A stretch of 64,000 nucleotides of DNA, from IMG/VR virus record IMGVR_UViG_3300017971_000284, positions 1 to 64,000 of that record, one strand, 5' to 3'. Shown here piece by piece: positions 1-64,000 of this stretch (position 1 is its first letter; every line of letters begins with the position of its first letter). Both the position numbers and the translations under genes were made by a program. Source of the DNA: a virus. The notes below the pieces were generated by a model. It did not search any database and was not told the origin of the DNA. It worked only from the letters and a program-made list of their open reading frames with translations.

Positions 1-121
1 GGAAAAAAATGGCAAGAAGACAAAGGCGCAGAAGGGGCTGGGATGAATATTCCACCAAAAGCTGCTTTGGGGGAGAAGGTCATAGCAGCAATTGGGATTA
101 GGATTGATTTAACCATAAACC
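1..121 (+). other. Possible 3' end of an upstream small gene, frame unresolved
   Basis: The first 120 bases are open in more than one frame. An ATG at 9 gives a 30-residue Arg-rich peptide ending in TAG at 99-101, while the first frame runs on unbroken to 285 across a hairpin and into the next gene. The purine-rich start and the hairpin after it suggest the tail of a small gene, but the true frame cannot be chosen from this window. Confidence 0.2.
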
Positions 122-137
122 GCCCGCTCCGGCGGGC
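122..137 (+). repeat. UUCG-type hairpin module, copy 1
   Basis: GCCCGC-TCCG-GCGGGC forms a 6-bp GC stem with a 4-nt loop. It lies in a repeated intergenic module (TTTAACCAYAAACC, hairpin, GGGGAAC) that also occurs at 645-690. It has no T-run, so it is more likely an mRNA-stabilising or processing hairpin than a terminator. Confidence 0.6.
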
Positions 138-157
138 CAACGAAATGGGGAACGGCA

Positions 158-340
158 ATGAAAAGAATCATAGTAGAAAACACGCAAGAGGCCAGAGAAG
201 AAATGAAAAAGGCAAGATGCGACTTCGAGCATGTCGCATACAATCACAAACCAGGAACATATCTGAGAAGCATGAACAATCCTGAAGAAGAAATCATAAT
301 AGAAATAGCCGATGGACACAACGAAAGGGGAGAAAAATGA
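158..340 (+). CDS. Hypothetical protein, 60 aa
   Basis: This is a small charged protein of unknown function that starts MKRIIVENTQEAREEMKKAR and shows no membrane segment or metal motif. The start is supported by GGGGAAC about 10 bases upstream, part of the repeated hairpin module. Its end overlaps the next gene by four bases (ATGA), so the two are probably translationally coupled. It belongs to a run of small genes ahead of the structural genes. No family was recognised. Confidence 0.55.
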   Translation: MKRIIVENTQEAREEMKKARCDFEHVAYNHKPGTYLRSMNNPEEEIIIEIADGHNERGEK

Positions 341-648
341 AATACGAATTCGCAAAAGATGGGAACTCGTTTTTTACACAGGAAGTAATTAATAAAGATC
401 GATGCCTTGCTCATGTCGCGTCTCAAATCGGAGGCGCAAATCGTAATTCGTTTACGGTTGAGGCAGAAAATCGGAACGAAGCGTTTGAAAAATTTTTCGG
501 GTTTTCCCCGGATGATTCGGTCGATTATCCGGAGGAAGTGGCTCCAAACATGTACACATATGAATCCTGTGATGGCGGCGGATGGGCTGAAAATCCGTAT
601 ACAGAAGAAGGCTATGAAATCAATCCTGCCATTGAAATCGCAGTTTAA
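337..648 (+). CDS. Hypothetical acidic protein, 103 aa
   Basis: This is a soluble acidic protein with many Glu, Asn and aromatic residues. Residues around 45-60 (EAENRNEAFEKFFGF) look like the part of small phage proteins that precedes a helix-turn, but no family was recognised. GGGGAGAAAA precedes the ATG. It is coupled to the upstream gene by an ATGA overlap and is followed by the second copy of the UUCG-type hairpin. Function unknown. Confidence 0.6.
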   Translation: MKYEFAKDGNSFFTQEVINKDRCLAHVASQIGGANRNSFTVEAENRNEAFEKFFGFSPDDSVDYPEEVAPNMYTYESCDGGGWAENPYTEEGYEINPAIEIAV

Positions 649-657
649 CCACAAACC

Positions 658-673
658 GCCCGCTTCGGCGGGC
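658..673 (+). repeat. UUCG hairpin module, copy 2
   Basis: GCCCGC-TTCG-GCGGGC differs from copy 1 only in the loop, here a true C(UUCG)G tetraloop. Conserved flanks on both sides (TTTAACCACAAACC before, GGGGAAC after) show that the whole intergenic module, not just the hairpin, was duplicated. Confidence 0.6.
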
Positions 674-701
674 ACAACGAAGACATAGGGGAACTCGTGA
701 G

Positions 702-896
702 ATGTTCATAATAAAATACGGTGAAAAATTTTTCGACGGCAATCAATGGGCGGATGAGTATCCGGAGGCGGAAATATGGGATGAACAGGAAGAAGCGGAG
801 AGAGTTTGCGCCAATATTGGCGGGGTTGTGATTGAAAATTATGGTTATGTGGATGAAAGAATCGTTTTTGATTCGGAATGTGATATTTTGGTATAA
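702..896 (+). CDS. Hypothetical acidic protein, 64 aa
   Basis: This small, very acidic protein (FDGNQWADEYPEAEIWDEQE near the N-terminus) has no recognised family. GGGGAACTCGTGAG upstream supplies the ribosome-binding site, the same arrangement as for the gene at 158. A strong 11-bp hairpin follows it directly. Function unknown. Confidence 0.55.
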   Translation: MFIIKYGEKFFDGNQWADEYPEAEIWDEQEEAERVCANIGGVVIENYGYVDERIVFDSECDILV

Positions 897-901
897 AAGC
901 C

Positions 902-928
902 GGGCTTGGTTGTGACGCAACCAAGCCC
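902..928 (+). other. Perfect 11-bp intergenic hairpin
   Basis: GGGCTTGGTTG pairs perfectly with CAACCAAGCCC around the 5-nt loop TGACG. It starts 6 bases after a stop codon and has no T-run, so it may be a 3' protective hairpin or part of a larger structured leader with the hairpin at 953-972. Confidence 0.6.
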
Positions 929-952
929 AATGGGAAGAAAACTTGACGAGAA

Positions 953-972
953 AGGCGACGATCGTGTCGCCT
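953..972 (+). other. Second hairpin in the same leader
   Basis: AGGCGAC and GTCGCCT form a 7-bp stem with loop GATCGT. It lies 24 bases after the previous hairpin and about 80 bases before the next gene, so the 897-1053 spacer looks like a two-hairpin 5' leader. No recognised RNA family. Confidence 0.45.
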
Positions 973-1053
973 ATGTTCAAATCGATAAATCTTATGTGTT
1001 TGCGGAATCGTTCTATGCTATTAGGAAAAGGAATTAATAAAGGAGAAAAAGGT

Positions 1054-1350
1054 ATGTTTACTCATCGATTTGATGGGGTGTTAAAAATGGAAAGGGTCGA
1101 TGGAATGCTTAGGGCGACCCATGTCCAGACGATTCCGATGCCGCCGGTAGGTACTATGTGTACGTTTACCGGAGGCGGCCTCGGAATGAGACCGATGAGG
1201 CCGGACGAAAAAATAAAACCTGTTGTTGTTTCGTCCGGAAATCTCCGTGGAGCACTGCACGGAAGGCCGATAAAGAGCGGCGGCTATTTTGAATATATGG
1301 GAAAAAAGGATGGGCAACATTTTTTTAAAGAAAAAGGAGAAAAAAAATGA
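1054..1350 (+). CDS. Hypothetical basic protein, 98 aa
   Basis: This soluble basic protein has a Pro/Gly/Met-rich middle (TIPMPPVGTMCTFTGGG) and a Lys-rich end. The reading frame is open from 943, but AAAGGAGAAAAAGGT lies directly upstream of ATG 1054 and the upstream extension crosses the hairpin at 953-972, so 1054 is the better start. The stop overlaps the next gene by four bases. No family recognised. Confidence 0.55.
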   Translation: MFTHRFDGVLKMERVDGMLRATHVQTIPMPPVGTMCTFTGGGLGMRPMRPDEKIKPVVVSSGNLRGALHGRPIKSGGYFEYMGKKDGQHFFKEKGEKK

Positions 1351-1610
1351 AAGACAAATGTCCTTATTGCGGGAATGAATTGCAGGCTAGCGACTGGCCC
1401 TTTGCCGGAGCGAGCGGATCATGCATAAATTGTTGGGACTCCGGGATAGTTCCAGGTTCTCCGGGATATCAGGAACCAGGATGCGGCGCGTGCATTGATG
1501 AGAACGGAGAGGAGTTTATCGATCTCTCTTCAGTAGCTCAAGCCTGCGGAGTTTGCGGATGCGATGTCGGGGAATCTCGGACTTGTCCGGGATGTAACGC
1601 GAACATTTAA
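1347..1610 (+). CDS. Small zinc-ribbon protein, 87 aa
   Basis: The protein carries several Cys pairs: CPYC near residue 5, a pair near residue 29, CGAC in the middle, then CGVCGC and CPGC at the C-terminus, so at least two zinc ribbons are likely. Such small treble-Cys proteins are common in phage accessory regions and usually bind nucleic acid or protein. AAAAAGGAGAAAAAAA precedes the start. A long-range RNA stem begins just after its stop. The specific role is unknown. Confidence 0.6.
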   Translation: MKDKCPYCGNELQASDWPFAGASGSCINCWDSGIVPGSPGYQEPGCGACIDENGEEFIDLSSVAQACGVCGCDVGESRTCPGCNANI

Positions 1611-1616
1611 ATAAAA

Positions 1617-1717
1617 TTCAGAATCCCCGGCGTAGATATGGATTCCGGCAAGCTGGCCGTGAGACAAGCGGAGGCAACCCGGATACCCATACCGGGAAAC
1701 CGAGTCGGGATTCTGAA
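1617..1717 (+). ncRNA. Candidate structured leader RNA with 11-bp closing stem
   Basis: TTCAGAATCCC (1617-1627) pairs perfectly with GGGATTCTGAA (1707-1717), enclosing 79 bases. Inside, CCCGG (1678-1682) pairs with CCGGG (1692-1696). GAATCC at 1621 can instead pair with GGATTC at 1640, giving an alternative fold. The element fills the gap before the gene at 1748 and is far more GC-rich than its surroundings. No known riboswitch or ribozyme was recognised. Confidence 0.5.
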
Positions 1718-1747
1718 ATCCAGGAGCAAGATAACGAAAGGGAGAAA

Positions 1748-2290
1748 ATGGAAACGATGATTGAAATGATAGGAATTGGAAAATTAGAAATAGAAGGAAC
1801 AACAAAAAGCGTCTTTGAATCATATATGAATGCCAAAGGGCATATTTTTACAAACGGCGAAAAATATGCTTTGGTATTCAGAACAACAGCGGGATTAAAG
1901 GTTATTGTCCGAGAAAATTTGGAAGAAGCGGTCCGAAATGTTGCCCATAGTTTGAATATGATTATAGATGATTTATCCACTTGTAAGATTGAACACAAAT
2001 GGATAAAATTATCTTATAATTCCGGTATGACGAGCAATAATTTTTGTCAATATACCGAAAAATATGGAAATTCAGAGGCTGGCTTGCTTCCTATTGGCGG
2101 ATTTTGGACAATCGAACAAATTTGGCCATATACAAATATTGTATTTGGATCAAATTTGAAATGCAAATATTGTGGATGGAGATTTGATGATAATAACCAT
2201 CAATGCAGGCCAAAACCAAAAATCAAAAACATACAAAACACAAATTTCAATGATATTATTGATGATATCAAATTGAGCTTAAAGGAATAA
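1748..2290 (+). CDS. Hypothetical protein with C-terminal zinc knuckle, 180 aa
   Basis: A mixed alpha/beta protein of unknown function. Near residue 137 it has CKYCGW followed by an HxC pair, a plausible C2HC zinc site. GAAAGGGAGAAA precedes the start, directly downstream of the structured element at 1617-1717. One base separates it from the putative transcription factor at 2292, so the leader RNA could control both. Confidence 0.6.
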   Translation: METMIEMIGIGKLEIEGTTKSVFESYMNAKGHIFTNGEKYALVFRTTAGLKVIVRENLEEAVRNVAHSLNMIIDDLSTCKIEHKWIKLSYNSGMTSNNFCQYTEKYGNSEAGLLPIGGFWTIEQIWPYTNIVFGSNLKCKYCGWRFDDNNHQCRPKPKIKNIQNTNFNDIIDDIKLSLKE

Positions 2291-2291
2291 A

Positions 2292-2705
2292 ATGAAAATA
2301 ATTGAACTATCTGAAAAAGTCGGGATAAAGCCTGATACAATCAGGCATGTTTGGACAAACAAATTGGTTGAAAACGGGCATGCCAAAAATATAGGCAATG
2401 GCAAAAAAATTGGGAGATACGATTATTTCGAATCTGCCATTGTCTATATTCAAAAAAACAAAAAAGTCGGGGTTGTAAAAACGACCATCAATAAAATAAA
2501 ACTCCTTGCAACTCCTGAAAAAAACGCCGAATTCAGACGAAAAATGACAAAAAAGGAAATCGATATATTTGATTCAAGAATATATTCCGATTCGCCCACA
2601 ACCTTGCAGGAAATCGGTGATCGCTATGGCATATCCAGGGAACGGATTCGCCAGATTGAAAAAAATATAGTTAAAAAAATGAGAGAATTTTTTATTGAGG
2701 ATTGA
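2292..2705 (+). CDS. Putative phage transcription factor with sigma-70 region 4 domain
   Basis: The C-terminal half (residues about 84-132) matches sigma factor region 4, the helix-turn-helix that contacts the -35 element: MTKKEIDIF, then TLQEIGDRYGISRERIRQIE (residues 104-123), closely resembling the RpoH-type consensus. The N-terminal 50 residues look like a small helix-turn-helix. Regions 2 and 3, needed for -10 recognition, are absent at 137 residues total, so it is not a complete sigma factor. It sits just ahead of the structural genes and is the natural candidate for recognising the unusual conserved -35 elements found before four gene blocks. That link is inference. Confidence 0.75.
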   Translation: MKIIELSEKVGIKPDTIRHVWTNKLVENGHAKNIGNGKKIGRYDYFESAIVYIQKNKKVGVVKTTINKIKLLATPEKNAEFRRKMTKKEIDIFDSRIYSDSPTTLQEIGDRYGISRERIRQIEKNIVKKMREFFIED

Positions 2706-2741
2706 GGATTGGATAGAATAAAAAAAATTTAAAAAAGGGGG

Positions 2742-3137
2742 ATGAAAATGAGGATTAAATACGGGAAAAGAAATGAAAGAATGTTTCGAATGAATTATCA
2801 AGATTTTTTGAAAAGAGTAATTCCTTTTCATCTAAATCCGAAATCAAGAACGGAAAGTCATCGTAGAAGAAAAGCTTTTATCTATTGTTATGAAAACGGT
2901 GTGCCAATTGAAGGAAGCATTGAAAAACAAAAAGAAGAATTGGAGAAAGTGGGAAAAGAAAAGAAATCGGGCGAAAGAACTAAAACGGGAAGAAAAAGAA
3001 AAAAGAAAACAGATGTAATGATGAAGAAGCAAGATATCGAGGAGTGGCTTGATAATCTGAGAAATGATCCGAGTCCTGAAAATGAGATTAGGATCGAAGT
3101 TCTTGAAATAATTTTGGGGCTAAATGTGGCTATTTGA
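2742..3137 (+). CDS. Hypothetical Lys/Arg-rich protein, 131 aa
   Basis: A strongly basic protein with a Lys/Arg-rich middle (residues about 66-95). AAAAAGGGGGATGAAA precedes the ATG. Its ending (EIRIEVLEIILGL) resembles the end of the 24-residue peptide at 53481 (IRVEVLEISKF), a hint of shared origin. It is the last gene before the portal promoter and hairpin. It may bind nucleic acid because of its charge, but no family was recognised. Confidence 0.55.
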   Translation: MKMRIKYGKRNERMFRMNYQDFLKRVIPFHLNPKSRTESHRRRKAFIYCYENGVPIEGSIEKQKEELEKVGKEKKSGERTKTGRKRKKKTDVMMKKQDIEEWLDNLRNDPSPENEIRIEVLEIILGLNVAI

Positions 3138-3192
3138 ATTGCAGAAGGGAGTCAAACCCGCAAAACTTTAAGACTCCATCCGATTCCATAAT

Positions 3193-3221
3193 TTGACATA
3201 ATTTCAAAATTGTTATAAAAT
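3193..3221 (+). promoter_or_regulatory. Sigma-70-like promoter before portal gene
   Basis: TTGACA (3193-3198), 17-bp spacer, TAAAAT (3216-3221). The expected start point, near 3228, falls inside the 5' arm of the hairpin at 3219-3253, so transcripts from here would lack about half of that arm. Confidence 0.65.
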
Positions 3222-3258
3222 CCTCTGAGAAAAATAAACTTTCTCAGAGGATTTTTTT
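3219..3258 (+). terminator. 14-bp hairpin with T-run that also hides the portal RBS
   Basis: AATCCTCTGAGAAA (3219-3232) pairs perfectly with TTTCTCAGAGGATT (3240-3253), loop AATAAAC, followed by T's to 3258. It reads as an intrinsic terminator for the upstream operon. The only Shine-Dalgarno for the portal (AGAGG, 3246-3250, 8 bases from ATG 3259) is inside the 3' arm, so full-length upstream transcripts would be both terminated and untranslatable. Confidence 0.75.
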
Positions 3259-4710
3259 ATGGTTGAAATGCTCTTCAAAAATATGGCAGAGGAAATTGTT
3301 AACGAAACGTTTGCGAATCTGCTGACAATCGAACGCCAACAGGAAATCGAACATATAGGAAAGCGTTGGGATTTCTACGACGGCAATCAGGAAAAATGGA
3401 TTAAGCAATATATTGGCGAAGAAGATGATGAGTGGAAAGAAAAAGAAAAAATAAAACTCAACTATACTCGCCTTGTTGTTGATAAGTACATCGAAGGAAT
3501 TTTTGGCAAACCTGTAAAAGTCGAATTCGAGGACAGATCATATCAGGATATTTGGGATGCAATTATAAGCCCCAGGACGTTTTACGACATTTCTCCGTTT
3601 ATGAAAATGGTCCAAAGAATTGCTGAGATTTCTGACACTTGTGCCATAATAGTCAGAACAAATCCGAAAACCGGCGATATAACTTTTGAGGATATACGGG
3701 GGGAATTTCTTCATTTTGTTCCAAAAGAAAACGATGGGAAACAGATAGGGAGGATTGAAATATCATATCCGTTTGATTCATTTGTTGCTGGTGACAGACT
3801 CAGACACAGGGTGGAAATTTGGGACGAAGAAAGCTACGGAGTTTACATATTTTCAGATAGAACAAAAAAACTTTTATATGCGGATGAGGGCGTCAATCCA
3901 TATGGTTTTATTCCAATAGTTTTATTCCAGCCGAAGAAAGACGACAACACATTTTACGGGCTTACAAATATCGGAGATGTTACGGATATTAATCAATCTT
4001 ATAACAATCTTTGGACTTCTCTTGCCACAATAGTTGAGATGCAATCATTTTCTGTGTTGGTAGTTAAAACTGCCAAGGAATTTAAGGCAGAATTCGGACC
4101 AAAACGTTTTATCAAATTCGATCAGTTGCCAAACGATGAGAGATCCCCGGATGACGCATACTATATTACTCCGAATGCCAAAATCAGCGATGTAAAAAAT
4201 GTTTTAATGATGATGAAATCAGAATTGCAGAATATTTCATCAATGCCGTCTTCCGTAATCCAGACAGGTGATAGCGGAAGTCCGGAATCAGGTTATGCTC
4301 TCAAAATCCGCCAAATGCCACTTGAATCACAATATTTTGACAAAAAAACAACATACGGCCCGAGTTATCTAAGACTTGCCAAAATGTCTGTGATTATTTC
4401 GCTGATTAATCAAGGAAAAAATTATATTCCAGGGTTCAACGATATTATTGCGAATGTGAAATTTGCGGAAGAAACGGTATCCTTATCGCCGAATGAACAA
4501 ATAATGAAAGATGATGCGGATTTAAGAAACAACATTATCACTCCGATAGATATTATGATACGCGAAAATCCGGAAATGACAAGAGAAGAAGCACAAACAA
4601 AATGGCTTGAAAACAGAAAATTTAATGAATCAATCGGAATGGAACAATTTGAAAATACTGAAGATATGATCGGAGAAGATGAAGAAAATGATTCTGAGAA
4701 TACCGAATAG
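3259..4710 (+). CDS. Portal protein
   Basis: The 483-residue length and features fit SPP1 gp6-like portal proteins, the dodecamer at the capsid vertex through which DNA is packaged and ejected. Visible traits are an N-terminal YDGNQ...W segment, the conserved INQSYNNLW helix region near residue 243, the long clip/stem region, and a Glu/Asp-rich C-terminal tail that is typically disordered. It is followed, after lysis genes, by a minor head protein, the expected order. The start at 3259 is the only one with a Shine-Dalgarno (AGAGG), which lies in a hairpin. Terminase genes were not found upstream in this window. Confidence 0.8.
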   Translation: MVEMLFKNMAEEIVNETFANLLTIERQQEIEHIGKRWDFYDGNQEKWIKQYIGEEDDEWKEKEKIKLNYTRLVVDKYIEGIFGKPVKVEFEDRSYQDIWDAIISPRTFYDISPFMKMVQRIAEISDTCAIIVRTNPKTGDITFEDIRGEFLHFVPKENDGKQIGRIEISYPFDSFVAGDRLRHRVEIWDEESYGVYIFSDRTKKLLYADEGVNPYGFIPIVLFQPKKDDNTFYGLTNIGDVTDINQSYNNLWTSLATIVEMQSFSVLVVKTAKEFKAEFGPKRFIKFDQLPNDERSPDDAYYITPNAKISDVKNVLMMMKSELQNISSMPSSVIQTGDSGSPESGYALKIRQMPLESQYFDKKTTYGPSYLRLAKMSVIISLINQGKNYIPGFNDIIANVKFAEETVSLSPNEQIMKDDADLRNNIITPIDIMIRENPEMTREEAQTKWLENRKFNESIGMEQFENTEDMIGEDEENDSENTE

Positions 4711-4807
4711 AAAAATTTATAAAAGGAAATTGTCAGAAAACCATCATAAATGCAATTGTGAATTATGCAAGAAAAAGAAAAAAGATGAAAAGTCCGATAA
4801 AAATTAA
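4688..4807 (+). CDS. Possible small Cys-rich peptide, 39 aa
   Basis: This short frame overlaps the end of the portal gene (in another frame) and the start of the holin-like gene. It begins MILRIPNRKIYKR, has a CNCELC motif and ends in a Lys-rich tail. GGAGAAG lies about 9 bases upstream of the ATG. The Cys motif and ribosome-binding site make it more than random, but the overlaps leave room for doubt. Function unknown. Confidence 0.35.
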   Translation: MILRIPNRKIYKRKLSENHHKCNCELCKKKKKDEKSDKN

Positions 4808-4964
4808 TTATAGAATGATCGCTGTTACGGCAATAATGATTATAACAGTCATATCGATACTTAAATCTGATGATTTTATAACAATAGTTTCGGACGTTTT
4901 GAGTAATTTGTTTGTATTGTTGGGGGTCGAAGTCGGAAATAAAATAGGATCAGGAAAACAATGA
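4785..4964 (+). CDS. Holin-like small membrane protein
   Basis: A protein of about 59 residues with a basic N-terminus, a hydrophobic segment (MIAVTAIMIITVISIL) and a second, weaker hydrophobic stretch near residues 30-48. Small size, position directly before a signal-peptide endolysin, and a short charged tail fit a holin or pinholin, which would permeabilise the inner membrane to time lysis. The frame also permits a GTG start at 4758. Neither start has a strong Shine-Dalgarno. The role is inferred from context; the sequence does not match a named holin class. Confidence 0.55.
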   Translation: MKSPIKINYRMIAVTAIMIITVISILKSDDFITIVSDVLSNLFVLLGVEVGNKIGSGKQ

Positions 4965-4982
4965 TTCTATTTTCGACTATTT

Positions 4983-5519
4983 ATGAAAAAAATAATTTTA
5001 TTTTTATTCTTGTTTCTATCATCAAATTCTTATGCCGGATTAGAGCAAATGCCGATTAATAAAAATGATTTGAGAAATTTAATTGAAATCACACTTAAAA
5101 ATATTGATCTATATTCCGATAGTGCGGTTGAATTGTTAATGGGGACTGCGGCCCAGGAGACACATCTTGGTCAGGCCGGATTGGTTCAAAGGGGAGGAGG
5201 GCCGGCAAAGGGAATATTTCAAATGGAGCCGATTACTGAAAAAGATTTATGGGATCGCATTATCAAAAAACGACCAATGCTTGAATCAAAGATAATCAGA
5301 ACATGCAAAGTAAACGGCCCGAACGAATTACATATGACAGGAAACATTGTTTATCAAATAATTATGACTCGAATAAAATATTGGATTATTCCCAAAAAAC
5401 TACCTGATTCCGGAGATGTAAAAGGCATGGCAAAATATTGGAAAGATTATTATAATACATATCTCGGAAAAGGGAAGCCGGAAGAATTTATCCATAATTA
5501 TAAAAAATATTGTATGTAA
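4983..5519 (+). CDS. Secreted lysozyme/transglycosylase-like endolysin
   Basis: The N-terminus (MKKIILFLFLFLSSNSYAG) is a classical signal peptide, so export by the host Sec pathway is expected, with cleavage after SYA. The mature part has a lysozyme-like pattern: an active-site-like Glu in GTAAQETHLGQ near residue 57 and GGPAKGIFQMEP downstream. The likely role is peptidoglycan cleavage at lysis. It follows the holin-like gene. A secreted endolysin is usually paired with a holin that depolarises the membrane. The alternative would be a virion-associated lysin, but the signal peptide argues against it. The parS-like palindrome starts at its stop codon. Confidence 0.7.
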   Translation: MKKIILFLFLFLSSNSYAGLEQMPINKNDLRNLIEITLKNIDLYSDSAVELLMGTAAQETHLGQAGLVQRGGGPAKGIFQMEPITEKDLWDRIIKKRPMLESKIIRTCKVNGPNELHMTGNIVYQIIMTRIKYWIIPKKLPDSGDVKGMAKYWKDYYNTYLGKGKPEEFIHNYKKYCM

Positions 5520-5535
5520 TGTTTCACGTGAAACA
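5520..5535. promoter_or_regulatory. parS-like palindrome, site 1
   Basis: TGTTTCACGTGAAACA, an exact match to the consensus bacterial centromere parS bound by ParB/Spo0J. It overlaps the last base of the endolysin stop codon. Sites 1 and 3 share the downstream ATTTTTGG sequence. Confidence 0.7.
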
Positions 5536-5555
5536 TTTTTGGATACATTTCAATT

Positions 5556-6626
5556 ATGACCATCACAAACGGCAAAAAATTTTACTCGCTTGCAATAAGA
5601 TCAAGAAAAGATTCAAATAAAATTCTTTCTGACTCGCAAGCTGACATAAATCGATTAAACAATATAATAGATAAAAAAGCATCAACAGAATATATGAAAT
5701 TTTTGTCAGACTTGGAAAAAGACAAAGACAACAGGCTTGCAAATAAAAATTCAAATATCGCGAAAATAAACATATTTTTAAATAAAACCGAAGAGAAGGT
5801 GTTTAATCCGTACAAAAAAAAATATTCAAAAGTTTCTAATTCAACTGTCAGAGATGTTCTAAAGCAAGAGAAAAATTTTATAAAAAGCAGGAACAATCTT
5901 TTCGGATTAGAAAACAAAACGATAATCACAAAAGATTTGAATGCCAGGTTGTCAAATTTGAACAAAGCGTCATTTCAAAGAATAAATCAGACAATAAAAA
6001 AATGGCATGATTTTGCTTATGGTGTTTTTCTTAGAGGGATAACGCAACAACAAACAATTGATAAAATAATTGAGCAATTGTTGACTCAGTTTGGATCGAT
6101 TCGAATAGGTAGTTCATTCGGACAATCGACAGAAGCCGAAATGATCATAAATGCCGTATCGCAAAGAACTGCGTTTGTAATGGAAGATGCGAAGAAACAA
6201 AATTTGAAATGTTGTTGGAACGGTAATCCAATAGACAGAAGAACAAAACCGATATGCCTTGAAGCATCAATTGCAGGTGTTATCCCTGAAAAGCAAATGC
6301 TTGATACTTATGGGCCTCCTCCGAGATATATTTGCCGATGTGATTTGGTTTATACAAGATGCGAATGGAGCGATATAAACACAGGGATCAATCAGACAAT
6401 AGAAGAGAGAAGAATAAAATTAATTGATATATTGAAATCAGATCCGGATTCGTATCAGAAATCATCATGGTTTGCGAATATCAACGGGGAAAAGAAAAGA
6501 ATAATCCCGAATGATCCAACAAGAGCGGCCGGAAAATTACTGTATAAAAACATGGAAGAGATGATCGGATTGCTTGAATCAAATCCTGTTGATGAATACG
6601 AAATCCCAAATCCTGAATCAATATAA
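5556..6626 (+). CDS. Minor head / head morphogenesis protein (Mu gpF / SPP1 gp7-like)
   Basis: The 356-residue protein has the family's C-terminal signature: a conserved stretch NPIDRRTKPICLEA near residue 225, then GPPPRYICRCDLVYT, with paired Cys residues. Proteins of this family are internal minor head proteins that assist capsid assembly or DNA ejection near the portal. Position after portal and lysis genes and before scaffold and capsid fits. The N-terminal 150 residues are Lys/Asn-rich and helical. The start lies 21 bases after the parS-like site, and no strong Shine-Dalgarno is visible. Confidence 0.8.
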   Translation: MTITNGKKFYSLAIRSRKDSNKILSDSQADINRLNNIIDKKASTEYMKFLSDLEKDKDNRLANKNSNIAKINIFLNKTEEKVFNPYKKKYSKVSNSTVRDVLKQEKNFIKSRNNLFGLENKTIITKDLNARLSNLNKASFQRINQTIKKWHDFAYGVFLRGITQQQTIDKIIEQLLTQFGSIRIGSSFGQSTEAEMIINAVSQRTAFVMEDAKKQNLKCCWNGNPIDRRTKPICLEASIAGVIPEKQMLDTYGPPPRYICRCDLVYTRCEWSDINTGINQTIEERRIKLIDILKSDPDSYQKSSWFANINGEKKRIIPNDPTRAAGKLLYKNMEEMIGLLESNPVDEYEIPNPESI

Positions 6627-6682
6627 CTCCATACACCACTGCACATCTGTTTGAAAAATATAAAAAATAATAAACTTTTCTC

Positions 6683-6711
6683 TTGACAAATCCTTTTTTT
6701 GATATTATTAT
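6683..6711 (+). promoter_or_regulatory. Strong sigma-70-like promoter
   Basis: TTGACA (6683-6688), 17-bp spacer, TATTAT (6706-6711). It drives the single gene at 6760, which has its own terminator. Confidence 0.75.
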
Positions 6712-6759
6712 ATATTTAGAACATGGGGAAAAACAACAAAACTTAAAGGAGATTGAAAC

Positions 6760-7167
6760 ATGAAAGAAATCATCGAAGCCATTAAAAATTGGGAAAACTA
6801 CGAATTATGGCTTGATGACCCCACTTTGGTTGTCGCTATTCGTGGCGACCAAGTCTCCTTCAAAGTTGGTGAAAGGATTCCAGAATCGAAATCTCTTGAT
6901 TTTGATGGCTGGGATGAAATCGAATACGGATCGGATGAGTGGGAAAGTCTGGAATCCGTCGGAGGAACATGCGGATTCAAAATAGACCCAAAGGCTTTTC
7001 TTGAAAATCCGGAAGAGGAAATAGAAGCCTGCTACGATCAGGCAACGGACTTCGGTTATGATATTCATGTCATAGTCGGATGGAATTACGGAAGAAAAAG
7101 AGATATAGGGCCTGTTGCGGAAAACGAAATTATCGTAAATTCGGCAAAAGTCATTTATGCCGAATAA
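6760..7167 (+). CDS. Hypothetical acidic protein in an autonomous (moron-like) unit
   Basis: A 135-residue, very acidic, soluble protein with no recognised domain. It has its own strong host-type promoter (6683-6711), a good Shine-Dalgarno (AAAGGAGATTGAAAC) and its own terminator (7194-7225), between two structural genes. This layout is that of a moron, a gene expressed independently of the late programme, often in the lysogen or early in infection. High acidity could suggest a DNA-mimic or anti-host protein, but that is speculation. Confidence 0.65.
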   Translation: MKEIIEAIKNWENYELWLDDPTLVVAIRGDQVSFKVGERIPESKSLDFDGWDEIEYGSDEWESLESVGGTCGFKIDPKAFLENPEEEIEACYDQATDFGYDIHVIVGWNYGRKRDIGPVAENEIIVNSAKVIYAE

Positions 7168-7193
7168 AATAACAATACAAACTTAAATCCATT

Positions 7194-7225
7194 AACCCGC
7201 TTCAAATTAATGAAGCGGGTTTTTT
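7194..7225 (+). terminator. Intrinsic terminator
   Basis: AACCCGCTTCA (7194-7204) pairs with TGAAGCGGGTT (7211-7221), loop AATTAA, followed by a T-run. It closes the moron-like unit. Confidence 0.85.
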
Positions 7226-7263
7226 ATTTCTAATCCATCCAGGCTCAGCAAACAACCCCCTCT

Positions 7264-7305
7264 TTTAATTTTTAACTTTTTAATAAAATCCTTTTCTGTT
7301 ATCTT
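7264..7305 (+). promoter_or_regulatory. Phage promoter, copy A
   Basis: TTTTTA (7277-7282) inside the conserved context AATTTTTAACTTTTTA, 17-bp spacer ending TGT, -10 TATCTT (7300-7305). One of four copies with identical spacing. It drives scaffold, capsid and the genes behind them. Confidence 0.75.
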
Positions 7306-7355
7306 TTCCATAAATTATTACATTTTTGTCATTTTATACAGAAAGGGTAACTTTT

Positions 7356-8135
7356 ATGTCAGAAGAAAACAAAATGGATCAGGTATCCCAACAAACTGAA
7401 ACACAGGAAGAACCTAAATTTCAGCCTGCTAAAATTATTTTAAAACCAGAACAATCCAAAGAAAAAGAAGAGCCCAAGGTTTTCGATAAAGATTATGTTG
7501 AAAAACTTAGAAACGAAGCTGCCGAAAAACGAATCAGAGTAAAGCAAGCGGAAGAAAAGGCAAGTAAACTCGAAAAAGAATTGAATATAAAACTCAAAAC
7601 TTTTGACGAAATCCAAGAACAACTTTCTGAGCTTCAAAAAGAAAAAGAAGAACGTGATTTGGCCGGTGCATCAGATATCGAAAAACTCACAAGGCAACTT
7701 GAAAAACTTGCGAATCAGGTGAATGATTATAAAGGACAAATTGAGGAAAAAGATAAAATCGTAAGTCAACTATCCGAAAAGACAAAAATTCAGGATAGAA
7801 AAATTATGATCGACAGACTTGCCCAAGCTCAGGGAATTCAATTTGCCTCAAAATACGAGCGTGACGGATTTGTAAGAAATTTGCTTGAAAAAGATGATGA
7901 CGGAGAATTTATTCATAACGAAGAATCAATTGTTTATGAAATGAGCAAATTTAAAAAAACTCGTGTAAAAGTTCCGGAAACACCCGCTCCTGGGAATAAT
8001 AATAAAATGAGCGAAGTCCCGGATATTGACAGATTGAACACTTTATTGTCAAAAGACAGAGAAGAATTGACAGACAAAGAACTGAAAGAAATGGACGAAA
8101 TTTTGAATCGCATCGAGGAGAGACAAAAGAAATAA
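7356..8135 (+). CDS. Capsid scaffold protein
   Basis: A 259-residue Glu/Lys-rich protein dominated by predicted coiled coil (residues about 45-160, with phrases such as KASKLEKELN), directly upstream of the major capsid gene. This is the standard size, composition and place of a scaffold that directs procapsid assembly and is then lost. The frame is open from 7326, but GAAAGGGTAACTTTT precedes ATG 7356, which is chosen. It is the first gene after phage promoter A. Confidence 0.8.
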   Translation: MSEENKMDQVSQQTETQEEPKFQPAKIILKPEQSKEKEEPKVFDKDYVEKLRNEAAEKRIRVKQAEEKASKLEKELNIKLKTFDEIQEQLSELQKEKEERDLAGASDIEKLTRQLEKLANQVNDYKGQIEEKDKIVSQLSEKTKIQDRKIMIDRLAQAQGIQFASKYERDGFVRNLLEKDDDGEFIHNEESIVYEMSKFKKTRVKVPETPAPGNNNKMSEVPDIDRLNTLLSKDREELTDKELKEMDEILNRIEERQKK

Positions 8136-8227
8136 GGCTTGATGCCATTGCCTTCCCGAATTGATTGAAGGAATGCTGAAAAACTGACTCAAATCGAATT
8201 ATATATATGTTTGGGAGGTATTAAAAA

Positions 8228-9229
8228 ATGGCTTTTATGAATCTGACAACGACAACGGAATTCGCGAATCTTATTCCTGAAATTTGGGCGCGGAAGCTGT
8301 TTATGAAGGCTCAGGCGCTTCAATGGTGGCAGCGATTTGTGGGTAACGAAGGAAGTGGAATGCCTATTATCCGCAAAACAGAATTGCTTACAGAACCAGG
8401 CGATACCATTCGTGTTAACAGGCTTGTCGATCTTACGGGAACGGGGGTTACAGGCGAAAGTACACTTGTTGGGAACGAGGAACAAATCACTACTCAGCAG
8501 GTATCTGTTGTTCCGGAATGGATCAGGCACGGGGTTGCTTCGACGGGAAAAGCGAAAAAGCAAATTAATAATGACTTCAGACAGATGGCTATGACTTTGC
8601 TCGCCCGTTGGATTGCCGAAAAGCAGGACAAAGACAAATGGACAGCGGCGCAACAGACAGCGGCGGTAGGTTGGGAATCCGAAGCGATTGGGATTGTTTA
8701 CGGAGGCGATGCTACTTCTGTTGATACAATTGACAGTTCTGATGAATTCACAGCAGAAACAGTCCGAAAAACAGTTGCTCTTATGCGTGGCGACAATATT
8801 CATGGTATCTCTATTCCCGGATTGCCTGGCGAAGAATATTTTGTTTGTATGATTCATCCTTATCAGGCTTATAGCTTGAAACAAGATACGGAATGGATCA
8901 CAAATCATCGTGATTGTTCGGAACGTGGCAAAATGAATCCGATTTTTACCGGCGCTTTGGGTGAATTGGACGGTGCCGTAATTTACGAATCTACAAATTG
9001 CGGAAGAACTCAAAACGCCAATTCTCCGGCTGTTTATTATTCTCGTGCTGTTATGATCGGAGCCGAAGCAATTGCACACGGAGAAAACAAAGTTCTGACT
9101 TGGAACGAACAAACTCGGGATTATGGATTTGAACATGGTGTTGGGATTGAAATTGCTTATCAGGACAAAGTTCTTTGTGCAAAAGCAATTAAACAAATTG
9201 TAACATCTTCTGAGGCTCCGAACGCCTAA
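8228..9229 (+). CDS. Major capsid protein (N4 gp56-like family)
   Basis: The 333-residue protein resembles the N4-gp56 major capsid family. Near the N-terminus it has LIPEIWARKLFMKAQ. Next come GDTIRVNRL, a GTGVTGESTLVGNEEQ segment near residue 78, and a VPEWIRHGV strand. It would form the icosahedral shell. GGGAGGTATTAAAA gives a strong Shine-Dalgarno. A terminator and the second parS-like site follow. The upstream coiled-coil scaffold supports the call. Confidence 0.85.
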   Translation: MAFMNLTTTTEFANLIPEIWARKLFMKAQALQWWQRFVGNEGSGMPIIRKTELLTEPGDTIRVNRLVDLTGTGVTGESTLVGNEEQITTQQVSVVPEWIRHGVASTGKAKKQINNDFRQMAMTLLARWIAEKQDKDKWTAAQQTAAVGWESEAIGIVYGGDATSVDTIDSSDEFTAETVRKTVALMRGDNIHGISIPGLPGEEYFVCMIHPYQAYSLKQDTEWITNHRDCSERGKMNPIFTGALGELDGAVIYESTNCGRTQNANSPAVYYSRAVMIGAEAIAHGENKVLTWNEQTRDYGFEHGVGIEIAYQDKVLCAKAIKQIVTSSEAPNA

Positions 9230-9243
9230 TATTCTTTATTCTG

Positions 9244-9271
9244 GCGGGATTGAAACATATCCCGCTTTTTT
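9244..9271 (+). terminator. Intrinsic terminator after capsid gene
   Basis: GCGGGAT (9244-9250) pairs with ATCCCGC (9259-9265), loop TGAAACAT, then six T's. It would limit read-through into the glycosyltransferase island and raise the capsid share of the transcript. Confidence 0.85.
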
Positions 9272-9276
9272 AAAAT

Positions 9277-9292
9277 TGTTTCACGTGAAACA
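9277..9292. promoter_or_regulatory. parS-like palindrome, site 2
   Basis: TGTTTCACGTGAAACA exact. It is intergenic, 6 bases after the capsid terminator. Sites 2 and 4 share the longer string ATTGTTTCACGTGAAACATA. Confidence 0.7.
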
Positions 9293-9309
9293 TATCAGAA
9301 AGATAATTC

Positions 9310-9642
9310 ATGGAAAAACTGACTTATATAGGGAAAGAAGAAAAAGTTTTTATAATCAAGGGGCTAAGCGCATTAAGTGAATATAGAAAAATTGCATGCA
9401 CACCAAATTGCGTTTTTGTTTCCGGAAAAAATATCTCGCCAAACGCATTCAGATTATTGAAAAGAGAATACGGAAAATTTTTCGAATATGAACAATATCA
9501 ATTATCGCCGAAAGAAGCGTTTGAAGACAACATTACATCACTTATTGAAAAAACAAATTTGACCGAAAATGAAATTTCTGATATCCTTTCAAAATATATT
9601 ACAAAGAAAAAACCCGGAAGAAAGAAAGCATCTGAGAAGTGA
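9310..9642 (+). CDS. Hypothetical protein after capsid gene, 110 aa
   Basis: This soluble protein ends in a Lys/Arg-rich tail (KKKPGRKKASEK) of the kind seen in proteins that touch DNA or act as flexible linkers. Place and size would suit a head-completion or capsid-accessory protein, but no family was recognised. Its stop overlaps the GTG start of the next gene. Confidence 0.55.
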   Translation: MEKLTYIGKEEKVFIIKGLSALSEYRKIACTPNCVFVSGKNISPNAFRLLKREYGKFFEYEQYQLSPKEAFEDNITSLIEKTNLTENEISDILSKYITKKKPGRKKASEK

Positions 9643-10748
9643 AGGCAAGATATAGAAAATCCGGAACAAAAAGAGTAAGATTTTCAAAGCAAACGTATCA
9701 AATCACACCAGAGTGGGAACAAATCGATAACATAAATCTTTATCATTGGCTTACAAAACATCCGGATGTGTTTGATTGTGTTTGTCATTTTGATTATAAA
9801 TTGTTCCTTGGCATCGCGGATTATCTACGATTTGAAAACGGATTGATATTTTGTTCGGACAGATTTGTTACCAGAAAACTCGAAAAAATTCCTTTTGTAA
9901 TAAAACAAGCAGAAAGAGGCGACGGAACAAGAATTTATCGAATTGTAAATTATTCAGAGCAAAAACTTTCTGATTATCAAAATTTCGATACGACTGTAAA
10001 TACGCTTATATTCAGAAAACTCGGAGGGCTTGGTGATGTGATTATGACTTTCCCGGTTATTGAATATGCGAAAAAGAAAAATCCGAATTACAAAATCACT
10101 TATTCATGCCCTACTGAATTTCTGTGTCTTGCTGAAAATAATCCCTATATAGATACGCTTGTTCCATATTCTGACAATGTTACAAAAAAAAATTGGGATG
10201 TTGTGATTGATCTGACTCGGGATTGTATCAAATATGAAATGAAACATCAACCAAACGTATCTATGAATCGTTCAGAAGTATTTATGGATTCAGTCGGGTT
10301 TAATCCAAAAGAAACACCAAGACCAAAATTGTATTTGTCAGAAAAAGAATTGAATGATTTTTCAATGATCAATATCTGGGAATTTAAAAAAATTGCATTT
10401 ATCCTTGAATCAAATGCTCCGGTAAGATCTTGGGATAAAATTTATGAGTTAAGAAACAGATTACTGGAAGATAAAAACATTATTGGGTATGATGTGGCAA
10501 AATCAAAACCAAAAAATTACAAAGTCGGAAAATCAAATCCGTGGTTCAATAAATCATTAAGACAGGTAGCAAGTTTGTTAAATATATGTGATCTTGTCAT
10601 TGGTCCGGATACAGGCCCTATGCATATGGCGAGTGCTTTGAATGTTCCGACTTTGTGGTTGTTCACACATATCGATGGAAGTATAAGGATAAAAAATTAC
10701 GATCCTGATATAACACATTTTATTCAAGGAATGTGTGATTTTAAATGA
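9639..10748 (+). CDS. Glycosyltransferase family 9 (heptosyltransferase-like)
   Basis: The protein (369 aa, GTG start in a GTGA overlap) has the two GT9 landmarks: RKLGGLGDVIMTFPV near residue 126, the N-terminal Rossmann loop, and DLVIGPDTGPMHMASALNVP near residue 314, the nucleotide-sugar site. Family members add heptose or other sugars to lipopolysaccharide core. The first 120 residues are not part of the usual family and could be an acceptor-binding or virion-anchor domain. It heads an island of sugar and methyl transfer genes inside the structural operon, so the acceptor may be a virion protein, modified DNA or host surface glycan. Confidence 0.8.
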   Translation: MKARYRKSGTKRVRFSKQTYQITPEWEQIDNINLYHWLTKHPDVFDCVCHFDYKLFLGIADYLRFENGLIFCSDRFVTRKLEKIPFVIKQAERGDGTRIYRIVNYSEQKLSDYQNFDTTVNTLIFRKLGGLGDVIMTFPVIEYAKKKNPNYKITYSCPTEFLCLAENNPYIDTLVPYSDNVTKKNWDVVIDLTRDCIKYEMKHQPNVSMNRSEVFMDSVGFNPKETPRPKLYLSEKELNDFSMINIWEFKKIAFILESNAPVRSWDKIYELRNRLLEDKNIIGYDVAKSKPKNYKVGKSNPWFNKSLRQVASLLNICDLVIGPDTGPMHMASALNVPTLWLFTHIDGSIRIKNYDPDITHFIQGMCDFK

Positions 10749-12409
10749 AGCCATGCTGGTATAAAATTCATTGCTCAAACGGACAGCTTGAAAGAAGAAA
10801 AAATCCCGGATGCTCCCAATCGATATCCGTTGATGAAGTATTTGGAAAAACAGTTGATATTTTGTCAAAGCCAAATATTTCCTATTGTATTGTTTATGCC
10901 AACGATAAAAACATAAGAAAATGTCTTGAAAGAATAAAAGAACACAAAAGAAAAACAGATCAGGTTGTAGTAGCGAATAACGGATGTAAAACTTTTACAG
11001 AGCCAAACGTAAATCAATTATTCTCAAAAAACGAATACATTTATATAGAAAATAAAACAAATCTTGGTTGTATTCTTGCAAGAAATCAGACAATGAAAGC
11101 GGCTACGGGAATAACTTTGTTTATTCTCGATGATGATCAATTTATAAATTCTGATTCTCTCCATAAACTTCAATCAATTGAAGCCGATATCGTAGGAACA
11201 GAAGCGTGGTCGATGGATAGGTCCGGATACGCTTTTGATATTAAAGATAACAAAGGGCCGCTTGCATATGTAGGTGGTGGTGGGCTTATAGTAAAAAAGA
11301 AAATTGTCGAAACCATAGGCTATCTTGATGAAAATTATGCTCCGGCTTGGTTTTCCGATGCTGATTTTTGTTATAAGGCAAAGGGAAAAGGATATACAAT
11401 AGGATATCATCCAAATCCGAACATAGAACATTTGAAACATCAGACAGTAAATAATCAAAAAGATTTTGATAGTCAGGAGGCGTGGAGAAAATCACATAGA
11501 TATTTTTGTAATAAATGGCTGAATAAGAAAAAAACATTTAACATCAATCTTAATAAAAAACCAAAAATTAATATACTTATAGATTCCCCGGTTTGGTGTT
11601 GGAATACAAAATCAATAAACATAAAAAAATGGTTATCGGATGATTTTGATATCGATATAACTTTTGAATGGAACCAAAATGCAGATGTGTATTTTTCATA
11701 TGAAAGAAGATTACCAAATAGAAAGGCAAAATACATTACCGGAATAACAGCACATGTATATAACAATATTCCTAATTTTGAACAAATAATGAAAAATGCA
11801 AATGCCATTCATGCAAACAGTATATTGCTTTTTAATAAAATCAAATACTTGAATAATAATTGCCATTATGTTCCAAACGGAATAGATGAAAAACAATTTG
11901 AATTTTTTGAGCGGAATATAAAAGAGGAATTTACCGCTTGTTATGTTGGTAAAGATATTAAAAGAAAGGGGTTACGAGATATTATAATTCCGGCTTGTCA
12001 GAAAGCTGATGTAAAATTAAAAACACAGGTTGCGAAACATAACAGTACAAACCGGATAAATTATGAAGATATGCCAAAATTTTATCATGATATAGATTGT
12101 GTTGTGATAGCATCTGATTATGATGGAACTCCGAATTTTTTAATTGAGGGAGGTAGTATCGGGAGGACGTTTATTGGAAATAATATAGGAAATGTTCCTG
12201 AATTTTATATTGACGGTAATGAAAAAAATGGTATAATGATTTCAGACAAAAATAATGTAAATGAGTATGTTAAGGCATTAAAATATTTAAAAGAAAACAG
12301 AGAAGAATGCAGACAAATGGGAATCAAGGCAAGGGAAACAATCGAAAAATCATGGACGTGGAAAAATCAAGCCGAAAATTATCGAAAAATGTTTTGGTCT
12401 GTTGTTTGA
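10745..12409 (+). CDS. Bifunctional glycosyltransferase, GT2 plus GT4-like domains
   Basis: The N-terminal half is a GT-A fold, family 2-like domain: a TNLGCILARNQTM segment near residue 107, LFILDDDQF (metal-binding DxD-type) near residue 124 and AWFSDADFCYKAKGKGY near residue 203. The C-terminal half (from about residue 275) is GT-B, family 4/1-like, with HYVPNGIDEKQF, a KRKGL motif and SDYDGTPNFLIEGGSIG near residue 457. Such fusions add two sugars in sequence. The start overlaps the GT9 gene (ATGA). Probably cytoplasmic. Confidence 0.8.
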   Translation: MKPCWYKIHCSNGQLERRKNPGCSQSISVDEVFGKTVDILSKPNISYCIVYANDKNIRKCLERIKEHKRKTDQVVVANNGCKTFTEPNVNQLFSKNEYIYIENKTNLGCILARNQTMKAATGITLFILDDDQFINSDSLHKLQSIEADIVGTEAWSMDRSGYAFDIKDNKGPLAYVGGGGLIVKKKIVETIGYLDENYAPAWFSDADFCYKAKGKGYTIGYHPNPNIEHLKHQTVNNQKDFDSQEAWRKSHRYFCNKWLNKKKTFNINLNKKPKINILIDSPVWCWNTKSINIKKWLSDDFDIDITFEWNQNADVYFSYERRLPNRKAKYITGITAHVYNNIPNFEQIMKNANAIHANSILLFNKIKYLNNNCHYVPNGIDEKQFEFFERNIKEEFTACYVGKDIKRKGLRDIIIPACQKADVKLKTQVAKHNSTNRINYEDMPKFYHDIDCVVIASDYDGTPNFLIEGGSIGRTFIGNNIGNVPEFYIDGNEKNGIMISDKNNVNEYVKALKYLKENREECRQMGIKARETIEKSWTWKNQAENYRKMFWSVV

Positions 12410-12419
12410 AAGGTTTAAT

Positions 12420-13058
12420 ATGAAAACTTGCAAAGTTGACAAATGTTATAAAAAAAAATCTGTAAACGGATTTTGTAGACGACATTACGATCATATTCGC
12501 TTACATGGTAAAATACTAAAAAGAACAAGATTCGACCCTAATGATTTTATGTTTGAAGATAATATTTGTAAAATCCATCTCTATGATTATCATGGTAATA
12601 AAATAACAGAAGCAATCATTGATAAAGAAGATTATAAAAAAATTAAAAATCGAAAACGGCATATATCGAAAGGAGGATATGTTGTTGATAACAACAAAAT
12701 TATTTTATCAAGATTTCTTATAGATCTTAATGATAATAATTATTTTGTAGATCATATCAATATGAATGTTTTAGATAACAGAAAATGCAATCTGAGAATA
12801 TGTACAAATTCCAAAAACCAAATGAATAGAGGTAAACAAAATAATAATACTTCCGGGTTCAAAGGTGCCTCTTGGCATAAAATGCATAATAAATGGAGAT
12901 CGACAATCCAAAAAAACAGAAAACAAATCCATCTTGGTTATTTTAATACAAAAAACGAAGCTGCAAAAGCGTATAATGTAGCTGCTATTAAATATCATGA
13001 TGAATTTGCAAAATTGAATCAAATCATTAGGGCAAAAGATATAAAATTAGGAAAATAA
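12420..13058 (+). CDS. HNH homing endonuclease with AP2 DNA-binding domain
   Basis: The N-terminus has a zinc-ribbon-like set of Cys residues. The middle carries the HNH core: FVDHINMNVLDNRKCNLRI, with His, Asn and Asn residues in the expected places. The C-terminus has an AP2 domain (SGFKGASWHK, HLGYFNTKNEAAKAYNVAA). This is the common free-standing homing endonuclease layout of phages, which cuts a target lacking the insert and spreads by recombination. ATG 12420 follows GAAAGGTTTAAT. The frame also allows 12402. It interrupts the glycosyltransferase island and is probably selfish. Confidence 0.9.
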   Translation: MKTCKVDKCYKKKSVNGFCRRHYDHIRLHGKILKRTRFDPNDFMFEDNICKIHLYDYHGNKITEAIIDKEDYKKIKNRKRHISKGGYVVDNNKIILSRFLIDLNDNNYFVDHINMNVLDNRKCNLRICTNSKNQMNRGKQNNNTSGFKGASWHKMHNKWRSTIQKNRKQIHLGYFNTKNEAAKAYNVAAIKYHDEFAKLNQIIRAKDIKLGK

Positions 13059-13061
13059 ATC

Positions 13062-13637
13062 ATGAAAACAGATAATATCGTAAAATTAATTGTTGATTTG
13101 TGGGAAGTTCTACCAAATGATATCAAAACTAAAATTTTTGATAGTATAAAAAACGAAATTGGAAAACTTTTGACGGAATTGTTCAAAAAACAAAACCTCC
13201 CCAAACCAATGGCAATAACAACAATGGGAACAAAGCCAAAATACGACCCTATTCTTGTCGAATTAGCTGTTGAATTAGCTTTGAACGACGGAGCGACTAC
13301 GGAATCTGTAATTCGCCAAAAATATGAACTTTTGCAACGCGCCTTTAATATTGAACCAGAGATAAAAATAGAAACAATCATAAAAAACATCGAATACAGC
13401 GCGCAAAATCCGAAAAATCAAGAATATATGCAAAAACTTTCGAGTTTGTTTGAAGACGAATGGCGCAAAACAGGGTATTCAAAAATCGCAACAATTGCTT
13501 CTGAAATCGGGTATATGAAAAAAAAGATATTCGCAATCGGGAACGAACAAGAATTCGAATCTTTAAAAACACTTATGAGCAATGCATTTACGCAACTTAG
13601 AAACGCAATGGAAGAACAAAATACAAAAAGGGTTTAA
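13062..13637 (+). CDS. Hypothetical protein, 191 aa
   Basis: A mostly helical soluble protein with no recognised domain, starting MKTDNIVKLIVDLWEVLP. Its codon use has more CG-containing codons (gcgactacg, gcgcgcaa) than its neighbours, which may mean separate origin. It lies between the homing endonuclease and a Lar-type zinc protein. Function unknown. Confidence 0.6.
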   Translation: MKTDNIVKLIVDLWEVLPNDIKTKIFDSIKNEIGKLLTELFKKQNLPKPMAITTMGTKPKYDPILVELAVELALNDGATTESVIRQKYELLQRAFNIEPEIKIETIIKNIEYSAQNPKNQEYMQKLSSLFEDEWRKTGYSKIATIASEIGYMKKKIFAIGNEQEFESLKTLMSNAFTQLRNAMEEQNTKRV

Positions 13638-13642
13638 AATAA

Positions 13643-13867
13643 ATGAAAAAAATAAAAATCGATGTGCAAAAAATTGAAGAAATAGAGTTAGATATTGAGT
13701 CATGTCCGTTTTGTGGCAATGACGGAGTTATTACACAAAGAGGTATGCATTATTCGATAGGATGTTCTGATAATAAATGTATAGCGCATACAAACAAAAT
13801 GTCATCTGTATTCGATGATTATGAAGAAATGATAACATTGTGGAACAACAGGGTGATCAATGATTGA
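13643..13867 (+). CDS. Lar-like restriction alleviation zinc protein
   Basis: The protein (74 aa) shows the Lar pattern: CPFCGNDGVITQRG near residue 21, a second Cys pair in GCSDNKC, and the final WNNR motif. Lar proteins of Rac-type prophages ease host type I restriction by acting on the modification enzyme. Many phage homologues are named on the zinc motif alone, so the activity is not assured. It overlaps the next gene by eight bases. Confidence 0.65.
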   Translation: MKKIKIDVQKIEEIELDIESCPFCGNDGVITQRGMHYSIGCSDNKCIAHTNKMSSVFDDYEEMITLWNNRVIND

Positions 13868-14345
13868 ATTCAAAGAAGGAATGAGCATTCCAAAATATTT
13901 GCAAAATTATCTTGAAAAAAAACTAAAAGAAATAAAACCAAAATATTCGCTTGAATTTGGCACGGGATATGGTACTGCTACTGAAATCATTGCAAAATAT
14001 TCAGAAAAAGTTGATACGTTTGAAGATGATCCGAATTATTTTCGATATGTGTTTGAAAAATTTGGTAATAATAGCGGCAATGTAAGATGTATTCAAAACT
14101 ACTTCACGTTTATTGAAAAAGATATTAGTTACGATTTTGCATTTATAGACGGACCATCATCCGAAAAAAGAATAGCTCCGTTGTTCTTTCATTGGGATAA
14201 TATAAAATCAGGAGCTTTGTGCCTATTTGATGATGCCAATACACGCGGTATCAGAACGTTACTTAAAGCATTGAAAAATATGTATGGAATTAATTACAAA
14301 ATTGACAACAAAGAACGCGGAATATGCGAATTTGTGAAGCCATGA
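13860..14345 (+). CDS. Class I SAM-dependent methyltransferase-like protein
   Basis: A 161-residue Rossmann protein with motif I in SLEFGTGYGTATEI near residue 31, an acidic residue after beta-2 (DTFEDDPNYF) and YDFAFIDGPSSEKR near residue 91. This is the O-methyltransferase-like layout found with glycosyltransferases in sugar gene clusters. It lies directly upstream of two paralogous glycosyltransferase-like genes. The substrate is unknown, perhaps a sugar. Confidence 0.65.
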   Translation: MIEFKEGMSIPKYLQNYLEKKLKEIKPKYSLEFGTGYGTATEIIAKYSEKVDTFEDDPNYFRYVFEKFGNNSGNVRCIQNYFTFIEKDISYDFAFIDGPSSEKRIAPLFFHWDNIKSGALCLFDDANTRGIRTLLKALKNMYGINYKIDNKERGICEFVKP

Positions 14346-15043
14346 ACTATCCGGACATTCAAATAATGATTGACAGTGCTTCAAGGCCATTTTTGCTAAA
14401 GCAATCAGTTCCGACAATCATTGAACATCTTAAATATTCTGGGAAACTTGTTTACATTCTTCACGAAGCCGAATTATATAAAGAGCTTTCAGCAGAATGT
14501 GTTCATTGGGCGAAATATTCAAAGTTTTTTGACAGAATAGAAAAGAATAAACCGATAGGTCAGGGGATGTCAATTGGAAATGTTCTTAAACCATGTAACA
14601 CAAAGTATTTTATTCACTGGGAAGATGATCATATCGCTTTGAGAGATGTTCCGCTTGATGATATTATCAAAGTTATGGAAGAAAATGAAGATGTCAATCA
14701 AATCGCTTTCAACAAACGTGGGACGATGGGAAGTGTTGCGGATTGGCCTAAAAAAGAAGTAGAAAGGTCAGGATTCAAATTAACAACATCTCCCCATTGG
14801 CGTTATACAGCAGCAATATGGAGAACATCTTTTATAAAGCAAAGATGGGTTGATTTTCCGAATTCAGATAATAGCCATTGGCAAATTAACAAAGTACTTA
14901 AAAGGCCACATAAAACAAGACCTGACGCAAATTGGATAATCGATAATCTCGGAACGTATTATTGGGGACCTATTGGCGAGCCTCCTTATATTAAAAGCAT
15001 AGGCGGAGGTTATAGTAACAGAGGTATGGGATATAAATATTAA
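14342..15043 (+). CDS. GT-A-type glycosyltransferase-like protein, paralogue 1
   Basis: The N-terminal IMIDSASRPFLLKQSV segment and YFIHWEDDHIAL (a DxD-type metal motif near residue 98) fit a GT-A nucleotide-sugar transferase. TSPHWRYTAAIWRTSF near residue 147 and DANWIIDNLGTYYWGPIG near the end recur in the gene at 15118, which is a clear paralogue. ATG 14342 overlaps the methyltransferase stop. An in-frame start at 14324 is also possible. The acceptor is unknown. Confidence 0.65.
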   Translation: MNYPDIQIMIDSASRPFLLKQSVPTIIEHLKYSGKLVYILHEAELYKELSAECVHWAKYSKFFDRIEKNKPIGQGMSIGNVLKPCNTKYFIHWEDDHIALRDVPLDDIIKVMEENEDVNQIAFNKRGTMGSVADWPKKEVERSGFKLTTSPHWRYTAAIWRTSFIKQRWVDFPNSDNSHWQINKVLKRPHKTRPDANWIIDNLGTYYWGPIGEPPYIKSIGGGYSNRGMGYKY

Positions 15044-15062
15044 AAAATGAGAGGATAATAAA

Positions 15063-15125
15063 ATGATTATATATGATACAGATTTTAGTACAAAAGTCGG
15101 AGTAAAAGAAAAAACAAATGAATAA
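15063..15125 (+). CDS. Short coupling peptide, 20 aa
   Basis: MIIYDTDFSTKVGVKEKTNE, preceded by a fair Shine-Dalgarno (GAGAGGATAATAAA) and overlapping the next start by eight bases. It probably serves translational coupling or is a remnant. No function can be assigned. Confidence 0.35.
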   Translation: MIIYDTDFSTKVGVKEKTNE

Positions 15126-15867
15126 TCTTGCGGTATGCATAACAAGCGCATCAAGACCAAATTTGTTAAAAGAATCATTCAAATCAGCAAAAAAATATCT
15201 GAAAATACAAAAAGCGGGCAAATTAATTTTGCATGAAGATTTTTTTGACGAAGAAAAATCAAATCAAAACATTCATTGGGCAAAATACGAAGGCGATTTT
15301 GATGCAATTATAACATCGAATCCGAGAATAGGCCTTATTGGTACAATACGAAATATTCTTGGCCTTTCTTCCGGATACAATAAAAGATATATGTTGCGTT
15401 TATGTGATGATTTTGTATTTACTAAACACATTGATATTACAAAACTTATCAAACTAATGGATAATAATCCGGAAATAAATCAAATCATTTTTAATAAAAG
15501 AATAAATAATAGCTTTAAAGGTAATTTTATAAAAGAAGAGATAAAAATTGATGGAATAAAACTAACTACAAGCCCAAGATGGTCAAGTTTGAATTCAATT
15601 TGGCGTACTGATTTCATGCTTGATTGTTTTGAATGTTGTTTCGAAAAAATTAACGGAACAGGTGGCCAATATAATCCCTGGAAAACGTTTACAGAACACT
15701 TGGAAGATGAACTTGATTTTAAAAGCGATGATATAGATGCCGAATGGATAATTGAAAATCTCGGATGTTATCTGTATGGTGGAATAGGCGATGATAACAG
15801 CTTTGCAAATAAACATATAGGCGATGATGAGTCGATTGTATTTGCTCATAAAAGAAAGGTACTATAA
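15118..15867 (+). CDS. GT-A-type glycosyltransferase-like protein, paralogue 2
   Basis: A 249-residue paralogue of the previous transferase. Shared blocks include CITSASRPNLLKESF at the N-terminus, QNIHWAKYEGDFD, MLRLCDDFVF in place of HWEDDH, EINQIIFNKR, LTTSPRWSSLNSIWRTDFM and DAEWIIENLGCYLYGGIGDD. Tandem duplication followed by divergence is the simplest history, and the two may use different sugars or acceptors. Confidence 0.65.
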   Translation: MNNLAVCITSASRPNLLKESFKSAKKYLKIQKAGKLILHEDFFDEEKSNQNIHWAKYEGDFDAIITSNPRIGLIGTIRNILGLSSGYNKRYMLRLCDDFVFTKHIDITKLIKLMDNNPEINQIIFNKRINNSFKGNFIKEEIKIDGIKLTTSPRWSSLNSIWRTDFMLDCFECCFEKINGTGGQYNPWKTFTEHLEDELDFKSDDIDAEWIIENLGCYLYGGIGDDNSFANKHIGDDESIVFAHKRKVL

Positions 15868-15871
15868 ACAA

Positions 15872-16066
15872 ATGTGCAATTGTTCGAGTAATAATGTTGT
15901 TTCCGATATGGTTGGGAAACATTTGAAAGAATGTTTGGAATTACATGAAATAAAAAAACCATTTGTTGATAAATATAATTTTGAATTTTCATATAATATC
16001 AATGAGCACGGAGTTTCAGAAACAAATATACTTATTACGATTAAAGTAATTAACGATGAAGGTTAG
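15872..16066 (+). CDS. Hypothetical protein, 64 aa
   Basis: A small protein with an N-terminal CNC motif and a beta-rich end (ILITIKVIND). ATG 15872 is chosen because the longer frame from 15824 overlaps the transferase. The ribosome-binding site is weak (AAGAAAGG is 16 bases upstream). No family recognised. Confidence 0.45.
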   Translation: MCNCSSNNVVSDMVGKHLKECLELHEIKKPFVDKYNFEFSYNINEHGVSETNILITIKVINDEG

Positions 16067-16068
16067 AT

Positions 16069-16236
16069 ATGAAAAGCTACTCTTGGCAATGTTCACAATG
16101 TTTTTATACAGATAATGAAATTGTTATAAAGACACAACGACCAAAAAAAATTAAAAAATGCCCTCTTTGTAAATCGGGAATGTATGTATATGAACTTGGT
16201 GACGAATTCAAACCAAAAATAGGAAGAAAAAAATGA
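16069..16236 (+). CDS. Small rubredoxin-type zinc-ribbon protein, 55 aa
   Basis: MKSYSWQCSQCFYTDNE is followed by CPLCKSGMYVYE: two CxxC pairs 24 residues apart, a classical zinc ribbon. The rest is Lys-rich. It is coupled by ATGA to the next gene. Function unknown. Confidence 0.55.
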   Translation: MKSYSWQCSQCFYTDNEIVIKTQRPKKIKKCPLCKSGMYVYELGDEFKPKIGRKK

Positions 16237-16403
16237 CAGTGGGTAACAAAGTAAGGGTAAAATTTTTAAATAACGAATTAGGAACAATAATAGAAGAGAA
16301 AAAGATTACAGAAATTGATTATAAATACAAAATAAGATTTGATGATCCGAAATATAATGAATTTGATTGGATTTATGAGTCTGATTTGGAACATGGAAGA
16401 TAA
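16233..16403 (+). CDS. Small SH3-like hypothetical protein, 56 aa
   Basis: MTVGNKVRVKFLNNELGTII resembles the first strands of an SH3/KOW-type barrel, and the remainder alternates beta-strand-like stretches and acidic residues. It overlaps the upstream gene by four bases. Function unknown. Confidence 0.5.
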   Translation: MTVGNKVRVKFLNNELGTIIEEKKITEIDYKYKIRFDDPKYNEFDWIYESDLEHGR

Positions 16404-16461
16404 ACGAGAAAAAAAATAGCAAAAACTTATTGACTTTACGAAAAAAGCAATAGATAATGGA

Positions 16462-16536
16462 ATGAAACTTCTTAACAAAGATGAAATCCTTGAAAAAATC
16501 AAACGTCGAAGAAATGGTATAAAAAGCGATAAATAA
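16462..16536 (+). pseudogene. Probable C-terminal gene remnant, 24 aa
   Basis: The frame reads sensibly before the ATG (LIDFTKKAIDNG, then MKLLNKDEILEKIKRRRNG) back to a TAG at 16417, with no start codon or ribosome-binding site. It looks like the end of a small gene that lost its beginning. It lies in the gap before the methyltransferase at 16546. Confidence 0.35.
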
Positions 16537-16545
16537 GAAGAAAAT

Positions 16546-17106
16546 ATGTATACAAAAACACCACCAAAAGATCTGCAAAAAGTTTGGCATGAGTTTGTAG
16601 GTAAATATTTCAAAAATAAAAATATAAATTCTGTTCTTGATGTTGGTTCGGGTTGGGGAAAAGCAAAAGAACGATTAAAAATAATAACAGAAAATGTAAA
16701 AACGCAGGATATCAACAGAGCCTTAATGAATACCATTGATTATGTATGTTGGCCAGCATCTGTTAATCATAGTTACGATCTTGTTACGGCTTTCGATGTT
16801 ATTGAGCATGTGACTATTGATATTTTAAACAGATGGATTGATGATATTTGTTTTATATCCAACAAATATATTTTTGTCGCAACGCCAAATGGAAATTACC
16901 ATCCAAATCCATGGCATTATCCCCCAAATGAATTTCTTAATATATTTGATTTTCATGATCATATTAATTTAATAAATAAAAAATATTTTGTAAGATTTAA
17001 AACAGGCAACGAAGATTATATAAAAGAAGTCAATAAAGAAGAGTTTATAGTACTGCCATCATACGGGCTTGGGTTTTGTTTTGAATTGGATATTAAAAAT
17101 GAATAA
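16546..17106 (+). CDS. Class I SAM-dependent methyltransferase
   Basis: Motif I is SVLDVGSGWGKAKERL near residue 29. The YDLVTAFDVIEHV block near residue 78 is the hallmark of methyltransferase type-11/12 enzymes, followed by FVATPNGNYHPNPWHY. Such enzymes often methylate sugars, and several lie among the glycosyltransferases here. GAAGAAAAT precedes the start. The substrate is unknown. Confidence 0.75.
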   Translation: MYTKTPPKDLQKVWHEFVGKYFKNKNINSVLDVGSGWGKAKERLKIITENVKTQDINRALMNTIDYVCWPASVNHSYDLVTAFDVIEHVTIDILNRWIDDICFISNKYIFVATPNGNYHPNPWHYPPNEFLNIFDFHDHINLINKKYFVRFKTGNEDYIKEVNKEEFIVLPSYGLGFCFELDIKNE

Positions 17107-17108
17107 AT

Positions 17109-17252
17109 ATGAAAAATCCGACAAAAATATGCGTTTATTGCAAACATTGGATAAAATATTCTGATAATGGATATGCTGTAAGAAGATGTTTTTATACTTG
17201 GGATATAAAAATCTGGCGTGATTCATGTGAAAAATTTGAAAGAAAAGAATGA
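17109..17252 (+). CDS. Small Cys-rich protein, 47 aa
   Basis: CVYCKHWIKYSD, then a single Cys in RRCFYTWD and another in RDSCEKFERKE, a four-Cys pattern like other small phage zinc proteins (compare 47642-47800). It overlaps the next gene by four bases. Function unknown. Confidence 0.5.
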   Translation: MKNPTKICVYCKHWIKYSDNGYAVRRCFYTWDIKIWRDSCEKFERKE

Positions 17253-18196
17253 AACAAATTAGGATAGCAATACTTGGTAAATACACAACATATCCGAGTT
17301 ATTTTAATATAGGCGTGCTTGAAGGAGCTATAAGATGCGGATGTTCGGCGTTTCCAATTCCCTTGTTACCACAATCCGATCTGACTTATCTAAAAAACCA
17401 AATTGATTTTTATAAGCCTGATATTCTTCTTTGCCATTGTATTTTTGATAAAAAGCCATGGAACAGAGATGATTTATTTCAAATCCTAAGAGATACAAGA
17501 AAAAAATGGGGAACAAAAATAGTATATCATTGCGGAGATGCCAGAAAAAAACCAAGATTTCCACATAATATTTCTGACATATGCGATTTGGGACTTGTGA
17601 ATCACGCCGAACACAAGGGTTTTTCTGAATTATGGAAAATACCTGCAATTCACTGGCCTTATGGATGTATGTATCAAAAAGATATAGCCGATAAACAAGA
17701 TCGTTTCAAAGCCGATATTGTGTTTACAGGCAGTCTTGACTTCGGGGAACACCACAAACAAAGAAAAGAATTTTTAAAACAATTGTCAAAAAGAATTCAA
17801 ATAAAAACATATCCTGATAAAAAATACGGGAATTCTATGTTCATTACTCCTGTAGTTTCATCATCCGCAAAAGGAATTCTTGGAACACAAATGGGGAGCG
17901 ATATCGATCTTTATTTGGACGTCCGTCCGTTTCAATACATAGGTGCCGGAGCTATTTATTTTCATGAAAATCATAAAAATATACAAAGTTTTTTTCGGGA
18001 CTATATTCATTATGTTCCTTATGAGCTTGGCAATGTTGATGTTTTTATTAGAAAATTCAATCAATTCAATGATAAAAAATGCATACGCGAAAAAGGATTT
18101 GAGTTTTGCCAAAAATATCACTCAACAAAAGAACGATTACGGATGATACTGGATTTTTTTGATGGTAAAAAACTACAAAATATTTATTTGGATTAG
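17249..18196 (+). CDS. GT-B glycosyltransferase-like protein (CgeB/YkvP-like)
   Basis: The protein (315 aa) has a Rossmann-type N-terminus (IRIAILGKYTTYPSYFNIG), a YHCGDARKKP segment near residue 93 and a C-terminal half with VFTGSLDF near residue 155 and a DLYLDVRPFQYIGAGAIYFHE-like block in which the nucleotide-sugar site of CgeB/spore-coat glycosyltransferases lies. It probably transfers a sugar to an unknown acceptor. The distance from named families makes the exact class uncertain. Confidence 0.55.
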   Translation: MKQIRIAILGKYTTYPSYFNIGVLEGAIRCGCSAFPIPLLPQSDLTYLKNQIDFYKPDILLCHCIFDKKPWNRDDLFQILRDTRKKWGTKIVYHCGDARKKPRFPHNISDICDLGLVNHAEHKGFSELWKIPAIHWPYGCMYQKDIADKQDRFKADIVFTGSLDFGEHHKQRKEFLKQLSKRIQIKTYPDKKYGNSMFITPVVSSSAKGILGTQMGSDIDLYLDVRPFQYIGAGAIYFHENHKNIQSFFRDYIHYVPYELGNVDVFIRKFNQFNDKKCIREKGFEFCQKYHSTKERLRMILDFFDGKKLQNIYLD

Positions 18197-18198
18197 AA

Positions 18199-18726
18199 AT
18201 GAAACTTAAAGAAATTGATATATCAGAACTAAAGGAACCTTATGATTTTTCTAATTACAACAAACATCCGGAAAATCAAATAAGAGAGCTTGAAAAATCG
18301 TTAGAAAAATTCTTGCAATATAAAAATATTGTAATTTGGAAGGATAATCAGGTAATAGCCGGAAACGGTTTGGTTGAAGCAGCAAAAAGAAAGGATTATA
18401 AAACATTATTCGTCAATGATGTGTCACATCTAAACAAAGAAGAAGCGATAGAATTATTGATAGCGGATAACTCTTTGCCATTTTTATCTGAAGCAGATGA
18501 AAACGAATTAAATTATCTTATATCAGAATTAAACAATATCAACATTATTGGTTTTAACAATAAAAACGAAGAAAATAACAACGCAATAAAAGAAAAAGAT
18601 CTTATTCCATATAAAAAATTGCATTTATTGATATCGTTACCAGTTGATAAAATAGAAGATATGTCGGACATAATAACTTATGCAGAAACGAAGCAAGATA
18701 TTGAGATAACTTATGGCTCAAATTAA
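18199..18726 (+). CDS. ParB/Srx N-terminal-domain protein
   Basis: The pattern NYNKHPENQIRELEKSL, NQVIAGNGLVEAAKRKDY (residues about 54-71) and LNKEEAIELLIADN matches the ParB/sulfiredoxin N-terminal fold found in phage ParB-like proteins and fused to DNA methyltransferases. The GNG.VEAAK box replaces the GERR/GHRR nucleotide box of true ParB. The helix-turn-helix needed to bind parS is not visible in 175 residues. It therefore more likely works with the adjacent methyltransferase-like gene (14-base overlap) than as a partition protein, although parS-like sites in this genome make the coincidence notable. Confidence 0.75.
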   Translation: MKLKEIDISELKEPYDFSNYNKHPENQIRELEKSLEKFLQYKNIVIWKDNQVIAGNGLVEAAKRKDYKTLFVNDVSHLNKEEAIELLIADNSLPFLSEADENELNYLISELNNINIIGFNNKNEENNNAIKEKDLIPYKKLHLLISLPVDKIEDMSDIITYAETKQDIEITYGSN

Positions 18727-19267
18727 AAAAACAGATAATTCAAATTTCGATATCAAAAAAAGATTAAGAAACGATTTTTTACCAAATAAAAAAAATATTT
18801 GTGTATTGGATTGTTTTTATGGCAATGGTTTTTTGTGGAAAGAAATAATAAAAATAAATAAAAATAAAAATATAAATGTAATCGGCATAGATAAAAAAGA
18901 TAACAAACATGCAAAAATAATCGGTGATAATATAAAATATTTACTTGGCATGGAAAATTTAAACATATTTGATATAATAGATCTCGATTCTTATGGCATC
19001 CCGTTCAAACAATGTGAAATATTATACAATAAAAAGTATACTGGAATTGTGTTTTTCACAGCTATTAGGTCATTATATGGCGCCCTTCCGAAAAATATGC
19101 TAAATAAAATTGGTTTTTCCAATGAAATGATAAACGAATGCCCTACTTTATTTTATAATAATGATAGGTTTTTCCAATATCTATCATTAACGCAAGTCAA
19201 AAAAATAAAATATTATCAACCCGAACAAAAAAAAATATATGGAACATTCCGATTCTGTTTCAAATAA
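18713..19267 (+). CDS. Methyltransferase-like protein, partner of ParB-N gene
   Basis: The 184-residue protein has a motif-I-like CVLDCFYGNGFLWKEII near residue 26, an acidic IGIDKKD turn and FDIIDLDSYGIPFKQ near residue 84, which recalls the DxDPxG motif of Trm1-type RNA methyltransferases with the Pro replaced by Ser. The DPPY/NPPY motif of amino-DNA methyltransferases is absent. It may methylate nucleic acid, but the target is unclear. It ends just before the promoter of the radical SAM unit. Confidence 0.5.
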   Translation: MAQIKKTDNSNFDIKKRLRNDFLPNKKNICVLDCFYGNGFLWKEIIKINKNKNINVIGIDKKDNKHAKIIGDNIKYLLGMENLNIFDIIDLDSYGIPFKQCEILYNKKYTGIVFFTAIRSLYGALPKNMLNKIGFSNEMINECPTLFYNNDRFFQYLSLTQVKKIKYYQPEQKKIYGTFRFCFK

Positions 19268-19270
19268 CCC

Positions 19271-19299
19271 TTGACAAATAAGAAAAATATTATTATTCT
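19271..19299 (+). promoter_or_regulatory. Sigma-70-like promoter of radical SAM unit
   Basis: TTGACA (19271-19276), 17-bp spacer, TATTCT (19294-19299). TTGACAAAT is shared with the promoters at 6683 and 20115. Confidence 0.65.
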
Positions 19300-19332
19300 A
19301 TATTTAGAAAACAATTAACAAAGGAGAGGGAA

Positions 19333-20064
19333 ATGAATGTTATTTATGAACCAAAAGGGAAGGCGAAAGAATATGCGGGATTGGCATGTAATCTTTATAA
19401 AGGGTGCGAGCATGGATGCGTATATTGTTATGCACCATCTGCAACTTTCGTTAAAAGAGAAGCATTTTATTCACAATCTACGCCAAGAAAAGATATTATA
19501 AAAAAACTTAAAAATAATTGCAAAAAAATAAATACAAATACAAATACAAATATATTGTTATCTTTCACGTCTGATTGTTATCAACCAATCGAAAAAGAAT
19601 TGGAAATAACAAAACGTGCGCTTGAAATATTTTCAGAATATAATTTAAGTGTTTCAATATTAACAAAAGGCGGCCTCCTTGCGACAAGAGATTTTGACGT
19701 TTTAAAAAAAAATAAAACAAATGAGTTTGCGGTTACATTGACAACAGACTCAGACTCGGAATCATTAAAGTGGGAGCCAAAAGCCAGTTTTCCAAATGAA
19801 AGAATCGAATCGTTATTAATCGCAAAAAGAGATTTTGGCTTAAAAACATGGGTATCGTTCGAGCCTGTTTTTAATCCGGAAGCAGTTTATAGACTTATTG
19901 AAAAAACGTATAAATTTACAGATTTTTATAAAGTAGGAAAAATGAATCATCATCCAATATCAAAAGAAATAGATTGGCAACAATTTGGTAAGAATATCAT
20001 TCTTATTATGAAAAAATACAAAAAACCTTATATTATAAAAAAAGATTTACAAAAATATATATAA
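19333..20064 (+). CDS. Radical SAM protein (spore photoproduct lyase-like subgroup)
   Basis: The [4Fe-4S] motif is CEHGCVYCY (C25, C29, C32), the CX3CX2C signature. GLACNLYKGCEHGC, LLSFTSDCYQPIE, VSILTKGG and WVSFEPVFNPE match the SplB-like radical SAM branch, whose members act on nucleic acids or have unknown substrates. At 243 residues it is shorter than spore photoproduct lyase (about 340). It has its own promoter and terminator, so it is expressed apart from the late operon. A good Shine-Dalgarno (AAAGGAGAGGGAA) precedes the start. Substrate unknown. Confidence 0.8.
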   Translation: MNVIYEPKGKAKEYAGLACNLYKGCEHGCVYCYAPSATFVKREAFYSQSTPRKDIIKKLKNNCKKINTNTNTNILLSFTSDCYQPIEKELEITKRALEIFSEYNLSVSILTKGGLLATRDFDVLKKNKTNEFAVTLTTDSDSESLKWEPKASFPNERIESLLIAKRDFGLKTWVSFEPVFNPEAVYRLIEKTYKFTDFYKVGKMNHHPISKEIDWQQFGKNIILIMKKYKKPYIIKKDLQKYI

Positions 20065-20072
20065 ATTCAAAA

Positions 20073-20105
20073 AAAAAGAGATGTTTTTAGACATCTCTTT
20101 TTTTT
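20073..20105 (+). terminator. Intrinsic terminator
   Basis: AAAAAGAGATGT (20073-20084) pairs with ACATCTCTTTTT (20091-20102), loop TTTTAG, followed by T's. The A/T-tract symmetry means it could also work on the opposite strand. Confidence 0.85.
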
Positions 20106-20114
20106 ATATCTATA

Positions 20115-20143
20115 TTGACAAATTTTTTATTTTAATATATTTT
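20115..20143 (+). promoter_or_regulatory. Sigma-70-like promoter before methyltransferase/TS pair
   Basis: TTGACA (20115-20120), 17-bp spacer, TATTTT (20138-20143). A TATAAA lies 7 bases further on. The gene starts at 20172. Confidence 0.55.
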
Positions 20144-20171
20144 TTATAAATAATAATACGAAAGAGAAAAA

Positions 20172-21389
20172 ATGAAAATAATTAAAAAAGCAGAAATCAA
20201 AAATAATAAAATAGACATATTAAATAACAAATATGATATCGTAATTGGAAAACACGCATTATGGATTCCGGAATTAGGAATGAAAATAATTAATTCCTTT
20301 AATGGGAAAATAGAGCCTTATCATGATTGGAGAAAAGGGCTAAACAAAGAATCAATCAAAACCGGAACTTTCAATAATTCTGAAAAACATTTTGATTTCG
20401 AGAGTCAAAAATCAATCATATCGGAATACGAAATCTTGAAATATCTTCAAAAAAACCGATGTTCTCCAAAAATCGGAGAATCATTTTATATTGAAAACTT
20501 TGTATCTGACTTCCCATATGGTTACAAATATTGCGACTGTAAAGGAAGATACGGATATTTTATGGATGATGCTAATAAATCAGAAAACGGAAATTTTAAT
20601 CTTGATTATATAATGAAAAATGTCAGAATTAAAATCCCGTCAAAAAGAACAATCGGAGACATAATAAAAGAAAAAAATATTGTTAACGGGTGTTTGATAG
20701 ATGTACGTCGAACAATATGGGATATGATGTATCTGAATTATTCTGATTCATGGTTTAGAAAAAAATGGAGAGAATCATTTGAATATAAACAAAGCAAGGA
20801 ATTATTGGAAGATAGAATAAAAAAACTCACACAATTTCCACATAAAAATAGAAAACAAAACTATCAAACGTATTTTATAGACGGCAAATGGCAAGCCGGA
20901 TCAAGAGATACACTTTACAGATTTGATCAAATGAAAATTGACAAAAATCTTTCCGAAAAATCGATAGTTGATCTTGGGTGTCAACTTGGCTCTGTTTTAA
21001 CCGAGTGTTGGAACAGGGGATCAAGATTGTTACACGGATATGATAACGAATTTGATTATATTGATTGTGCAAGAGATTTGGCGAGATATAATGCAATGAA
21101 TATCAATTTTCTCGAATTCGACATAACAAAAGATAATTTAAAATTTGACAGAAAAATTGATATAGTATTTGCGCTTTCGTTATATAAACATGTCGGAGAA
21201 AAATTATTCGAATTACTAAAATCGTTTGATTGGGATATTTGTTATGTAGAAAGTAATGCGATACAAAATAGAAAATCCGATCAAGCGAAGGAAATTGAAG
21301 ACAAATTCAGAAAATATAACTATGATTTTGAATTTATAGAATTTACCGAAGACAGATCGAAAAGAGCAGTTTGGAAAATTTATAAATGA
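20172..21389 (+). CDS. Two-domain protein with C-terminal SAM methyltransferase fold
   Basis: Residues about 260-405 form a class I methyltransferase domain: SIVDLGCQLGSVLTECWNRG, an acidic GYDNEFDYIDCARDLARYN turn, then IDIVFALSLYKHVGEKLF. The N-terminal 200 residues (YDIVIGKHALWIPELGMKII) do not match a family known to me. Substrate unknown. It overlaps the thymidylate-synthase-family gene by four bases (ATGA) under one promoter, so the two probably act together, for instance on a nucleotide or modified base. That is inference. Confidence 0.6.
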   Translation: MKIIKKAEIKNNKIDILNNKYDIVIGKHALWIPELGMKIINSFNGKIEPYHDWRKGLNKESIKTGTFNNSEKHFDFESQKSIISEYEILKYLQKNRCSPKIGESFYIENFVSDFPYGYKYCDCKGRYGYFMDDANKSENGNFNLDYIMKNVRIKIPSKRTIGDIIKEKNIVNGCLIDVRRTIWDMMYLNYSDSWFRKKWRESFEYKQSKELLEDRIKKLTQFPHKNRKQNYQTYFIDGKWQAGSRDTLYRFDQMKIDKNLSEKSIVDLGCQLGSVLTECWNRGSRLLHGYDNEFDYIDCARDLARYNAMNINFLEFDITKDNLKFDRKIDIVFALSLYKHVGEKLFELLKSFDWDICYVESNAIQNRKSDQAKEIEDKFRKYNYDFEFIEFTEDRSKRAVWKIYK

Positions 21390-22093
21390 TCAAAATTCAC
21401 AAAATAGAAGCAAGAGATTTGCCAGATCTGTGGTTTCAAGCTGTTTATGATATTTTGAATAATGGAAGAAGATTCAAAATAAACAGAGGTTCATATGAAG
21501 GCCAGACACGTCTTGAATATGATTATTTTATCGGTCATGTAAAATATCCCAGAATAGAACCAAAATTGCCAGGAATACCTGATCATCTTGGAATCCCTAA
21601 TCCTGTTGAGTATGATTATGTATATGGTGGCGAAAATTATTCAAGATCTTATATCGAATACTTAATGACGTCTCTAAAAGAAGAAGATGAATCATACACA
21701 TACGGAGAAAGACTTACAAGTGTTGATTTAAGCGATTGTTTTTTGGACCAAATCAAATATATTATTGATACTTACAAAAATTACGGATATAGAAATAATC
21801 AAATGATTTTGCAAATAGCACAACCAAGAGATTTGATTTTAAAAGACCCTCCGTGTTTACGCCATATTGACACAAGGATTCAAAATGACAAATTACATTT
21901 TTTTGTCTATTTCAGATCATGGGATTTGTGGGGAGGTATGCCAGCCAATCTTGCGGCAATCCAAGAGTTAAAAGAATATATGGCAAGTGAAATAAGTGTT
22001 GATGACGGAGAAATGATAGTAGAATCAAAAGGGCTTCATCTTTATGGGTATGTTGAAAAACTTGCAAAAATAAGATGCATGAAAGAGGAATAG
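21386..22093 (+). CDS. Thymidylate synthase-family enzyme
   Basis: The catalytic Cys lies in LKDPPCLRH (C157). Exactly 20 residues later comes FRSWDLWGGMPANLAAI, equivalent to the RS.D....G.PFN block of E. coli ThyA. The position of Asn177, which selects dUMP over dCMP, is kept as Asn in PAN. LHLY near the C-terminus matches the His/Tyr pair that binds the deoxyribose. At 235 residues it is short, like archaeal-type enzymes. It should methylate or hydroxymethylate dUMP using a folate. Whether it makes dTMP or a precursor of a modified base cannot be told from sequence. Confidence 0.82.
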   Translation: MIKIHKIEARDLPDLWFQAVYDILNNGRRFKINRGSYEGQTRLEYDYFIGHVKYPRIEPKLPGIPDHLGIPNPVEYDYVYGGENYSRSYIEYLMTSLKEEDESYTYGERLTSVDLSDCFLDQIKYIIDTYKNYGYRNNQMILQIAQPRDLILKDPPCLRHIDTRIQNDKLHFFVYFRSWDLWGGMPANLAAIQELKEYMASEISVDDGEMIVESKGLHLYGYVEKLAKIRCMKEE

Positions 22094-22100
22094 TATTTTT

Positions 22101-22217
22101 ATGTCAAAAAAAGATGATCATAAAACAACCAAAAAGAATCAGCAAATTAAAGAAAAGATAAAATGGTATATGAGAAAAGAAAAACATAAAAAAGAATACG
22201 AAACGGAGGATAAATAA
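22101..22217 (+). CDS. Small basic hypothetical protein, 38 aa
   Basis: A Lys-rich peptide (MSKKDDHKTTKKNQQIKEK start) with no recognised motif. The last base of its stop codon is the first base of the next ATG. It carries AACGGAGGA near its end, the ribosome-binding site for the interrupted frame at 22217. Confidence 0.4.
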   Translation: MSKKDDHKTTKKNQQIKEKIKWYMRKEKHKKEYETEDK

Positions 22218-22363
22218 TGCCTTTGCCAAAGCCAAGAAAAAACGAGAAACAACAAAATTATATACGAAGATGAATGACAGAAACAAAGTCAGGGTCGCTG
22301 ACTCGCGAACAAAGAATAGCAGCATGTATGAATAAGTGGAGAAACAGAAATAAAAAAACTTGA
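22217..22363 (+). pseudogene. Small conserved phage protein interrupted by in-frame TGA
   Basis: MPLPKPRKNEKQQNYIRR is followed by TGA (22271-22273), then, still in frame, MTETKSGSLTREQRIAACM and NKWRNRN to a TGA at 22361. Together these match a pattern I know from phage proteins: PLPKP...E...FI.RCM...QR.A.C...W. The internal stop falls where Cys is usual, so a single base change (TGT/TGC to TGA) explains it. Readthrough cannot be excluded. A strong Shine-Dalgarno (CGGAGGATAAATA) is intact. Confidence 0.55.
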
Positions 22364-22374
22364 CGTTTTATAGT

Positions 22375-22407
22375 AAAGAGATATGAATTTTTTCATATCT
22401 CTTTTTT
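22375..22407 (+). terminator. Intrinsic terminator at end of island
   Basis: AAAGAGATATGAA (22375-22387) pairs with TTCATATCTCTTT (22392-22404), loop TTTT, T-run to 22407. It separates the accessory island from the tail operon driven by promoter B. Confidence 0.9.
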
Positions 22408-22421
22408 CATATAATCCATTC

Positions 22422-22463
22422 TTTAATTTTTAACTTTTTAATAATCCTCTTTACTGTTATATT
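22422..22463 (+). promoter_or_regulatory. Phage promoter, copy B
   Basis: TTTTTA (22435-22440) in the context AATTTTTAACTTTTTA, 17-bp spacer ending TGT, -10 TATATT (22458-22463). The leader also shares AAATTACA..TTGTAGGAAAT with copy C, which carries the ribosome-binding site. Confidence 0.78.
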
Positions 22464-22497
22464 TCCTTAAAGAAATTACAAAATTGTAGGAAATATA

Positions 22498-23172
22498 ATG
22501 GCTACGTACTCAACAAATTCGGATTTGACGCTTTTAAACGGAATCTCGATTGATGATCCGCAATTAGGATTTTTCATATCCGGATTGTCTCAAGCTGAAA
22601 AAGATACGTTGATGGAAAGTGCGCGAACAAAAGCGTATAACTTCATTAATGACAAACTCCGTGGAAAAACAGCAATTCCGGCAACACATATCCCAGCTTT
22701 GAAAGAGATTGAAATTGATTTGGTTTTTTCATATCTGATTAGGGATAGTCATGTCCAAGAAACTCTGAATCAATCCGAATGGCAACCCAAATATGAAGAT
22801 GCCATAAAAGCCCTTGAAAATATGCAGTTTGATTCTTCCGCAAATGTTCCGGAAGCAGGTAGTGAGAATACTGGAAATGGAACTATGACGGTTCATTCGT
22901 TAAACGAAGAATTTACAAAAACTGAAATATGGCTTTTTACAGCAAATTCAAATAATCAATTTTCAGTAAACGGAACAAAAACAGGGGCATTGCCAACGCT
23001 AACAATTGATATCAGATATCCTGAAAATGATTGGGCAGATTGGGTAAAATTTCCTTTTTATGTAACTATTAATTCAGGTAGTATTGATTTTGCTGCGGAT
23101 GATAAATTTATTCTTGAAACGTATGCAAGCAGGTTCAAAATTGTAAAAATAGAAAAAATGGTGAGGGCATAA
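22498..23172 (+). CDS. Head-tail connector / adaptor-like protein
   Basis: Residues 1-110 (TLLNGISIDDPQ, then AARTKAYNFINDKL-like helices and EIEIDLVFSYLIRDS) resemble gp6-type or DUF1320-type head-tail adaptors that join the portal ring. The C-terminal half (from about residue 120) is beta-rich. First gene after promoter B, ahead of tail-completion genes, which fits. Exact family membership needs a profile search. Confidence 0.6.
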   Translation: MATYSTNSDLTLLNGISIDDPQLGFFISGLSQAEKDTLMESARTKAYNFINDKLRGKTAIPATHIPALKEIEIDLVFSYLIRDSHVQETLNQSEWQPKYEDAIKALENMQFDSSANVPEAGSENTGNGTMTVHSLNEEFTKTEIWLFTANSNNQFSVNGTKTGALPTLTIDIRYPENDWADWVKFPFYVTINSGSIDFAADDKFILETYASRFKIVKIEKMVRA

Positions 23173-23174
23173 TA

Positions 23175-23462
23175 ATGAGTCAATGGCATAACAATATTGA
23201 TAAAAATCCTCAAATAAGAGATGATTTGCAATATGTTTACAAATATAACGCAAATAATCTTGTTGAATATGTCTTGGTTTCAAAGCCTTGGAATGTAAGG
23301 GAAGGAAGAAAAACAAGATTATCTGATTATTTATGGCAAATAGTAAAGTTTATTTATGACGGTAATAATAATGTCATAGAAAAAATATTTGCAAATGGAA
23401 ATAATGACTTTGTTCATAAAGCTGATGATTATGATGCTCTTGAATATATTATCGATGGATGA
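23175..23462 (+). CDS. Hypothetical protein, 95 aa
   Basis: A small protein with FIYDGNNNVIEKIFANGNNDFVHKADDYDALEYI-type alternation typical of a compact beta fold, similar to proteins often found beside phage fibre genes and annotated only as hypothetical. It overlaps the next gene by eight bases. The virion role is not established. Confidence 0.6.
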   Translation: MSQWHNNIDKNPQIRDDLQYVYKYNANNLVEYVLVSKPWNVREGRKTRLSDYLWQIVKFIYDGNNNVIEKIFANGNNDFVHKADDYDALEYIIDG

Positions 23463-23649
23463 TGGAATCTGTTTTTATACTATTACAAGCATGAGTTGCT
23501 GTATCCATTTTGCTATTTTCAGAGATGTATCTAATGATAGCGTTCTTTTTGCGGGTGTTGATCCGAGTTCATTGACTGAATACATAATTGAATTCGATGT
23601 ACACATAGAAAAAGATTCGCTTGGTAGTAGGCAGGAATATATAAAATGA
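23455..23649 (+). CDS. Hypothetical protein, 64 aa
   Basis: The better start is ATG 23455 (MDDGICFYTITSM), inside the end of the previous gene. The open frame extends back to 23389. The stop overlaps the ATG of the fibre-like gene. Cys-rich beginning and acidic end; no family recognised. Confidence 0.45.
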   Translation: MDDGICFYTITSMSCCIHFAIFRDVSNDSVLFAGVDPSSLTEYIIEFDVHIEKDSLGSRQEYIK

Positions 23650-25151
23650 AAAAGATATTCTACATATCGATATTGATTGCGTTTGTATGTATCGCGCAAA
23701 AAAGCGATGCACAGCCATATAAAACGGTTTTCAATCCATACACAAATGCTTTTGATTATGTTCAGGAATCAAGCGGTGTTTCAGAATCACGTCAAATAAT
23801 AGCCGGAATCGGGCTTGAAGGCGGAGGCGATTTGTCCGCTGATAGAACAATAGATATTTCAAATACAACTGTAACGCCCGGAGATTATACATCTGCAAAT
23901 ATCAGCGTTAATGCGCAAGGGCAAATAACAGCAGCAACAAATGGCGCTGGCGGAGGTGACATGTACACGTCGGTATACGATCCGAACGGTGACGCGTGTC
24001 AAATAGCTTGTGAGGCGTTTCAGGTGAACGTCACATCACCGATTACAGGCGGTGGAACATTGGCGCTTCCGTCAATGACAATCGGTATGGCTACGTCAGG
24101 TGTGACCCCGGGATCATACACGAGCGCGGATATTACTGTTGACTCCTTCGGACGCGTGACGGCGGCGACGGCCAACGTGTTGATAGCCGATGGCACGGCG
24201 ACACAAAATACGTTGTTTTGGAATGGGAGCGCATGGGTTGAAAATACGGTTTTAAGGGTTGATGCGCCTTCCAATGCTATTGGAATAAATATCGACCCGA
24301 CGAGAACGCTACACATATACACAACTGGTACGACTGCGTTTCGGGCAGAAAAAAACGACGGGGCGGCGTTTAACCTGGAGCTTGCAAATACAGATAGAAC
24401 ATGGAATTTCGGTTTGAATTCAGCTGAGGCGTTCGTCGTCAGAGATGTCACAGGGGGCGCGAACGTATTGACATTTCTGGCTGGAACCCCTGCCAGTTCT
24501 ATCGTTGTTGACACGGACGGTGATGTGGGATTTGGTGTCTCGAACCCATTAAATAAATTGGATTTCATATCTACAGCGGGGCCGCAAATGAGAAGCCGAT
24601 ATAGCGGTTCTGTATATTCAACGTTCGAAACAGATTCAACAGGCATATTGGAGATTAGGACCACCGGATCAAACATAATATCAGGGAAAAACCTGATAAT
24701 CGGCCGAGGGCTATTTAACATAGATTACACATTGTCATTTAACGGGTTCAACGATGATGCAACGTTTACGTGGGTTGAAGATCAATCACGCCTTGATCTT
24801 GACAGAACATTTGATTTTCAGGATGAATACATATCATCGTATATATCCCCGGCGGCTTTAAGCGCTGATCAGGACGATTGGAACCCAACGGGATTGGCAT
24901 CGGCAAGGATAATCAGAATAGATACAACGACAAATGTCGATATTAACGGAATTGCAAAACAGGCCAATAAAAAAATACACCTTATAAATATAAGCACAAA
25001 CAACATACGTCTGTTACACGAACAGCTAACATCAACAACCGTAAACAGATTTGCGTTGCCTGGTACGTTGACCTTAACTGAGAATGATTCGTGTATAATT
25101 TGGCACGATCCAATTGCAAACAGATGGAGATTGATGGGGACAACATCGTAA
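23646..25151 (+). CDS. Fibre-like structural protein with signal peptide
   Basis: The first 22 residues (MKKIFYISILIAFVCIAQKS then DAQ) form a typical signal peptide, rare for a virion protein. Next come two copies of a fibre repeat, VTPGDYTSANISVNAQGQIT and GVTPGSYTSADITVDSFGRV, with GGGDLSADRTIDIS before them, as in phage tail fibres and head fibres. The C-terminus ends in a compact domain (IHLINISTNNIRLL to NRWRLMG). Many CG-rich codons between 23900 and 24550 contrast with neighbours, suggesting recent acquisition. It could be a decoration or receptor-binding fibre, or a protein displayed on the infected cell. Confidence 0.65.
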   Translation: MKKIFYISILIAFVCIAQKSDAQPYKTVFNPYTNAFDYVQESSGVSESRQIIAGIGLEGGGDLSADRTIDISNTTVTPGDYTSANISVNAQGQITAATNGAGGGDMYTSVYDPNGDACQIACEAFQVNVTSPITGGGTLALPSMTIGMATSGVTPGSYTSADITVDSFGRVTAATANVLIADGTATQNTLFWNGSAWVENTVLRVDAPSNAIGINIDPTRTLHIYTTGTTAFRAEKNDGAAFNLELANTDRTWNFGLNSAEAFVVRDVTGGANVLTFLAGTPASSIVVDTDGDVGFGVSNPLNKLDFISTAGPQMRSRYSGSVYSTFETDSTGILEIRTTGSNIISGKNLIIGRGLFNIDYTLSFNGFNDDATFTWVEDQSRLDLDRTFDFQDEYISSYISPAALSADQDDWNPTGLASARIIRIDTTTNVDINGIAKQANKKIHLINISTNNIRLLHEQLTSTTVNRFALPGTLTLTENDSCIIWHDPIANRWRLMGTTS

Positions 25152-25196
25152 AGGATTTGAAATTATAATAAATTCATACACATAAGGGGGATTGGA

Positions 25197-25544
25197 ATGA
25201 AAGAAAAAATCGTAGGATTGATACTCGTACTCGTAATCGGATTTGCAGGACTTGTAGGAGCAGCATTAATCGATGATCAAAAAGCAACTTATTTGTCAGA
25301 TATGCGAACATTGGCAAATATGATGGTCGAAGTGCGCGAATATGCAAAACAAATGGATCAAAAATGGTCGAGTCTTGCGTTTAGCAGCGGCGAAGCAAAT
25401 GAATTTATTCAAGCGGATATCGATGCAACCTCGTTTTCGGGATTCACAGTGGCTCAATTGACAAGTTGCGTCACTACTACTCAAGCGTATGAAACTTGGT
25501 TTAATGCGGGGCATGATGATAACATGGAAAAAATCAGACAATAA
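25197..25544 (+). CDS. Membrane-anchored hypothetical protein, 115 aa
   Basis: The N-terminus (KIVGLILVLVIGFAGLVGAA) is one hydrophobic segment, either an uncleaved anchor or a signal peptide with a possible cleavage near AALIDD. The rest is soluble and predicted to lie outside. AAGGGGGATTGGA precedes the start. It lies beside spanin-like genes and the fibre gene, so an envelope role is likely. No family recognised. Confidence 0.55.
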   Translation: MKEKIVGLILVLVIGFAGLVGAALIDDQKATYLSDMRTLANMMVEVREYAKQMDQKWSSLAFSSGEANEFIQADIDATSFSGFTVAQLTSCVTTTQAYETWFNAGHDDNMEKIRQ

Positions 25545-25919
25545 ATGAATCCGATAACAACATATGATGTAATTAAAATTGTGGGGATTATAAACGGAAC
25601 TTTTTCAGGATTAATCCTCACAGCCATCTTTTTTTGGGCACGTCATGTCAAAGAAGATATGAACAGACGCTATAAAGAAGTTAAAGACGATATGGATGCG
25701 CGTTATCAGGAAGTAAAAGCTGATCTCGAAGAACGTTATAAAGCCCAAAAAATAGATATGCGTGATATGATAAGAGGAATGCATGAGAATTTCGAAAAAA
25801 GAAATGTCGAAAAATGGACATATATCGAAGGTAAAATAACGGAAAATCGTGTATGTATAGATGCTCTAAAAGAACGATATCAGGAACATTATGATAAATA
25901 TCATTCAAGAAAGGAATAA
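25545..25919 (+). CDS. Membrane protein with coiled coil, possible inner-membrane spanin
   Basis: One N-terminal transmembrane segment (IIN GTFSGLILTAIFFWA region, residues about 12-31) is followed by a long charged coiled coil with internal repeats (RYKEVKDDMDARYQEVKADL). This is the layout of an i-spanin, the inner-membrane partner in outer-membrane disruption during lysis. The tiny lipobox peptide directly downstream would be the o-spanin. The length (124) suits, but many phage membrane coiled-coil proteins are not spanins. Confidence 0.5.
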   Translation: MNPITTYDVIKIVGIINGTFSGLILTAIFFWARHVKEDMNRRYKEVKDDMDARYQEVKADLEERYKAQKIDMRDMIRGMHENFEKRNVEKWTYIEGKITENRVCIDALKERYQEHYDKYHSRKE

Positions 25920-25920
25920 T

Positions 25921-25995
25921 ATGAACAGAACGAAATTAGGATTTATGCTACTTTTTATATCGATGTTTTTTGTATACGGATGCCCAATGATTTAA
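25921..25995 (+). CDS. Tiny lipoprotein-like peptide, 24 aa
   Basis: MNRTKLGFMLLFISM then FFVYGCPMI: basic start, hydrophobic core and a lipobox-like VYGC, with only three residues after the Cys. AAAGGAATAAT precedes the ATG. It is one base after a candidate inner-membrane spanin and would be an extremely short o-spanin or a decayed one. Confidence 0.5.
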   Translation: MNRTKLGFMLLFISMFFVYGCPMI

Positions 25996-25996
25996 A

Positions 25997-26557
25997 ATGG
26001 CTATCGAACTAAAAATAGATGACAAAGAAGTCAGACAAACATTCAAAAGTATTTCACAGCTTGATCGTCAAAAAATATTAGATGATGCGGCTACAATTTT
26101 GCTAAATTCGGCAAAGATAGGATACGCTCGTAAAGTCGATCCGGAATTGAAACCATGGCCTGAAAACCCAAAATGGTATGCCGACATGAAAGGGCAAAAT
26201 TCCCCGCTTACAGGTCCGACAACAAAGAAAGTTAAAGGCGGGCGATTCAAGGGGTGGGAATTTCAGACAGTTAACACTACAAGAATGGCAAATGAATTAT
26301 GGAAAACAGTGGGTGAAAACAAGGCTGAAATATTTTATAAAAGAAATGCGAAAGAACGAGCCACATTGACTCAGACAGGCGGCGAATCGAAAATGATATT
26401 AAAATCAAGCGGAAGAACTGTTGAATTTAATATCAAAATCCAACCAAGGATTCATTTGGGAGTTAGTGACAAATATTCACGAATTCCAGGTGGTAGCGAC
26501 GTTGAGCATATTGAAAGAATGATCGATGAAACGATTAAAAAAAGATTGGGTGTATAA
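25997..26557 (+). CDS. Tail completion / virion morphogenesis protein (Mu gpG-like)
   Basis: The protein (186 aa) starts MAIELKIDDKEVRQTFKSI, has WPENPKWYADMKG and SPLTGPTTKKVKGG blocks and ends ERMIDETIKKRLGV. This order matches the phage virion morphogenesis family typified by Mu gpG. Members finish the tail or the head-tail joint. It lies between connector and tail terminator genes. Confidence 0.7.
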   Translation: MAIELKIDDKEVRQTFKSISQLDRQKILDDAATILLNSAKIGYARKVDPELKPWPENPKWYADMKGQNSPLTGPTTKKVKGGRFKGWEFQTVNTTRMANELWKTVGENKAEIFYKRNAKERATLTQTGGESKMILKSSGRTVEFNIKIQPRIHLGVSDKYSRIPGGSDVEHIERMIDETIKKRLGV

Positions 26558-26736
26558 TGATTCCTATTGCGAAAAGAGCATATAAAAATAAATATCCATG
26601 GTTTGGTTTTAAAAAATACATAGTTGACGGATGTATGGAAATTTATAACATTATAGAACATTTCGAAAACAACGGAATAAAATTTAGCCATAAAGATACT
26701 TACAACCTTTTTTATAATAAGAAAAACAATGTTTAA
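26557..26736 (+). CDS. Hypothetical basic protein, 59 aa
   Basis: MIPIAKRAYKNKYPWFGFKK, then an aromatic-rich middle and Asn/Lys-rich end. One-base stop-start overlap with the upstream gene and eight-base overlap with the next make it a real member of the operon. No family recognised. Confidence 0.5.
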   Translation: MIPIAKRAYKNKYPWFGFKKYIVDGCMEIYNIIEHFENNGIKFSHKDTYNLFYNKKNNV

Positions 26737-27559
26737 AGACGTTTACAATGCCATATACAATCAACTTAACAACAACACCACGCTTGCGGCATATGTAAGT
26801 AATTTCGAAAAAGCGTTTAAAGAAAATTATCCGAGACAACCTTATACCGTAATCCTTGAACCTTTGAACGAAGTGGAAGCAACCGGAAAAAGAAGTTATC
26901 CTGACATTGCGGAATTTGTTTACCAAATAGACATATACGCAAGAATGGAGTTTCAAAAACAACTATCCGAAATAATCACCGGATATACGGATGGCGGAAC
27001 AACTTACAAAGGATTGCTTGAATTTACGGATGATATAAAAAACGCAATAAGAGAATTAGGAAATGATCTGATAACGAATTATAACACAAAAGGTTATAGC
27101 GAAAGCAATTCAAATACCGGATCGACTTTCGATCTTACACCTTCGCAATCAACAATAACCGTAATTATCAACGGAAAGACTTCGAGCGGTTATAACAATA
27201 TAAATTGCGGTAGTTCCACTTTAAGCGGATCTGCCATAGCTACAAACATTCAAACATCTCTAAGAGCACTTGGAACGCATAGTGATGACGGATATCTCGA
27301 TGCGACCGTAACTTTCGATTCAGAAACAAATAAATTCAAAATCGAAAGTTACGAAGGTCCGCAAAACTATGTCACAGTATCTGCTGGCGCTTCGAATGAT
27401 TGTAGTGTTCTGTTGGGTTATGACAATCCTACGGAAGAAAGAGGGAAAAATATAATTGATTACACATTTGATACCATAACCGTCGACAATTTGCGTTTCC
27501 CGGTTAGATACCGAATTATTCCGCTTTTGGTCACGGAAGAGGTATATGTGGGAGGTTAA
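26729..27559 (+). CDS. Tail terminator-like protein with inserted domain
   Basis: Residues 1-120 (FKDVYNAIYNQLNNNTTLAAY, YTVILEPLNEVEATG, VYQIDIYARME) and the last 30 residues (VRYRIIPLLVTEEVYVGG) fit a tail terminator/completion fold. Between them, residues about 130-235 form a separate beta-rich domain (TITVIINGKTSSGYNN, NKFKIESYEGPQ) similar in pattern to flagellin/hook-like Ig domains. An inserted surface domain is the likely reading. Confidence 0.5.
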   Translation: MFKDVYNAIYNQLNNNTTLAAYVSNFEKAFKENYPRQPYTVILEPLNEVEATGKRSYPDIAEFVYQIDIYARMEFQKQLSEIITGYTDGGTTYKGLLEFTDDIKNAIRELGNDLITNYNTKGYSESNSNTGSTFDLTPSQSTITVIINGKTSSGYNNINCGSSTLSGSAIATNIQTSLRALGTHSDDGYLDATVTFDSETNKFKIESYEGPQNYVTVSAGASNDCSVLLGYDNPTEERGKNIIDYTFDTITVDNLRFPVRYRIIPLLVTEEVYVGG

Positions 27560-27562
27560 AAA

Positions 27563-28606
27563 ATGGGTACAAGAAAAACAGGGAAAGATGTAAAAATCGA
27601 AGCCGAAATTGGTTCCGACTTTTATCCTTGGAATGTGCTAAGCACTGTGTCCTCTCCCGCTGCTGATATTGGGAAAAAATTTGTAACATCTGCAACATTC
27701 ATTAGTGATGATGAAGACAGACAAGCCGAAGTAAGATTAGATGGTGTTGTAAGCGGATTTACAATAACAGCGGGTAGTGGGAATAACGAAGTGGATGTGA
27801 GTTCCGGAACCGGGTATCTTTTGGGATCAACCGTAACAGTTACTGGTACAACAATTAGCGATCTTGAAAGACCTACCGGAGCGGCTACTTATGTGAAAGT
27901 TACAGCGCTTAGTGTTGATACAAACGGAACTATCAATAAAACAGTGGGAACAGAGGGGAATACAAGTTCTACAAGAGGCGCTGCTGGCGGTCCTCCGTTT
28001 ATTCCGGAAAATGAATTTCTCATCGGATATGTTACAATGACATATTACGGTGGAAGCGTTTCCGGTGCGGCTGCGGTAACAGCGGGCGAAATCAATAGCG
28101 ATACAAAAGAATATGCTAATATTCCGTCTTTTTCCATCCTTCATCATGACGGAAGTGGAAATGACGCCCAAAATGTCGGATGTATTCAATTTGCATCTGT
28201 TTTGCCGTTGATACACGGAGCAGGATCGGGAACAGCACGTAGAAACGTTTACGCTCAATATTATGACGCGATTTTTGAGGAAGTTCCGGATACATATGAT
28301 TTCAATTTCACAGAAGACGTGTCCGTAATTGAATCAAGAGCATATCGCGATCCGGCATCCAAAAAAGCATTGGGAACTCCAAGCTGGTCGAGTTCCGGAA
28401 GTGCTTATTTTAACGCTGTAAATGACGTATTGTCTCTGTTGAAAAACAAAAAGAGATGGTACAAACATTATCCGGATGCTGATGAAACCCCGTATTATGC
28501 CGGCCTTGCAATTTGGACTGTTTCTCGAAACTTCCCGGTTGAAGATACGCTTAATGCGGCTGTAACAGTGAATGGGGACGGAGAACTTTACGCGAAACTT
28601 AGTTAA
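27563..28606 (+). CDS. Major tail (tube) protein
   Basis: A 347-residue beta-rich, Gly/Ser/Thr-rich protein between tail terminator and tail-assembly chaperone genes, the canonical place for the tail tube subunit. GGAGGTTAAAAA gives a strong Shine-Dalgarno, in keeping with high expression. Residues about 55-140 (TITAGSGNNEVDVSSGTGYL) look like an inserted domain. A hairpin after the stop would reduce downstream expression. No direct family match can be claimed without a search. Confidence 0.65.
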   Translation: MGTRKTGKDVKIEAEIGSDFYPWNVLSTVSSPAADIGKKFVTSATFISDDEDRQAEVRLDGVVSGFTITAGSGNNEVDVSSGTGYLLGSTVTVTGTTISDLERPTGAATYVKVTALSVDTNGTINKTVGTEGNTSSTRGAAGGPPFIPENEFLIGYVTMTYYGGSVSGAAAVTAGEINSDTKEYANIPSFSILHHDGSGNDAQNVGCIQFASVLPLIHGAGSGTARRNVYAQYYDAIFEEVPDTYDFNFTEDVSVIESRAYRDPASKKALGTPSWSSSGSAYFNAVNDVLSLLKNKKRWYKHYPDADETPYYAGLAIWTVSRNFPVEDTLNAAVTVNGDGELYAKLS

Positions 28607-28613
28607 ACAATTA

Positions 28614-28631
28614 GGGGGGATTAATCCCCCT
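28614..28631 (+). terminator. Attenuating hairpin after tail tube gene
   Basis: GGGGGGA (28614-28620) pairs with TCCCCCT (28625-28631) around TTAA. No T-run follows, so it probably protects the upstream mRNA end or acts as a weak terminator. Confidence 0.5.
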
Positions 28632-28668
28632 ATTCAAACAATCCTATCTTAAAAAGAAAGACTGCATA

Positions 28669-29298
28669 ATGGAAAGAATCCTTCTTGACAAAGCTAAATT
28701 TTCAAGAAAAGACAATGTATTTGAAAAAGAAATTGTTGATATAGAAGTTCCGGAACTAAATCCGATTATGGGGCTTCTGTCAATAGAAGAATTAAATAAA
28801 AAGGAAGAGGATTTAAGACAAAAAAGAACGGAATTGGAAAAATTAAAAACAACAATTCAAAAAGACGAAGATGTAAAAAAAACAAATAAAAGAATAGAAA
28901 AACTCCAAAAAGAAATAAAAGAGCTTGAAAAAGAAGAAATAAAAGTAGTCACAATAAAAGTTTCAGGAATTGATTTTTCATCATACATAAGAGCGCGAAT
29001 GGATGTTAATGAACAAATTCAGAATCTTGTCGACGGAATAACAAGTGCATCCGCAAAATCAGAGGAAGAAGTGGAAAGTGAGACATTAAATGCTCTGAAA
29101 AAAGTCAAAAACATGAATCCCCAAGCAAAATTTCAACTACTTTTGATAAAATACGGAATGGTTGACCCAAAGTTAAATTGGTCGGACATAGTTTGGTTAT
29201 CAACAATGTTTCCGATGGTTTGTCAAAGAATTTCGGATAAAATTTCAACCCTTACCGCAAAAGGACCTACTTTAAAAAAAAATTTGAAGTCTATTTGA
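28669..29298 (+). CDS. Tail assembly chaperone-like protein
   Basis: Residues 35-90 are Glu/Lys coiled coil; the C-terminal half (FSSYIRARMDVNEQIQNLV, KFQLLLIKYGMVDPKLNWSD) resembles phage tail assembly chaperones, which coat the tape measure during tail building. The MVDPK segment recurs in the frame at 29489 (NVVDPKFTFEE), suggesting paralogy. It overlaps the next gene by four bases. Position between tail tube and tape measure supports the call. Confidence 0.65.
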   Translation: MERILLDKAKFSRKDNVFEKEIVDIEVPELNPIMGLLSIEELNKKEEDLRQKRTELEKLKTTIQKDEDVKKTNKRIEKLQKEIKELEKEEIKVVTIKVSGIDFSSYIRARMDVNEQIQNLVDGITSASAKSEEEVESETLNALKKVKNMNPQAKFQLLLIKYGMVDPKLNWSDIVWLSTMFPMVCQRISDKISTLTAKGPTLKKNLKSI

Positions 29299-29537
29299 AT
29301 GATATTTATCTTCAAAGTCTGTTTTCATTATGTGCTGATAAAAACAAATTTATTTATGAAACGTCCGGAATATTTGGCAACAAATTAACACTCGAAGAAA
29401 TTCAATATTGGTGGATTTATAATATTATACAAACAGCAAAATTTTATAACATTGAATATGAAAAATACGATTTTGAAAGTTTGTTGGAATGCATAAAAAA
29501 AGAAAAAACAAAAAGAGCAAAGAAACTGAAAAAGTAA
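29295..29537 (+). CDS. Tail assembly chaperone, short form
   Basis: An 80-residue frame (MNDIYLQSLFSLCADKNKF, EEIQYWWIYNIIQT) ending in a run of Lys/Arg. Near its end it meets a slippery heptamer, A AAA AAA (29495-29501). A -1 shift there enters the 29489-29968 frame and would yield a longer fused protein, as in lambda G/GT. The gene order (chaperone, shift, tape measure) is the conserved one. Confidence 0.6.
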   Translation: MNDIYLQSLFSLCADKNKFIYETSGIFGNKLTLEEIQYWWIYNIIQTAKFYNIEYEKYDFESLLECIKKEKTKRAKKLKK

Positions 29538-29968
29538 TATTAAACAAAGATAGTTTTGTCGATTTTATCAATAATAAAACTATTATAAGAGAATTCAAAA
29601 TTCCGCTCAAATGGAACAAAAAAATAGGACTGAAAGAAAATGAACAATTTATATTGAGAGTCAAAGGAGCCTCTCTTGATGATCATATTCAATGCAAATC
29701 TTTGGCAAATCAGCCAGGAATTTTGTTTTCATATATAAACAAATGTTCCGAAAAAGGTGAAAAAGTTGATTTTAACAAAATTATGGAGATAATAAATTCT
29801 GAAAAAATAGGCAACTCCACTATTTTTGAACTAAGCGTTTTTAAAAGAAATGTTGTTGATCCAAAATTCACTTTTGAAGAAATTCTACAAATTAGCGAAA
29901 AAGCTCCAAGATTTATAAACGAAGTTGTAAAATTCTCACTTGATCTCACTGAAATTGAACAATCCTAA
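29489..29968 (+). CDS. Tail assembly chaperone, frameshift extension (T domain)
   Basis: The 159-residue frame lies in -1 relative to the frame at 29295 and overlaps it by 49 bases. It could start at its own ATG, which has only a weak ribosome-binding site, or be translated by -1 frameshifting at 29495-29501 to give a fusion of about 220 residues. FELSVFKRNVVDPKFTFEEI resembles the end of the upstream chaperone. Confidence 0.6.
   Translation: MHKKRKNKKSKETEKVILNKDSFVDFINNKTIIREFKIPLKWNKKIGLKENEQFILRVKGASLDDHIQCKSLANQPGILFSYINKCSEKGEKVDFNKIMEIINSEKIGNSTIFELSVFKRNVVDPKFTFEEILQISEKAPRFINEVVKFSLDLTEIEQS
29495..29501 (+). promoter_or_regulatory. Predicted -1 ribosomal frameshift site
   Basis: A AAA AAA followed by G, in the 0 frame set by the gene at 29295 (codons ATA AAA AAA GAA). 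Slipping back one base joins the two chaperone frames. No clear downstream stimulator hairpin is visible. Confidence 0.55.
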
Positions 29969-29973
29969 TCCAT

Positions 29974-30015
29974 CCTAATTTTTCACTTTTTAATAATTTG
30001 CATTTCTGGTAACTT
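29974..30015 (+). promoter_or_regulatory. Phage promoter, copy C
   Basis: TTTTTA (29987-29992) in the context AATTTTTCACTTTTTA, 17-bp spacer ending TGG, -10 TAACTT (30010-30015). Leader shares TAAATTACA.TTTTGTAGGAAAT with copies A and B. Confidence 0.75.
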
Positions 30016-30050
30016 TCCTTGTATAAATTACATTTTTGTAGGAAATTCAC

Positions 30051-33000
30051 ATGGCGATTGATCGAGAAGTAAAAATAATAATAAGCGCAGTCGACGATTA
30101 TAGTTCAACGCTTGAAAAATTTGGCGGGCTTTTGGGTGGAATCGGGACAGCAGCGGTAGAAGCACAGGCAGCAATAGCCGGATTTTCATTGGTGCTTGCA
30201 AATTTTACAATAGGTATCGGCCAAAGCGCTGTTCAAGCCGCAGCGGATTTCAACGATGCTATTTTTGATGTCAGTGCGGTAGTTGGCAAGGCGGGAGCAT
30301 CAACAGAAGAAATCGGAAACATTCTTGATCGTCTTGTTGCAAAATTTCCGGTAACTGGCGCACAAGCCGGACAAGCGCTTGAGTCAATTGCCCAATTCGG
30401 TTTCGGAGCAGCGGATCAGTTAGAAAATATTACCGATGCGGCAATTGAATTACAAATAGCTACAGGTACAGAATTAAATACAAGCGTATCAGCTTTAACT
30501 TCTACTCTTAGCCAATTCGGTCTTGAAGTAACGGAAGTATCAAGAGTCTCAAATGTACTCGCCGCAACACAATTTAATTCTGCTGCCAGCGTATCTGATT
30601 TAAGAGAAGCGTTAAAATTCGCAGGGCCAACAGCAAATTTGTTTAATATGGGTTTGGAAGAAACTGTCGCGACTTTGGCTTTATTAAGGAAACAAGGTCT
30701 CGATGCGTCTCAAACAGGAACTGTTTTCAGAGGTGCTCTTGTTGCACTGACAAAAGAAACAGAAAAAGGAACAACAGCACTTGCAAATTACGGCCTTACT
30801 TATAAAGATGTAAATCCGGCAACAAAAAACTCAATTGAAATATTAAATGCATTCAAAGGGCAAACAATATCGGCAACAGATGCTGTTGCGTTATTTGGCG
30901 TTGAAGCATCACAATTCGCAGGAATTATAAACAACGAATCACAAGCAATTAAAGAGTTAACAACAACAATAACAGGAACAAATTCCTCAACAGACGCAGC
31001 AAGACAGAAATCAGAAAAGTGGAGCATAGTCCTTAATAATCTCGGCGGAACACTTGACGTATTTAAAAAAACGATAGGTGAAGAGTTACTTCCTGTTTTG
31101 ATAGAATTTGTTGGAAAAGATGAAAACTCCGGAATAAGAGGTGTTATAAGCCAATTGCTTGAACTTGAAAAATCAGGCAGAGGGATAGGCGGTCCTCTTG
31201 TAGAAGCATTTAACGCATTAAGACAAGCAGCACAGGAAGTATTTGACCAAGCGTTTCAAGGAAATATACAAAACGTTTACAAATTTCTTTCAGACATATC
31301 AACAATTCTGAGCCAAAATATCCAAATAATGATAAATTTGGGAGCCGAATTTGTAAAAGGCTTTGTTGATTCGACTTCGGGAGGTGAAAGACTCGAAGGA
31401 ATACTAAAAATAATAAATACGTCGCTGACTTCAATTGCTCTTATAGTTGCAACAGTTCATGATGCGTTTACGGGTTGGTATACCGCAGCAACACTTGGAG
31501 TTACAGAGCTTCAGGTTATTTTTAACGAATTTTTAAGAGATGCGAACAAATATATCCTCGATCTGCAAGAAGGGCTTAACACACTTCCTTTTGTTGATCT
31601 GCAAGAAGAAATAGCGGCAACTACACAAAGAATACAAGAATACGGGAAAAAAGCGGCAGAAGGCAATGCAGAAATCGCAAACAGAGAGCCGATTGATTTA
31701 TGGGTTGATAATGTTTTAAAGGCGTCCGTTGAAAACATACATGCCATAGAACAAGTTGCGGAAAAAGCAGATAGTGTTATAAGCAATCTTCCACCTGCCG
31801 AAATAAAAGTCGATTCGGATCAGGCAATAGCGGATTTTGAAGAATACGGTGAAATCTCCCGCCTTATACTTGAAGAAGAAGCAAGGATAGTAGAAAAAGT
31901 CGGGGAAAAAATAGTAGAATCAAATAAAAGAACTCTTGAAACGATTAACAAAGAGCAAAAAAAATCTCTTGAATTAAGAAAAGAAACATATAAAGGAGCA
32001 ACAGACGAAATAAACGAACTCGAAAAAAGCGGAGTTATAAGCGCGGAAGAAGCAAATCAAAGAAAAGCCGAAGCCCAGGAAGAATATAATTCAAGTTCGA
32101 TAGAAGCAGCACAAGCAAGAGTTGATACATTAAAAGAATTTTATTCCGAAGATATAGAAAATTTTAAATCAAAAACCGGTGAAAAAACACAGGCAGAAAA
32201 AGACGAAAATGCCAAAATAATCGAAGTAATAAAAAATGCCGAGGCCGAAGTAACAAGACTAAAGCAACAAGCAGAAGAAGACAGAAAGAAAAATCTTGAA
32301 ACAAGGCTAACAGATATAGAAAACTCATTAGAAAAAGAAAAAATATTATATGAACAAAATATAGCAGATATAAATCTTCTTGAGGCTGAAGGAAGAATTG
32401 ACGAAGAAGAGTCTCTGCAAAAACGTCTTGAAGCTCAGGAAACATATTTAAATGATAAAATAAGCAAAACGCAAGAAGCCTATGATATCATAAAAGAAAA
32501 TTATCCGGAAGATGTTGAAAGACAAAAAGAGGCATATCAGGCAGTAAAAGACGTACAAAGAGAGTTTACAGAATTTAAAATACAAAAAATAGAAGAAGAA
32601 AGAGAAGCATTAAAAAGTAGTCTGGAAGAAGAAATTTCAATAAGACAAGCAAACTACGAAATCGCAACTGTCGAAATAGAAAAACAAGAAGCGCGCGGAG
32701 TTATCAGTGTTGAAAATGCGACAAATCAAAAACGTGCAATAGAAGAAGATTTTCTTAATTTTAAAATACAAAAATTAAGCGAAAGTATACAACTTGCCGC
32801 ATCACAATATGGGCAGGATAGCGAAGAATATGCAAATGCCGTACTCGCAAAAAAACAAGCCGAACTCGAATTAATAGAAGTAAAGCAGGCGGTAAAAGAA
32901 AAAACAGACGAAGTAACAAGCGCCGAAAAGGAAGCAGCCTCAGCCTCAAGCGAATTATCAAGACAAACAACAAGTGATTTTCAAGTAGCTGGCGAAAAAC

Positions 33001-34817
33001 TTGAAATGCTTTTTGATCGAGCAACAAACATGAGGCAAGCATGGCAGATCCCGGTAGCTTTTTTTGTAGACATTGATCCGGCAACACAGAGCCTTAATGA
33101 TCTGAATCTTTTGCTTGATAATGCAAGAATCAACGTAGCAGAATTTGCCGGATCATATAGTCAAAGATCAATAGCGAGTGCGGCAAAAAATGACATGGAA
33201 GCAATAAAAGCACTTCAACAGCAATTTCAATCAATAACTGTTGAAGCCGCTAATTTCGGGCTTAAGGTCGATGTACTTGATCAGACGCTTGAAGAAGCCG
33301 CAGCGGATGTTGAAGCAAGAATCGAAGGGTGGACAAACTTCAAAGATACGCTTACTGGTTTGTCAGGTGAAATATCAATCCTAACAGAAGATTATGGAAA
33401 TTTCACATCATCCGTAGATGAATCGGCAACGCAAGCAGCCGATTCTTTTAACGACATAGTTGATAGTGCTTCGAAACTACAGGAAGGAATTAAACAAGTA
33501 AACGAAGCGTTTGGTTCTGGAAACATAGAAGCCGCTGAAAAAATGGCTGACGGAGTAATAGGCGCATATGAAGAAATTTACGATCAGGCTACGGATATTC
33601 TTGATGATCTGAAATCCGAATGGCAAAGTTTGGCTGACGAAATTGATAAAATTAATGGGAAAATCGTCGATATTCAGCAAACTACTGAAGAAAAAATAAG
33701 AGAAGCCAGACGCGAAACAATGACTGAACTTGAGCAATTCCAAGATATTCGACTTGAATACGACGAAGTTTATGCCCAAGCTCAGCAAGAAAGTGCAAAA
33801 GGAAATTTTGAAGCAGCAGCAGAATTGTATGAAAAAGCAGCCGATCTTGCCGGAGAATTACAGACAGAAATAAAAGACGAATCAGGTGAAGTAGTAAAAT
33901 CACTTGAACAAAATACAACGCTCTCAATCGATCTTATGCAAAAAGCAAGCGATGCGGCTGTAAGCGTACTTCAAAATCAAAACGATTCTCTTATTTCACA
34001 ACAAAGTCTCGTAGAAGATCAAATAAAAAATACAACAGATGTGATAGGCGGACTCGGTAATCAAATAGATTCGGCTTTTAGCGGAATAGCTGACAGATCA
34101 AAAGATATTGTGAACATAGGAAATCAAATAGGAAGTTCATTCTCAAGCATAAATAATCAAATAGGCGGAATGACATCTTCGTTTATGAGACTCTCCGATT
34201 TGGTAAAACAAACAAGTCAATACAACATTGATTTTACAGGGACAGGCTCAAGCAAACTCCCGCTTTCTGAAAAAATAGCGGAAATACAGGGAAAAGTAAT
34301 CGGATTCGCAGATAAAACAAGCGGATTGAAACCAAAAATAGAAGCTGATTTTAGCAATGTTACGAGCGGGATAGGAACAATAATTAAAAGCATTGAGGAT
34401 TTTCCTTCAATGCAAGATACATTTGGAGAATTATCAGTATCGCCGATACAGCCTATTATTCCCGAAGAAGATGGAGAAACAACAGAGGGTTTGTCATCTG
34501 CGATAGAAGAAGGCATCGGTAGGCTTTTAACAACAGGAGGGCTTGGACAGGCTGCGGGTTTTGATACGGAAATAGGAGGGGCTGCGACACGCGATGCCCT
34601 CCAATCATTGATAGAATCAAATAGTTATCTTTTAGAAAGTCAGGAAAAATTAACAGATGCAATAAGGCAATTCGGATTCCCGGAAAGATTTGTTTTTAAT
34701 GTCGAAGTTAATTCAAACGGGGAGGAATGGCTAAGAGGGTTGACAAAATCATTAATTGATCAAATTTTCGTTGAAGCCGAAGCGGAACAATTCAATGTAT
34801 TCGGGCAAGAAGGATAA
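30051..34817 (+). CDS. Tail tape measure protein
   Basis: At 1588 residues this is by far the largest gene. The N-terminal 300 residues carry the TP901-type tape measure core: AAADFNDAIFDVSAVVGKAG, EIGNILDRLVAKFPVTGAQA, ALREALKFAGPTANLF-like and LRKQGLDASQTGTVFRGALV. The middle (about 560-1000) is long Glu/Lys/Ala coiled coil with repeated phrases such as NELEKSGVISAEEANQRK and KQEARGVISVENATNQKR. Using about 1.5 A per residue, the tail would be of the order of 240 nm. It has its own promoter (copy C) and TTGTAGGAAATTCAC upstream. Confidence 0.92.
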   Translation: MAIDREVKIIISAVDDYSSTLEKFGGLLGGIGTAAVEAQAAIAGFSLVLANFTIGIGQSAVQAAADFNDAIFDVSAVVGKAGASTEEIGNILDRLVAKFPVTGAQAGQALESIAQFGFGAADQLENITDAAIELQIATGTELNTSVSALTSTLSQFGLEVTEVSRVSNVLAATQFNSAASVSDLREALKFAGPTANLFNMGLEETVATLALLRKQGLDASQTGTVFRGALVALTKETEKGTTALANYGLTYKDVNPATKNSIEILNAFKGQTISATDAVALFGVEASQFAGIINNESQAIKELTTTITGTNSSTDAARQKSEKWSIVLNNLGGTLDVFKKTIGEELLPVLIEFVGKDENSGIRGVISQLLELEKSGRGIGGPLVEAFNALRQAAQEVFDQAFQGNIQNVYKFLSDISTILSQNIQIMINLGAEFVKGFVDSTSGGERLEGILKIINTSLTSIALIVATVHDAFTGWYTAATLGVTELQVIFNEFLRDANKYILDLQEGLNTLPFVDLQEEIAATTQRIQEYGKKAAEGNAEIANREPIDLWVDNVLKASVENIHAIEQVAEKADSVISNLPPAEIKVDSDQAIADFEEYGEISRLILEEEARIVEKVGEKIVESNKRTLETINKEQKKSLELRKETYKGATDEINELEKSGVISAEEANQRKAEAQEEYNSSSIEAAQARVDTLKEFYSEDIENFKSKTGEKTQAEKDENAKIIEVIKNAEAEVTRLKQQAEEDRKKNLETRLTDIENSLEKEKILYEQNIADINLLEAEGRIDEEESLQKRLEAQETYLNDKISKTQEAYDIIKENYPEDVERQKEAYQAVKDVQREFTEFKIQKIEEEREALKSSLEEEISIRQANYEIATVEIEKQEARGVISVENATNQKRAIEEDFLNFKIQKLSESIQLAASQYGQDSEEYANAVLAKKQAELELIEVKQAVKEKTDEVTSAEKEAASASSELSRQTTSDFQVAGEKLEMLFDRATNMRQAWQIPVAFFVDIDPATQSLNDLNLLLDNARINVAEFAGSYSQRSIASAAKNDMEAIKALQQQFQSITVEAANFGLKVDVLDQTLEEAAADVEARIEGWTNFKDTLTGLSGEISILTEDYGNFTSSVDESATQAADSFNDIVDSASKLQEGIKQVNEAFGSGNIEAAEKMADGVIGAYEEIYDQATDILDDLKSEWQSLADEIDKINGKIVDIQQTTEEKIREARRETMTELEQFQDIRLEYDEVYAQAQQESAKGNFEAAAELYEKAADLAGELQTEIKDESGEVVKSLEQNTTLSIDLMQKASDAAVSVLQNQNDSLISQQSLVEDQIKNTTDVIGGLGNQIDSAFSGIADRSKDIVNIGNQIGSSFSSINNQIGGMTSSFMRLSDLVKQTSQYNIDFTGTGSSKLPLSEKIAEIQGKVIGFADKTSGLKPKIEADFSNVTSGIGTIIKSIEDFPSMQDTFGELSVSPIQPIIPEEDGETTEGLSSAIEEGIGRLLTTGGLGQAAGFDTEIGGAATRDALQSLIESNSYLLESQEKLTDAIRQFGFPERFVFNVEVNSNGEEWLRGLTKSLIDQIFVEAEAEQFNVFGQEG

Positions 34818-34819
34818 AA

Positions 34820-35209
34820 ATGAAAGCCTCGATAAATAGCAAATATTACAGAACAGCCGGAAATTCAATAAATTTTGATATTGATGAGCCAACTTTTAAA
34901 AGAATAGGTCAAAAAAAAATAGCAGAAGTCACATATCTTAACGGCGATATTGTTTGGGCTGTATGGGATTATAACAACAAAGGAACAAAAATAGAAGTAT
35001 CGAATATAAGGTTATCACAAGATGATTACAATTTGCTTGCGGAAATGAAAGAAGACAACACGTATTTGGAATATTTTTTCAATTATGTTGACAAAACATG
35101 GCCTGTTTATATTACAGATGTACAAAAAAGCGGGAATGAATACGGAAAAACATATACGGCTATTCAAATGCTTGTAACAGGCGATTCAATTGATATGGAG
35201 ACTGCATAA
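34820..35209 (+). CDS. Hypothetical tail protein, 129 aa
   Basis: This soluble beta-rich protein (NSINFDIDEPTFKRIGQK, AVWDYNNKGTKIEVSNIRL) follows the tape measure and precedes tail-tip genes, the slot of minor or distal tail proteins. The stop and the next start overlap by one base. No family recognised. Confidence 0.6.
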   Translation: MKASINSKYYRTAGNSINFDIDEPTFKRIGQKKIAEVTYLNGDIVWAVWDYNNKGTKIEVSNIRLSQDDYNLLAEMKEDNTYLEYFFNYVDKTWPVYITDVQKSGNEYGKTYTAIQMLVTGDSIDMETA

Positions 35210-35460
35210 TGTTTGATTTTAATCTGATTTTTTATAAAAACGATAAAGAAGGATTGATACTAAATTTTCTAAATTTTTACTTCAATAATTCTATGAAATG
35301 CTTATTCGGAATTCAGACATATAATGAAGATAATTATAAAAATATTACTATTGAATTATTTTTTAACAAATTCAATTATGAAAAAACGAATGTTTCACGT
35401 GAAACATTTTTGGGATACAAAAAATTTGATATAAACGGATTTGAAATAGGGAGAATATAA
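35209..35460 (+). CDS. Hypothetical protein carrying an internal parS-like site, 83 aa
   Basis: An aromatic- and Asn-rich protein (FDFNLIFYKNDKEGLILNFL). The sequence TNVSRETFLG near residue 61 is encoded by the third parS-like palindrome, so the site is embedded in coding sequence. One-base overlap with both neighbours. No family recognised. Confidence 0.5.
   Translation: MFDFNLIFYKNDKEGLILNFLNFYFNNSMKCLFGIQTYNEDNYKNITIELFFNKFNYEKTNVSRETFLGYKKFDINGFEIGRI
35391..35406. promoter_or_regulatory. parS-like palindrome, site 3
   Basis: TGTTTCACGTGAAACA exact, inside the coding sequence of the 83-residue protein (codons for VSRETF). It is followed by TTTTTGGGATACA, close to the TTTTTGGATACA after site 1. 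Confidence 0.7.
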
Positions 35461-35900
35461 TGGCTACGGTTCAAATCCCACAAAACGCGGCTCTGTTATT
35501 GGCCACAAAAGAAATAGATTGGGATAATGATACATTCAAATTAATATTATGTAGCAATTTCACTTTTGATGTTGATAATGATATTGAATATTCTGACGTT
35601 TCAGGAAATGAACTTTCAACAGGAAACGGATACACAGCCGGAGGAGAGACGATGTCCGGTGGTTCCGTTGCTGTTGATGACGCAAATAATCTCGCCAAAA
35701 GAACGTTTAATAATGTGACAATAACAGCATCGGGCGGTAACATAGGGCCTTACAGAGTCGTAATTATTTACAACGATACAGTCACAAACGATCCTATTAT
35801 GTCAGCAATAACGTATGATAGTGATCAAACAATTTTAGATGGAGATTCGGCAGTTTTTGAGAGCATAGTTGCAAAATTCGAAACGCCGGATTCAACTTAG
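35460..35900 (+). CDS. Putative virion structural protein, 146 aa
   Basis: MATVQIPQNAALLLATKEIDW, a KLILCSNFTFDV strand and a Gly-rich loop (GNGYTAGGETMSGGSVAV) match a beta-sandwich pattern common in small phage structural proteins near tail-tip genes. The C-terminal FESIVAKFETPD is also typical. It may be a decoration or baseplate-associated protein. Confidence 0.6.
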   Translation: MATVQIPQNAALLLATKEIDWDNDTFKLILCSNFTFDVDNDIEYSDVSGNELSTGNGYTAGGETMSGGSVAVDDANNLAKRTFNNVTITASGGNIGPYRVVIIYNDTVTNDPIMSAITYDSDQTILDGDSAVFESIVAKFETPDST

Positions 35901-35911
35901 GAGAAAAGTAA

Positions 35912-36514
35912 ATGGCTGAAAGAAGTTCAACAATAGCAGATGGAAGTAGAATAGCCACACGCGATGCCAATGTTGACGATGCGGACACGAATGCCCGTGA
36001 TGTCCAGTATTTTGATGCGACTTGTAAATATCATGGCCTTGATTTTGATACGGTCAATAGAACTGTGTCATCCGATGATGATCTTCAGTTTAGCACAATT
36101 CCATCAGGTATATTAAGTAATGCGATAACAATCGGAGAAGCCACAACTTTTACATGCATTGTTCAATATTATTGTACCGGATCGACAGTCGGCAATGTCA
36201 TAGTAACGCCAATAGTGATAGATAGCGGAGATGATGCATTAGGGTTTCTTGAACCAAAAGTATTTTCCGGATTCGCACCTCCGGGAGCAGCAAGCGCATT
36301 GTATACAACAGGAAATTACACACTGTGTATGGTGCAAACGTGGTCTGTCAAAGGCGGAGCCAAAATAGGGGTGCATGTCACACTTACAGGCGGAGTTACA
36401 AGCGCGGATATCTGGTATGCCGCAACAACGGGTGCGATAGATGAATGGATATCCGATTCGACACCATCCGGTAGCGGATCATGGGAAGCATACCAAGCTG
36501 GTGGCGGAGAGTAA
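35912..36514 (+). CDS. Putative virion structural protein, 200 aa
   Basis: A Gly/Ser/Thr-rich beta protein with a hydrophilic N-terminus (ERSSTIADGSRIATRDAN) and a C-terminal Ser/Gly linker (STPSGSGSWEAYQAGGGE). GGAGAAAAGTAA precedes the start. Placement among tail-tip genes suggests a minor tail or fibre-like component. No family recognised. Confidence 0.55.
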   Translation: MAERSSTIADGSRIATRDANVDDADTNARDVQYFDATCKYHGLDFDTVNRTVSSDDDLQFSTIPSGILSNAITIGEATTFTCIVQYYCTGSTVGNVIVTPIVIDSGDDALGFLEPKVFSGFAPPGAASALYTTGNYTLCMVQTWSVKGGAKIGVHVTLTGGVTSADIWYAATTGAIDEWISDSTPSGSGSWEAYQAGGGE

Positions 36515-36517
36515 TAA

Positions 36518-37807
36518 ATGTCTCTGACGCTCCTATTTGGTGGCCAAGGTCATCAATTCCCGATCACGCTCAATTTTGAAATTTCAAGATCGTATCATTA
36601 TGGTTCCGTAGATTTGCCATATAGCATAAATCTTGTTGCGTTGCCTATTCCGGGAATAATCCCAGGCGAAGTTGTGGTTGATCCGGGAATAATACCTACT
36701 CCAAGCGATATAATAAAGCCAAAAGCATATGTAATGTGGAGAGATTATGACCCGGATGTGGGCGTTTATCAATGGCAATATCTTTCTACAGCATACGCTT
36801 TTAATATTTCTAATTCCAAAAGTAATGTCATAGGTAGTTTTAGCGTAACAATTGACAAGGCTGAGTTATATAATTCAAGAGTGTGGGTTTCCGGACATTT
36901 GGATGATTATGGAATACTCGGACCACACAGATATAAAAGATTGCAAATTTATTATTCATCAAACAATGGAATTTCTTATGAATTATTGTTTGAAGGGTTT
37001 GCGAACAGAAAACCGGAAACATATTCTTTCGGAGGGAATAATTATATAACGTTATCAGGAACATCTATTGCAACAGAGATGAATACCGTGTATTTTGAAT
37101 CATACGAAGATGCCACAGGATCAAAATATTCCGGAAACGCAGATGGAATTCTAAATTATTATCTTGCAAAAATATTTGGAGGAAGAGACATAATAAGCGG
37201 TAGTTATTACGTAAACACAAACTCACTTTATGATTGGACAGAACAAGATTTTGCGTATAAAACAGCTCTTGCCGCAGTAAACGATATAGTCAAAATTGTT
37301 GGAACGCAATTATGGCATTACATGGATTATTCAGGAGGAGTTACAAATTATTTTGTGGGAAACAGACCTTCTGATTTTCTAACATCGCTTTCGTATAATG
37401 ATTCACAAATAATAAGCTTCGAAACAGATGATGTACTTGGAATAACAACAAGATGTGAGGTAATAGGTGTAGACGAAAATGCAAGTACATATCAGGAAGC
37501 AGTTGGTGATTATACAAATAAGCATGGAATAAACAATTTGACAATATCATCCGGGCTTATAAAAAATTTAACAGAGGCAGCGCGGTTGGCTTCAAATATT
37601 ATTTCAGATGCGCAAGAAATGGAAAAAAATTTTAAAATAACAACAATTTTAAATTCTGATATAGGAATAAGGAAGTTTGTCACAATAAACTCAACCGAAG
37701 CGACTTTGGCAGCAACAGGATGTCCAATATATGAATATCAACATTCCTATCAATATGGATCCATGCCGACAACAACATTTAGCGCATATATCGGAAAAGA
37801 GTCGTGA
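36518..37807 (+). CDS. Baseplate hub / tail-tip protein-like
   Basis: The 429-residue protein has a Pro-rich N-terminal segment (LPIPGIIPGEVVVDPGIIPT), a hub-like core (FNISNSKSNVIGSFSVTIDK, HRYKRLQIYYSSN, LLFEGFANRKPETYSFGG) and IISFETDDVLGITTRCEVIG. This succession resembles phage late-control/hub proteins that sit at the end of the tail tube. The stop overlaps the GTG of the next gene. Confidence 0.6.
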   Translation: MSLTLLFGGQGHQFPITLNFEISRSYHYGSVDLPYSINLVALPIPGIIPGEVVVDPGIIPTPSDIIKPKAYVMWRDYDPDVGVYQWQYLSTAYAFNISNSKSNVIGSFSVTIDKAELYNSRVWVSGHLDDYGILGPHRYKRLQIYYSSNNGISYELLFEGFANRKPETYSFGGNNYITLSGTSIATEMNTVYFESYEDATGSKYSGNADGILNYYLAKIFGGRDIISGSYYVNTNSLYDWTEQDFAYKTALAAVNDIVKIVGTQLWHYMDYSGGVTNYFVGNRPSDFLTSLSYNDSQIISFETDDVLGITTRCEVIGVDENASTYQEAVGDYTNKHGINNLTISSGLIKNLTEAARLASNIISDAQEMEKNFKITTILNSDIGIRKFVTINSTEATLAATGCPIYEYQHSYQYGSMPTTTFSAYIGKES

Positions 37808-38928
37808 GTCGCGGTGTAATAACAAATATTGATGATGCGGAAAATAATAATTATATCGTAAATGTTCCTGATATCGGCGAAACTTCGGCACAATGCGTCA
37901 CAAAAGATGAAATTCTTTTGGGCACCGAAGTAAGAATCGCAGATATTGACAACGAACCGCCTGTTGTCAACAAAGGACACGGGAATCTAAGATTCCTACC
38001 GAATACACATACGGGCCAGGAAGAAGAAAATATCCCTGTTTACACATATTCAACAAATTCTGTGTGGAAAAAACCAAAAGAATTATGGGAAACAAACAAC
38101 AAACATCAGCTTGTCAAGGGGTACATCCTGTCATCTGAAAGAAACAGGCGTTGGCAAAAAGAATATCCGTTATACAAAAAAGGTAAAGTTGCTTCGATCA
38201 CAGATGCCGAATATATGGAAGTAGAAATATACGGGGATTCTACAAGATCATGCAAAGCACAATATATGCAATGCGATACGGCAGCATTTGAAGCAGATGA
38301 CATAGTAGTTGTTTTTTATGAATATGGGAGTTATGAAAGACCGGTTGTCGTAGGTTTTTGGGATGAGCCTGTTGATTGTTTATATTGGGCAACATATATT
38401 CAGTTATATATGTATTATCTCATACCAGGACAACCAACGGTTATCTGCTGTCCAATTCGTGATGGAGCAAGTTTCTATATTAACAATATAGAATTTAATA
38501 CGGATTCCGGATGGGTTTCAAGATTCACTCCAGATTATTGGAATGACGGAGGGAGTTTTTATGCAAAATGGGAAACATCAAATCAAAGATATCTGACATA
38601 TCCGACTTTTGGCAATTATTGCAATCAAAATTGGACTGGCGAAAGCGTGATTGAGCATACACAATGGCTAAACGAAAACAGACCATCGCAATTAAGAATC
38701 AATTGGACAAATAATTATAATTGTCCGGAAAAATTAGGGATGATCTTTAGCGTTTACTCATTTACATCAGAATATGTTTATGATACTTTTTATGATTTTG
38801 ATGATTATACGTATTCGGGTTCTTGCGATAACGGATATACATCAAATACAATTCTTAATCTTGATTGGGCAGGAATCCCGAATTTTAATAATGCCGCAAT
38901 TGACTGGGGCGAACCATGGGAAACTTAA
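37804..38928 (+). CDS. Tail-tip protein with OB-like N-terminal domain
   Basis: The GTG start is in a GTGA overlap. Residues 1-55 (GVITNIDDAENNNYIVNVPD) and 125-195 (KKGKVASITDAEYMEVEIYG, then DDIVVVFYEYGSYERPVVVG) look like two OB-type modules of baseplate spike or hub proteins. The last third is Trp/Tyr/Asn-rich and may bind sugar or a receptor. Function inferred from context and fold-like patterns. Confidence 0.5.
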   Translation: MSRGVITNIDDAENNNYIVNVPDIGETSAQCVTKDEILLGTEVRIADIDNEPPVVNKGHGNLRFLPNTHTGQEEENIPVYTYSTNSVWKKPKELWETNNKHQLVKGYILSSERNRRWQKEYPLYKKGKVASITDAEYMEVEIYGDSTRSCKAQYMQCDTAAFEADDIVVVFYEYGSYERPVVVGFWDEPVDCLYWATYIQLYMYYLIPGQPTVICCPIRDGASFYINNIEFNTDSGWVSRFTPDYWNDGGSFYAKWETSNQRYLTYPTFGNYCNQNWTGESVIEHTQWLNENRPSQLRINWTNNYNCPEKLGMIFSVYSFTSEYVYDTFYDFDDYTYSGSCDNGYTSNTILNLDWAGIPNFNNAAIDWGEPWET

Positions 38929-38941
38929 GAAAGAATATAAA

Positions 38942-39547
38942 TTGCAAGACATTTTAATATATGACTGCGAGACAAGGAACAAAGGGACGTTTAAAGATCC
39001 CCAAAATACGATGGGGTTTTTGTGCGGATGCATTTACAGTTATAATCGCGATACCTATTTTATATTTGACAATTCTTCAGAGCTTATAAGAGCATTGAAT
39101 GGAAACATATGTGCTTCATTTAACGGAATTAATTTTGACACTCGGCTTTTACTTGGAAACAATAGAAAATATCGCTTGAATTTCCCGTATTTCAAAATTG
39201 TTTCACGTGAAACATATTGGCTTGAATATGATATATTTTTAATTGTCTTATCATCATTTTATGGTATAAAGTTATCTGAATCTGTTAAAAAAAAATCTCC
39301 AGGCGGATTAAATTTAAATGATTTATGCAAAATGACCCTCAATAAACAAAAAATCAGTATAAATTTCAACACATCGAATTTTATTGAAACAATTGAATAT
39401 TGTTTGCACGACATCCGAATCACAAGAAAATTATTCGAATTCTTTATAAAAAACGGATATTTACGCTCGCCGAAACAAGGGAAAATCAGAATTCCTTTGA
39501 AATATCGTGAAAATATCAAAAACAATCCGTCATTTCTTAGAAAATAA
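38942..39547 (+). CDS. DEDDy-type 3'-5' exonuclease-like protein
   Basis: ILIYDCETRNKG gives the D-x-E pair of motif I, FNGINFDTRLL the motif II Asp, and YCLHDIRITRKL the Y-x3-D of motif III, so all four acidic positions plus the DEDDy Tyr are present. It probably trims DNA or RNA or proofreads. TTG 38942 with AAGAAAG upstream is the best start; ATG 38891 in frame lacks a ribosome-binding site. The fourth parS-like site is inside the gene (IVSRETYW). It is the last gene of the tail block. Confidence 0.65.
   Translation: MQDILIYDCETRNKGTFKDPQNTMGFLCGCIYSYNRDTYFIFDNSSELIRALNGNICASFNGINFDTRLLLGNNRKYRLNFPYFKIVSRETYWLEYDIFLIVLSSFYGIKLSESVKKKSPGGLNLNDLCKMTLNKQKISINFNTSNFIETIEYCLHDIRITRKLFEFFIKNGYLRSPKQGKIRIPLKYRENIKNNPSFLRK
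39199..39214. promoter_or_regulatory. parS-like palindrome, site 4
   Basis: TGTTTCACGTGAAACA exact, inside the exonuclease gene and read as VSRET. It lies 3808 bp from site 3, close to the 3757 bp between sites 1 and 2. Confidence 0.7.
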
Positions 39548-39651
39548 GAGAAAATAATAGAAATTCTTTGAAAAATTAAGAAAATAATTCATTTTGATAT
39601 AATATTTCCGAATATTTGCCGATAATCGTTATTTTTTGACTAAAATCAGGA

Positions 39652-39680
39652 TTGCATTTTGTAATTTTTTTCTGTAATAT
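39652..39680 (+). promoter_or_regulatory. Sigma-70-like extended -10 promoter
   Basis: TTGCAT (39652-39657), 17-bp spacer ending CTG, TAATAT (39675-39680). It starts the transcription unit at 39720. The 39548-39719 gap otherwise holds AT-rich sequence and ATTTGCCGATAAT, a near copy of ATTTGCTGATAAT at 52380. Confidence 0.65.
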
Positions 39681-39719
39681 ACTCCTCAATATCAACATTA
39701 AAAATAAAGGAGACTGAAA

Positions 39720-39920
39720 ATGATCATGTCAGAAATTTCGGAAATGTACGATATGTTATTGGGGCAGATTGATGATTTCAAAATGTTACTGAAATCCGAA
39801 ATCAGAAATCCTGATATCCATGAAAATTGGACAGGGGAAGGACAAATGAAGCTGACAGAGATTTTGTCCGCTCTTAACAAAGCGAATGATATCCTTTGCG
39901 ATGTCGAGACAGAACCGTAA
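39720..39920 (+). CDS. Hypothetical protein, 66 aa
   Basis: An acidic helical protein (SEISEMYDMLLGQIDDFKML). AAAGGAGACTGAAA precedes the start. First gene of a transcription unit of small genes leading to the SNF2 helicase. No family recognised. Confidence 0.55.
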   Translation: MIMSEISEMYDMLLGQIDDFKMLLKSEIRNPDIHENWTGEGQMKLTEILSALNKANDILCDVETEP

Positions 39921-39933
39921 GGAGTGTATTATT

Positions 39934-40257
39934 ATGAACAGTTTCAATGCATTTTATGGGAAAGAACTCATGGTATTCGATTGGGATAAAGCAGCCAGAA
40001 TAATCGCAAAAGAAAAACCTGTTTTTTGCAATGCCGGATTAAGGAACGATTGGGAATGGACAGGTGGCTGCATTTTCCGTGACAATAAAATCGTTGAAGA
40101 TAGTTATACATATTTATCTTCAACGTGGGCAGTTCCTGAACTGGATATTGACGGGGTATTAATTCCTTGCTTTAAGATGGAAAGCGAAACTCCGGGTTGG
40201 TCGTGCGACACGAAATGGCCGGAATCAGCAAGAAAGATTCTGAAAGGGAAAGTGTAA
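39934..40257 (+). CDS. Hypothetical protein, 107 aa
   Basis: MNSFNAFYGKELMVFDWDKA, then Trp- and Cys-containing loops (NDWEWTGGCIFRDN, PGWSCDTKWPESARKI). AAGGAGTGTATTATT precedes ATG 39934. The open frame from 39886 overlaps the previous gene and is not used. No family recognised. Confidence 0.55.
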   Translation: MNSFNAFYGKELMVFDWDKAARIIAKEKPVFCNAGLRNDWEWTGGCIFRDNKIVEDSYTYLSSTWAVPELDIDGVLIPCFKMESETPGWSCDTKWPESARKILKGKV

Positions 40258-40526
40258 TGCCAGATTTGATTTTGGTTCCAATGGAAATTTGTAAAAATGG
40301 GAATACCGCTCATATTGGCGGTTACGAGCAATGTCACATCAACAGTATTGGGGGGCGATCCCGCTGCAATTGCAAAGGGTTTTATTTTCACCGTAATTGC
40401 AAGCACCTTCGGGCGGCACGCGAATTAATGTGCGGTTATCATGAACAGATTGATGGCCCTCCGGAAAAAAGTGGAATCTGTCCAAAGTGCGGCGCTAAGA
40501 CTGTCAAAGTCAGATGCGCCGTTTAA
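40257..40526 (+). CDS. SWIM-type zinc finger protein, 89 aa
   Basis: CNCKGFYFHRNCKHLRAA matches the SWIM zinc finger (CxC...CxH), and the C-terminus has a second CPKCGAK ribbon. ATG 40257 shares one base with the upstream TAA. SWIM fingers bind DNA or protein and are frequent in mobile elements. Specific role unknown. Confidence 0.6.
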   Translation: MPDLILVPMEICKNGNTAHIGGYEQCHINSIGGRSRCNCKGFYFHRNCKHLRAARELMCGYHEQIDGPPEKSGICPKCGAKTVKVRCAV

Positions 40527-40550
40527 CCAAAAAAAGAAAGGGAATTAAAA

Positions 40551-41309
40551 ATGAAAGTAATGTTGATAAAAAAAGCAAGCGGTAATAGTTTTTCGTTGGA
40601 ATCAGGTTTGGCAGATGGCCAGAATCATTTTGATCATCACGGGGTGCATCATGAAAACCCCGCGCCATGCAATGATGACCGGATTCCTACACTTGATGAA
40701 AATGATATGGTAGAAATCACTCACATCGATGCTGACACATATATTGGGTTGCTTCGAATGGCAGGAAAAGAACTGCCGGATGTCGATGTCGATCTAATGG
40801 AAAAAATTGACTTGAACGGTAGCTCAGCATGTTCCAACAAGTTTGATCTGACTCTGTTGTATATGGTGGGCGTCAATCAATTGGCACGTGATCTCAAATT
40901 CCCGTTCCCCAAAGACGAACCGCAAGAAGTTACACATCTCATTGAAACAATGATGGAACACACTGAAAACAAAATCATCAAGATTGGCAGAAAAGCCAAT
41001 ATGGCCAGCTTGCAAGCCTATATTGATTGTAATGTTGCTTCGAACGGAACAGTCGGATATTGGGTTATCGGTCCAAACGATCCGCTCGATCCTTCCAGAG
41101 CTTATGAAGATGGCATTGATGTCGTGATTGTTCATAGAAAACATTACAAATCAATATCAATCTACTGTAATCCGCTTTCGGAGTATGCATTTGGCGGAAA
41201 AACGGTAGCCAGTATAGAATTTGCCGGTCATCCGAAAGCCGCAGGTTCGCCAAGAGGAATCGAATTCAACACAGAAGACGGGCGGCGTGTTTATGATGCG
41301 CTTGTATGA
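40551..41309 (+). CDS. DHH/DHHA1-type phosphoesterase-like protein
   Basis: The N-terminal NHFDHHG holds the DHH motif (D28-H29-H30), ITHIDADTYIG near residue 58 resembles another metal-binding block, and the C-terminal FAGHPKAAGSPRG matches the GGHPxAAG signature of DHHA1 domains. Family members degrade nanoRNA, cyclic dinucleotides or single-stranded DNA. A nucleotide-recycling or anti-signalling role is possible. AAAGAAAGGGAATTAAAA precedes the start. At 252 residues it is compact. Confidence 0.65.
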   Translation: MKVMLIKKASGNSFSLESGLADGQNHFDHHGVHHENPAPCNDDRIPTLDENDMVEITHIDADTYIGLLRMAGKELPDVDVDLMEKIDLNGSSACSNKFDLTLLYMVGVNQLARDLKFPFPKDEPQEVTHLIETMMEHTENKIIKIGRKANMASLQAYIDCNVASNGTVGYWVIGPNDPLDPSRAYEDGIDVVIVHRKHYKSISIYCNPLSEYAFGGKTVASIEFAGHPKAAGSPRGIEFNTEDGRRVYDALV

Positions 41310-41485
41310 AAAAGAAAGATGTTAAAATCGGCAAAATATACGCCGTAAAAGTCTCGAACAAAATCGATTCGGTAAAATTAACTTCCGAATCGATTTACGG
41401 AGGATGGAATGGGACAAATCTCAAAACTGGCCGACAAGTCAGAATAAAAACGGCCGGTAAGCTCAGACAAGAATTGACAGAATAG
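41306..41485 (+). CDS. Hypothetical basic protein, 59 aa
   Basis: MKKKDVKIGKIYAVKVSNKI, then TNLKTGRQVRIKTAGKLRQE: a small basic beta-barrel-like protein, perhaps SH3/KOW-like. ATGA overlap with the phosphoesterase gene. The structured leader RNA at 41484 begins at its stop codon. Confidence 0.5.
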   Translation: MKKKDVKIGKIYAVKVSNKIDSVKLTSESIYGGWNGTNLKTGRQVRIKTAGKLRQELTE

Positions 41486-41575
41486 CCGCACTCCTAAGGG
41501 TGATGCGGGCATCCCAGTAAACCAAGTGTGTTCCTGATGGCTTTGATGTACATAACAGGAACACACACAACCCGC
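41484..41575 (+). ncRNA. Pseudoknot-capable leader RNA before SNF2 helicase gene
   Basis: A GCCGCA..TGCGGGC hairpin around CTCCTAAGGG comes first. GCGGG (41505-41509) can instead pair with CCCGC (41571-41575). An 11-bp perfect helix follows, GTGTGTTCCTG (41526-41536) with CAGGAACACAC (41556-41566). AGCC (41484-41487) can pair with GGCT (41539-41542) in its loop, making a pseudoknot. It ends 29 bases before the Shine-Dalgarno of 41619. Related in layout to the elements at 45864, 53337 and 54633. Confidence 0.6.
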
Positions 41576-41618
41576 AAAAAAATAATAACTATCCATAATA
41601 CCGAAAAGGAGCTGGATA

Positions 41619-43496
41619 ATGATAGAAAAAATTAAAAAATCATACAAATATGAAATAAATCAGGAAACAGATAAATTTATTGCTTCATTCAAATACAATG
41701 TTAAGAAAAAAGACTTCATTAAGACTCTGAAAGGCCGTAAATTTGATTGGGATAGAAAAGCATGGATAATAGACGCCACAAATGAAAATCTCTCGAAATT
41801 GAGCAAATCAGGGTTGTTTTCGATTAATCCGGAATGCACTCCGATAACTACAACTGCTGAACAAATAAAACCTCCCGAAAACGAAAAAACAACAATAATG
41901 AAAGATAATAAAATTTTATTATCTTTTTCGGGAGATAATTTCAGGAACACGCTTGGTTTCGTAAAAACTTTGGCTGGTAGAAAATATTCTGATAAAAAAT
42001 GGCATGTTCCGTTTACTTTGAATAATTATAAAAAACTTGTTGATTTCGAGTTTGACATTGATGATTCGATTCGCAAAAAATATTTTCATGAAATTAATTT
42101 TGATGATCCGGGAATTAAAGAAATATCAGGATTAAAAGGTATTCCGTATAACTTTCAATGGGATGCGTTTAATTTTATCGAAAGCCACGCCGGAAAGTGT
42201 ATGCTGGCAATGGACATGGGGCTTGGTAAAACTCTTGTGTCTCTTATGTATTGTCAACATCATCTCGAAAAAAGACCGGTTGTCATCGTTTGTCCGGCCA
42301 CACTGAAATTAAATTGGAAATCTGAAATTGAAAAGTGGCTTGGTGAAAAAAAAATCCAAGTTTTAAGCGGCCTTCCGAACGAAAATAATCAACTTGATCC
42401 TGAAGCGGAATTCTATATAGTCAATTATGATATTATCAGAAATATTCATAAAAAAAATGTTGAAATAAAACACTCCGGATGGATAAATTATTTCAACAAA
42501 GTAGAAATATTAATTATAGACGAATCACACAAAATAGGAAACTCGCAAACTTATCAGTCAAAAGCGGTTCGGGAATTATGCGATATCGCAAAACATATAA
42601 TCCCGCTCACAGGTACTCCGTTCAGAAATTCGGCAGATGAATTGTGGTCGATTCTGAACAAAGTCAAACCCTCCGTAGCAAGCACAAGATATGATTTCAG
42701 ATTCAGATATTGTAATCCACGTCATAACGGATTTGGGTGGCAATATAACGGAATTTCGAATGCGAAAGAACTCAATGAATATCTTAATTATTGCATGATC
42801 AGAATGAAAAAAACAGATGTGTTAAAAGATCTTCCGCAAAAAACAATCCAAATCATGCCAATTGAACTTGAATCATCTGACATGGCAAAGTACAAAGCCG
42901 AAATCCGTGGAATTGTTGATAATATAAGTAAATACGACAACAAAAAGAAAAAAGCCTGTATATTCAGATTAAGAAGAATATTGGGCGATGCAAAAGCGAA
43001 AGTTGTCAAAAAATGGTTAACTGATTTTTTCGACAATAATAATGAAAAATTCGTCATGTTCGCTCACCACAAAAAAGCGATTTCTGAATTAATGAAATCT
43101 CATAAAAACAGTGTTAAAATTGACGGCGATATTGACGTAAAAAAACGTCAGAACATTGTCGAAGAATTTCAGAATAACGGTGATATCAAATTGTTTGTCG
43201 GAGGTATTTCAGCAGCAGGAGTGGGGATAACGCTTACATCAGCATGTTACGGAGGTTTTACGGAGCTTCCTTTTGTTCCGGCTGATTTTGATCAATGTTG
43301 TGACAGATTGGTAAGAATCGGACAAGAAAGGCCGGTAACAATCTATGTATTCGTTGCAAAGGGCACGCTTGACGAATATCTGTGTGAAATTATTGATTAC
43401 AAAAGAGAAATCACGGAAAAAATTATTGACGGAAAATTCAAAGAAAGCGATATTATAGAATCATTAATCCAAAAACTTATCGAAGGAGAAAAGTAA
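41619..43496 (+). CDS. SNF2-family helicase with tandem HARP-like domains
   Basis: Helicase motifs: MDMGLGKT (motif I, near residue 200), IIDESHKIG (motif II, near 300), PLTGTPFRNS (III) and QCCDRLVRIGQERPV (VI) near the end, a complete SNF2/SF2 translocase. The first 170 residues hold two similar units, each ending in a Trp after a GRK..D..W pattern (LKGRKFDWDRKAW, LAGRKYSDKKWHV), like the HARP domains of SMARCAL1-type annealing helicases. A fork-remodelling or replication-restart role beside primase is likely. AAAAGGAGCTGGATA precedes the start. Confidence 0.85.
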   Translation: MIEKIKKSYKYEINQETDKFIASFKYNVKKKDFIKTLKGRKFDWDRKAWIIDATNENLSKLSKSGLFSINPECTPITTTAEQIKPPENEKTTIMKDNKILLSFSGDNFRNTLGFVKTLAGRKYSDKKWHVPFTLNNYKKLVDFEFDIDDSIRKKYFHEINFDDPGIKEISGLKGIPYNFQWDAFNFIESHAGKCMLAMDMGLGKTLVSLMYCQHHLEKRPVVIVCPATLKLNWKSEIEKWLGEKKIQVLSGLPNENNQLDPEAEFYIVNYDIIRNIHKKNVEIKHSGWINYFNKVEILIIDESHKIGNSQTYQSKAVRELCDIAKHIIPLTGTPFRNSADELWSILNKVKPSVASTRYDFRFRYCNPRHNGFGWQYNGISNAKELNEYLNYCMIRMKKTDVLKDLPQKTIQIMPIELESSDMAKYKAEIRGIVDNISKYDNKKKKACIFRLRRILGDAKAKVVKKWLTDFFDNNNEKFVMFAHHKKAISELMKSHKNSVKIDGDIDVKKRQNIVEEFQNNGDIKLFVGGISAAGVGITLTSACYGGFTELPFVPADFDQCCDRLVRIGQERPVTIYVFVAKGTLDEYLCEIIDYKREITEKIIDGKFKESDIIESLIQKLIEGEK

Positions 43497-43840
43497 TGAA
43501 AAAGATTCATATCATTGACAGCAGACCAGCAATAATTCCGAGGGATTGGAAAATCATCAATGCGCCTCGTCCTCTGTGGGGCAACCAAACTTGGCGTGGA
43601 GAATTCAGGCACGGCATATTTTATGCGGGTCTTGATCCCAATGATACAAACCATGAAATCGATATTAAAAATGCCGACAACCTGGATGCCTGGGAGCTTG
43701 TCTATTGGACGCCGGACAAAGCCAGGGAACATTTGAAAAACGATCCGAAATACAGAGATTATACGACCATGATTGACGAAATGGACTTGGCGCAACTAAG
43801 ACAGGCATTTTCATATGTCATGAACGAGAAAAATCAATAA
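43496..43840 (+). CDS. Hypothetical protein, 114 aa
   Basis: MKKIHIIDSRPAIIPRDWKI, then ELVYWTPDKAREHLKNDPKY. Its start overlaps the helicase stop by one base. CG-richer codons than its neighbours. No family recognised. Confidence 0.55.
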   Translation: MKKIHIIDSRPAIIPRDWKIINAPRPLWGNQTWRGEFRHGIFYAGLDPNDTNHEIDIKNADNLDAWELVYWTPDKAREHLKNDPKYRDYTTMIDEMDLAQLRQAFSYVMNEKNQ

Positions 43841-43877
43841 TGCTCATCAATTGGCTAAATAAACAAGGAGAAAAGTA

Positions 43878-44438
43878 ATGATTTTTACAAATTTCAGTAT
43901 TGAAAGTTACGAAAAAGAAATGTCATTTGGAAAACTGTGGGGATTCCATATCGGAGAATATGGAAGAGGAAGGAAAGAAGTCTTCATCCCGACTCCCGGA
44001 TATATAGAATTAAAAAAAGGAATTAATTCTGCATTCTCAATAGGGCAAACAAAAACGGGGAAATGCAGAATTAATTCCGGCAATTCCGCTGATTTTTTTA
44101 TTTTGTCAAGTCAAGGAGGTTATACAAGGCGAGGTAATGGGACTATAAAAAAATTAAAAACAAATCCGTTTAAAGAACTCGATTATGCATACGGAGCGGA
44201 TGGTGCGGCTGGCAGAATCGGATCTTGGTATGTTGTCATAGGTGAATTTCCAATAACAGAAACATGGATTCGTATTAAAATTTCAGGAGGCAATCCGTCT
44301 GATCTTGTTCATTGGGACGGATCAAAAGTCATTTATATCAAAAATGACGAAATAAATCATTATATCGATATGAACAATCTTGAGATCCCATTTAAATTGG
44401 GAAACTCACGATTCGACAATAGTGAGTGGGATTGTTAA
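43878..44438 (+). CDS. Hypothetical protein, 186 aa
   Basis: A beta-rich soluble protein with Gly-rich loops (LSSQGGYTRRGNGTIKKLK, YAYGADGAAGRIGSWYVV). AAGGAGAAAAGTA precedes the start. Directly upstream of the primase gene, with no gap, so probably a replication accessory. No family recognised. Confidence 0.55.
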   Translation: MIFTNFSIESYEKEMSFGKLWGFHIGEYGRGRKEVFIPTPGYIELKKGINSAFSIGQTKTGKCRINSGNSADFFILSSQGGYTRRGNGTIKKLKTNPFKELDYAYGADGAAGRIGSWYVVIGEFPITETWIRIKISGGNPSDLVHWDGSKVIYIKNDEINHYIDMNNLEIPFKLGNSRFDNSEWDC

Positions 44439-45299
44439 ATGCTTCTAAATTGGTTAAACAAACACGGACTGTCTCCGAAAACAGGTGGTAAAAACGTCGG
44501 TAGAAAAGGTTGGATAAACATCCGCTGTCCTTTTTGCGGAGATAGTTCAAATCATCTTGGAATATCCCCAACAGGCGGCTTAAATTGTTGGAGATGTCAG
44601 TGTAAAACAAACCTGACAGAGCTTGTAAAACATTTTGAAAGATGTTCGTGGAAAAATGCCAAAGAAATAACCGATTCGTTGGTAAAAGACAAATATTTTT
44701 CAGATAGTAATAAAAAAACAAAACAAATAAAAACAAAACTTCCGAAAGATCTGCTTGATGAACCTCTTGAAATTCATAAAAAATATCTGAAATCAAGAGG
44801 ATTCAATGTGTGGAAACTAATAGAAAAATATAACATAAAATTCACTGGAAAAATAGGACAAAATCGATTCAGCATTTTTGTTCCTATTTACGGTGGTGAG
44901 TGGATTTATGCGGATTGTACAAGAAAAAGAATCCCGTACGTGAAATCTGATAGCGCGAATCAGTATCTTTATAATATCGAAAAAATCACAACAGAATATG
45001 TTTTTTTGGTTGAAGGTTTGATTGATTGTTGGAGATTCGACGAAAGTGATACTATTCCGGCTTTGGGAGATTCCCTTTCAAATGAACAAATAAATCTGAT
45101 TGTTAAAAAATTTGAATTTGTGTATATAATTTTTGATGGAAGAAAAAAGAAAGCAAAAGGAGCGGAAGAGCAGGCGATAAATTTGGGTTGTCAATTAGAC
45201 GGATTTATAGATAACCGAGTTTTTTGTTGTGATTATGATGATCCGGGGAACATGACAAAAAAACAAATAAAAGAATTCAAAAGGAGTATGTTGATATGA
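44439..45299 (+). CDS. DnaG-type DNA primase
   Basis: The N-terminal zinc ribbon is CPFCGD...NCWRC (C30, C33, C50, C53). The TOPRIM region has FLVEGLIDCWRF near residue 190, with the catalytic Glu, and YIIFDGRKKKAKGAEEQA near 232, where the usual second Asp of DxD is replaced (FDGR). The protein (286 aa) therefore resembles short phage DnaG/gp61-like primases that make RNA primers for lagging-strand synthesis. The altered DxD may mean reduced activity or a different metal geometry. The stop overlaps the next (broken) gene. Confidence 0.78.
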   Translation: MLLNWLNKHGLSPKTGGKNVGRKGWINIRCPFCGDSSNHLGISPTGGLNCWRCQCKTNLTELVKHFERCSWKNAKEITDSLVKDKYFSDSNKKTKQIKTKLPKDLLDEPLEIHKKYLKSRGFNVWKLIEKYNIKFTGKIGQNRFSIFVPIYGGEWIYADCTRKRIPYVKSDSANQYLYNIEKITTEYVFLVEGLIDCWRFDESDTIPALGDSLSNEQINLIVKKFEFVYIIFDGRKKKAKGAEEQAINLGCQLDGFIDNRVFCCDYDDPGNMTKKQIKEFKRSMLI

Positions 45300-45837
45300 A
45301 CAGAATTGTTGTCGCATTAAGCGGAGGCAAGGCATCAGCATTTTGTGCAAATTGGGCAATAGAAAAATATAACAAAAATGTCCTTCTATATTTTAACGAT
45401 ACAAAATGGGAGCACCCTGATTTGTATAGATTTTTGGACGATTTACAAGATTTGTATCATAAAAAATAGTAATAGATAATGACGGCAGAAATCCTGAGCA
45501 ATTATTTTATGACAACAAAGCAATAGCAAATAACAGAATGCCTTTCTGTTCGCGAATTCTGAAAGCGGAAAGATTGCAAAAATTTGTTAAAAACGGAGAT
45601 ATTTTAATTTTTGGTATTGATAAAAATGAATCCAAAAGAGCAAAAAGAATCGAACAAGTCTACAGAAATATCGCTTTTAAAAAAAAATAAAAATTAAAAA
45701 AAGATGTTCATATTTTTAAGGATGAAACTTTAAAAGAATTTAGAAAAAGAATAGAAAATAATCAATTATCAAAATATTATGATGATGATTCGAACATCGT
45801 CGGTGAATGTGTTTGGATATGCAACAGTTTAAATTAA
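45296..45837 (+). pseudogene. Broken PAPS reductase-family / N-type ATP pyrophosphatase gene
   Basis: It begins with intact RBS (AAAAGGAG) and IVVALSGGKASAFCANWA, the SGGxxS P-loop of this family, but stops at TAG 45467. One missing A in the A-run at 45461-45466 would restore the frame, which then reads PEQLFYDNKAIANNRMPFCS, ILIFGIDKNESKRAKRIEQ. A TAA follows at 45688 and the frame goes on to DDSNIVGECVWICNS before ending at 45837. The phage family is often named phosphoadenosine phosphosulfate reductase, with roles in DNA modification or sulfur transfer. Confidence 0.75.
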
Positions 45838-45863
45838 AATTTTAAACATTTTATTAATATCAG

Positions 45864-45883
45864 AAGCCACGTAAGGGAGGCTT
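45864..45883 (+). ncRNA. Short leader element AAGCC-CGTAAGGGA-GGCTT
   Basis: AAGCC pairs with GGCTT around ACGTAAGGGA. AAGCC(A/T)CGTAAG matches the 5' end of the element at 54633 with one mismatch, and GGCTTTGAT matches the loop of the element at 41484. It looks like a shortened member of the same group. An 11-codon frame (45890-45925) and AAAGGAG precede the gene at 45928. Confidence 0.4.
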
Positions 45884-45927
45884 TGATTATGGAAAACAAA
45901 ATAATTCATTGCCAAAGGAGATAACAA

Positions 45928-46359
45928 ATGATTAATTTGGCAGGGGTAACAGAAAAGATAGCGGATTCAACAACTTTTTCGGAATTAAAAGAAGCAAAAA
46001 TCGATTTGATTATTTCCGATTCGTTTTCAAATTATGAGGTCAAAACGAAAAACAGAGGAATCTTGAATGGATGGATATTCAGACGGGCATGGTATTATTG
46101 GATAGCAGAGACAAAAACAAATCCTATCTCGTTCAAAGTGGCAGAAAAACTACATGAAGAATATGGAAAAGAAATAAGAGTAGCAGGATATGCCGGAGGG
46201 ATAAGCCCGAAGGAATGGTATAGTGATGAATATCGTAATGGGGTTTTCCACTATCATATCGATACGCAAAAAGGATTAAATAAACTTGCAGAGGTCATAA
46301 AAAAGGGTTGGAGTCAAAAAAAACGAAACTCGGAAATGTTGGGAGATGAAAACGAGTGA
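45928..46359 (+). CDS. Conserved phage hypothetical protein, 143 aa
   Basis: GWIFRRAWYYWIAETKTNPI, then EYGKEIRVAGYAGGISPKEW and FHYHIDTQKGLNKLAEVIK. This pattern (W-x-A, IRVAGYAGG, YHIDT) is one I associate with hypothetical proteins of phages. CAAAGGAGATAACAA precedes the start. Function unknown. Confidence 0.65.
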   Translation: MINLAGVTEKIADSTTFSELKEAKIDLIISDSFSNYEVKTKNRGILNGWIFRRAWYYWIAETKTNPISFKVAEKLHEEYGKEIRVAGYAGGISPKEWYSDEYRNGVFHYHIDTQKGLNKLAEVIKKGWSQKKRNSEMLGDENE

Positions 46360-46361
46360 AA

Positions 46362-46538
46362 ATGAATAAATGCAAAATATGTGGTAAAGATACAACGAAC
46401 GAAATCCCAGGAATAGATAAAAATTATTGCCTGAAATGTTTTATGTCGATTGAATATAAGAACCAAAAAGAAAATAAATCTTTGGTTGGCAATCAAAAAT
46501 TCCTTCGTTCAAAACTTGACAGATTTTTGAAGGAATGA
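46362..46538 (+). CDS. Small zinc-ribbon protein, 58 aa
   Basis: MNKCKICGKDTTNEIPGIDK, then YCLKCFMSIE: two CxxC pairs, a single ribbon followed by a Lys-rich tail. An in-frame GTG at 46356 is an alternative start. The promoter of the RNA at 46549 overlaps its 3' end. Function unknown. Confidence 0.55.
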   Translation: MNKCKICGKDTTNEIPGIDKNYCLKCFMSIEYKNQKENKSLVGNQKFLRSKLDRFLKE

Positions 46539-46544
46539 TAAAAT
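46516..46544 (+). promoter_or_regulatory. Sigma-70-like promoter of intergenic RNA
   Basis: TTGACA (46516-46521), 17-bp spacer, TAAAAT (46539-46544). It lies inside the end of the zinc-ribbon gene, and the expected start point (near 46551) is at the first helix of the RNA at 46549-46703. Confidence 0.7.
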
Positions 46545-46548
46545 TCCT

Positions 46549-46703
46549 TATAAAGACTGGCAATCTTTATAGTGAGAGAAATTGGCGTTGGATAAAAAAA
46601 ATTACAACAACAAAACAGTTTTCATACCTCTGCCAATCTCTCCAAAACGCGCGGTATTCGACTGCCAATCGATAAAAAAATGCCGCGCTCCTCTTCTTTT
46701 TAA
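46549..46703 (+). ncRNA. Candidate small RNA with own promoter and three helices
   Basis: Helix 1: TATAAAG (46549-46555) with CTTTATA (46565-46571). Helix 2: GAGAG/ATTGGC (46574-46586) with GCCAAT/CTCTC (46632-46642), with an AA bulge. Helix 3: GCGCGGTATT (46649-46658) with AATGCCGCGC (46679-46688, one G-U pair), containing a nested TCGA pair, followed by a T-rich stretch. GCCAAT occurs twice (46632 and 46665), so ATTGGC has two partners. About 150 nt; no known family recognised. Confidence 0.6.
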
Positions 46704-46717
46704 AACAAGGGGATAAC

Positions 46718-46930
46718 ATGTTTACAAGTCATAAAACAAAAGAAACAGTTAAAGACAAAAATTATAGAATCACTGTAAAACCGGCAAATGAGGAAATCAC
46801 AGAAAAAATTGTGGAATCGGAAGCCAAAAAACTCAAAATTGATATTGATAACTGTGATAAAAAATGTTTGGCTTTGCTTTATAATCGTGCTGTAAAATTT
46901 TTTAGGGGCGGAAAGGAGTTGGATTGGTAA
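46718..46930 (+). CDS. Hypothetical protein, 70 aa
   Basis: A small basic protein (TSHKTKETVKDKNYRITVK) with two adjacent Cys positions (DNCDKKCLALLYN). AAGGGGATAAC precedes the start, 15 bases after the end of the candidate RNA. The stop abuts the methyltransferase-like gene. No family recognised. Confidence 0.55.
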   Translation: MFTSHKTKETVKDKNYRITVKPANEEITEKIVESEAKKLKIDIDNCDKKCLALLYNRAVKFFRGGKELDW

Positions 46931-47419
46931 ATGAAAATTTTAGTTGCATGTGAAGAAAGTCAAGCTGTTACAATTGAATTTCGAAAAAAAGGACATAGTG
47001 CTTTTTCATGCGATATTTTACAATGTGGTGGTGATCATCCTGAATGGCACATACAAGATGATGTAACCAATTTACTTTGGAAAAAATGGGATATGGTCTT
47101 GGCATTTCCGCCGTGTACTCATCTTGCGTCATCAGGAGCAAGATGGTTTAAAGAGAAACAAAAAGACGGTAGGCAAAAAGAAGCAATAGATTTCTTTTTG
47201 ATGTTCACGAATTTATCTTGCAAATGGATGATTGAAAATCCAATAGGAATTATGTCAACACATTATAGAAAGCCTGATCAGATTATTCAACCATGGCAAT
47301 TCGGGCATGGAGAAACAAAAGCCACATGTCTGTGGATAAATAGGCTTCCACAACTAAAACCTACAAAAATCGTATCGGGAAGAGAGCAAAAAAATATGGA
47401 AAATGCCACCAAGCCATGA
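46931..47419 (+). CDS. DNA cytosine methyltransferase-like protein, C-terminally frameshifted
   Basis: LVACEESQAVTIEFRKKGHS, SCDILQ, a DMVLAFPPCTHLASSGARWF block (the PPC motif, catalytic Cys) and WMIENPIGIMSTHYRKPDQI match a family of small phage and prophage C5-methyltransferase-like proteins. At 162 residues it lacks a target recognition domain. The annotated end is an artefact of an A7 run at 47388-47394: with six A's the frame continues to 47486 with the usual family ending. See the next feature. If functional it would methylate cytosine in DNA; many family members are uncharacterised. Confidence 0.7.
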   Translation: MKILVACEESQAVTIEFRKKGHSAFSCDILQCGGDHPEWHIQDDVTNLLWKKWDMVLAFPPCTHLASSGARWFKEKQKDGRQKEAIDFFLMFTNLSCKWMIENPIGIMSTHYRKPDQIIQPWQFGHGETKATCLWINRLPQLKPTKIVSGREQKNMENATKP

Positions 47420-47486
47420 CAGAAGAAAGAAAAGGAGTAAAACTTATGCAGGAGTAGCAAAAGCCATGGCGGAACAATGGAGATAA
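47390..47486 (+). other. Displaced C-terminus of the methyltransferase-like gene
   Basis: In the frame reached by dropping one A, the sequence reads KIWKMPPSHDRRKKRSKTYA then GVAKAMAEQWR and a TAA at 47484-47486. This is the typical ending of the family (GIAxAMAxQW). The indel is in a homopolymer, so sequencing error, recent mutation or transcriptional slippage are all possible. Confidence 0.65.
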
Positions 47487-47499
47487 AGGAGAAAAAACA

Positions 47500-47682
47500 A
47501 TGGCGATACCTCTACTAGAAGAAGAAAAAGCCTGTCAAAAACGCAAAGGGAGTGGAAACATAGTGGTATATATCGATGGAATATGAATTGAACCAATATT
47601 TGATTGCAATCTTCGTATTATAGACAAAGAAAGCACAAACCGTGACAGAAGCAAAACCAAACACAAAAATAAAGCACTGTAA
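47500..47682 (+). pseudogene. Small gene interrupted by in-frame TGA
   Basis: MAIPLLEEEKACQKRKG, then NIVVYIDGI, stop TGA (47584-47586), then in frame IEPIFDCNLRIIDKES and on to TAA at 47680. Trp would suit the stop position (YIDGI-W-IEPIF). AAAGGAGAAAAAACA is a good ribosome-binding site. Either a 28-residue peptide is made, or the gene is a recent nonsense mutant, or the stop is read through. Confidence 0.45.
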
Positions 47683-47800
47683 AAATTGCCCTTATTGGGA
47701 TAACCCGGAAAGTCTTTATTGTCAGAATTGGATTTTTTGTTCTGTTTTTTTACATGAACTAATGAAGAAATGTGAGTTTTTTTTGTTTGATGATAAGTAA
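47642..47800 (+). CDS. Small Cys-rich protein, 52 aa
   Basis: GTG start; CKNCPYWDNPESLYCQNW, then a Cys in IFCSV and another in MKKCEFF. The spacing resembles the 47-residue protein at 17109 (CVYCKHW), so these are probably related zinc proteins. No good Shine-Dalgarno is visible. Function unknown. Confidence 0.4.
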   Translation: MTEAKPNTKIKHCKNCPYWDNPESLYCQNWIFCSVFLHELMKKCEFFLFDDK

Positions 47801-47801
47801 T

Positions 47802-47837
47802 TTTTAACTTTTTAATAAATTATTTTTATGATAATAT
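47802..47837 (+). promoter_or_regulatory. Phage promoter, copy D
   Basis: TTTTTA (47809-47814) in the context ATTTTTAACTTTTTA, 17-bp spacer ending TGA, -10 TAATAT (47832-47837). It drives the replication block. Confidence 0.75.
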
Positions 47838-47863
47838 AATATAAATAATGTGAAAGGAAAGAA

Positions 47864-48040
47864 ATGAAAATAACTGTAAGCTATACGATTGATGAAAATG
47901 TAAAAAAACAATTTGATGAGTATTGTGACAAAGGGTTGCATAACAAAAGTCGCGTTATAAACAAACTCATATCAGATTGGTTAGTTAAAAAAAACGGAGA
48001 ATCAAATAATGGAAAAACAACAAACGTGGGAAATATGTGA
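47864..48040 (+). CDS. Ribbon-helix-helix DNA-binding protein, 58 aa
   Basis: MKITVSYTIDENVKKQFDEY then NKSRVINKLISDWL: a beta-strand followed by two helices with the RHH spacing, as in Arc/CopG repressors, although the N-terminal strand is longer. AAAGGAAAGAA precedes the start. First gene after promoter D and it overlaps the initiator gene by 32 bases, so autoregulation of the replication operon is plausible. Confidence 0.7.
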   Translation: MKITVSYTIDENVKKQFDEYCDKGLHNKSRVINKLISDWLVKKNGESNNGKTTNVGNM

Positions 48041-49370
48041 AAAAATAATGAAACTTGGCATAACAGGAAATATTGTTCCTCATAATTGGTTTAAGACGAT
48101 ATTAATGGAAACAGAAAAGGGCAAAAGCAAGCCTGATCTTCTCGCAATAAATATTTTATCAGATGTTGTTTATTGGTATCGCCCAACAGAAATAAGAGAC
48201 GAGAAAACAGGCTATATAATAAATTACAAAGCAAAATTCAAAGCCGATATGCTCCAAAAGAGCTATAAAGATTATGCTGATTTTTATGGTTTAAGCAAAA
48301 GACAAATTAAAAGAGCAATTGATAATCTTGTTTTACTCGGATTGATAAAAAGAGAATTCAGAAAAATAACAATTCGAAATAATAACACTATTTTGAATAA
48401 TGTTATGTATATTTGTCCGGTTGCAGAAACTATTGAAAATTTTACATATAATCACCCCCTCTTACAAAAAACAGTACCCCCCTCTTACAAAAATTTGTAC
48501 CAGGGTCATGAAGATTTTCGTAACACTAATACAGAGATTAACAACAGAGATTATCAACATAAAAAAAATGTTATTAATAATAATAACATGCTTTTTGATA
48601 AATCAAAAGCAACAGATTCCGTTTTTGATAAATCTGTTATAAATTCAGAATCAAATAAAAATTTATCCAAAACAGAACAAAACAAATTTTATAACAAATC
48701 AAAAGAAATCATGGATTATTGGAACAGCAAATCAAATTTAATATCCCACAGAGAAGGATCAAAAGTTTATAATAATTCAATACAAGTATTAATAAATTTA
48801 CTGGAAAAAGACGCAGATTCAGCCATAATTAAAAAATCAATTGAAAAGTATGATCGTTTATGGCAAAACAAAGATATGCTGATTTTATCCAAACAAGCAA
48901 TAGGCCATAGAGTAAGTTTATGTGATTTTTTAAATGGCTGGAATAATTATGTAAAAAACAAAGCGAAAGAATCAAAAAATCCGATAAAATTAAAAAAAGA
49001 TTGCTGGTTTATCGAAATAAAAGATACGGATTACAGAGATCTGGAATTTAAATTTGCTAAAAAACTTCCAAAACACAATGAAAAAGTTTATGGTGAATTA
49101 AAAAAGCGATTCCCAAGAAAATTGAGTCTGAAGGAAGAACAAATACTTATGTCGGGCTCAATTATTGCAGAAAAGTGGATTAGAGAAAACCAAAACAAAT
49201 TTATCGGAGAAATAACAACACTTCCGGAATTGATAGATATGATGGAAAACTCAATTTCGGAAAAGAAAAATACTATTTGGACTCCTGTGATATTTACACA
49301 GGGATGGTTTTATGATACGGTTATGAAGTTTGGTCAAAGGATAGGTGAAATAGAATCAACAGAATGTTAA
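48009..49370 (+). CDS. Replication initiator-like protein with winged helix
   Basis: Residues about 20-140 (NIVPHNWFKTIL, KPDLLAINILSDVVYWYRPT, SKRQIKRAIDNLVLLGLIKR) form the winged-helix N-terminal domain seen in phage replication initiators and DnaD/replisome organiser proteins. An Asn/Lys-rich linker (about 165-235) follows, then a helical C-terminal part. Initiators of this type load the helicase at an origin that often lies in their own gene. An AT-rich repeat region is found in the linker-coding part. Confidence 0.7.
   Translation: MEKQQTWEICEKIMKLGITGNIVPHNWFKTILMETEKGKSKPDLLAINILSDVVYWYRPTEIRDEKTGYIINYKAKFKADMLQKSYKDYADFYGLSKRQIKRAIDNLVLLGLIKREFRKITIRNNNTILNNVMYICPVAETIENFTYNHPLLQKTVPPSYKNLYQGHEDFRNTNTEINNRDYQHKKNVINNNNMLFDKSKATDSVFDKSVINSESNKNLSKTEQNKFYNKSKEIMDYWNSKSNLISHREGSKVYNNSIQVLINLLEKDADSAIIKKSIEKYDRLWQNKDMLILSKQAIGHRVSLCDFLNGWNNYVKNKAKESKNPIKLKKDCWFIEIKDTDYRDLEFKFAKKLPKHNEKVYGELKKRFPRKLSLKEEQILMSGSIIAEKWIRENQNKFIGEITTLPELIDMMENSISEKKNTIWTPVIFTQGWFYDTVMKFGQRIGEIESTEC
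48569..48638. other. Candidate replication origin inside initiator gene
   Basis: ATGTTATTA-ATAA-TAATAACAT forms a 9-bp inverted repeat (48569-48590). TTTTTGATAAATC occurs twice (48593-48605, 48623-48635), 30 bp apart, and the second copy is flanked by ACAGATT/AATCTGT. The location in the linker-coding part of the initiator mirrors lambdoid origins. Confidence 0.4.
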
Positions 49371-49431
49371 ATTTTATTGGAAAGGAGAGGGAATAACGTT
49401 TCTGAACAAAAAAAGAAAGGAACAGAAAAAA

Positions 49432-49818
49432 ATGGCAAACAAATATAAATTTATCGATTTGCGTGATGATGCAAAAGAAAAAAAATTTGCGATATATGAT
49501 GCAAAAGAAAAAAAATTTTTCCAGAATCGGGATACTCAACAACATATATTTGATTCGTTTACTGATTTTTGGGTGAATGTTTTTGAAAATGGTGAGTTTG
49601 ATTTGGATTTTTTTCAAATTAAAAAAATTTGCCCAGAATGGGTTTTTGGAAGAGAATACTTTGTTGAATATGTCATTCGTGTTAAATACGACACGAAAAA
49701 TGAAGCGAAAGAAGCGAAATTTAAAAGCATAGGCGATTTACTTTATGATTTTGAATATTGCGATACAGATATTATTGACAGAAAGAAGATTATAAAAGAA
49801 TCTCATAAAATGCCATGA
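49432..49818 (+). CDS. Hypothetical protein, 128 aa
   Basis: MANKYKFIDLRDDAKEKKFA, then the DAKEKKF unit again: the DNA shows a direct repeat of GATGCAAAAGAAAAAAAATT 30 bp apart. The rest is acidic and aromatic. AAAGGAACAGAAAAA precedes the start. No family recognised. The 49819-49908 spacer holds AT-rich sequence with no gene. Confidence 0.55.
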   Translation: MANKYKFIDLRDDAKEKKFAIYDAKEKKFFQNRDTQQHIFDSFTDFWVNVFENGEFDLDFFQIKKICPEWVFGREYFVEYVIRVKYDTKNEAKEAKFKSIGDLLYDFEYCDTDIIDRKKIIKESHKMP

Positions 49819-49908
49819 TTACCCTCAAAATTCGACTTTTATTTTTTCTTAATGGTTTGGTATGGGTTTTAAAAAATAATCGAAAATACGCGAAATGAGG
49901 AGGCGAGA

Positions 49909-50808
49909 ATGTCATTTAAAAAATATATGCACATTAAAAGATTCGAAAATGACGAAGTTGCTGGAATAGAATTAGGAACTTGTCACATATTCCCAAAAAT
50001 TGACGGAACAAACGGGAGTATTTGGTTTGAAGATGAAAAAATAAAAGTCGGATCAAGGAATAGAGAGCTCGCAACAGAAGATGATAATGCCGGGTTTTGT
50101 GATTATGTCTTAAACGGAGAAAAATCTAAAAATTATAAATGTTTTTTTCAATGCAATCCTAATTTGAGACTTTACGGAGAGTGGTTGGTTCCGCATAGTT
50201 TTAAGGATTATCAAAAAGACGCATGGAGGAAGTTTTATGTTTTTGATGTTTTTGATGATGAAAAAGAAGAATATCTGAGTTATGAAAAATACAGATTGTA
50301 TCTTTTTGAACGCGATATTGATTTCATCCCTCCGCTTTGTGTTATAAAAAATCCGACAAAGGATAATATTTTGCACGAATTGGAAAGCAATTGGTTTCTT
50401 GTCGATAACGGCAAAAATACCGGTGAAGGTGTTGTTGTTAAAAATTATAACTTCCGGAATAAATATGGAAGAACAACATGGGCAAAAATGATCACGAACG
50501 AATTCAAAGAAAAACATTCAAAAAATCAACCAACAATAAAAAAATCAAAAGGCGGAATAGAACAGAAAATAGCTGAAAAATATATATCCGAACATTTTGT
50601 AGAAAAAACTTATGCGAAAATCGTAAACGATATCGGAGAATGGGATAAAAAATTTATTCCAAGATTGCTACAAACGATTTATTATGATTTGATAAACGAA
50701 GAAATTTGGAGTATTATTAAGAAAAATAAAAATCCTGTTATTGATTTTTCAAGACTTTATGGGCTTATGATTGCAAAAATAAAAGAAATAAAACCCGAAT
50801 TGTTTTAA
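49909..50808 (+). CDS. RNA ligase (Rnl2-type nucleotidyltransferase)
   Basis: Motif I is FPKIDGTNGSIWF (Lys30 would be adenylated), motif Ia GSRNREL, motif III LYGEWLVP, motif IIIa FYVFDVFDD, motif IV EGVVVKNY and motif V TTWAKMI: a full covalent nucleotidyltransferase set in 299 residues. Enzymes of this type seal RNA nicks using ATP. No polynucleotide kinase partner is visible in the window. GAGGAGGCGAGA precedes the start. It lies just before the replicative helicase. Confidence 0.85.
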   Translation: MSFKKYMHIKRFENDEVAGIELGTCHIFPKIDGTNGSIWFEDEKIKVGSRNRELATEDDNAGFCDYVLNGEKSKNYKCFFQCNPNLRLYGEWLVPHSFKDYQKDAWRKFYVFDVFDDEKEEYLSYEKYRLYLFERDIDFIPPLCVIKNPTKDNILHELESNWFLVDNGKNTGEGVVVKNYNFRNKYGRTTWAKMITNEFKEKHSKNQPTIKKSKGGIEQKIAEKYISEHFVEKTYAKIVNDIGEWDKKFIPRLLQTIYYDLINEEIWSIIKKNKNPVIDFSRLYGLMIAKIKEIKPELF

Positions 50809-50817
50809 GGAGCGATA

Positions 50818-52347
50818 ATGGGAATAGTTGAATTAAAAAAACCGAATGAAAACAATATTGAATTAAAAATTGTAATAGCATGTGTGATTTCTGATGAATT
50901 TATAAAAAAAATCATTCCGATATATCAGCGTGATTACATAATAAACAAGAATATGAGAAAGATTATTGAATGGAGTATTGAGTATTTCAAAGATTATGGA
51001 AGAGTACCAAATAAACATATAATTGACAAATTTGATGAAAAAAAAATAAAATATGAAGATGCTGAAAATGAATTGATTCAAATTCTTATAGAAAAAATCT
51101 CTGTAAATTTTGAGTTAAAAAATTTTAATGATTCGTATGTTTATGATTTGGCTGTAAAATATTTCAAAAAACGATCATTGATGCTGTTTACAAAAAAAAT
51201 TGAATTAGCTCTTGAAAACGATAAAACGGAAGAAGCTGAAAGGATTTACGATGAATATAAAAAAGTCGAACATCAACTGAGCGGATGGTATAATCCTTTT
51301 AATACGGAACACATTAAAAATCATTTTGCAAATCGCGATAAAAACAATCTTTTTAAATTTCCGGGAGTTTTGGGAGAATTGGTTGGGCATTTTAAAAAAG
51401 GACATACATACGTTTATTTGGGGATCCCAAAACGCGGGAAAACATCATGGCTTCAGGAAACAGCGTTATTGGCCATAGAAAAACATCTTCGCGTAGTTTG
51501 GTTTTCTTTTGAAATGACGATGGAAGCAACTGATGATAGAATTTATAAGCAAATTACAGGGAAATTGGACAAAAACAATGATGAATATGATTTTCCTTAT
51601 TTTGATTGTCTTTTAAATCAGTCTCTTGAATGCAGAAAACCGAACAGAGTAAAAAACAAAATATCAGTAGTAGGCAAAGATTATAAAATATGCGTTGATT
51701 ATAAGACGGTTGATCATAAAATTTGTACAGAATGCAGAGGTAGCAAACATTTTATTCCGTCTGTATGGTATAAATCAAAAAAAAAACAAAAAATGAGCGA
51801 ACACCATGTTTTAAAAAAGAGCAAACAAATAGAAAGATTAAAATTGAATAATCTCAGAATCTGTGTGTATCTAAAATTCTCGGCAGGATTTTTCAATGTT
51901 GAGCGCGATTTGGAAATATTGGAGAATCAGGAAAATTTTATTCCGGATGTGATCATTCTTGATTCTATACAGTCAATGAGTGGATGTGAACAAAAGCATG
52001 ATATCATCGATCTGATGTATCGGAATGCGTGTGGTCTGGCCGGATCAAGATACGCTGCTTTGTTTACGGCGCATCAGGGCGATTATGATGCACTAAAAAA
52101 GGACAATCTCGATGAAAAAAATGTATCCGGATCAAAAATCGGAGTTTTGGCCAATGTCGACGGAGCTTTGTTTTTATCGCAGTCAAAATATGAAAAGAGG
52201 TTAAAATACATACGGATTGGTTGGTTCGACAGACATGGGGATTTTTCAGACAGACAAGCGGCGTGTTTACAATGCCGGGATTATGGGAAAATGTTTGTTG
52301 ATTCAGAATGGCATAGAAAAATCGAGAAAAAAAGAGATTTTATATGA
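50818..52347 (+). CDS. DnaB-type replicative helicase with zinc insertion
   Basis: The N-terminal 150 residues are helical, as in DnaB-N. Walker A is GIPKRGKTS near residue 202, VVWFSFEM follows, and Walker B is DVIILDSIQSM near 377. AHQGDYDALKK and ANVDGALFLSQ correspond to later RecA-fold motifs. Between residues about 260 and 320 an insertion carries several Cys (SLECRK, YKICVDY, HKICTECRG), a probable zinc site. The ring helicase would unwind DNA at the fork with the primase at 44439. Confidence 0.85.
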   Translation: MGIVELKKPNENNIELKIVIACVISDEFIKKIIPIYQRDYIINKNMRKIIEWSIEYFKDYGRVPNKHIIDKFDEKKIKYEDAENELIQILIEKISVNFELKNFNDSYVYDLAVKYFKKRSLMLFTKKIELALENDKTEEAERIYDEYKKVEHQLSGWYNPFNTEHIKNHFANRDKNNLFKFPGVLGELVGHFKKGHTYVYLGIPKRGKTSWLQETALLAIEKHLRVVWFSFEMTMEATDDRIYKQITGKLDKNNDEYDFPYFDCLLNQSLECRKPNRVKNKISVVGKDYKICVDYKTVDHKICTECRGSKHFIPSVWYKSKKKQKMSEHHVLKKSKQIERLKLNNLRICVYLKFSAGFFNVERDLEILENQENFIPDVIILDSIQSMSGCEQKHDIIDLMYRNACGLAGSRYAALFTAHQGDYDALKKDNLDEKNVSGSKIGVLANVDGALFLSQSKYEKRLKYIRIGWFDRHGDFSDRQAACLQCRDYGKMFVDSEWHRKIEKKRDFI

Positions 52348-52383
52348 TTTTTGAAGGAAATTTGATGGATTGTATTGATATTT

Positions 52384-52445
52384 GCTGATAATTGACTGTA
52401 ATCAGCTATTTTCATGATTGACTTATAAAAAAACTTTGTTATTTT
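52384..52445 (+). promoter_or_regulatory. Hairpin plus promoter before pentapeptide gene
   Basis: GCTGAT (52384-52389) pairs with ATCAGC (52401-52406). TTGACT (52418-52423), 16-bp spacer, TATTTT (52440-52445) follows. The ATTTGCTGATAAT start of the hairpin recurs near 39614 before another promoter, a possible shared operator. Confidence 0.5.
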
Positions 52446-52474
52446 ATTTTAAATAATAAAAAAGGAGAAAGAAA

Positions 52475-53302
52475 ATGGCAAATCAAGAACATTTGGAAAT
52501 TTTGAAAAGCGGAGTAAAAAAATGGAATGAATTTAGGATGAAAAATCCGGGTATAATTATAGATTTGTCCAAGGCTTATTTGTCCAAGGCTGATTTGTAT
52601 AATGTCAATTTGTCCGAGGCTGATTTGCCTGAGGCTAATTTGTTTGGGGCTGATTTGAGATGGGCTGATTTGTCCGAGGCTGATTTGCCTGAGGCTAATT
52701 TGTTTGGGGCTGATTTGAGATGGGCTGATTTGTCCGAGGCTGATTTGAGACGGGCTGATTTGTCCAAGGCTGATTTGAGACGGGCTGATTTGTCTGAGGC
52801 TTATTTGTTCGAGGCTAATTTGTCCGAGGCTAATTTGTTCGAGGCTGATTTGTTCGAGGCTGATTTGAGATGTGCTGATTTGTCCGAGGCTTATTTGAGA
52901 CGGGCTAATTTGTCCGAGGCTAATTTGTTCGGGGCTGATTTGTTCGGGGCTGATTTGTTCGAGGCTGATTTGCCTGATTATAAAATTTGCCCGACATATG
53001 GAGAATTTCATTGTTGGAAAAAAGGAAGGGATGAAGATATAATAAAATTAAGGATCCCTGCTTTTTCAAGAAGAACATCAAGTTTGATTGGAAGAAAATG
53101 TAGATCCGAATATGCCTTTGTTATTGAAATTAAAGATGAAAACGGGAAAATAAAAAAAGAATCTACAGGATCGATTAGGCCGGAATTGCGATATATTGTT
53201 GGGAAGTATGTCAAAGCGGATAACTATGATAATAATCCGAAAACTGAATGTTCTGATGGAATTCATTTTTTTATGACTTATGAAGAAGCTCTTAAATATT
53301 GA
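52475..53302 (+). CDS. Pentapeptide-repeat protein, paralogue 1
   Basis: After MANQEHLEILKSGVKKWNEF, residues about 30-170 are near-perfect A(D/N)LxX pentapeptides (SEADL, FGADL, RWADL), which fold as a right-handed quadrilateral beta-helix that in Qnr/MfpA mimics DNA. The C-terminal 105 residues form another domain with a possible ligand site (FHCWKKGRDEDIIKLRIPAF). Long DNA repeats show recent unit duplication. The N-terminus is shared with the gene at 58213. A gyrase-protecting or DNA-mimic role is possible. Confidence 0.85.
   Translation: MANQEHLEILKSGVKKWNEFRMKNPGIIIDLSKAYLSKADLYNVNLSEADLPEANLFGADLRWADLSEADLPEANLFGADLRWADLSEADLRRADLSKADLRRADLSEAYLFEANLSEANLFEADLFEADLRCADLSEAYLRRANLSEANLFGADLFGADLFEADLPDYKICPTYGEFHCWKKGRDEDIIKLRIPAFSRRTSSLIGRKCRSEYAFVIEIKDENGKIKKESTGSIRPELRYIVGKYVKADNYDNNPKTECSDGIHFFMTYEEALKY
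52621..52740 (+). repeat. Perfect 60-bp tandem duplication in pentapeptide gene
   Basis: Bases 52621-52680 are identical to 52681-52740, equal to four pentapeptides. The surrounding 15-bp units are also similar. Identity at silent sites means recent slippage or unequal crossing-over; a pentapeptide coil is 20 residues, so exactly one helical turn was added. Confidence 0.9.
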
Positions 53303-53326
53303 CAATCTCAAAAACATATATATAAT
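53299..53326 (+). promoter_or_regulatory. Near-consensus sigma-70 promoter before clamp leader
   Basis: TTGACA (53299-53304), 16-bp spacer, TATAAT (53321-53326). The -35 overlaps the stop codon of the pentapeptide gene; the expected start near 53333 is just before the structured leader. Confidence 0.8.
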
Positions 53327-53336
53327 ATATGATTAT

Positions 53337-53443
53337 GATTGCGCTCCTTTAAGGGGACAACGTCGTCTGTCCTAGCCAACAAAGCGGATATCGGATAGCA
53401 ATCGCTCACCAAAAACATTTTCTGGCAATATCCGCAAGACGAC
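53337..53443 (+). ncRNA. Pseudoknot-capable leader RNA before sliding clamp
   Basis: GTCGTCT (53362-53368) pairs with AGACGAC (53437-53443). Stacked inside, GCGGATAT (53384-53391) pairs with ATATCCGC (53428-53435). GATTGC (53337-53342) can pair with GCAATC (53398-53403) in the inner loop, forming a pseudoknot. GCGCTCCTTTAAGGGG near the 5' end parallels GCACTCCTAAGGG of the element at 41484. It begins within about 4 nt of the predicted start point and ends 24 nt before the next Shine-Dalgarno. Confidence 0.65.
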
Positions 53444-53480
53444 ACATTTTTAAAAATATTAAAAAAAAGGAGAATTGAAA

Positions 53481-53555
53481 ATGAGGATAAAAGCGAAAGA
53501 AGATAAAATTAGGGTAGAAGTTCTTGAAATTTCAAAATTTAAAGGGATGATATGA
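53481..53555 (+). CDS. Leader peptide before sliding clamp, 24 aa
   Basis: MRIKAKEDKIRVEVLEISKF and four more residues, with AAAGGAGAATTGAAA upstream and ATGA overlap with the clamp gene. Translational coupling is likely: ribosomes loaded here would deliver the clamp. Its ending resembles that of the 131-residue protein at 2742. Confidence 0.5.
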   Translation: MRIKAKEDKIRVEVLEISKFKGMI

Positions 53556-54544
53556 AAATACAAAAGGATGAATTATTAAAAAAAGTTCAAATTCTGGCCC
53601 CTTATGCAAAAGACAATCCAAGATTAGAAAATTGCGATTTGTTGTTTTTTTACAACAACAGAATTTGGGTTACCAACGGTTTGATTTTGGTATCTTCGAA
53701 ATTTGAAACAGACGAAAAAACGTTTTCCATTCCCGCTAACGAATTAGTAAAATTTCTAAAGAAAACAAAAGAAACAGAATTTGATTTAAAAATAGATGAG
53801 TCGTCTGTTTCTTTTGTATCGAAATCAATAAATCTTGATTTCGGAATAACAGACATAGAAAACGAGGTTAAGCGATTTTCTTTTGAAATTGGTGAATTTG
53901 AACAACTAAATGAAGATTTTTTCGAAGCATTGGAAATTTGTCAAAAAACGGCGAATAAAGACAAAGATCATATTTCAAGTAGTGTTGTGTTCGATATTGA
54001 TGCTGCGACAGGAGGAGCGAGGATAGCAGCCACATGTTGCGATGTAGATATAAAATCTTCTTTTTGTATTCACCCGATTGTATCAGAATTCATTATTAAA
54101 AACTATCCGATTGAATATTGTGTGCTTCCTGAAAATGTTGTTGTAATGAACGGAGAAGATTATCAAATAAAATTCAAAAGTCATGATATTTCTAATTTTG
54201 ACGGATGGAGAAGATTTTTTGAAGATTTTGAAGGCAATGATATTGAATTTCCGAAAGATTTTGATAAAGTTATTGACGAATGTGTTATTTTTAAAGATGA
54301 TGATAACGCAATAAATATAAAAATATTCGAGAATGAAGCGGTTATTATCGGCAACAAAGGCGCAAAAGGCAGAATCAAAAAGAATATCGAATTCGACGGA
54401 TTTAACGAAAATATCGAATTTTTTGTTGATTCTGATTTGTTCTATGATTCTTTAAAATTGACAAAAAAGGCAAAAATCAACGATCATGGGATTATGTTCA
54501 TCGGAGAAAAATTCAAAAGAATAGTAAAGATAAAATCTGTTTAG
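53552..54544 (+). CDS. DNA polymerase sliding clamp (beta-type)
   Basis: 330 residues, the size of a divergent DnaN. Visible traits are three similar beta-rich segments, FSIPANELVKFLKKTK near residue 60 (like the clamp domain-1 boundary), a SVVFDIDAATGGARIAATCC strand-turn in domain 2, and a C-terminal MFIGEKFKRIVKIKSV in place of the usual MPMRL ending. It would ring DNA and hold the polymerase encoded downstream. Together with the clamp loader at 58720 it makes the phage independent of host processivity factors. Confidence 0.7.
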   Translation: MKIQKDELLKKVQILAPYAKDNPRLENCDLLFFYNNRIWVTNGLILVSSKFETDEKTFSIPANELVKFLKKTKETEFDLKIDESSVSFVSKSINLDFGITDIENEVKRFSFEIGEFEQLNEDFFEALEICQKTANKDKDHISSSVVFDIDAATGGARIAATCCDVDIKSSFCIHPIVSEFIIKNYPIEYCVLPENVVVMNGEDYQIKFKSHDISNFDGWRRFFEDFEGNDIEFPKDFDKVIDECVIFKDDDNAINIKIFENEAVIIGNKGAKGRIKKNIEFDGFNENIEFFVDSDLFYDSLKLTKKAKINDHGIMFIGEKFKRIVKIKSV

Positions 54545-54596
54545 TAAGCCTAATTATAATTTTTTATCGAAAGGAGAAAAATAAACAAATAATAAT

Positions 54597-54632
54597 ATGT
54601 CTATGTCAAAAAATAATTTGATTTTCGTGTGA
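54597..54632 (+). CDS. Possible 11-codon leader peptide
   Basis: MSMSKNNLIFV, with AAAGGAGAAAAATAAAC upstream. It ends at the first base of the structured element at 54633, so ribosomes on it could affect folding of the RNA. Confidence 0.3.
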   Translation: MSMSKNNLIFV

Positions 54633-54724
54633 AAGCCTCGTAAGCCGATGTAAAAACCAAGTCAGGAATGGCGTTAATTCGGTTGGCTTGCCGGATTTTA
54701 GGTCTGAATAGCTCGGACATCGGC
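54633..54724 (+). ncRNA. Pseudoknot-capable leader RNA before polymerase gene
   Basis: GCCGATGT (54644-54651) pairs perfectly with ACATCGGC (54717-54724). AAGCC (54633-54637) can pair with GGCTT (54685-54689) inside that loop, again a pseudoknot layout. TCGTAAG follows AAGCC as in the element at 45864, and AAAACCAAG matches AAACCAAG in the element at 41484. It ends 17 bases before the next Shine-Dalgarno. Confidence 0.6.
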
Positions 54725-54754
54725 GTATAACAGTAAGAAATGGAGATTATAACT

Positions 54755-54889
54755 ATGAAAAAGATACCGACGATTGTGTTCAAACAACGTTCAAAGCATG
54801 ATTTGTGATTGTCACAAAATCTAAGTGTTGCGGAATTCAGAAAATTGATAAAAACAATGCAATCCGTACTTGATACTATCGAGATGTAA
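54755..54889 (+). pseudogene. Small gene interrupted by in-frame TGA before polymerase
   Basis: MKKIPTIVFKQRSKHDL, TGA (54806-54808), then in frame LSQNLSVAEFRKLIKTMQSV and on to TAA at 54887. The second half reads as a good helix, so a single nonsense change (probably TGG to TGA) is likely. The ribosome-binding site (TGGAGATTATAACT) is intact. Its 3' end is just before the polymerase start. Confidence 0.5.
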
Positions 54890-54896
54890 GAATGAT

Positions 54897-57800
54897 ATGG
54901 AAAAAATAAATATGAATTTCACCCATCTGCATGTACATAACGAACATAGTCTTTTAGATGGTTTCGGATCTGCAAAAAACTATGCAAAAAGAGTAAAAGA
55001 ACTTGGATTTGGAGCGCTTGCATTGACAAATCATGGAGGTGTTTCCGGTCTTATCGAGTTTCAGGATGAGTGCGATAAGCAAGATATAAAAGCTATTCAC
55101 GGATGCGAGTTATATCTTGTCGAAAATATGTATAAAAAAATAGGCAAGGAAAAACGATATCATCTGACTTGTCTTGTAAAAAATAAAAAAGGTTGGGCAA
55201 ATTTATGTAATATCATTTCAAAATCAAATTTGGAGGGATATTACAAACGTCCAAGAGCAGATTTTGAAACCGTTTTGAATCATTGCGAAGGGCTTGTAAT
55301 TTTATCCGGATGTGCGAGTAGTTATCTTTCCGACTATAATTGGAATGATAATGTAAAAAATTTTCATGTTGAATTAAGTAACAGATTAAAAGATGATTTT
55401 TATTATGAAGTTCAGGCGCATGATTTGGATATTCAGAAATATGTTAATTTAAAATGTCTTGAATTATGCAATACAAAATTAGTTGCCTCATGCGATTGTC
55501 ACTATATTAACGAAGATGAAAAGATAATCCAGGAAATTATGCTGGCAATTCAATCTGGTAAAACTTGGAATGATCCGAACAGATGGAAATTCGATAGTTC
55601 TCATTTGAAAACAGCGCTTGAAGTTTTACAAGATTTTAAAAAACAAGAAATATTATCAAAAAAACAAGCAAAAAGAGCAATAAACAATACACAGGAAATT
55701 ATTGAAAAATGCAATTTCAGATTCGAACAAAGAGAAATTTCATTGCCGGATGTATGCGAAAATCCGGATGAAAAACTGAGAGAGTTGGTATACAAAAAAC
55801 TCCCTAATAAAAAAATATACAAAGAAAGAATTGAAAGGGAACTTGGTGTAATATCAAAAAAGGGGTTTAGTAATTATTTTTTAATCGTCGAAGATGTTGT
55901 AAATTATTGTAAAAAAAACGGTATTCCTGTAGGGCCTGGAAGAGGTAGCGTTTCGGGAAGTTTGGTTGCGAATTTGATAGGAATCACTGCCAAAGAACTC
56001 GATCCTGTAAAATACGAGATGATGTTTGAAAGGTTCCTCGATGAAAAAAGAGATGCGTGGCCCGATATTGATGTTGATTTTGCTCCTGAAAAAAGATCGA
56101 AGGTTATAAAATATGCAAGACTAAAATTCGGGGATGCTGTTTCTATTCCAACTTTTTCAAGAATGAAGGCGAGAGGTGTTGTCAGAGATGTTTCAAGAGT
56201 TTTTAACATTCCGCTTAAAGAAGTAGACAAATTTACAAAAGCTATTGATGACAAAACAGAAAACGCAATTCAAAAGACGATTGATGAAACATACGAAGGT
56301 CGCGAATTTAATGAAAAATATCCTGAAATAGTCAAATATTGCAAAAAACTTGAAGGAACAATAAGAAATTATGGACAACATGCTGCGGGATTTGTTTTTG
56401 CGAACGAAGATATAAAAACAAGTGACAGGTGCGCTCTTATAAAAACAAAAGGTGAAATTAGTGTATGTTGGGATAAAAAATATTGTGAGCGAATGGGATT
56501 GATAAAGTTCGATTTTCTTGGACTTTCAACATTATCCGTTATTGACGAAACTTTGGGATTAATAAAAGAAAATAAAAATATCGAAATAGATATAGATTCC
56601 ATAGAACCAAATGACAAGAAAGTAATTTCGGAATTCGCAAATGGCAATACATCTGGGATAATGCAAGCTAATTCGGATCTTCAAACCGGAATTCTTAAAA
56701 AAATTAAACCAACAAAATTTGAACATATTTATGCGGTAAACGCAATGTGCCGTCCAGGTCCGTTAAGAGGAGGCGTTGTTGACAGATACGAACAAGGAAA
56801 GAATAAAAGAAAGATTTTCAAAACAGGAAATAAAATAGTAGATAATATAATAAAAGAGACGTTTGGAACAATAATATATCAAGAACAGGTAATGATGTTA
56901 TGTCATGAGCTTGCCGGGATATCTTTATCAGAATCGTACAAAATTATAAAATTAATATCAAAATCCGCTGGCAGTGAATTATACAAATATGAGCAAAAAT
57001 TCATAGAAGGTGCTGGGAAACGCATCGGAAGTAAGAAAGCAACTAATCTATGGAATGAAATCAAAGAGTTTGGAGGATATGCATTCAATCTTTCGCATTC
57101 TTTGGCATATTCCTATATTTCATATCAAATGATGTGGTTAAAATATTATTATCCTGCCGAATTTGCATCCGCATCGTTGATGTATTCGGAAAACGACAAA
57201 GACAAACAAGATTTTATAAATATGGTTGGCGATCTTGGGTTAAAAATTATGCCACCAAAAATAGGCATATCCGATGCGAAAAAATGGGTTACAAAAGGAG
57301 ATAAAATATACACTCCTTTTATCGAAATCGACAAAGCAGGTCCGGTTCTTGCCAAAAAGTTTTCGAAAATGAAATATGAGATTCCAAGCGGATTTTATGT
57401 TGCGGAAGATACAAATACCGCCGAAGATAAAATTTTGTATGAAGTCGGAGCAAGGCGGATAGACGAGGGATGGAATGAAAAAAATGAAAAATATTTCGGC
57501 TTTAAGGTTTCAAATGATAAATATAAAAATTTGAATTCGATAATTGGTGATAATTGGTTTCAAAAGGATTATGATGATATAAGAAAAGGGATTTTGACGC
57601 CGGAATGCGAATGCGAATTGATAACAAAAACAAAATTTAAAGGTCATGATTTTGCAAGTTGTAAGAGATGCGAATTGAGCAAAATTGCAAATCAAATTGT
57701 TCAACCATCAATAGGGAAATACAATGTTTTCGTTGTCGGAGAAGCGCCGGGTCCGGATGAAGATAAAGAAGGCGTTGGGTTTGTTGGAAGAGCCGGAAGG

Positions 57801-58190
57801 GTTTTATGGGATGAATTAAAAAAATATGGGTGTTCAAAAAAGCATTTTCACATTTCAAATATATGCAAGTGTTATCCCGGAAAGATCAACGGAAGAATAA
57901 GAAAACCGGAAGATCATCATATTTTGAAATGCGGAGAGTATTTGCAAAAAGAAATTAGAGATTCTAAGTGTCGACTTGTTTTGGCATGTGGCGCCACTAC
58001 TTTGAAATATTTTCTAAACGAAAACTACGGCATTAAAAGAAAATCAGGTGAATGCTTGTGGATTGATAAAATTGCCGCATGGGTTGTTTTTTGTATTCAT
58101 CCGGCAAGTGTTTTATATGACAGAGCAAATAAAGGTTTTTTCAACAAAGGGATAAAAAAATTTGTTGCAAAATTCAAAGAATGGAAGTAA
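54897..58190 (+). CDS. DNA polymerase III alpha (DnaE-type) fused to uracil-DNA glycosylase
   Basis: Residues 1-250 are a PHP domain ([35 protein letters not shown]). The polymerase core follows: [19 protein letters not shown] near 345, the catalytic [15 protein letters not shown] near 390, QHAAGFVFA near 500, [10 protein letters not shown] and [13 protein letters not shown] near 670. After about residue 915 comes a family-4/5-like uracil-DNA glycosylase: [40 protein letters not shown] and the catalytic-loop IHPASVL, with four Cys placed for a 4Fe-4S cluster. Domains after the palm/fingers of host DnaE (OB, tau-binding) appear shortened or absent. ATG 54897 is chosen; ATG 54912 is also possible. 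Confidence 0.92.
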
Positions 58191-58212
58191 AATCAAAAAA
58201 AGGAGATTGAAA

Positions 58213-58701
58213 ATGGCAAATTCAGAATATTTGAAAATTTTGAAAAGCGGGGTTGATAAGTGGAATAAATGGAGATTTGAAAATTGGAATATAATCCCAA
58301 AGTTGTCCGGGGCTAATTTGTCAGAGGCTGATTTGAGTCGGGCTGATTTGTCCGGGGCTGATTTGTCAGAGGCTGATTTGAGTCGGGCTGATTTGAGTCG
58401 GGCTGATTTGTCAGAGGCTGATTTGTCCGGGGCTGATTTGAGTCGGGCTGATTTGTCCGGGGCTGATTTGTCCGGGGCTGATTTGCGTGGGGCTGATTTG
58501 CGTGGGGCTGATTTGGATTTTTCATGCCTTCCGTTATGGTGCGGGAGTTTTGCAGCAAAAATAGACAGACGATTGTTTTTTCAAATTGTCTGCAAACTCC
58601 ACAGATTTGAAATTGAAGACAAGGAGTGTTTGGAATATCTGAAAAAGACAGACGAATATAAAAACATTTTTTGCGAATATAGAGATGTGAAAAAAATTTA
58701 A
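58213..58701 (+). CDS. Pentapeptide-repeat protein, paralogue 2
   Basis: The N-terminus ([20 protein letters not shown]) matches that of the gene at 52475, then residues about 32-112 are pentapeptides ([20 protein letters not shown]). The final 50 residues are a small helical part ([20 protein letters not shown]). AAAAAGGAGATTGAAA precedes the start. It directly follows the polymerase gene and precedes the clamp loader, so the two paralogues bracket clamp and polymerase. Probably a DNA mimic or scaffold; not proven. Confidence 0.85.
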
Positions 58702-58719
58702 ATAAGGGAGAGAAAAGCA

Positions 58720-59643
58720 GTGAATAAAGAATTGTTGTCGCTTGAATTAAAATCCAGACCAAAAAATTTTGATGAATTTTATGGAAATAATGCACTTAAA
58801 ATTGGATTGAAAAAAGCAATCGAAAGCAGAAAAAAAAGATCATTTTTGTTTTACGGACCTTCGGGTTGTGGAAAAACTACGCTTGCAAGGATATGCGCGA
58901 ATTTTATAAATGCTGAAATAAACGAAGTAAACGCAGCGGATAAAGGGAAAAAAGATGACGGCAGGAGGATAAATTTTGAGTCAGAATATAAGGCTTTTGA
59001 CGGAAGAGATGCAGCTTACATAATTGATGAGCCACAGGAATCATCAAGCGGATTTCAAGAAACACTTTTGAAAACGATCGAAGAGCCAAAAAGCCATGCT
59101 TGGTTTTTTCTTTGCACGACTGATCCACAGAAAATCAAAAAGACATTGATCAAAAGATGTGCCGGGTATAATGTTAGAAAGTTCACTGAAAAAGAATCGA
59201 TCAAACTATTAAAATCGATTTGCAAAAAAGAAAATAAAAAGGTTGATATAGAAATACTAAAAATAATTGCGGATGTTAATGAAGGTGCGCCACGTGAAAT
59301 GGTTGTCGCTCTTGATAAAATAATAGATATTGAGGATAAAAAAACACAAATAAAATTGGTCGAGAGCGGCATACCATCTTCTAAAAATCCGGAAATAAAA
59401 GAGCTTTGCAGAAATTTGATGAACGGAGATTTTGAGAAAACTAATAAAATCCTCAATAATCTTGAATTCAGATATGAAGCAGAAGGAATAAGACACGGGA
59501 TTTTGAAATATTTTAATTCATGTTGTAGAAAGAGCACGGATGAAAAATTTTTGAAGATCGCTAAATGGTTTGAGGAAAATTTTTACGACAGTGGATATAT
59601 AGGACTTAGAAACGCTTGTTATGATGCATGCGAGGAAGAATAA
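58720..59643 (+). CDS. Clamp loader AAA+ ATPase (DnaX/RFC-like)
   Basis: Walker A is LFYGPSGCGKTTLAR near residue 45, Walker B with AAYIIDEPQESS near 100 (DEPQ instead of DEVH), a sensor-1 FFLCTTDPQKIKKTL and an SRC-like arginine-finger motif IKRCAGY near 147. One gene of 307 residues is present, so the loader may be a homo-oligomer. It would open the sliding clamp encoded at 53552. GTG start with AAGGGAGAGAAAAGCA upstream. Confidence 0.85.
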   Translation: MNKELLSLELKSRPKNFDEFYGNNALKIGLKKAIESRKKRSFLFYGPSGCGKTTLARICANFINAEINEVNAADKGKKDDGRRINFESEYKAFDGRDAAYIIDEPQESSSGFQETLLKTIEEPKSHAWFFLCTTDPQKIKKTLIKRCAGYNVRKFTEKESIKLLKSICKKENKKVDIEILKIIADVNEGAPREMVVALDKIIDIEDKKTQIKLVESGIPSSKNPEIKELCRNLMNGDFEKTNKILNNLEFRYEAEGIRHGILKYFNSCCRKSTDEKFLKIAKWFEENFYDSGYIGLRNACYDACEEE

Positions 59644-60125
59644 TGGAAAGAGATTATGAAAAGGATGCAAATCTTGATAAATTCGATTTGGCCGGCGAAT
59701 GGGACAGACATGTAAATATTTGTGATTATTATAATCGCGAATATGCATTGGCAGTTGAAGAATTACAAAAGGCAGAGGGTGATTTATATATATCAAAAAA
59801 AGATGATTCTATAAAAAAAATTAGAGCTAAATTATGGATTGATATAACAAAATATCCCAGAAAATACGGAATTGAATGTAAGCCTACAAAAGATGTAATA
59901 GAAAGTGTTATTTTGGTAAATCCAGAATATTGCAAAACACTAAAAGAATACGGAGAAGAATATAAAAAAGCAAATGATCGATATGCAAAAGCTAGAAAAG
60001 ACGAAAAAATACTGAAACATGCTTATGATACGGTTATTTGGCACAGGAGAGATACATTTAATATTTATGAGTTAAAACGAGTTTTTCCATTAATGAAACA
60101 AAAACAGAAAGGATTAATTAAATGA
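59643..60125 (+). CDS. Hypothetical helical protein, possible UvsY-like mediator
   Basis: 160 residues, mostly charged helix (LDKFDLAGEWDRHVNICDYY, RYAKARKDEKILKHAYDTV). It lies between clamp loader and gp32-type SSB, with the recombinase behind them, the neighbourhood of UvsY in T4-like systems, and its two-helix layout with a middle NPEYCKTLKEYG segment is similar in outline. The functional call is inference from context; no motif proves it. One-base overlap with the loader gene. Confidence 0.45.
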   Translation: MERDYEKDANLDKFDLAGEWDRHVNICDYYNREYALAVEELQKAEGDLYISKKDDSIKKIRAKLWIDITKYPRKYGIECKPTKDVIESVILVNPEYCKTLKEYGEEYKKANDRYAKARKDEKILKHAYDTVIWHRRDTFNIYELKRVFPLMKQKQKGLIK

Positions 60126-61270
60126 AAAGAAGCGAAATGCGAAAATTTAAAAACAAAATAAAAAATCAGTATAGCGTAAAAAGACAGGCGCAGAAAAACG
60201 GTGAAAGCATATATGATTATGTAGATATGGTTTTCGGCGGGAAGTTCAATGAATGGAAACCAAAAGCTCAAAAACAAAAACATCAATGCGTTATTGTTCC
60301 TTATTTTACTGGAAGATATCCAAGCGTTATTAATAAAAATCTTTTCGGAACATCGTCAGGAGATCCGACGTTTTGTTTTAGACATGTGATTCATAGAAAT
60401 GTTGGCACATCCGGAAAAGACAGCATGCTGTGTCTGAAACAAACTTATGGGAAATATTGTAAAGCCTGCGATGAACTTTATAATGATAAAAACGGATTAT
60501 ATCTTGATTATGAAAAAAACCAAGAAAGAATTAAACCTATTCGGCCAAAACACAGAATTGCTTGGAATGTGCTTGTTATTTCGGATGATGAAGAAAAAGA
60601 AAAAGGATCGCAATTGTGGAGGGTTGCTTATAGCGTAAAAGAGCAATACAAGGGATGGGCGGAACAAATTGACGATGTCGCAGAAGATCCTGATACTGAC
60701 AGATATGATGATGAAACCGGATTGATTCTTTATTGGGATTGGGAAGAGCAAGGGAGAATAATTTCTTTTACCCAGCTTGATTATGAAGAAGCATGGGGAA
60801 AGATGTCAAATGTTGCTTTAAAAAAACGGGATTATTCGGTTGAGGAATATATGGCCAAGGCTTATATAATTGAGGATTTGGTTACGGCTAATTTTGTTTG
60901 GAATAATGATAAAGTTGATTGGGCAGCCACAGAACAAAAGTTTATCGAATTTTACGAAGGTGATAATGTTGAATTTCAAAATGATGATCCGGAAAGTGCG
61001 GATGAAGATTATAATCAGGAAGAGCATGAAACAATTGAAGTAAAATCAGATAAAGAAATGCCTTGGGATGAAGATAAAGAAAATAGTGATGATTCTGATG
61101 ATAATGAAAGCCAGATTGTAGAACTTAAAAAACTTGATCTTGATGAAATGTCGAAAGAAGAATTGCTAAAAGTTGTTGAAAAATACTCTGTTCTTTCAAG
61201 CATCAAAAAACCAGAGGGGATGGGTAAAGATCAACTTTGGGATGCGATAGACGACATAGTTGATGCTTGA
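60122..61270 (+). CDS. T4 gp32-type single-stranded DNA-binding protein
   Basis: The zinc site is H91-x12-C104-x8-C113-x2-C116, exactly the spacing of T4 gp32 (His64, Cys77, Cys87, Cys90). An N-terminal basic segment for cooperative binding, an OB-like core with many Tyr/Trp, and a long acidic C-terminal tail (ESADEDYNQEEHETIEVK, DSDDNES) complete the family layout. A helical module at the very end (LDEMSKEELLKVVEKY) is additional and looks like a HeH/SAP-type domain. It coats ssDNA in replication and recombination. Confidence 0.88.
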   Translation: MKRSEMRKFKNKIKNQYSVKRQAQKNGESIYDYVDMVFGGKFNEWKPKAQKQKHQCVIVPYFTGRYPSVINKNLFGTSSGDPTFCFRHVIHRNVGTSGKDSMLCLKQTYGKYCKACDELYNDKNGLYLDYEKNQERIKPIRPKHRIAWNVLVISDDEEKEKGSQLWRVAYSVKEQYKGWAEQIDDVAEDPDTDRYDDETGLILYWDWEEQGRIISFTQLDYEEAWGKMSNVALKKRDYSVEEYMAKAYIIEDLVTANFVWNNDKVDWAATEQKFIEFYEGDNVEFQNDDPESADEDYNQEEHETIEVKSDKEMPWDEDKENSDDSDDNESQIVELKKLDLDEMSKEELLKVVEKYSVLSSIKKPEGMGKDQLWDAIDDIVDA

Positions 61271-61333
61271 TTATTTTTTTACGGGATGGTGGGCGGGAAA
61301 ATAATTTTTTTTGAAACGAAAGCAAAAAACATA

Positions 61334-62458
61334 ATGGGCAGACAAAAAAAAATAACCGAACAAATAGAAAAATATGTTAAATCAGAAACAAAAGGCAAAA
61401 AACAAGAACCAAGCGATTTTATAGATACAGGAGTTACGATTTTAAATCTCGCTTTATCTGATCATTGGCAAGGCGGATATAAGAAAGGCACGATAATAAA
61501 TTTTGCTGGCGGAAGCAACACTGGAAAATCTTTGTTGGCCGGGACTTGCATGGCTTGTTGCGCGAATAATCCGGAATTCGATAACTACAAATTAAAATAT
61601 TATGAATCCGAAAACGGCTTTGGCTTTGATGTAAAAAAAATGTTCGGTCAAAAAACATATGATAAAATAGGGGATGTTGAGCCAGTTCCTTATCCTCCGA
61701 GACTTGAATTGGTCGCTGAAGAAATTAAAAAGATGTCCGAAGATAAGCAACCATTTGTAGCCGTTTTGGATTCGTTTGACGCATTTAAGGTAAAGGAAGA
61801 TTTGGAAAGAAAGGAAGGCGAGCAAAGTTATAAAACGGAAAAGGCAAAATACACAACGCAATTTTTGACTACGATAGCGAGTGGGTTGAAAGAAACTAAT
61901 TCTTTGTTAATTCTTATTTTTCACGAAATGAAAAATTTTGGGAAAGATAGCGTGTTTCGGCCATATAAAAAAAGCCAGATAGGCGCAATAGATTTTATGT
62001 CTCAACAAAGATTTTGGGTTCATAATGCCGGAGACATAAATTATAAAGAAGATAATAAAAAATTGTGTCAAATCGGCGGATACATGACTATAAATATCCA
62101 TCGAACAAAAAGTACCGGATTTGGTTGGAAAACAAGCAAGATCCCATTTTATGCGGATTATGGAATAGATGATGTTCGTGCGAATATTAATTGGCTTATC
62201 GAAAGAAAATTCTGGCCGGAATACGATAAACAAGGATATAAGAATCCGAAACATTATGTTCTTACAGATTTCGACAATGAAGCGTTTCCTATTGAATCAA
62301 GAAAAAAAAGCGATGACAGAGAAAGCGGAACAATTATTGAGTTTATTGAAAAAAATAATTTGGAAACAGAATTAAAAAAAATTGTCGGGAAAAGATGGCT
62401 TGAATTTGTTGAAAGCATCAAAACAGAAACAAAGGTTAGAAAGAGGCGTTTTGAGTAA
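61334..62458 (+). CDS. RecA/UvsX-like recombinase
   Basis: 374 residues from ATG 61334 (the frame is open from 61286). Walker A is NFAGGSNTGKSLLAG near residue 57; QPFVAVLDSFDAF near 137 is Walker B; a catalytic Glu is expected in YYESENGFGF near 90. LILIFHEMKNFGK and IHRTKSTGFGWK correspond to later RecA-fold blocks. It would form filaments on ssDNA for strand exchange, working with the gp32-type protein. The last residues are basic (KVRKRRFE). Confidence 0.8.
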   Translation: MGRQKKITEQIEKYVKSETKGKKQEPSDFIDTGVTILNLALSDHWQGGYKKGTIINFAGGSNTGKSLLAGTCMACCANNPEFDNYKLKYYESENGFGFDVKKMFGQKTYDKIGDVEPVPYPPRLELVAEEIKKMSEDKQPFVAVLDSFDAFKVKEDLERKEGEQSYKTEKAKYTTQFLTTIASGLKETNSLLILIFHEMKNFGKDSVFRPYKKSQIGAIDFMSQQRFWVHNAGDINYKEDNKKLCQIGGYMTINIHRTKSTGFGWKTSKIPFYADYGIDDVRANINWLIERKFWPEYDKQGYKNPKHYVLTDFDNEAFPIESRKKSDDRESGTIIEFIEKNNLETELKKIVGKRWLEFVESIKTETKVRKRRFE

Positions 62459-63311
62459 ACACATCCTTATTGATAGTAACAATTTGGCAATGATTACTTT
62501 TAATTCATTATCGAGAGAGATGGATATTGAGGAAAGTGGGAAAGACATTGTTTATGGATTTATGAATCGTATTTTGAATTTTGCCGAATTTTTCAAAACG
62601 AACAGTTTTGTTTTCTTTTTTGATTCAAAAAAATCATACAGAAAAGAAGTTTATTCCGAATATAAAGCAAATAGAAAACCAAAAAACAAAGAAGAAAAAA
62701 AGAGATTGATGGTGGCTTACAAATGGATAAAAGAATTGAAAGAAATAATTCAGCAATTGGGATTCAATTTTTTTATTCAAGATGGATACGAATCGGATGA
62801 TCTTATTGCCGAATTTTGTAATATTTATTCTGATGAAAATAAAATAATAATTTCATCTGATTCGGATCTGTCGCAACTTATAAATAACACTACAAAAAGA
62901 TATTGTCTTAGTGCGAACGTGATTTATAATAAAAGAAAATTTTTTGCAAAGTATGGATATTATCCGTTAGATGTCATAAAAATTAAAACGATCGCGGGGG
63001 ATAGTTCTGATAATATAAAAGGATCTGAAAATGTCGGAGAGAAAACAGCGTTGAAATTTTTGAAAGGTGAGTTAAACAAAAAAATCAAAGCGTATAAAAC
63101 TATATTGAAAGACAAAACGATCCACAAAAGGAATTACAGGCTTATCAAACTGCCTTATGCTTTTGGCAAAGAAAAAATAAAAGAACTTGAATATTTTGAA
63201 ACGAGTTTTGATATTGGCGATTTTGACGGATTATTTAAATATTATGGATATAATTTGAGTAAAAACGAATTAATAAGATGGGAAAATTTTTGCAATGGAA
63301 GTTTTTCTTGA
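62451..63311 (+). CDS. 5'-3' exonuclease / flap endonuclease (T4 RNase H / T5 D15-like)
   Basis: ILIDSNNLAMITF carries the first catalytic Asp, FFFDSKKSYRKEVYSEYKANR the second plus the helical-arch basic residues, then DGYESDDLIAEF and IISSDSDLSQLI give the acidic cluster of metal sites, and KTIAGDSSDNIKGSENVGEK is the helix-hairpin DNA-binding element. It would remove RNA primers and flaps. TTG 62451 with AGAGG upstream is the likely start; ATG 62382 in frame has no ribosome-binding site and lies inside the recombinase gene. Confidence 0.85.
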   Translation: MSKHILIDSNNLAMITFNSLSREMDIEESGKDIVYGFMNRILNFAEFFKTNSFVFFFDSKKSYRKEVYSEYKANRKPKNKEEKKRLMVAYKWIKELKEIIQQLGFNFFIQDGYESDDLIAEFCNIYSDENKIIISSDSDLSQLINNTTKRYCLSANVIYNKRKFFAKYGYYPLDVIKIKTIAGDSSDNIKGSENVGEKTALKFLKGELNKKIKAYKTILKDKTIHKRNYRLIKLPYAFGKEKIKELEYFETSFDIGDFDGLFKYYGYNLSKNELIRWENFCNGSFS

Positions 63312-63522
63312 TATTGAAAAAATTAGAAAAATAATAAAAAAACGAAGATACAAATATAAAGAACTTGCAGAAATGTGTGGCTCGGATTATGATGATTTTG
63401 TTGATATGCTGAGGATTAAAAAAAATAATAGACATCACAAATCAATTATATCTTTTATTAGAATGTGTTCAATTTTTGACATTGATCCTTTTGAATTTTT
63501 GCAAGAAAAAAAATCGAAATAA
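63295..63522 (+). CDS. Small helix-turn-helix-like protein, 75 aa
   Basis: KKRRYKYKELAEMCGSDYDD then SIISFIRMCSIFDIDPFEFL: the second part is typical of Xre/Cro-type helix-turn-helix repressors (helix ending IDPxEFL), while the first part looks like the recognition pair. It overlaps the exonuclease gene by 17 bases. Likely a phage regulator; target unknown. Confidence 0.55.
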   Translation: MEVFLDIEKIRKIIKKRRYKYKELAEMCGSDYDDFVDMLRIKKNNRHHKSIISFIRMCSIFDIDPFEFLQEKKSK

Positions 63523-63523
63523 A

Positions 63524-64000
63524 ATGAATAAATATTTGAAATTTTCAGAAATAAGGCAATTCAGAGAAAAATTATTAAAAAAACAAAACGGGATATGTCC
63601 ATTGTGTAAGAAGCAAATTATAAGACCAAGCCTCGATCATGAGCATAGGAAAAAATTAGGAGGTAGTGGATTCATAAGAGGGGTTTTATGTTCAGATTGT
63701 AATGCATATCTTGGAAAAATTGAGAACAACGCTAAAAGATATAGTGTGAAATTATATGAAATACCGATGTTTTTGGAGAATGTTGCAATATATTTAAGAG
63801 AAGAACATGTGCAAATATTGCATCCTTCCGAAAAACCTAAAAAAAGAAAATTAAAAAAATCATCATATAATAAATTAAAAAAAGCTAATGATGGCAAATA
63901 TAAATTGCCGAAATATAATGGGAATATGACAAAAAGAATTTCAATATTATTTAACAAATACAACATTGAACCAGAGTTTTACGGACAAAAATATAAATAA
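63524..64000 (+). CDS. Recombination endonuclease VII (T4 gp49-like)
   Basis: CPLCKKQIIRPSLDHEHRKK, then GVLCSDCNAYLGKIENN: four Cys for zinc, the catalytic DHxH and the Asn of the His-Me (HNH-like) fold, as in endonuclease VII. It resolves branched DNA before packaging. The C-terminal half is Lys-rich. ATG 63524 is chosen. The stop codon is at the very end of the window (63998-64000), so the gene is complete. Confidence 0.85.
   Translation: MNKYLKFSEIRQFREKLLKKQNGICPLCKKQIIRPSLDHEHRKKLGGSGFIRGVLCSDCNAYLGKIENNAKRYSVKLYEIPMFLENVAIYLREEHVQILHPSEKPKKRKLKKSSYNKLKKANDGKYKLPKYNGNMTKRISILFNKYNIEPEFYGQKYK

Follow-up and report, generated by a model that had tools for sequence, protein, structure and literature searches.

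Among phages that carry a centromere on their genome, P1 has genes for both ParA and ParB and uses a parS different from the one described here. The parS sites of chromosomal ParABS systems conform to a 16-bp consensus, and PMC10197239 searched for parS with this pattern, tolerating two mismatches. Spo0J, the ParB protein of B. subtilis, was reported to take part in the trapping of the virulent phi29 genome in spores (PMC9437464, citing Meijer et al. 2005). Phages with CtrA sites, discussed together with lytic deferment in PMC9437464, similarly bear the sites of a host DNA-binding protein without its gene, but these are transcription factor sites at promoters and not centromeres. ParB-parS is among the best understood bacterial DNA-loading machines, and phi29 was the sole published case of host-type parS in a ParB-less phage that we found in the literature, which was covered in part and without preprints. 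The phage described here adds to this known but under-appreciated kind, for which phi29 is the precedent, one that the first-pass annotation did not bring up. Its sites share the exact 16-bp consensus with those of chromosomal ParABS systems, from which they differ in being located on a phage, without parA or parB, and over 34 kb.

The DNA analysed was a window of 64,000 nucleotides (the whole stretch studied), contained in an IMG/VR record of 69,473 bp (G000). In line with the first-pass annotation, TGTTTCACGTGAAACA, the chromosomal-type parS consensus, was found as four exact copies in this window, at positions 5520-5535, 9277-9292, 35391-35406 and 39199-39214, and the best remaining match had three mismatches. 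G000 contained the same four sites alone at up to one mismatch. As to copies beyond the window, a point raised by the first-pass annotation, a second contig identical to G000 and longer (IMGVR_UViG_3300028840_005080, 87,412 bp; G001) again harbored these four and, with up to two mismatches allowed, no others, nor did the degenerate pattern TGTTNCACGTGNAACA add any. Exact occurrences expected by chance in 87.4 kb amounted to 2.5e-5 when calculated from base frequencies and to 3.4e-5 with a first-order Markov model, which bears out the earlier statement that four chance copies are not credible. An origin by chance or assembly artefact, for which the sporadic occurrence of the sites among phages is the sole argument, can practically be dismissed, given that it is refuted by the count, that the four sites recur in the second contig listed and that structural phage genes surround them.

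The record belongs to a tailed phage, as judged by its portal (3259..4710, plus strand), major head and tape measure (30051..34817, plus strand) proteins, and the gene for the terminase large subunit, which only G001 covers, has minus-strand orientation. A replication module on the plus strand (48009..63311) comprises genes for an O-like initiator, an RNA ligase, a DnaB-like helicase, a clamp-like processivity factor, DNA polymerase III alpha, a clamp-loader-like AAA protein, a gp32-like SSB, a UvsX-like recombinase and a 5'-3' exonuclease. Within this region, the polymerase III alpha (54870-58190) has a uracil-DNA glycosylase domain fused at its C terminus, and a pentapeptide-repeat protein with DUF5758 is encoded at 52475-53302; a perfect 20-bp palindrome, GATAATAAAATTTTATTATC, was also noticed at 41904-41923, in a SNF2-type helicase gene. 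No RNA family was matched. Searches for close relatives with the capsid, exonuclease and terminase proteins returned only the identical contig or terminase relatives at 32-53%, the latter having almost nothing else in common with the phage. The genomes in which terminase relatives reside (Hyphomicrobiaceae and Streptomyces, 41-43%) proved uninformative about the host.

Profile searches for ParB (ParB_N, PF02195; HTH_ParB, PF17762) and ParA (AAA_31, PF13614) gave no match in either G000 or G001, while control genomes responded, with the proviso that a very divergent ParB can escape a profile search and that the contigs may be incomplete. The absence of ParA and ParB from the window, claimed in the first-pass annotation, can in these terms be extended to 87 kb. 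The phage therefore resembles P1 in bearing a centromere on its genome but differs from it in that neither a ParA nor a ParB gene of its own, as in a self-contained P1-type ParABS system, was found. Furthermore, the tyrosine integrase of an integrating temperate phage (Phage_integrase, PF00589) had no match in the 87-kb contig, again with positive controls.

With regard to their surroundings, sites 1 and 2 are intergenic, and sites 3 and 4 are located inside open reading frames. The first base of site 1 (5520..5535), whose palindrome reaches 20 bp (AATG...CATT), directly follows the stop codon of a plus-strand gene (4983..5519), and the next gene (5556..6626, plus strand) shows a weak match to Mu F-like head morphogenesis proteins. 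Downstream of the major head protein gene (8228..9229, plus strand; PHROG 334, 3.3e-49) comes a terminator-like hairpin, with site 2 (9277..9292) immediately 3' of it and then a plus-strand gene (9310..9642) for which no family match was found. Site 3 (35391..35406), with a palindrome also reaching 20 bp, lies within an 83-aa ORF (35209..35460, plus strand) for which no homologue was found, and site 4 (39199..39214) within a 201-aa ORF of DnaQ-like exonuclease type (38942..39547, plus strand), which has a probable TTG start and a weak match to the PHROG 17 DNA polymerase in an exonuclease-like region. Both sites are translated as VSRET, as had been noted in the first pass; this reading is not special, since only two frames of the 16-mer are open, giving VSRET or FHVKH/Q, as the IMG/VR sites also showed.

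The gene preceding site 1 encodes a PHROG 3108 protein, whose homologues are annotated as endolysin or lytic transglycosylase, and its product has an N-terminal signal-peptide-like stretch that is absent from the aligned relatives. In an otherwise unrelated contig (L069), the only parS is located where a homologue of this gene, 44% identical, ends. A general linkage between PHROG 3108 and parS was nonetheless rejected: although this site occupies the same gene end, the homologue was the only one with a site among the 79 others, and 50 carriers of the family yielded one exact site, the one already known, and one with a single mismatch. Since it is the sole case among these homologues, the gene-end site of L069 may be a coincidence aided by the preference of such sites for gene ends.

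The four sites form two pairs, with spacings of 3757 bp (sites 1 and 2) and 3808 bp (sites 3 and 4), exactly as given in the first-pass annotation. The flanks shared between sites 1 and 3 and between sites 2 and 4 were likewise real, extending over 31 bp at 97% and 39 bp at 90%, respectively. When only the 8 nt on either side were considered, identity was 10/16 for sites 1 and 3 and 11/16 for sites 2 and 4, compared with an average of 5.2 between unrelated parS pairs taken from AT-rich contigs, for which the 99th percentile was 10. The suggestion that a pair had been duplicated did not hold, however, because comparison of the 3.8-kb stretches at both the DNA and the protein level gave no convincing similarity outside the sites; there is accordingly no evidence of segmental duplication, only the 31-39 bp around the sites being alike. 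Regarding the even spacing, the outer intervals of four random sites agree within 51 bp with a P of approximately 0.002, a value computed for a pattern noticed after the fact. Intervals in other multi-site phages ranged from 19 bp to more than 100 kb, and a common 3.8-kb spacing was rejected; the case for even spacing as a matter of design is therefore weak despite the P value. A contig with two sites 3805 bp apart (L059/G002), which had the look of a relative by its spacing, was also discarded as such, with only a helicase at 25% in common. Taken together, even spacing and shared flanks constitute a real, mildly significant and unexplained pattern.

In phi29 (EU771092.1), four copies of TGTTTCACGTGGAACA, one base off the consensus, were located at 10445, 15903, 17243 and 18760. 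The phage studied here likewise has four parS-type sites with no detectable ParB of its own, the arrangement that characterizes the phi29-type use of Spo0J, and the ParB_N profile had no match in the phi29 relatives searched (B103, Athos and Chedec 11). The phi29 site at 17243 and site 1 of our phage both begin on the base directly after a stop codon. TGTTTCACGTGGAACA matches a natural parS variant of B. subtilis. In gene 15 of the phi29-like phages, the site falls within a variable linker, at an equal offset (446) in B103, BSP11 and Chedec 11, and its six codons are all identical between B103 and Chedec 11, whereas gene-wide only 54% of the identical residues share their codon; phi29, PZA and Goe6 keep this site with one base changed. 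A second site, near 10.1-10.5 kb, is kept in B103, BSP11, phi29, PZA and Goe6. The codon identity in a diverged gene is indicative of selection at the DNA level in these phages. By contrast with phi29, our phage is of unrelated ancestry, is about 87 kb in size, is of the portal and tape measure tailed type, has its own Pol III-type replisome and carries the exact consensus instead of the TGTTCCACGTGAAACA variant.

A survey of annotated phage records revealed that the site recurs in many unrelated phages. The exact 16-mer was present in 286 of 50,697 records (412 sites, or 824 strand-wise places), while the palindrome read backwards, used as a control, was present in none of the 50,697. Site-bearing groups included phages of Listeria, Microbacterium, Arthrobacter, Gordonia, Bacillus, Lactobacillus and Enterococcus as well as inoviruses and microviruses, and those of Vibrio (host Vibrio cholerae), Ruegeria, Butyrivibrio and Clavibacter were also among the records listed. 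No enterobacterial phage was among the records listed, 28 records being under names not displayed. The ParB_N profile had no match in 37 of the 42 site-bearing records searched, two of which correspond to this phage. Presence is nevertheless sporadic: at up to one mismatch, no site was seen in any of 50 distant terminase relatives, and nearly all PHROG 3108 neighbours were devoid of one. In several other phages the sites are clustered, as opposed to the 34-kb dispersal found here.

Placement was analyzed in 120 IMG/VR contigs, at least that number being known to carry the site. In general, the sites avoid genes and often start 0-2 nt from a stop codon, site 1 being an example. ORFs of at least 100 aa held 48% of the first sites of these contigs, compared with 80% of the TCANNTGA matched controls (Fisher P=2e-9), and positions 0-2 nt after a stop codon accounted for 6.3% of the oriented sites versus 0.5% of the controls, with several of the former supplied by a single contig, L091. 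In this 116.7-kb contig (IMGVR_UViG_3300037518_000322, 65% GC), parS-type sites directly follow the stop codons of successive small genes, and several ORFs consequently start with MFHVKH. The 5.9-kb inovirus bajarodino virus 6 (PQ006149.1) was found to contain six exact parS sites, and ParB_N had no match in it.

These results suggest that the four 16-mers are probably functional parS elements, kept by selection at the DNA level, which would recruit the chromosomal ParB (Spo0J) of the host. Host ParB capture ranks first among the readings because the sites are of parS type and non-random and the phage has no detectable ParA or ParB. Specifically, we infer that host ParB would bind each of the phage sites, load as a CTP-dependent sliding clamp and spread over the adjacent phage DNA, and that a genome loaded in this way would resemble the host origin region to the ParA/SMC segregation machinery, with which it might interact. 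The most likely use would be the positioning of phage genomes, or their co-segregation with the nucleoid of the host, during delayed lysis or cell division, in analogy to the Spo0J-dependent entrapment of phi29; partition in a carrier state, ParB titration and SMC loading would follow in this order as possible benefits. Of the readings put forward in the first-pass annotation, host ParB capture gained support from the survey (286 records against 0), from the 37 of 42 records without ParB_N and from the constraint in phi29-like phages, whereas the phage-plasmid role lost ground.

In the latter role, a dormant extrachromosomal phage would be segregated by the ParABS system of the host, for which parS alone would suffice where the host has ParA and ParB, and the lack of an integrase match would fit such a state. 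We nevertheless regard it as unlikely, the role being less supported because no integrase was found and the phage has its own replication genes, which form a module typical of lytic phages, and because strictly virulent phages carry parS as well (phi29 and P100 are well-known virulent examples); no plasmid maintenance genes were identified. The presence of sites in virulent phages would also suit a decoy function, in which the limited ParB of the host would be titrated by numerous replicating phage genomes, each with four parS, and the resulting disturbance of chromosome segregation, of replication control or of SMC loading would benefit the phage. Several sites per genome do occur in this and other phages, with a maximum of six in the 5.9-kb inovirus, but many phages, among them P100, Quhwah and CMP1, have a single one, and the sole experimental case, phi29, favours entrapment over titration (PMC9437464), which makes a decoy quite improbable.

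A comparably low likelihood is assigned to condensin loading, whereby ParB at the phage parS would load host SMC and organize or separate phage DNA for replication or packaging. In bacteria, SMC-ScpAB is recruited at parS (PMC10197239), and sites 1 and 2 are located among the head genes, while the other two follow the tape measure gene, but site positions differ from phage to phage. Finally, the palindromes could bind a phage-encoded protein, as proposed in the first pass, or be terminators or hairpins that match parS by accident. Some phage ORFs remain without assignment, and in RNA, sites 1 and 3 can fold into a hairpin with a U-rich sequence behind it; however, sites 3 and 4 fall within ORFs, the hairpin strength of site 4 is ordinary (z -0.58), neither ParB_N nor HTH_ParB was matched, and unrelated phages share the identical 16-mer. 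A protein of the phage's own with the same site is hence not favoured, hairpins are possible but not sufficient to account for the sites, and we hold this explanation as a whole to be very improbable.

Returning to host ParB capture, whether it is widespread, with independent origins in numerous virulent and small phages, works outside sporulation and involves a role of ParB spreading or SMC loading in the infection cycle appears to us an evenly balanced question. The phages concerned would be the Listeria P100 group, the phi29 group, Lactobacillus and Gordonia phages, inoviruses, microviruses and this orphan phage. If real, the chromosome segregation system would be a routine phage resource, for which the survey supplies tractable test phages (phi29, P100, Woes and phi 3). 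It also calls for caution, as both phage and prophage DNA will give signals in parS searches and in ParB ChIP data. Woes and Orchid (L145 and L344), which belong to two Gordonia phage genera with one host strain, each carry two sites close to the right end, and over the 3 kb compared, the DNA similarity found was confined to parS and a few flanking bases, a further sign of selection. Three of these four sites are embedded in longer inverted repeats (28-30 nt), which perhaps double as terminators.
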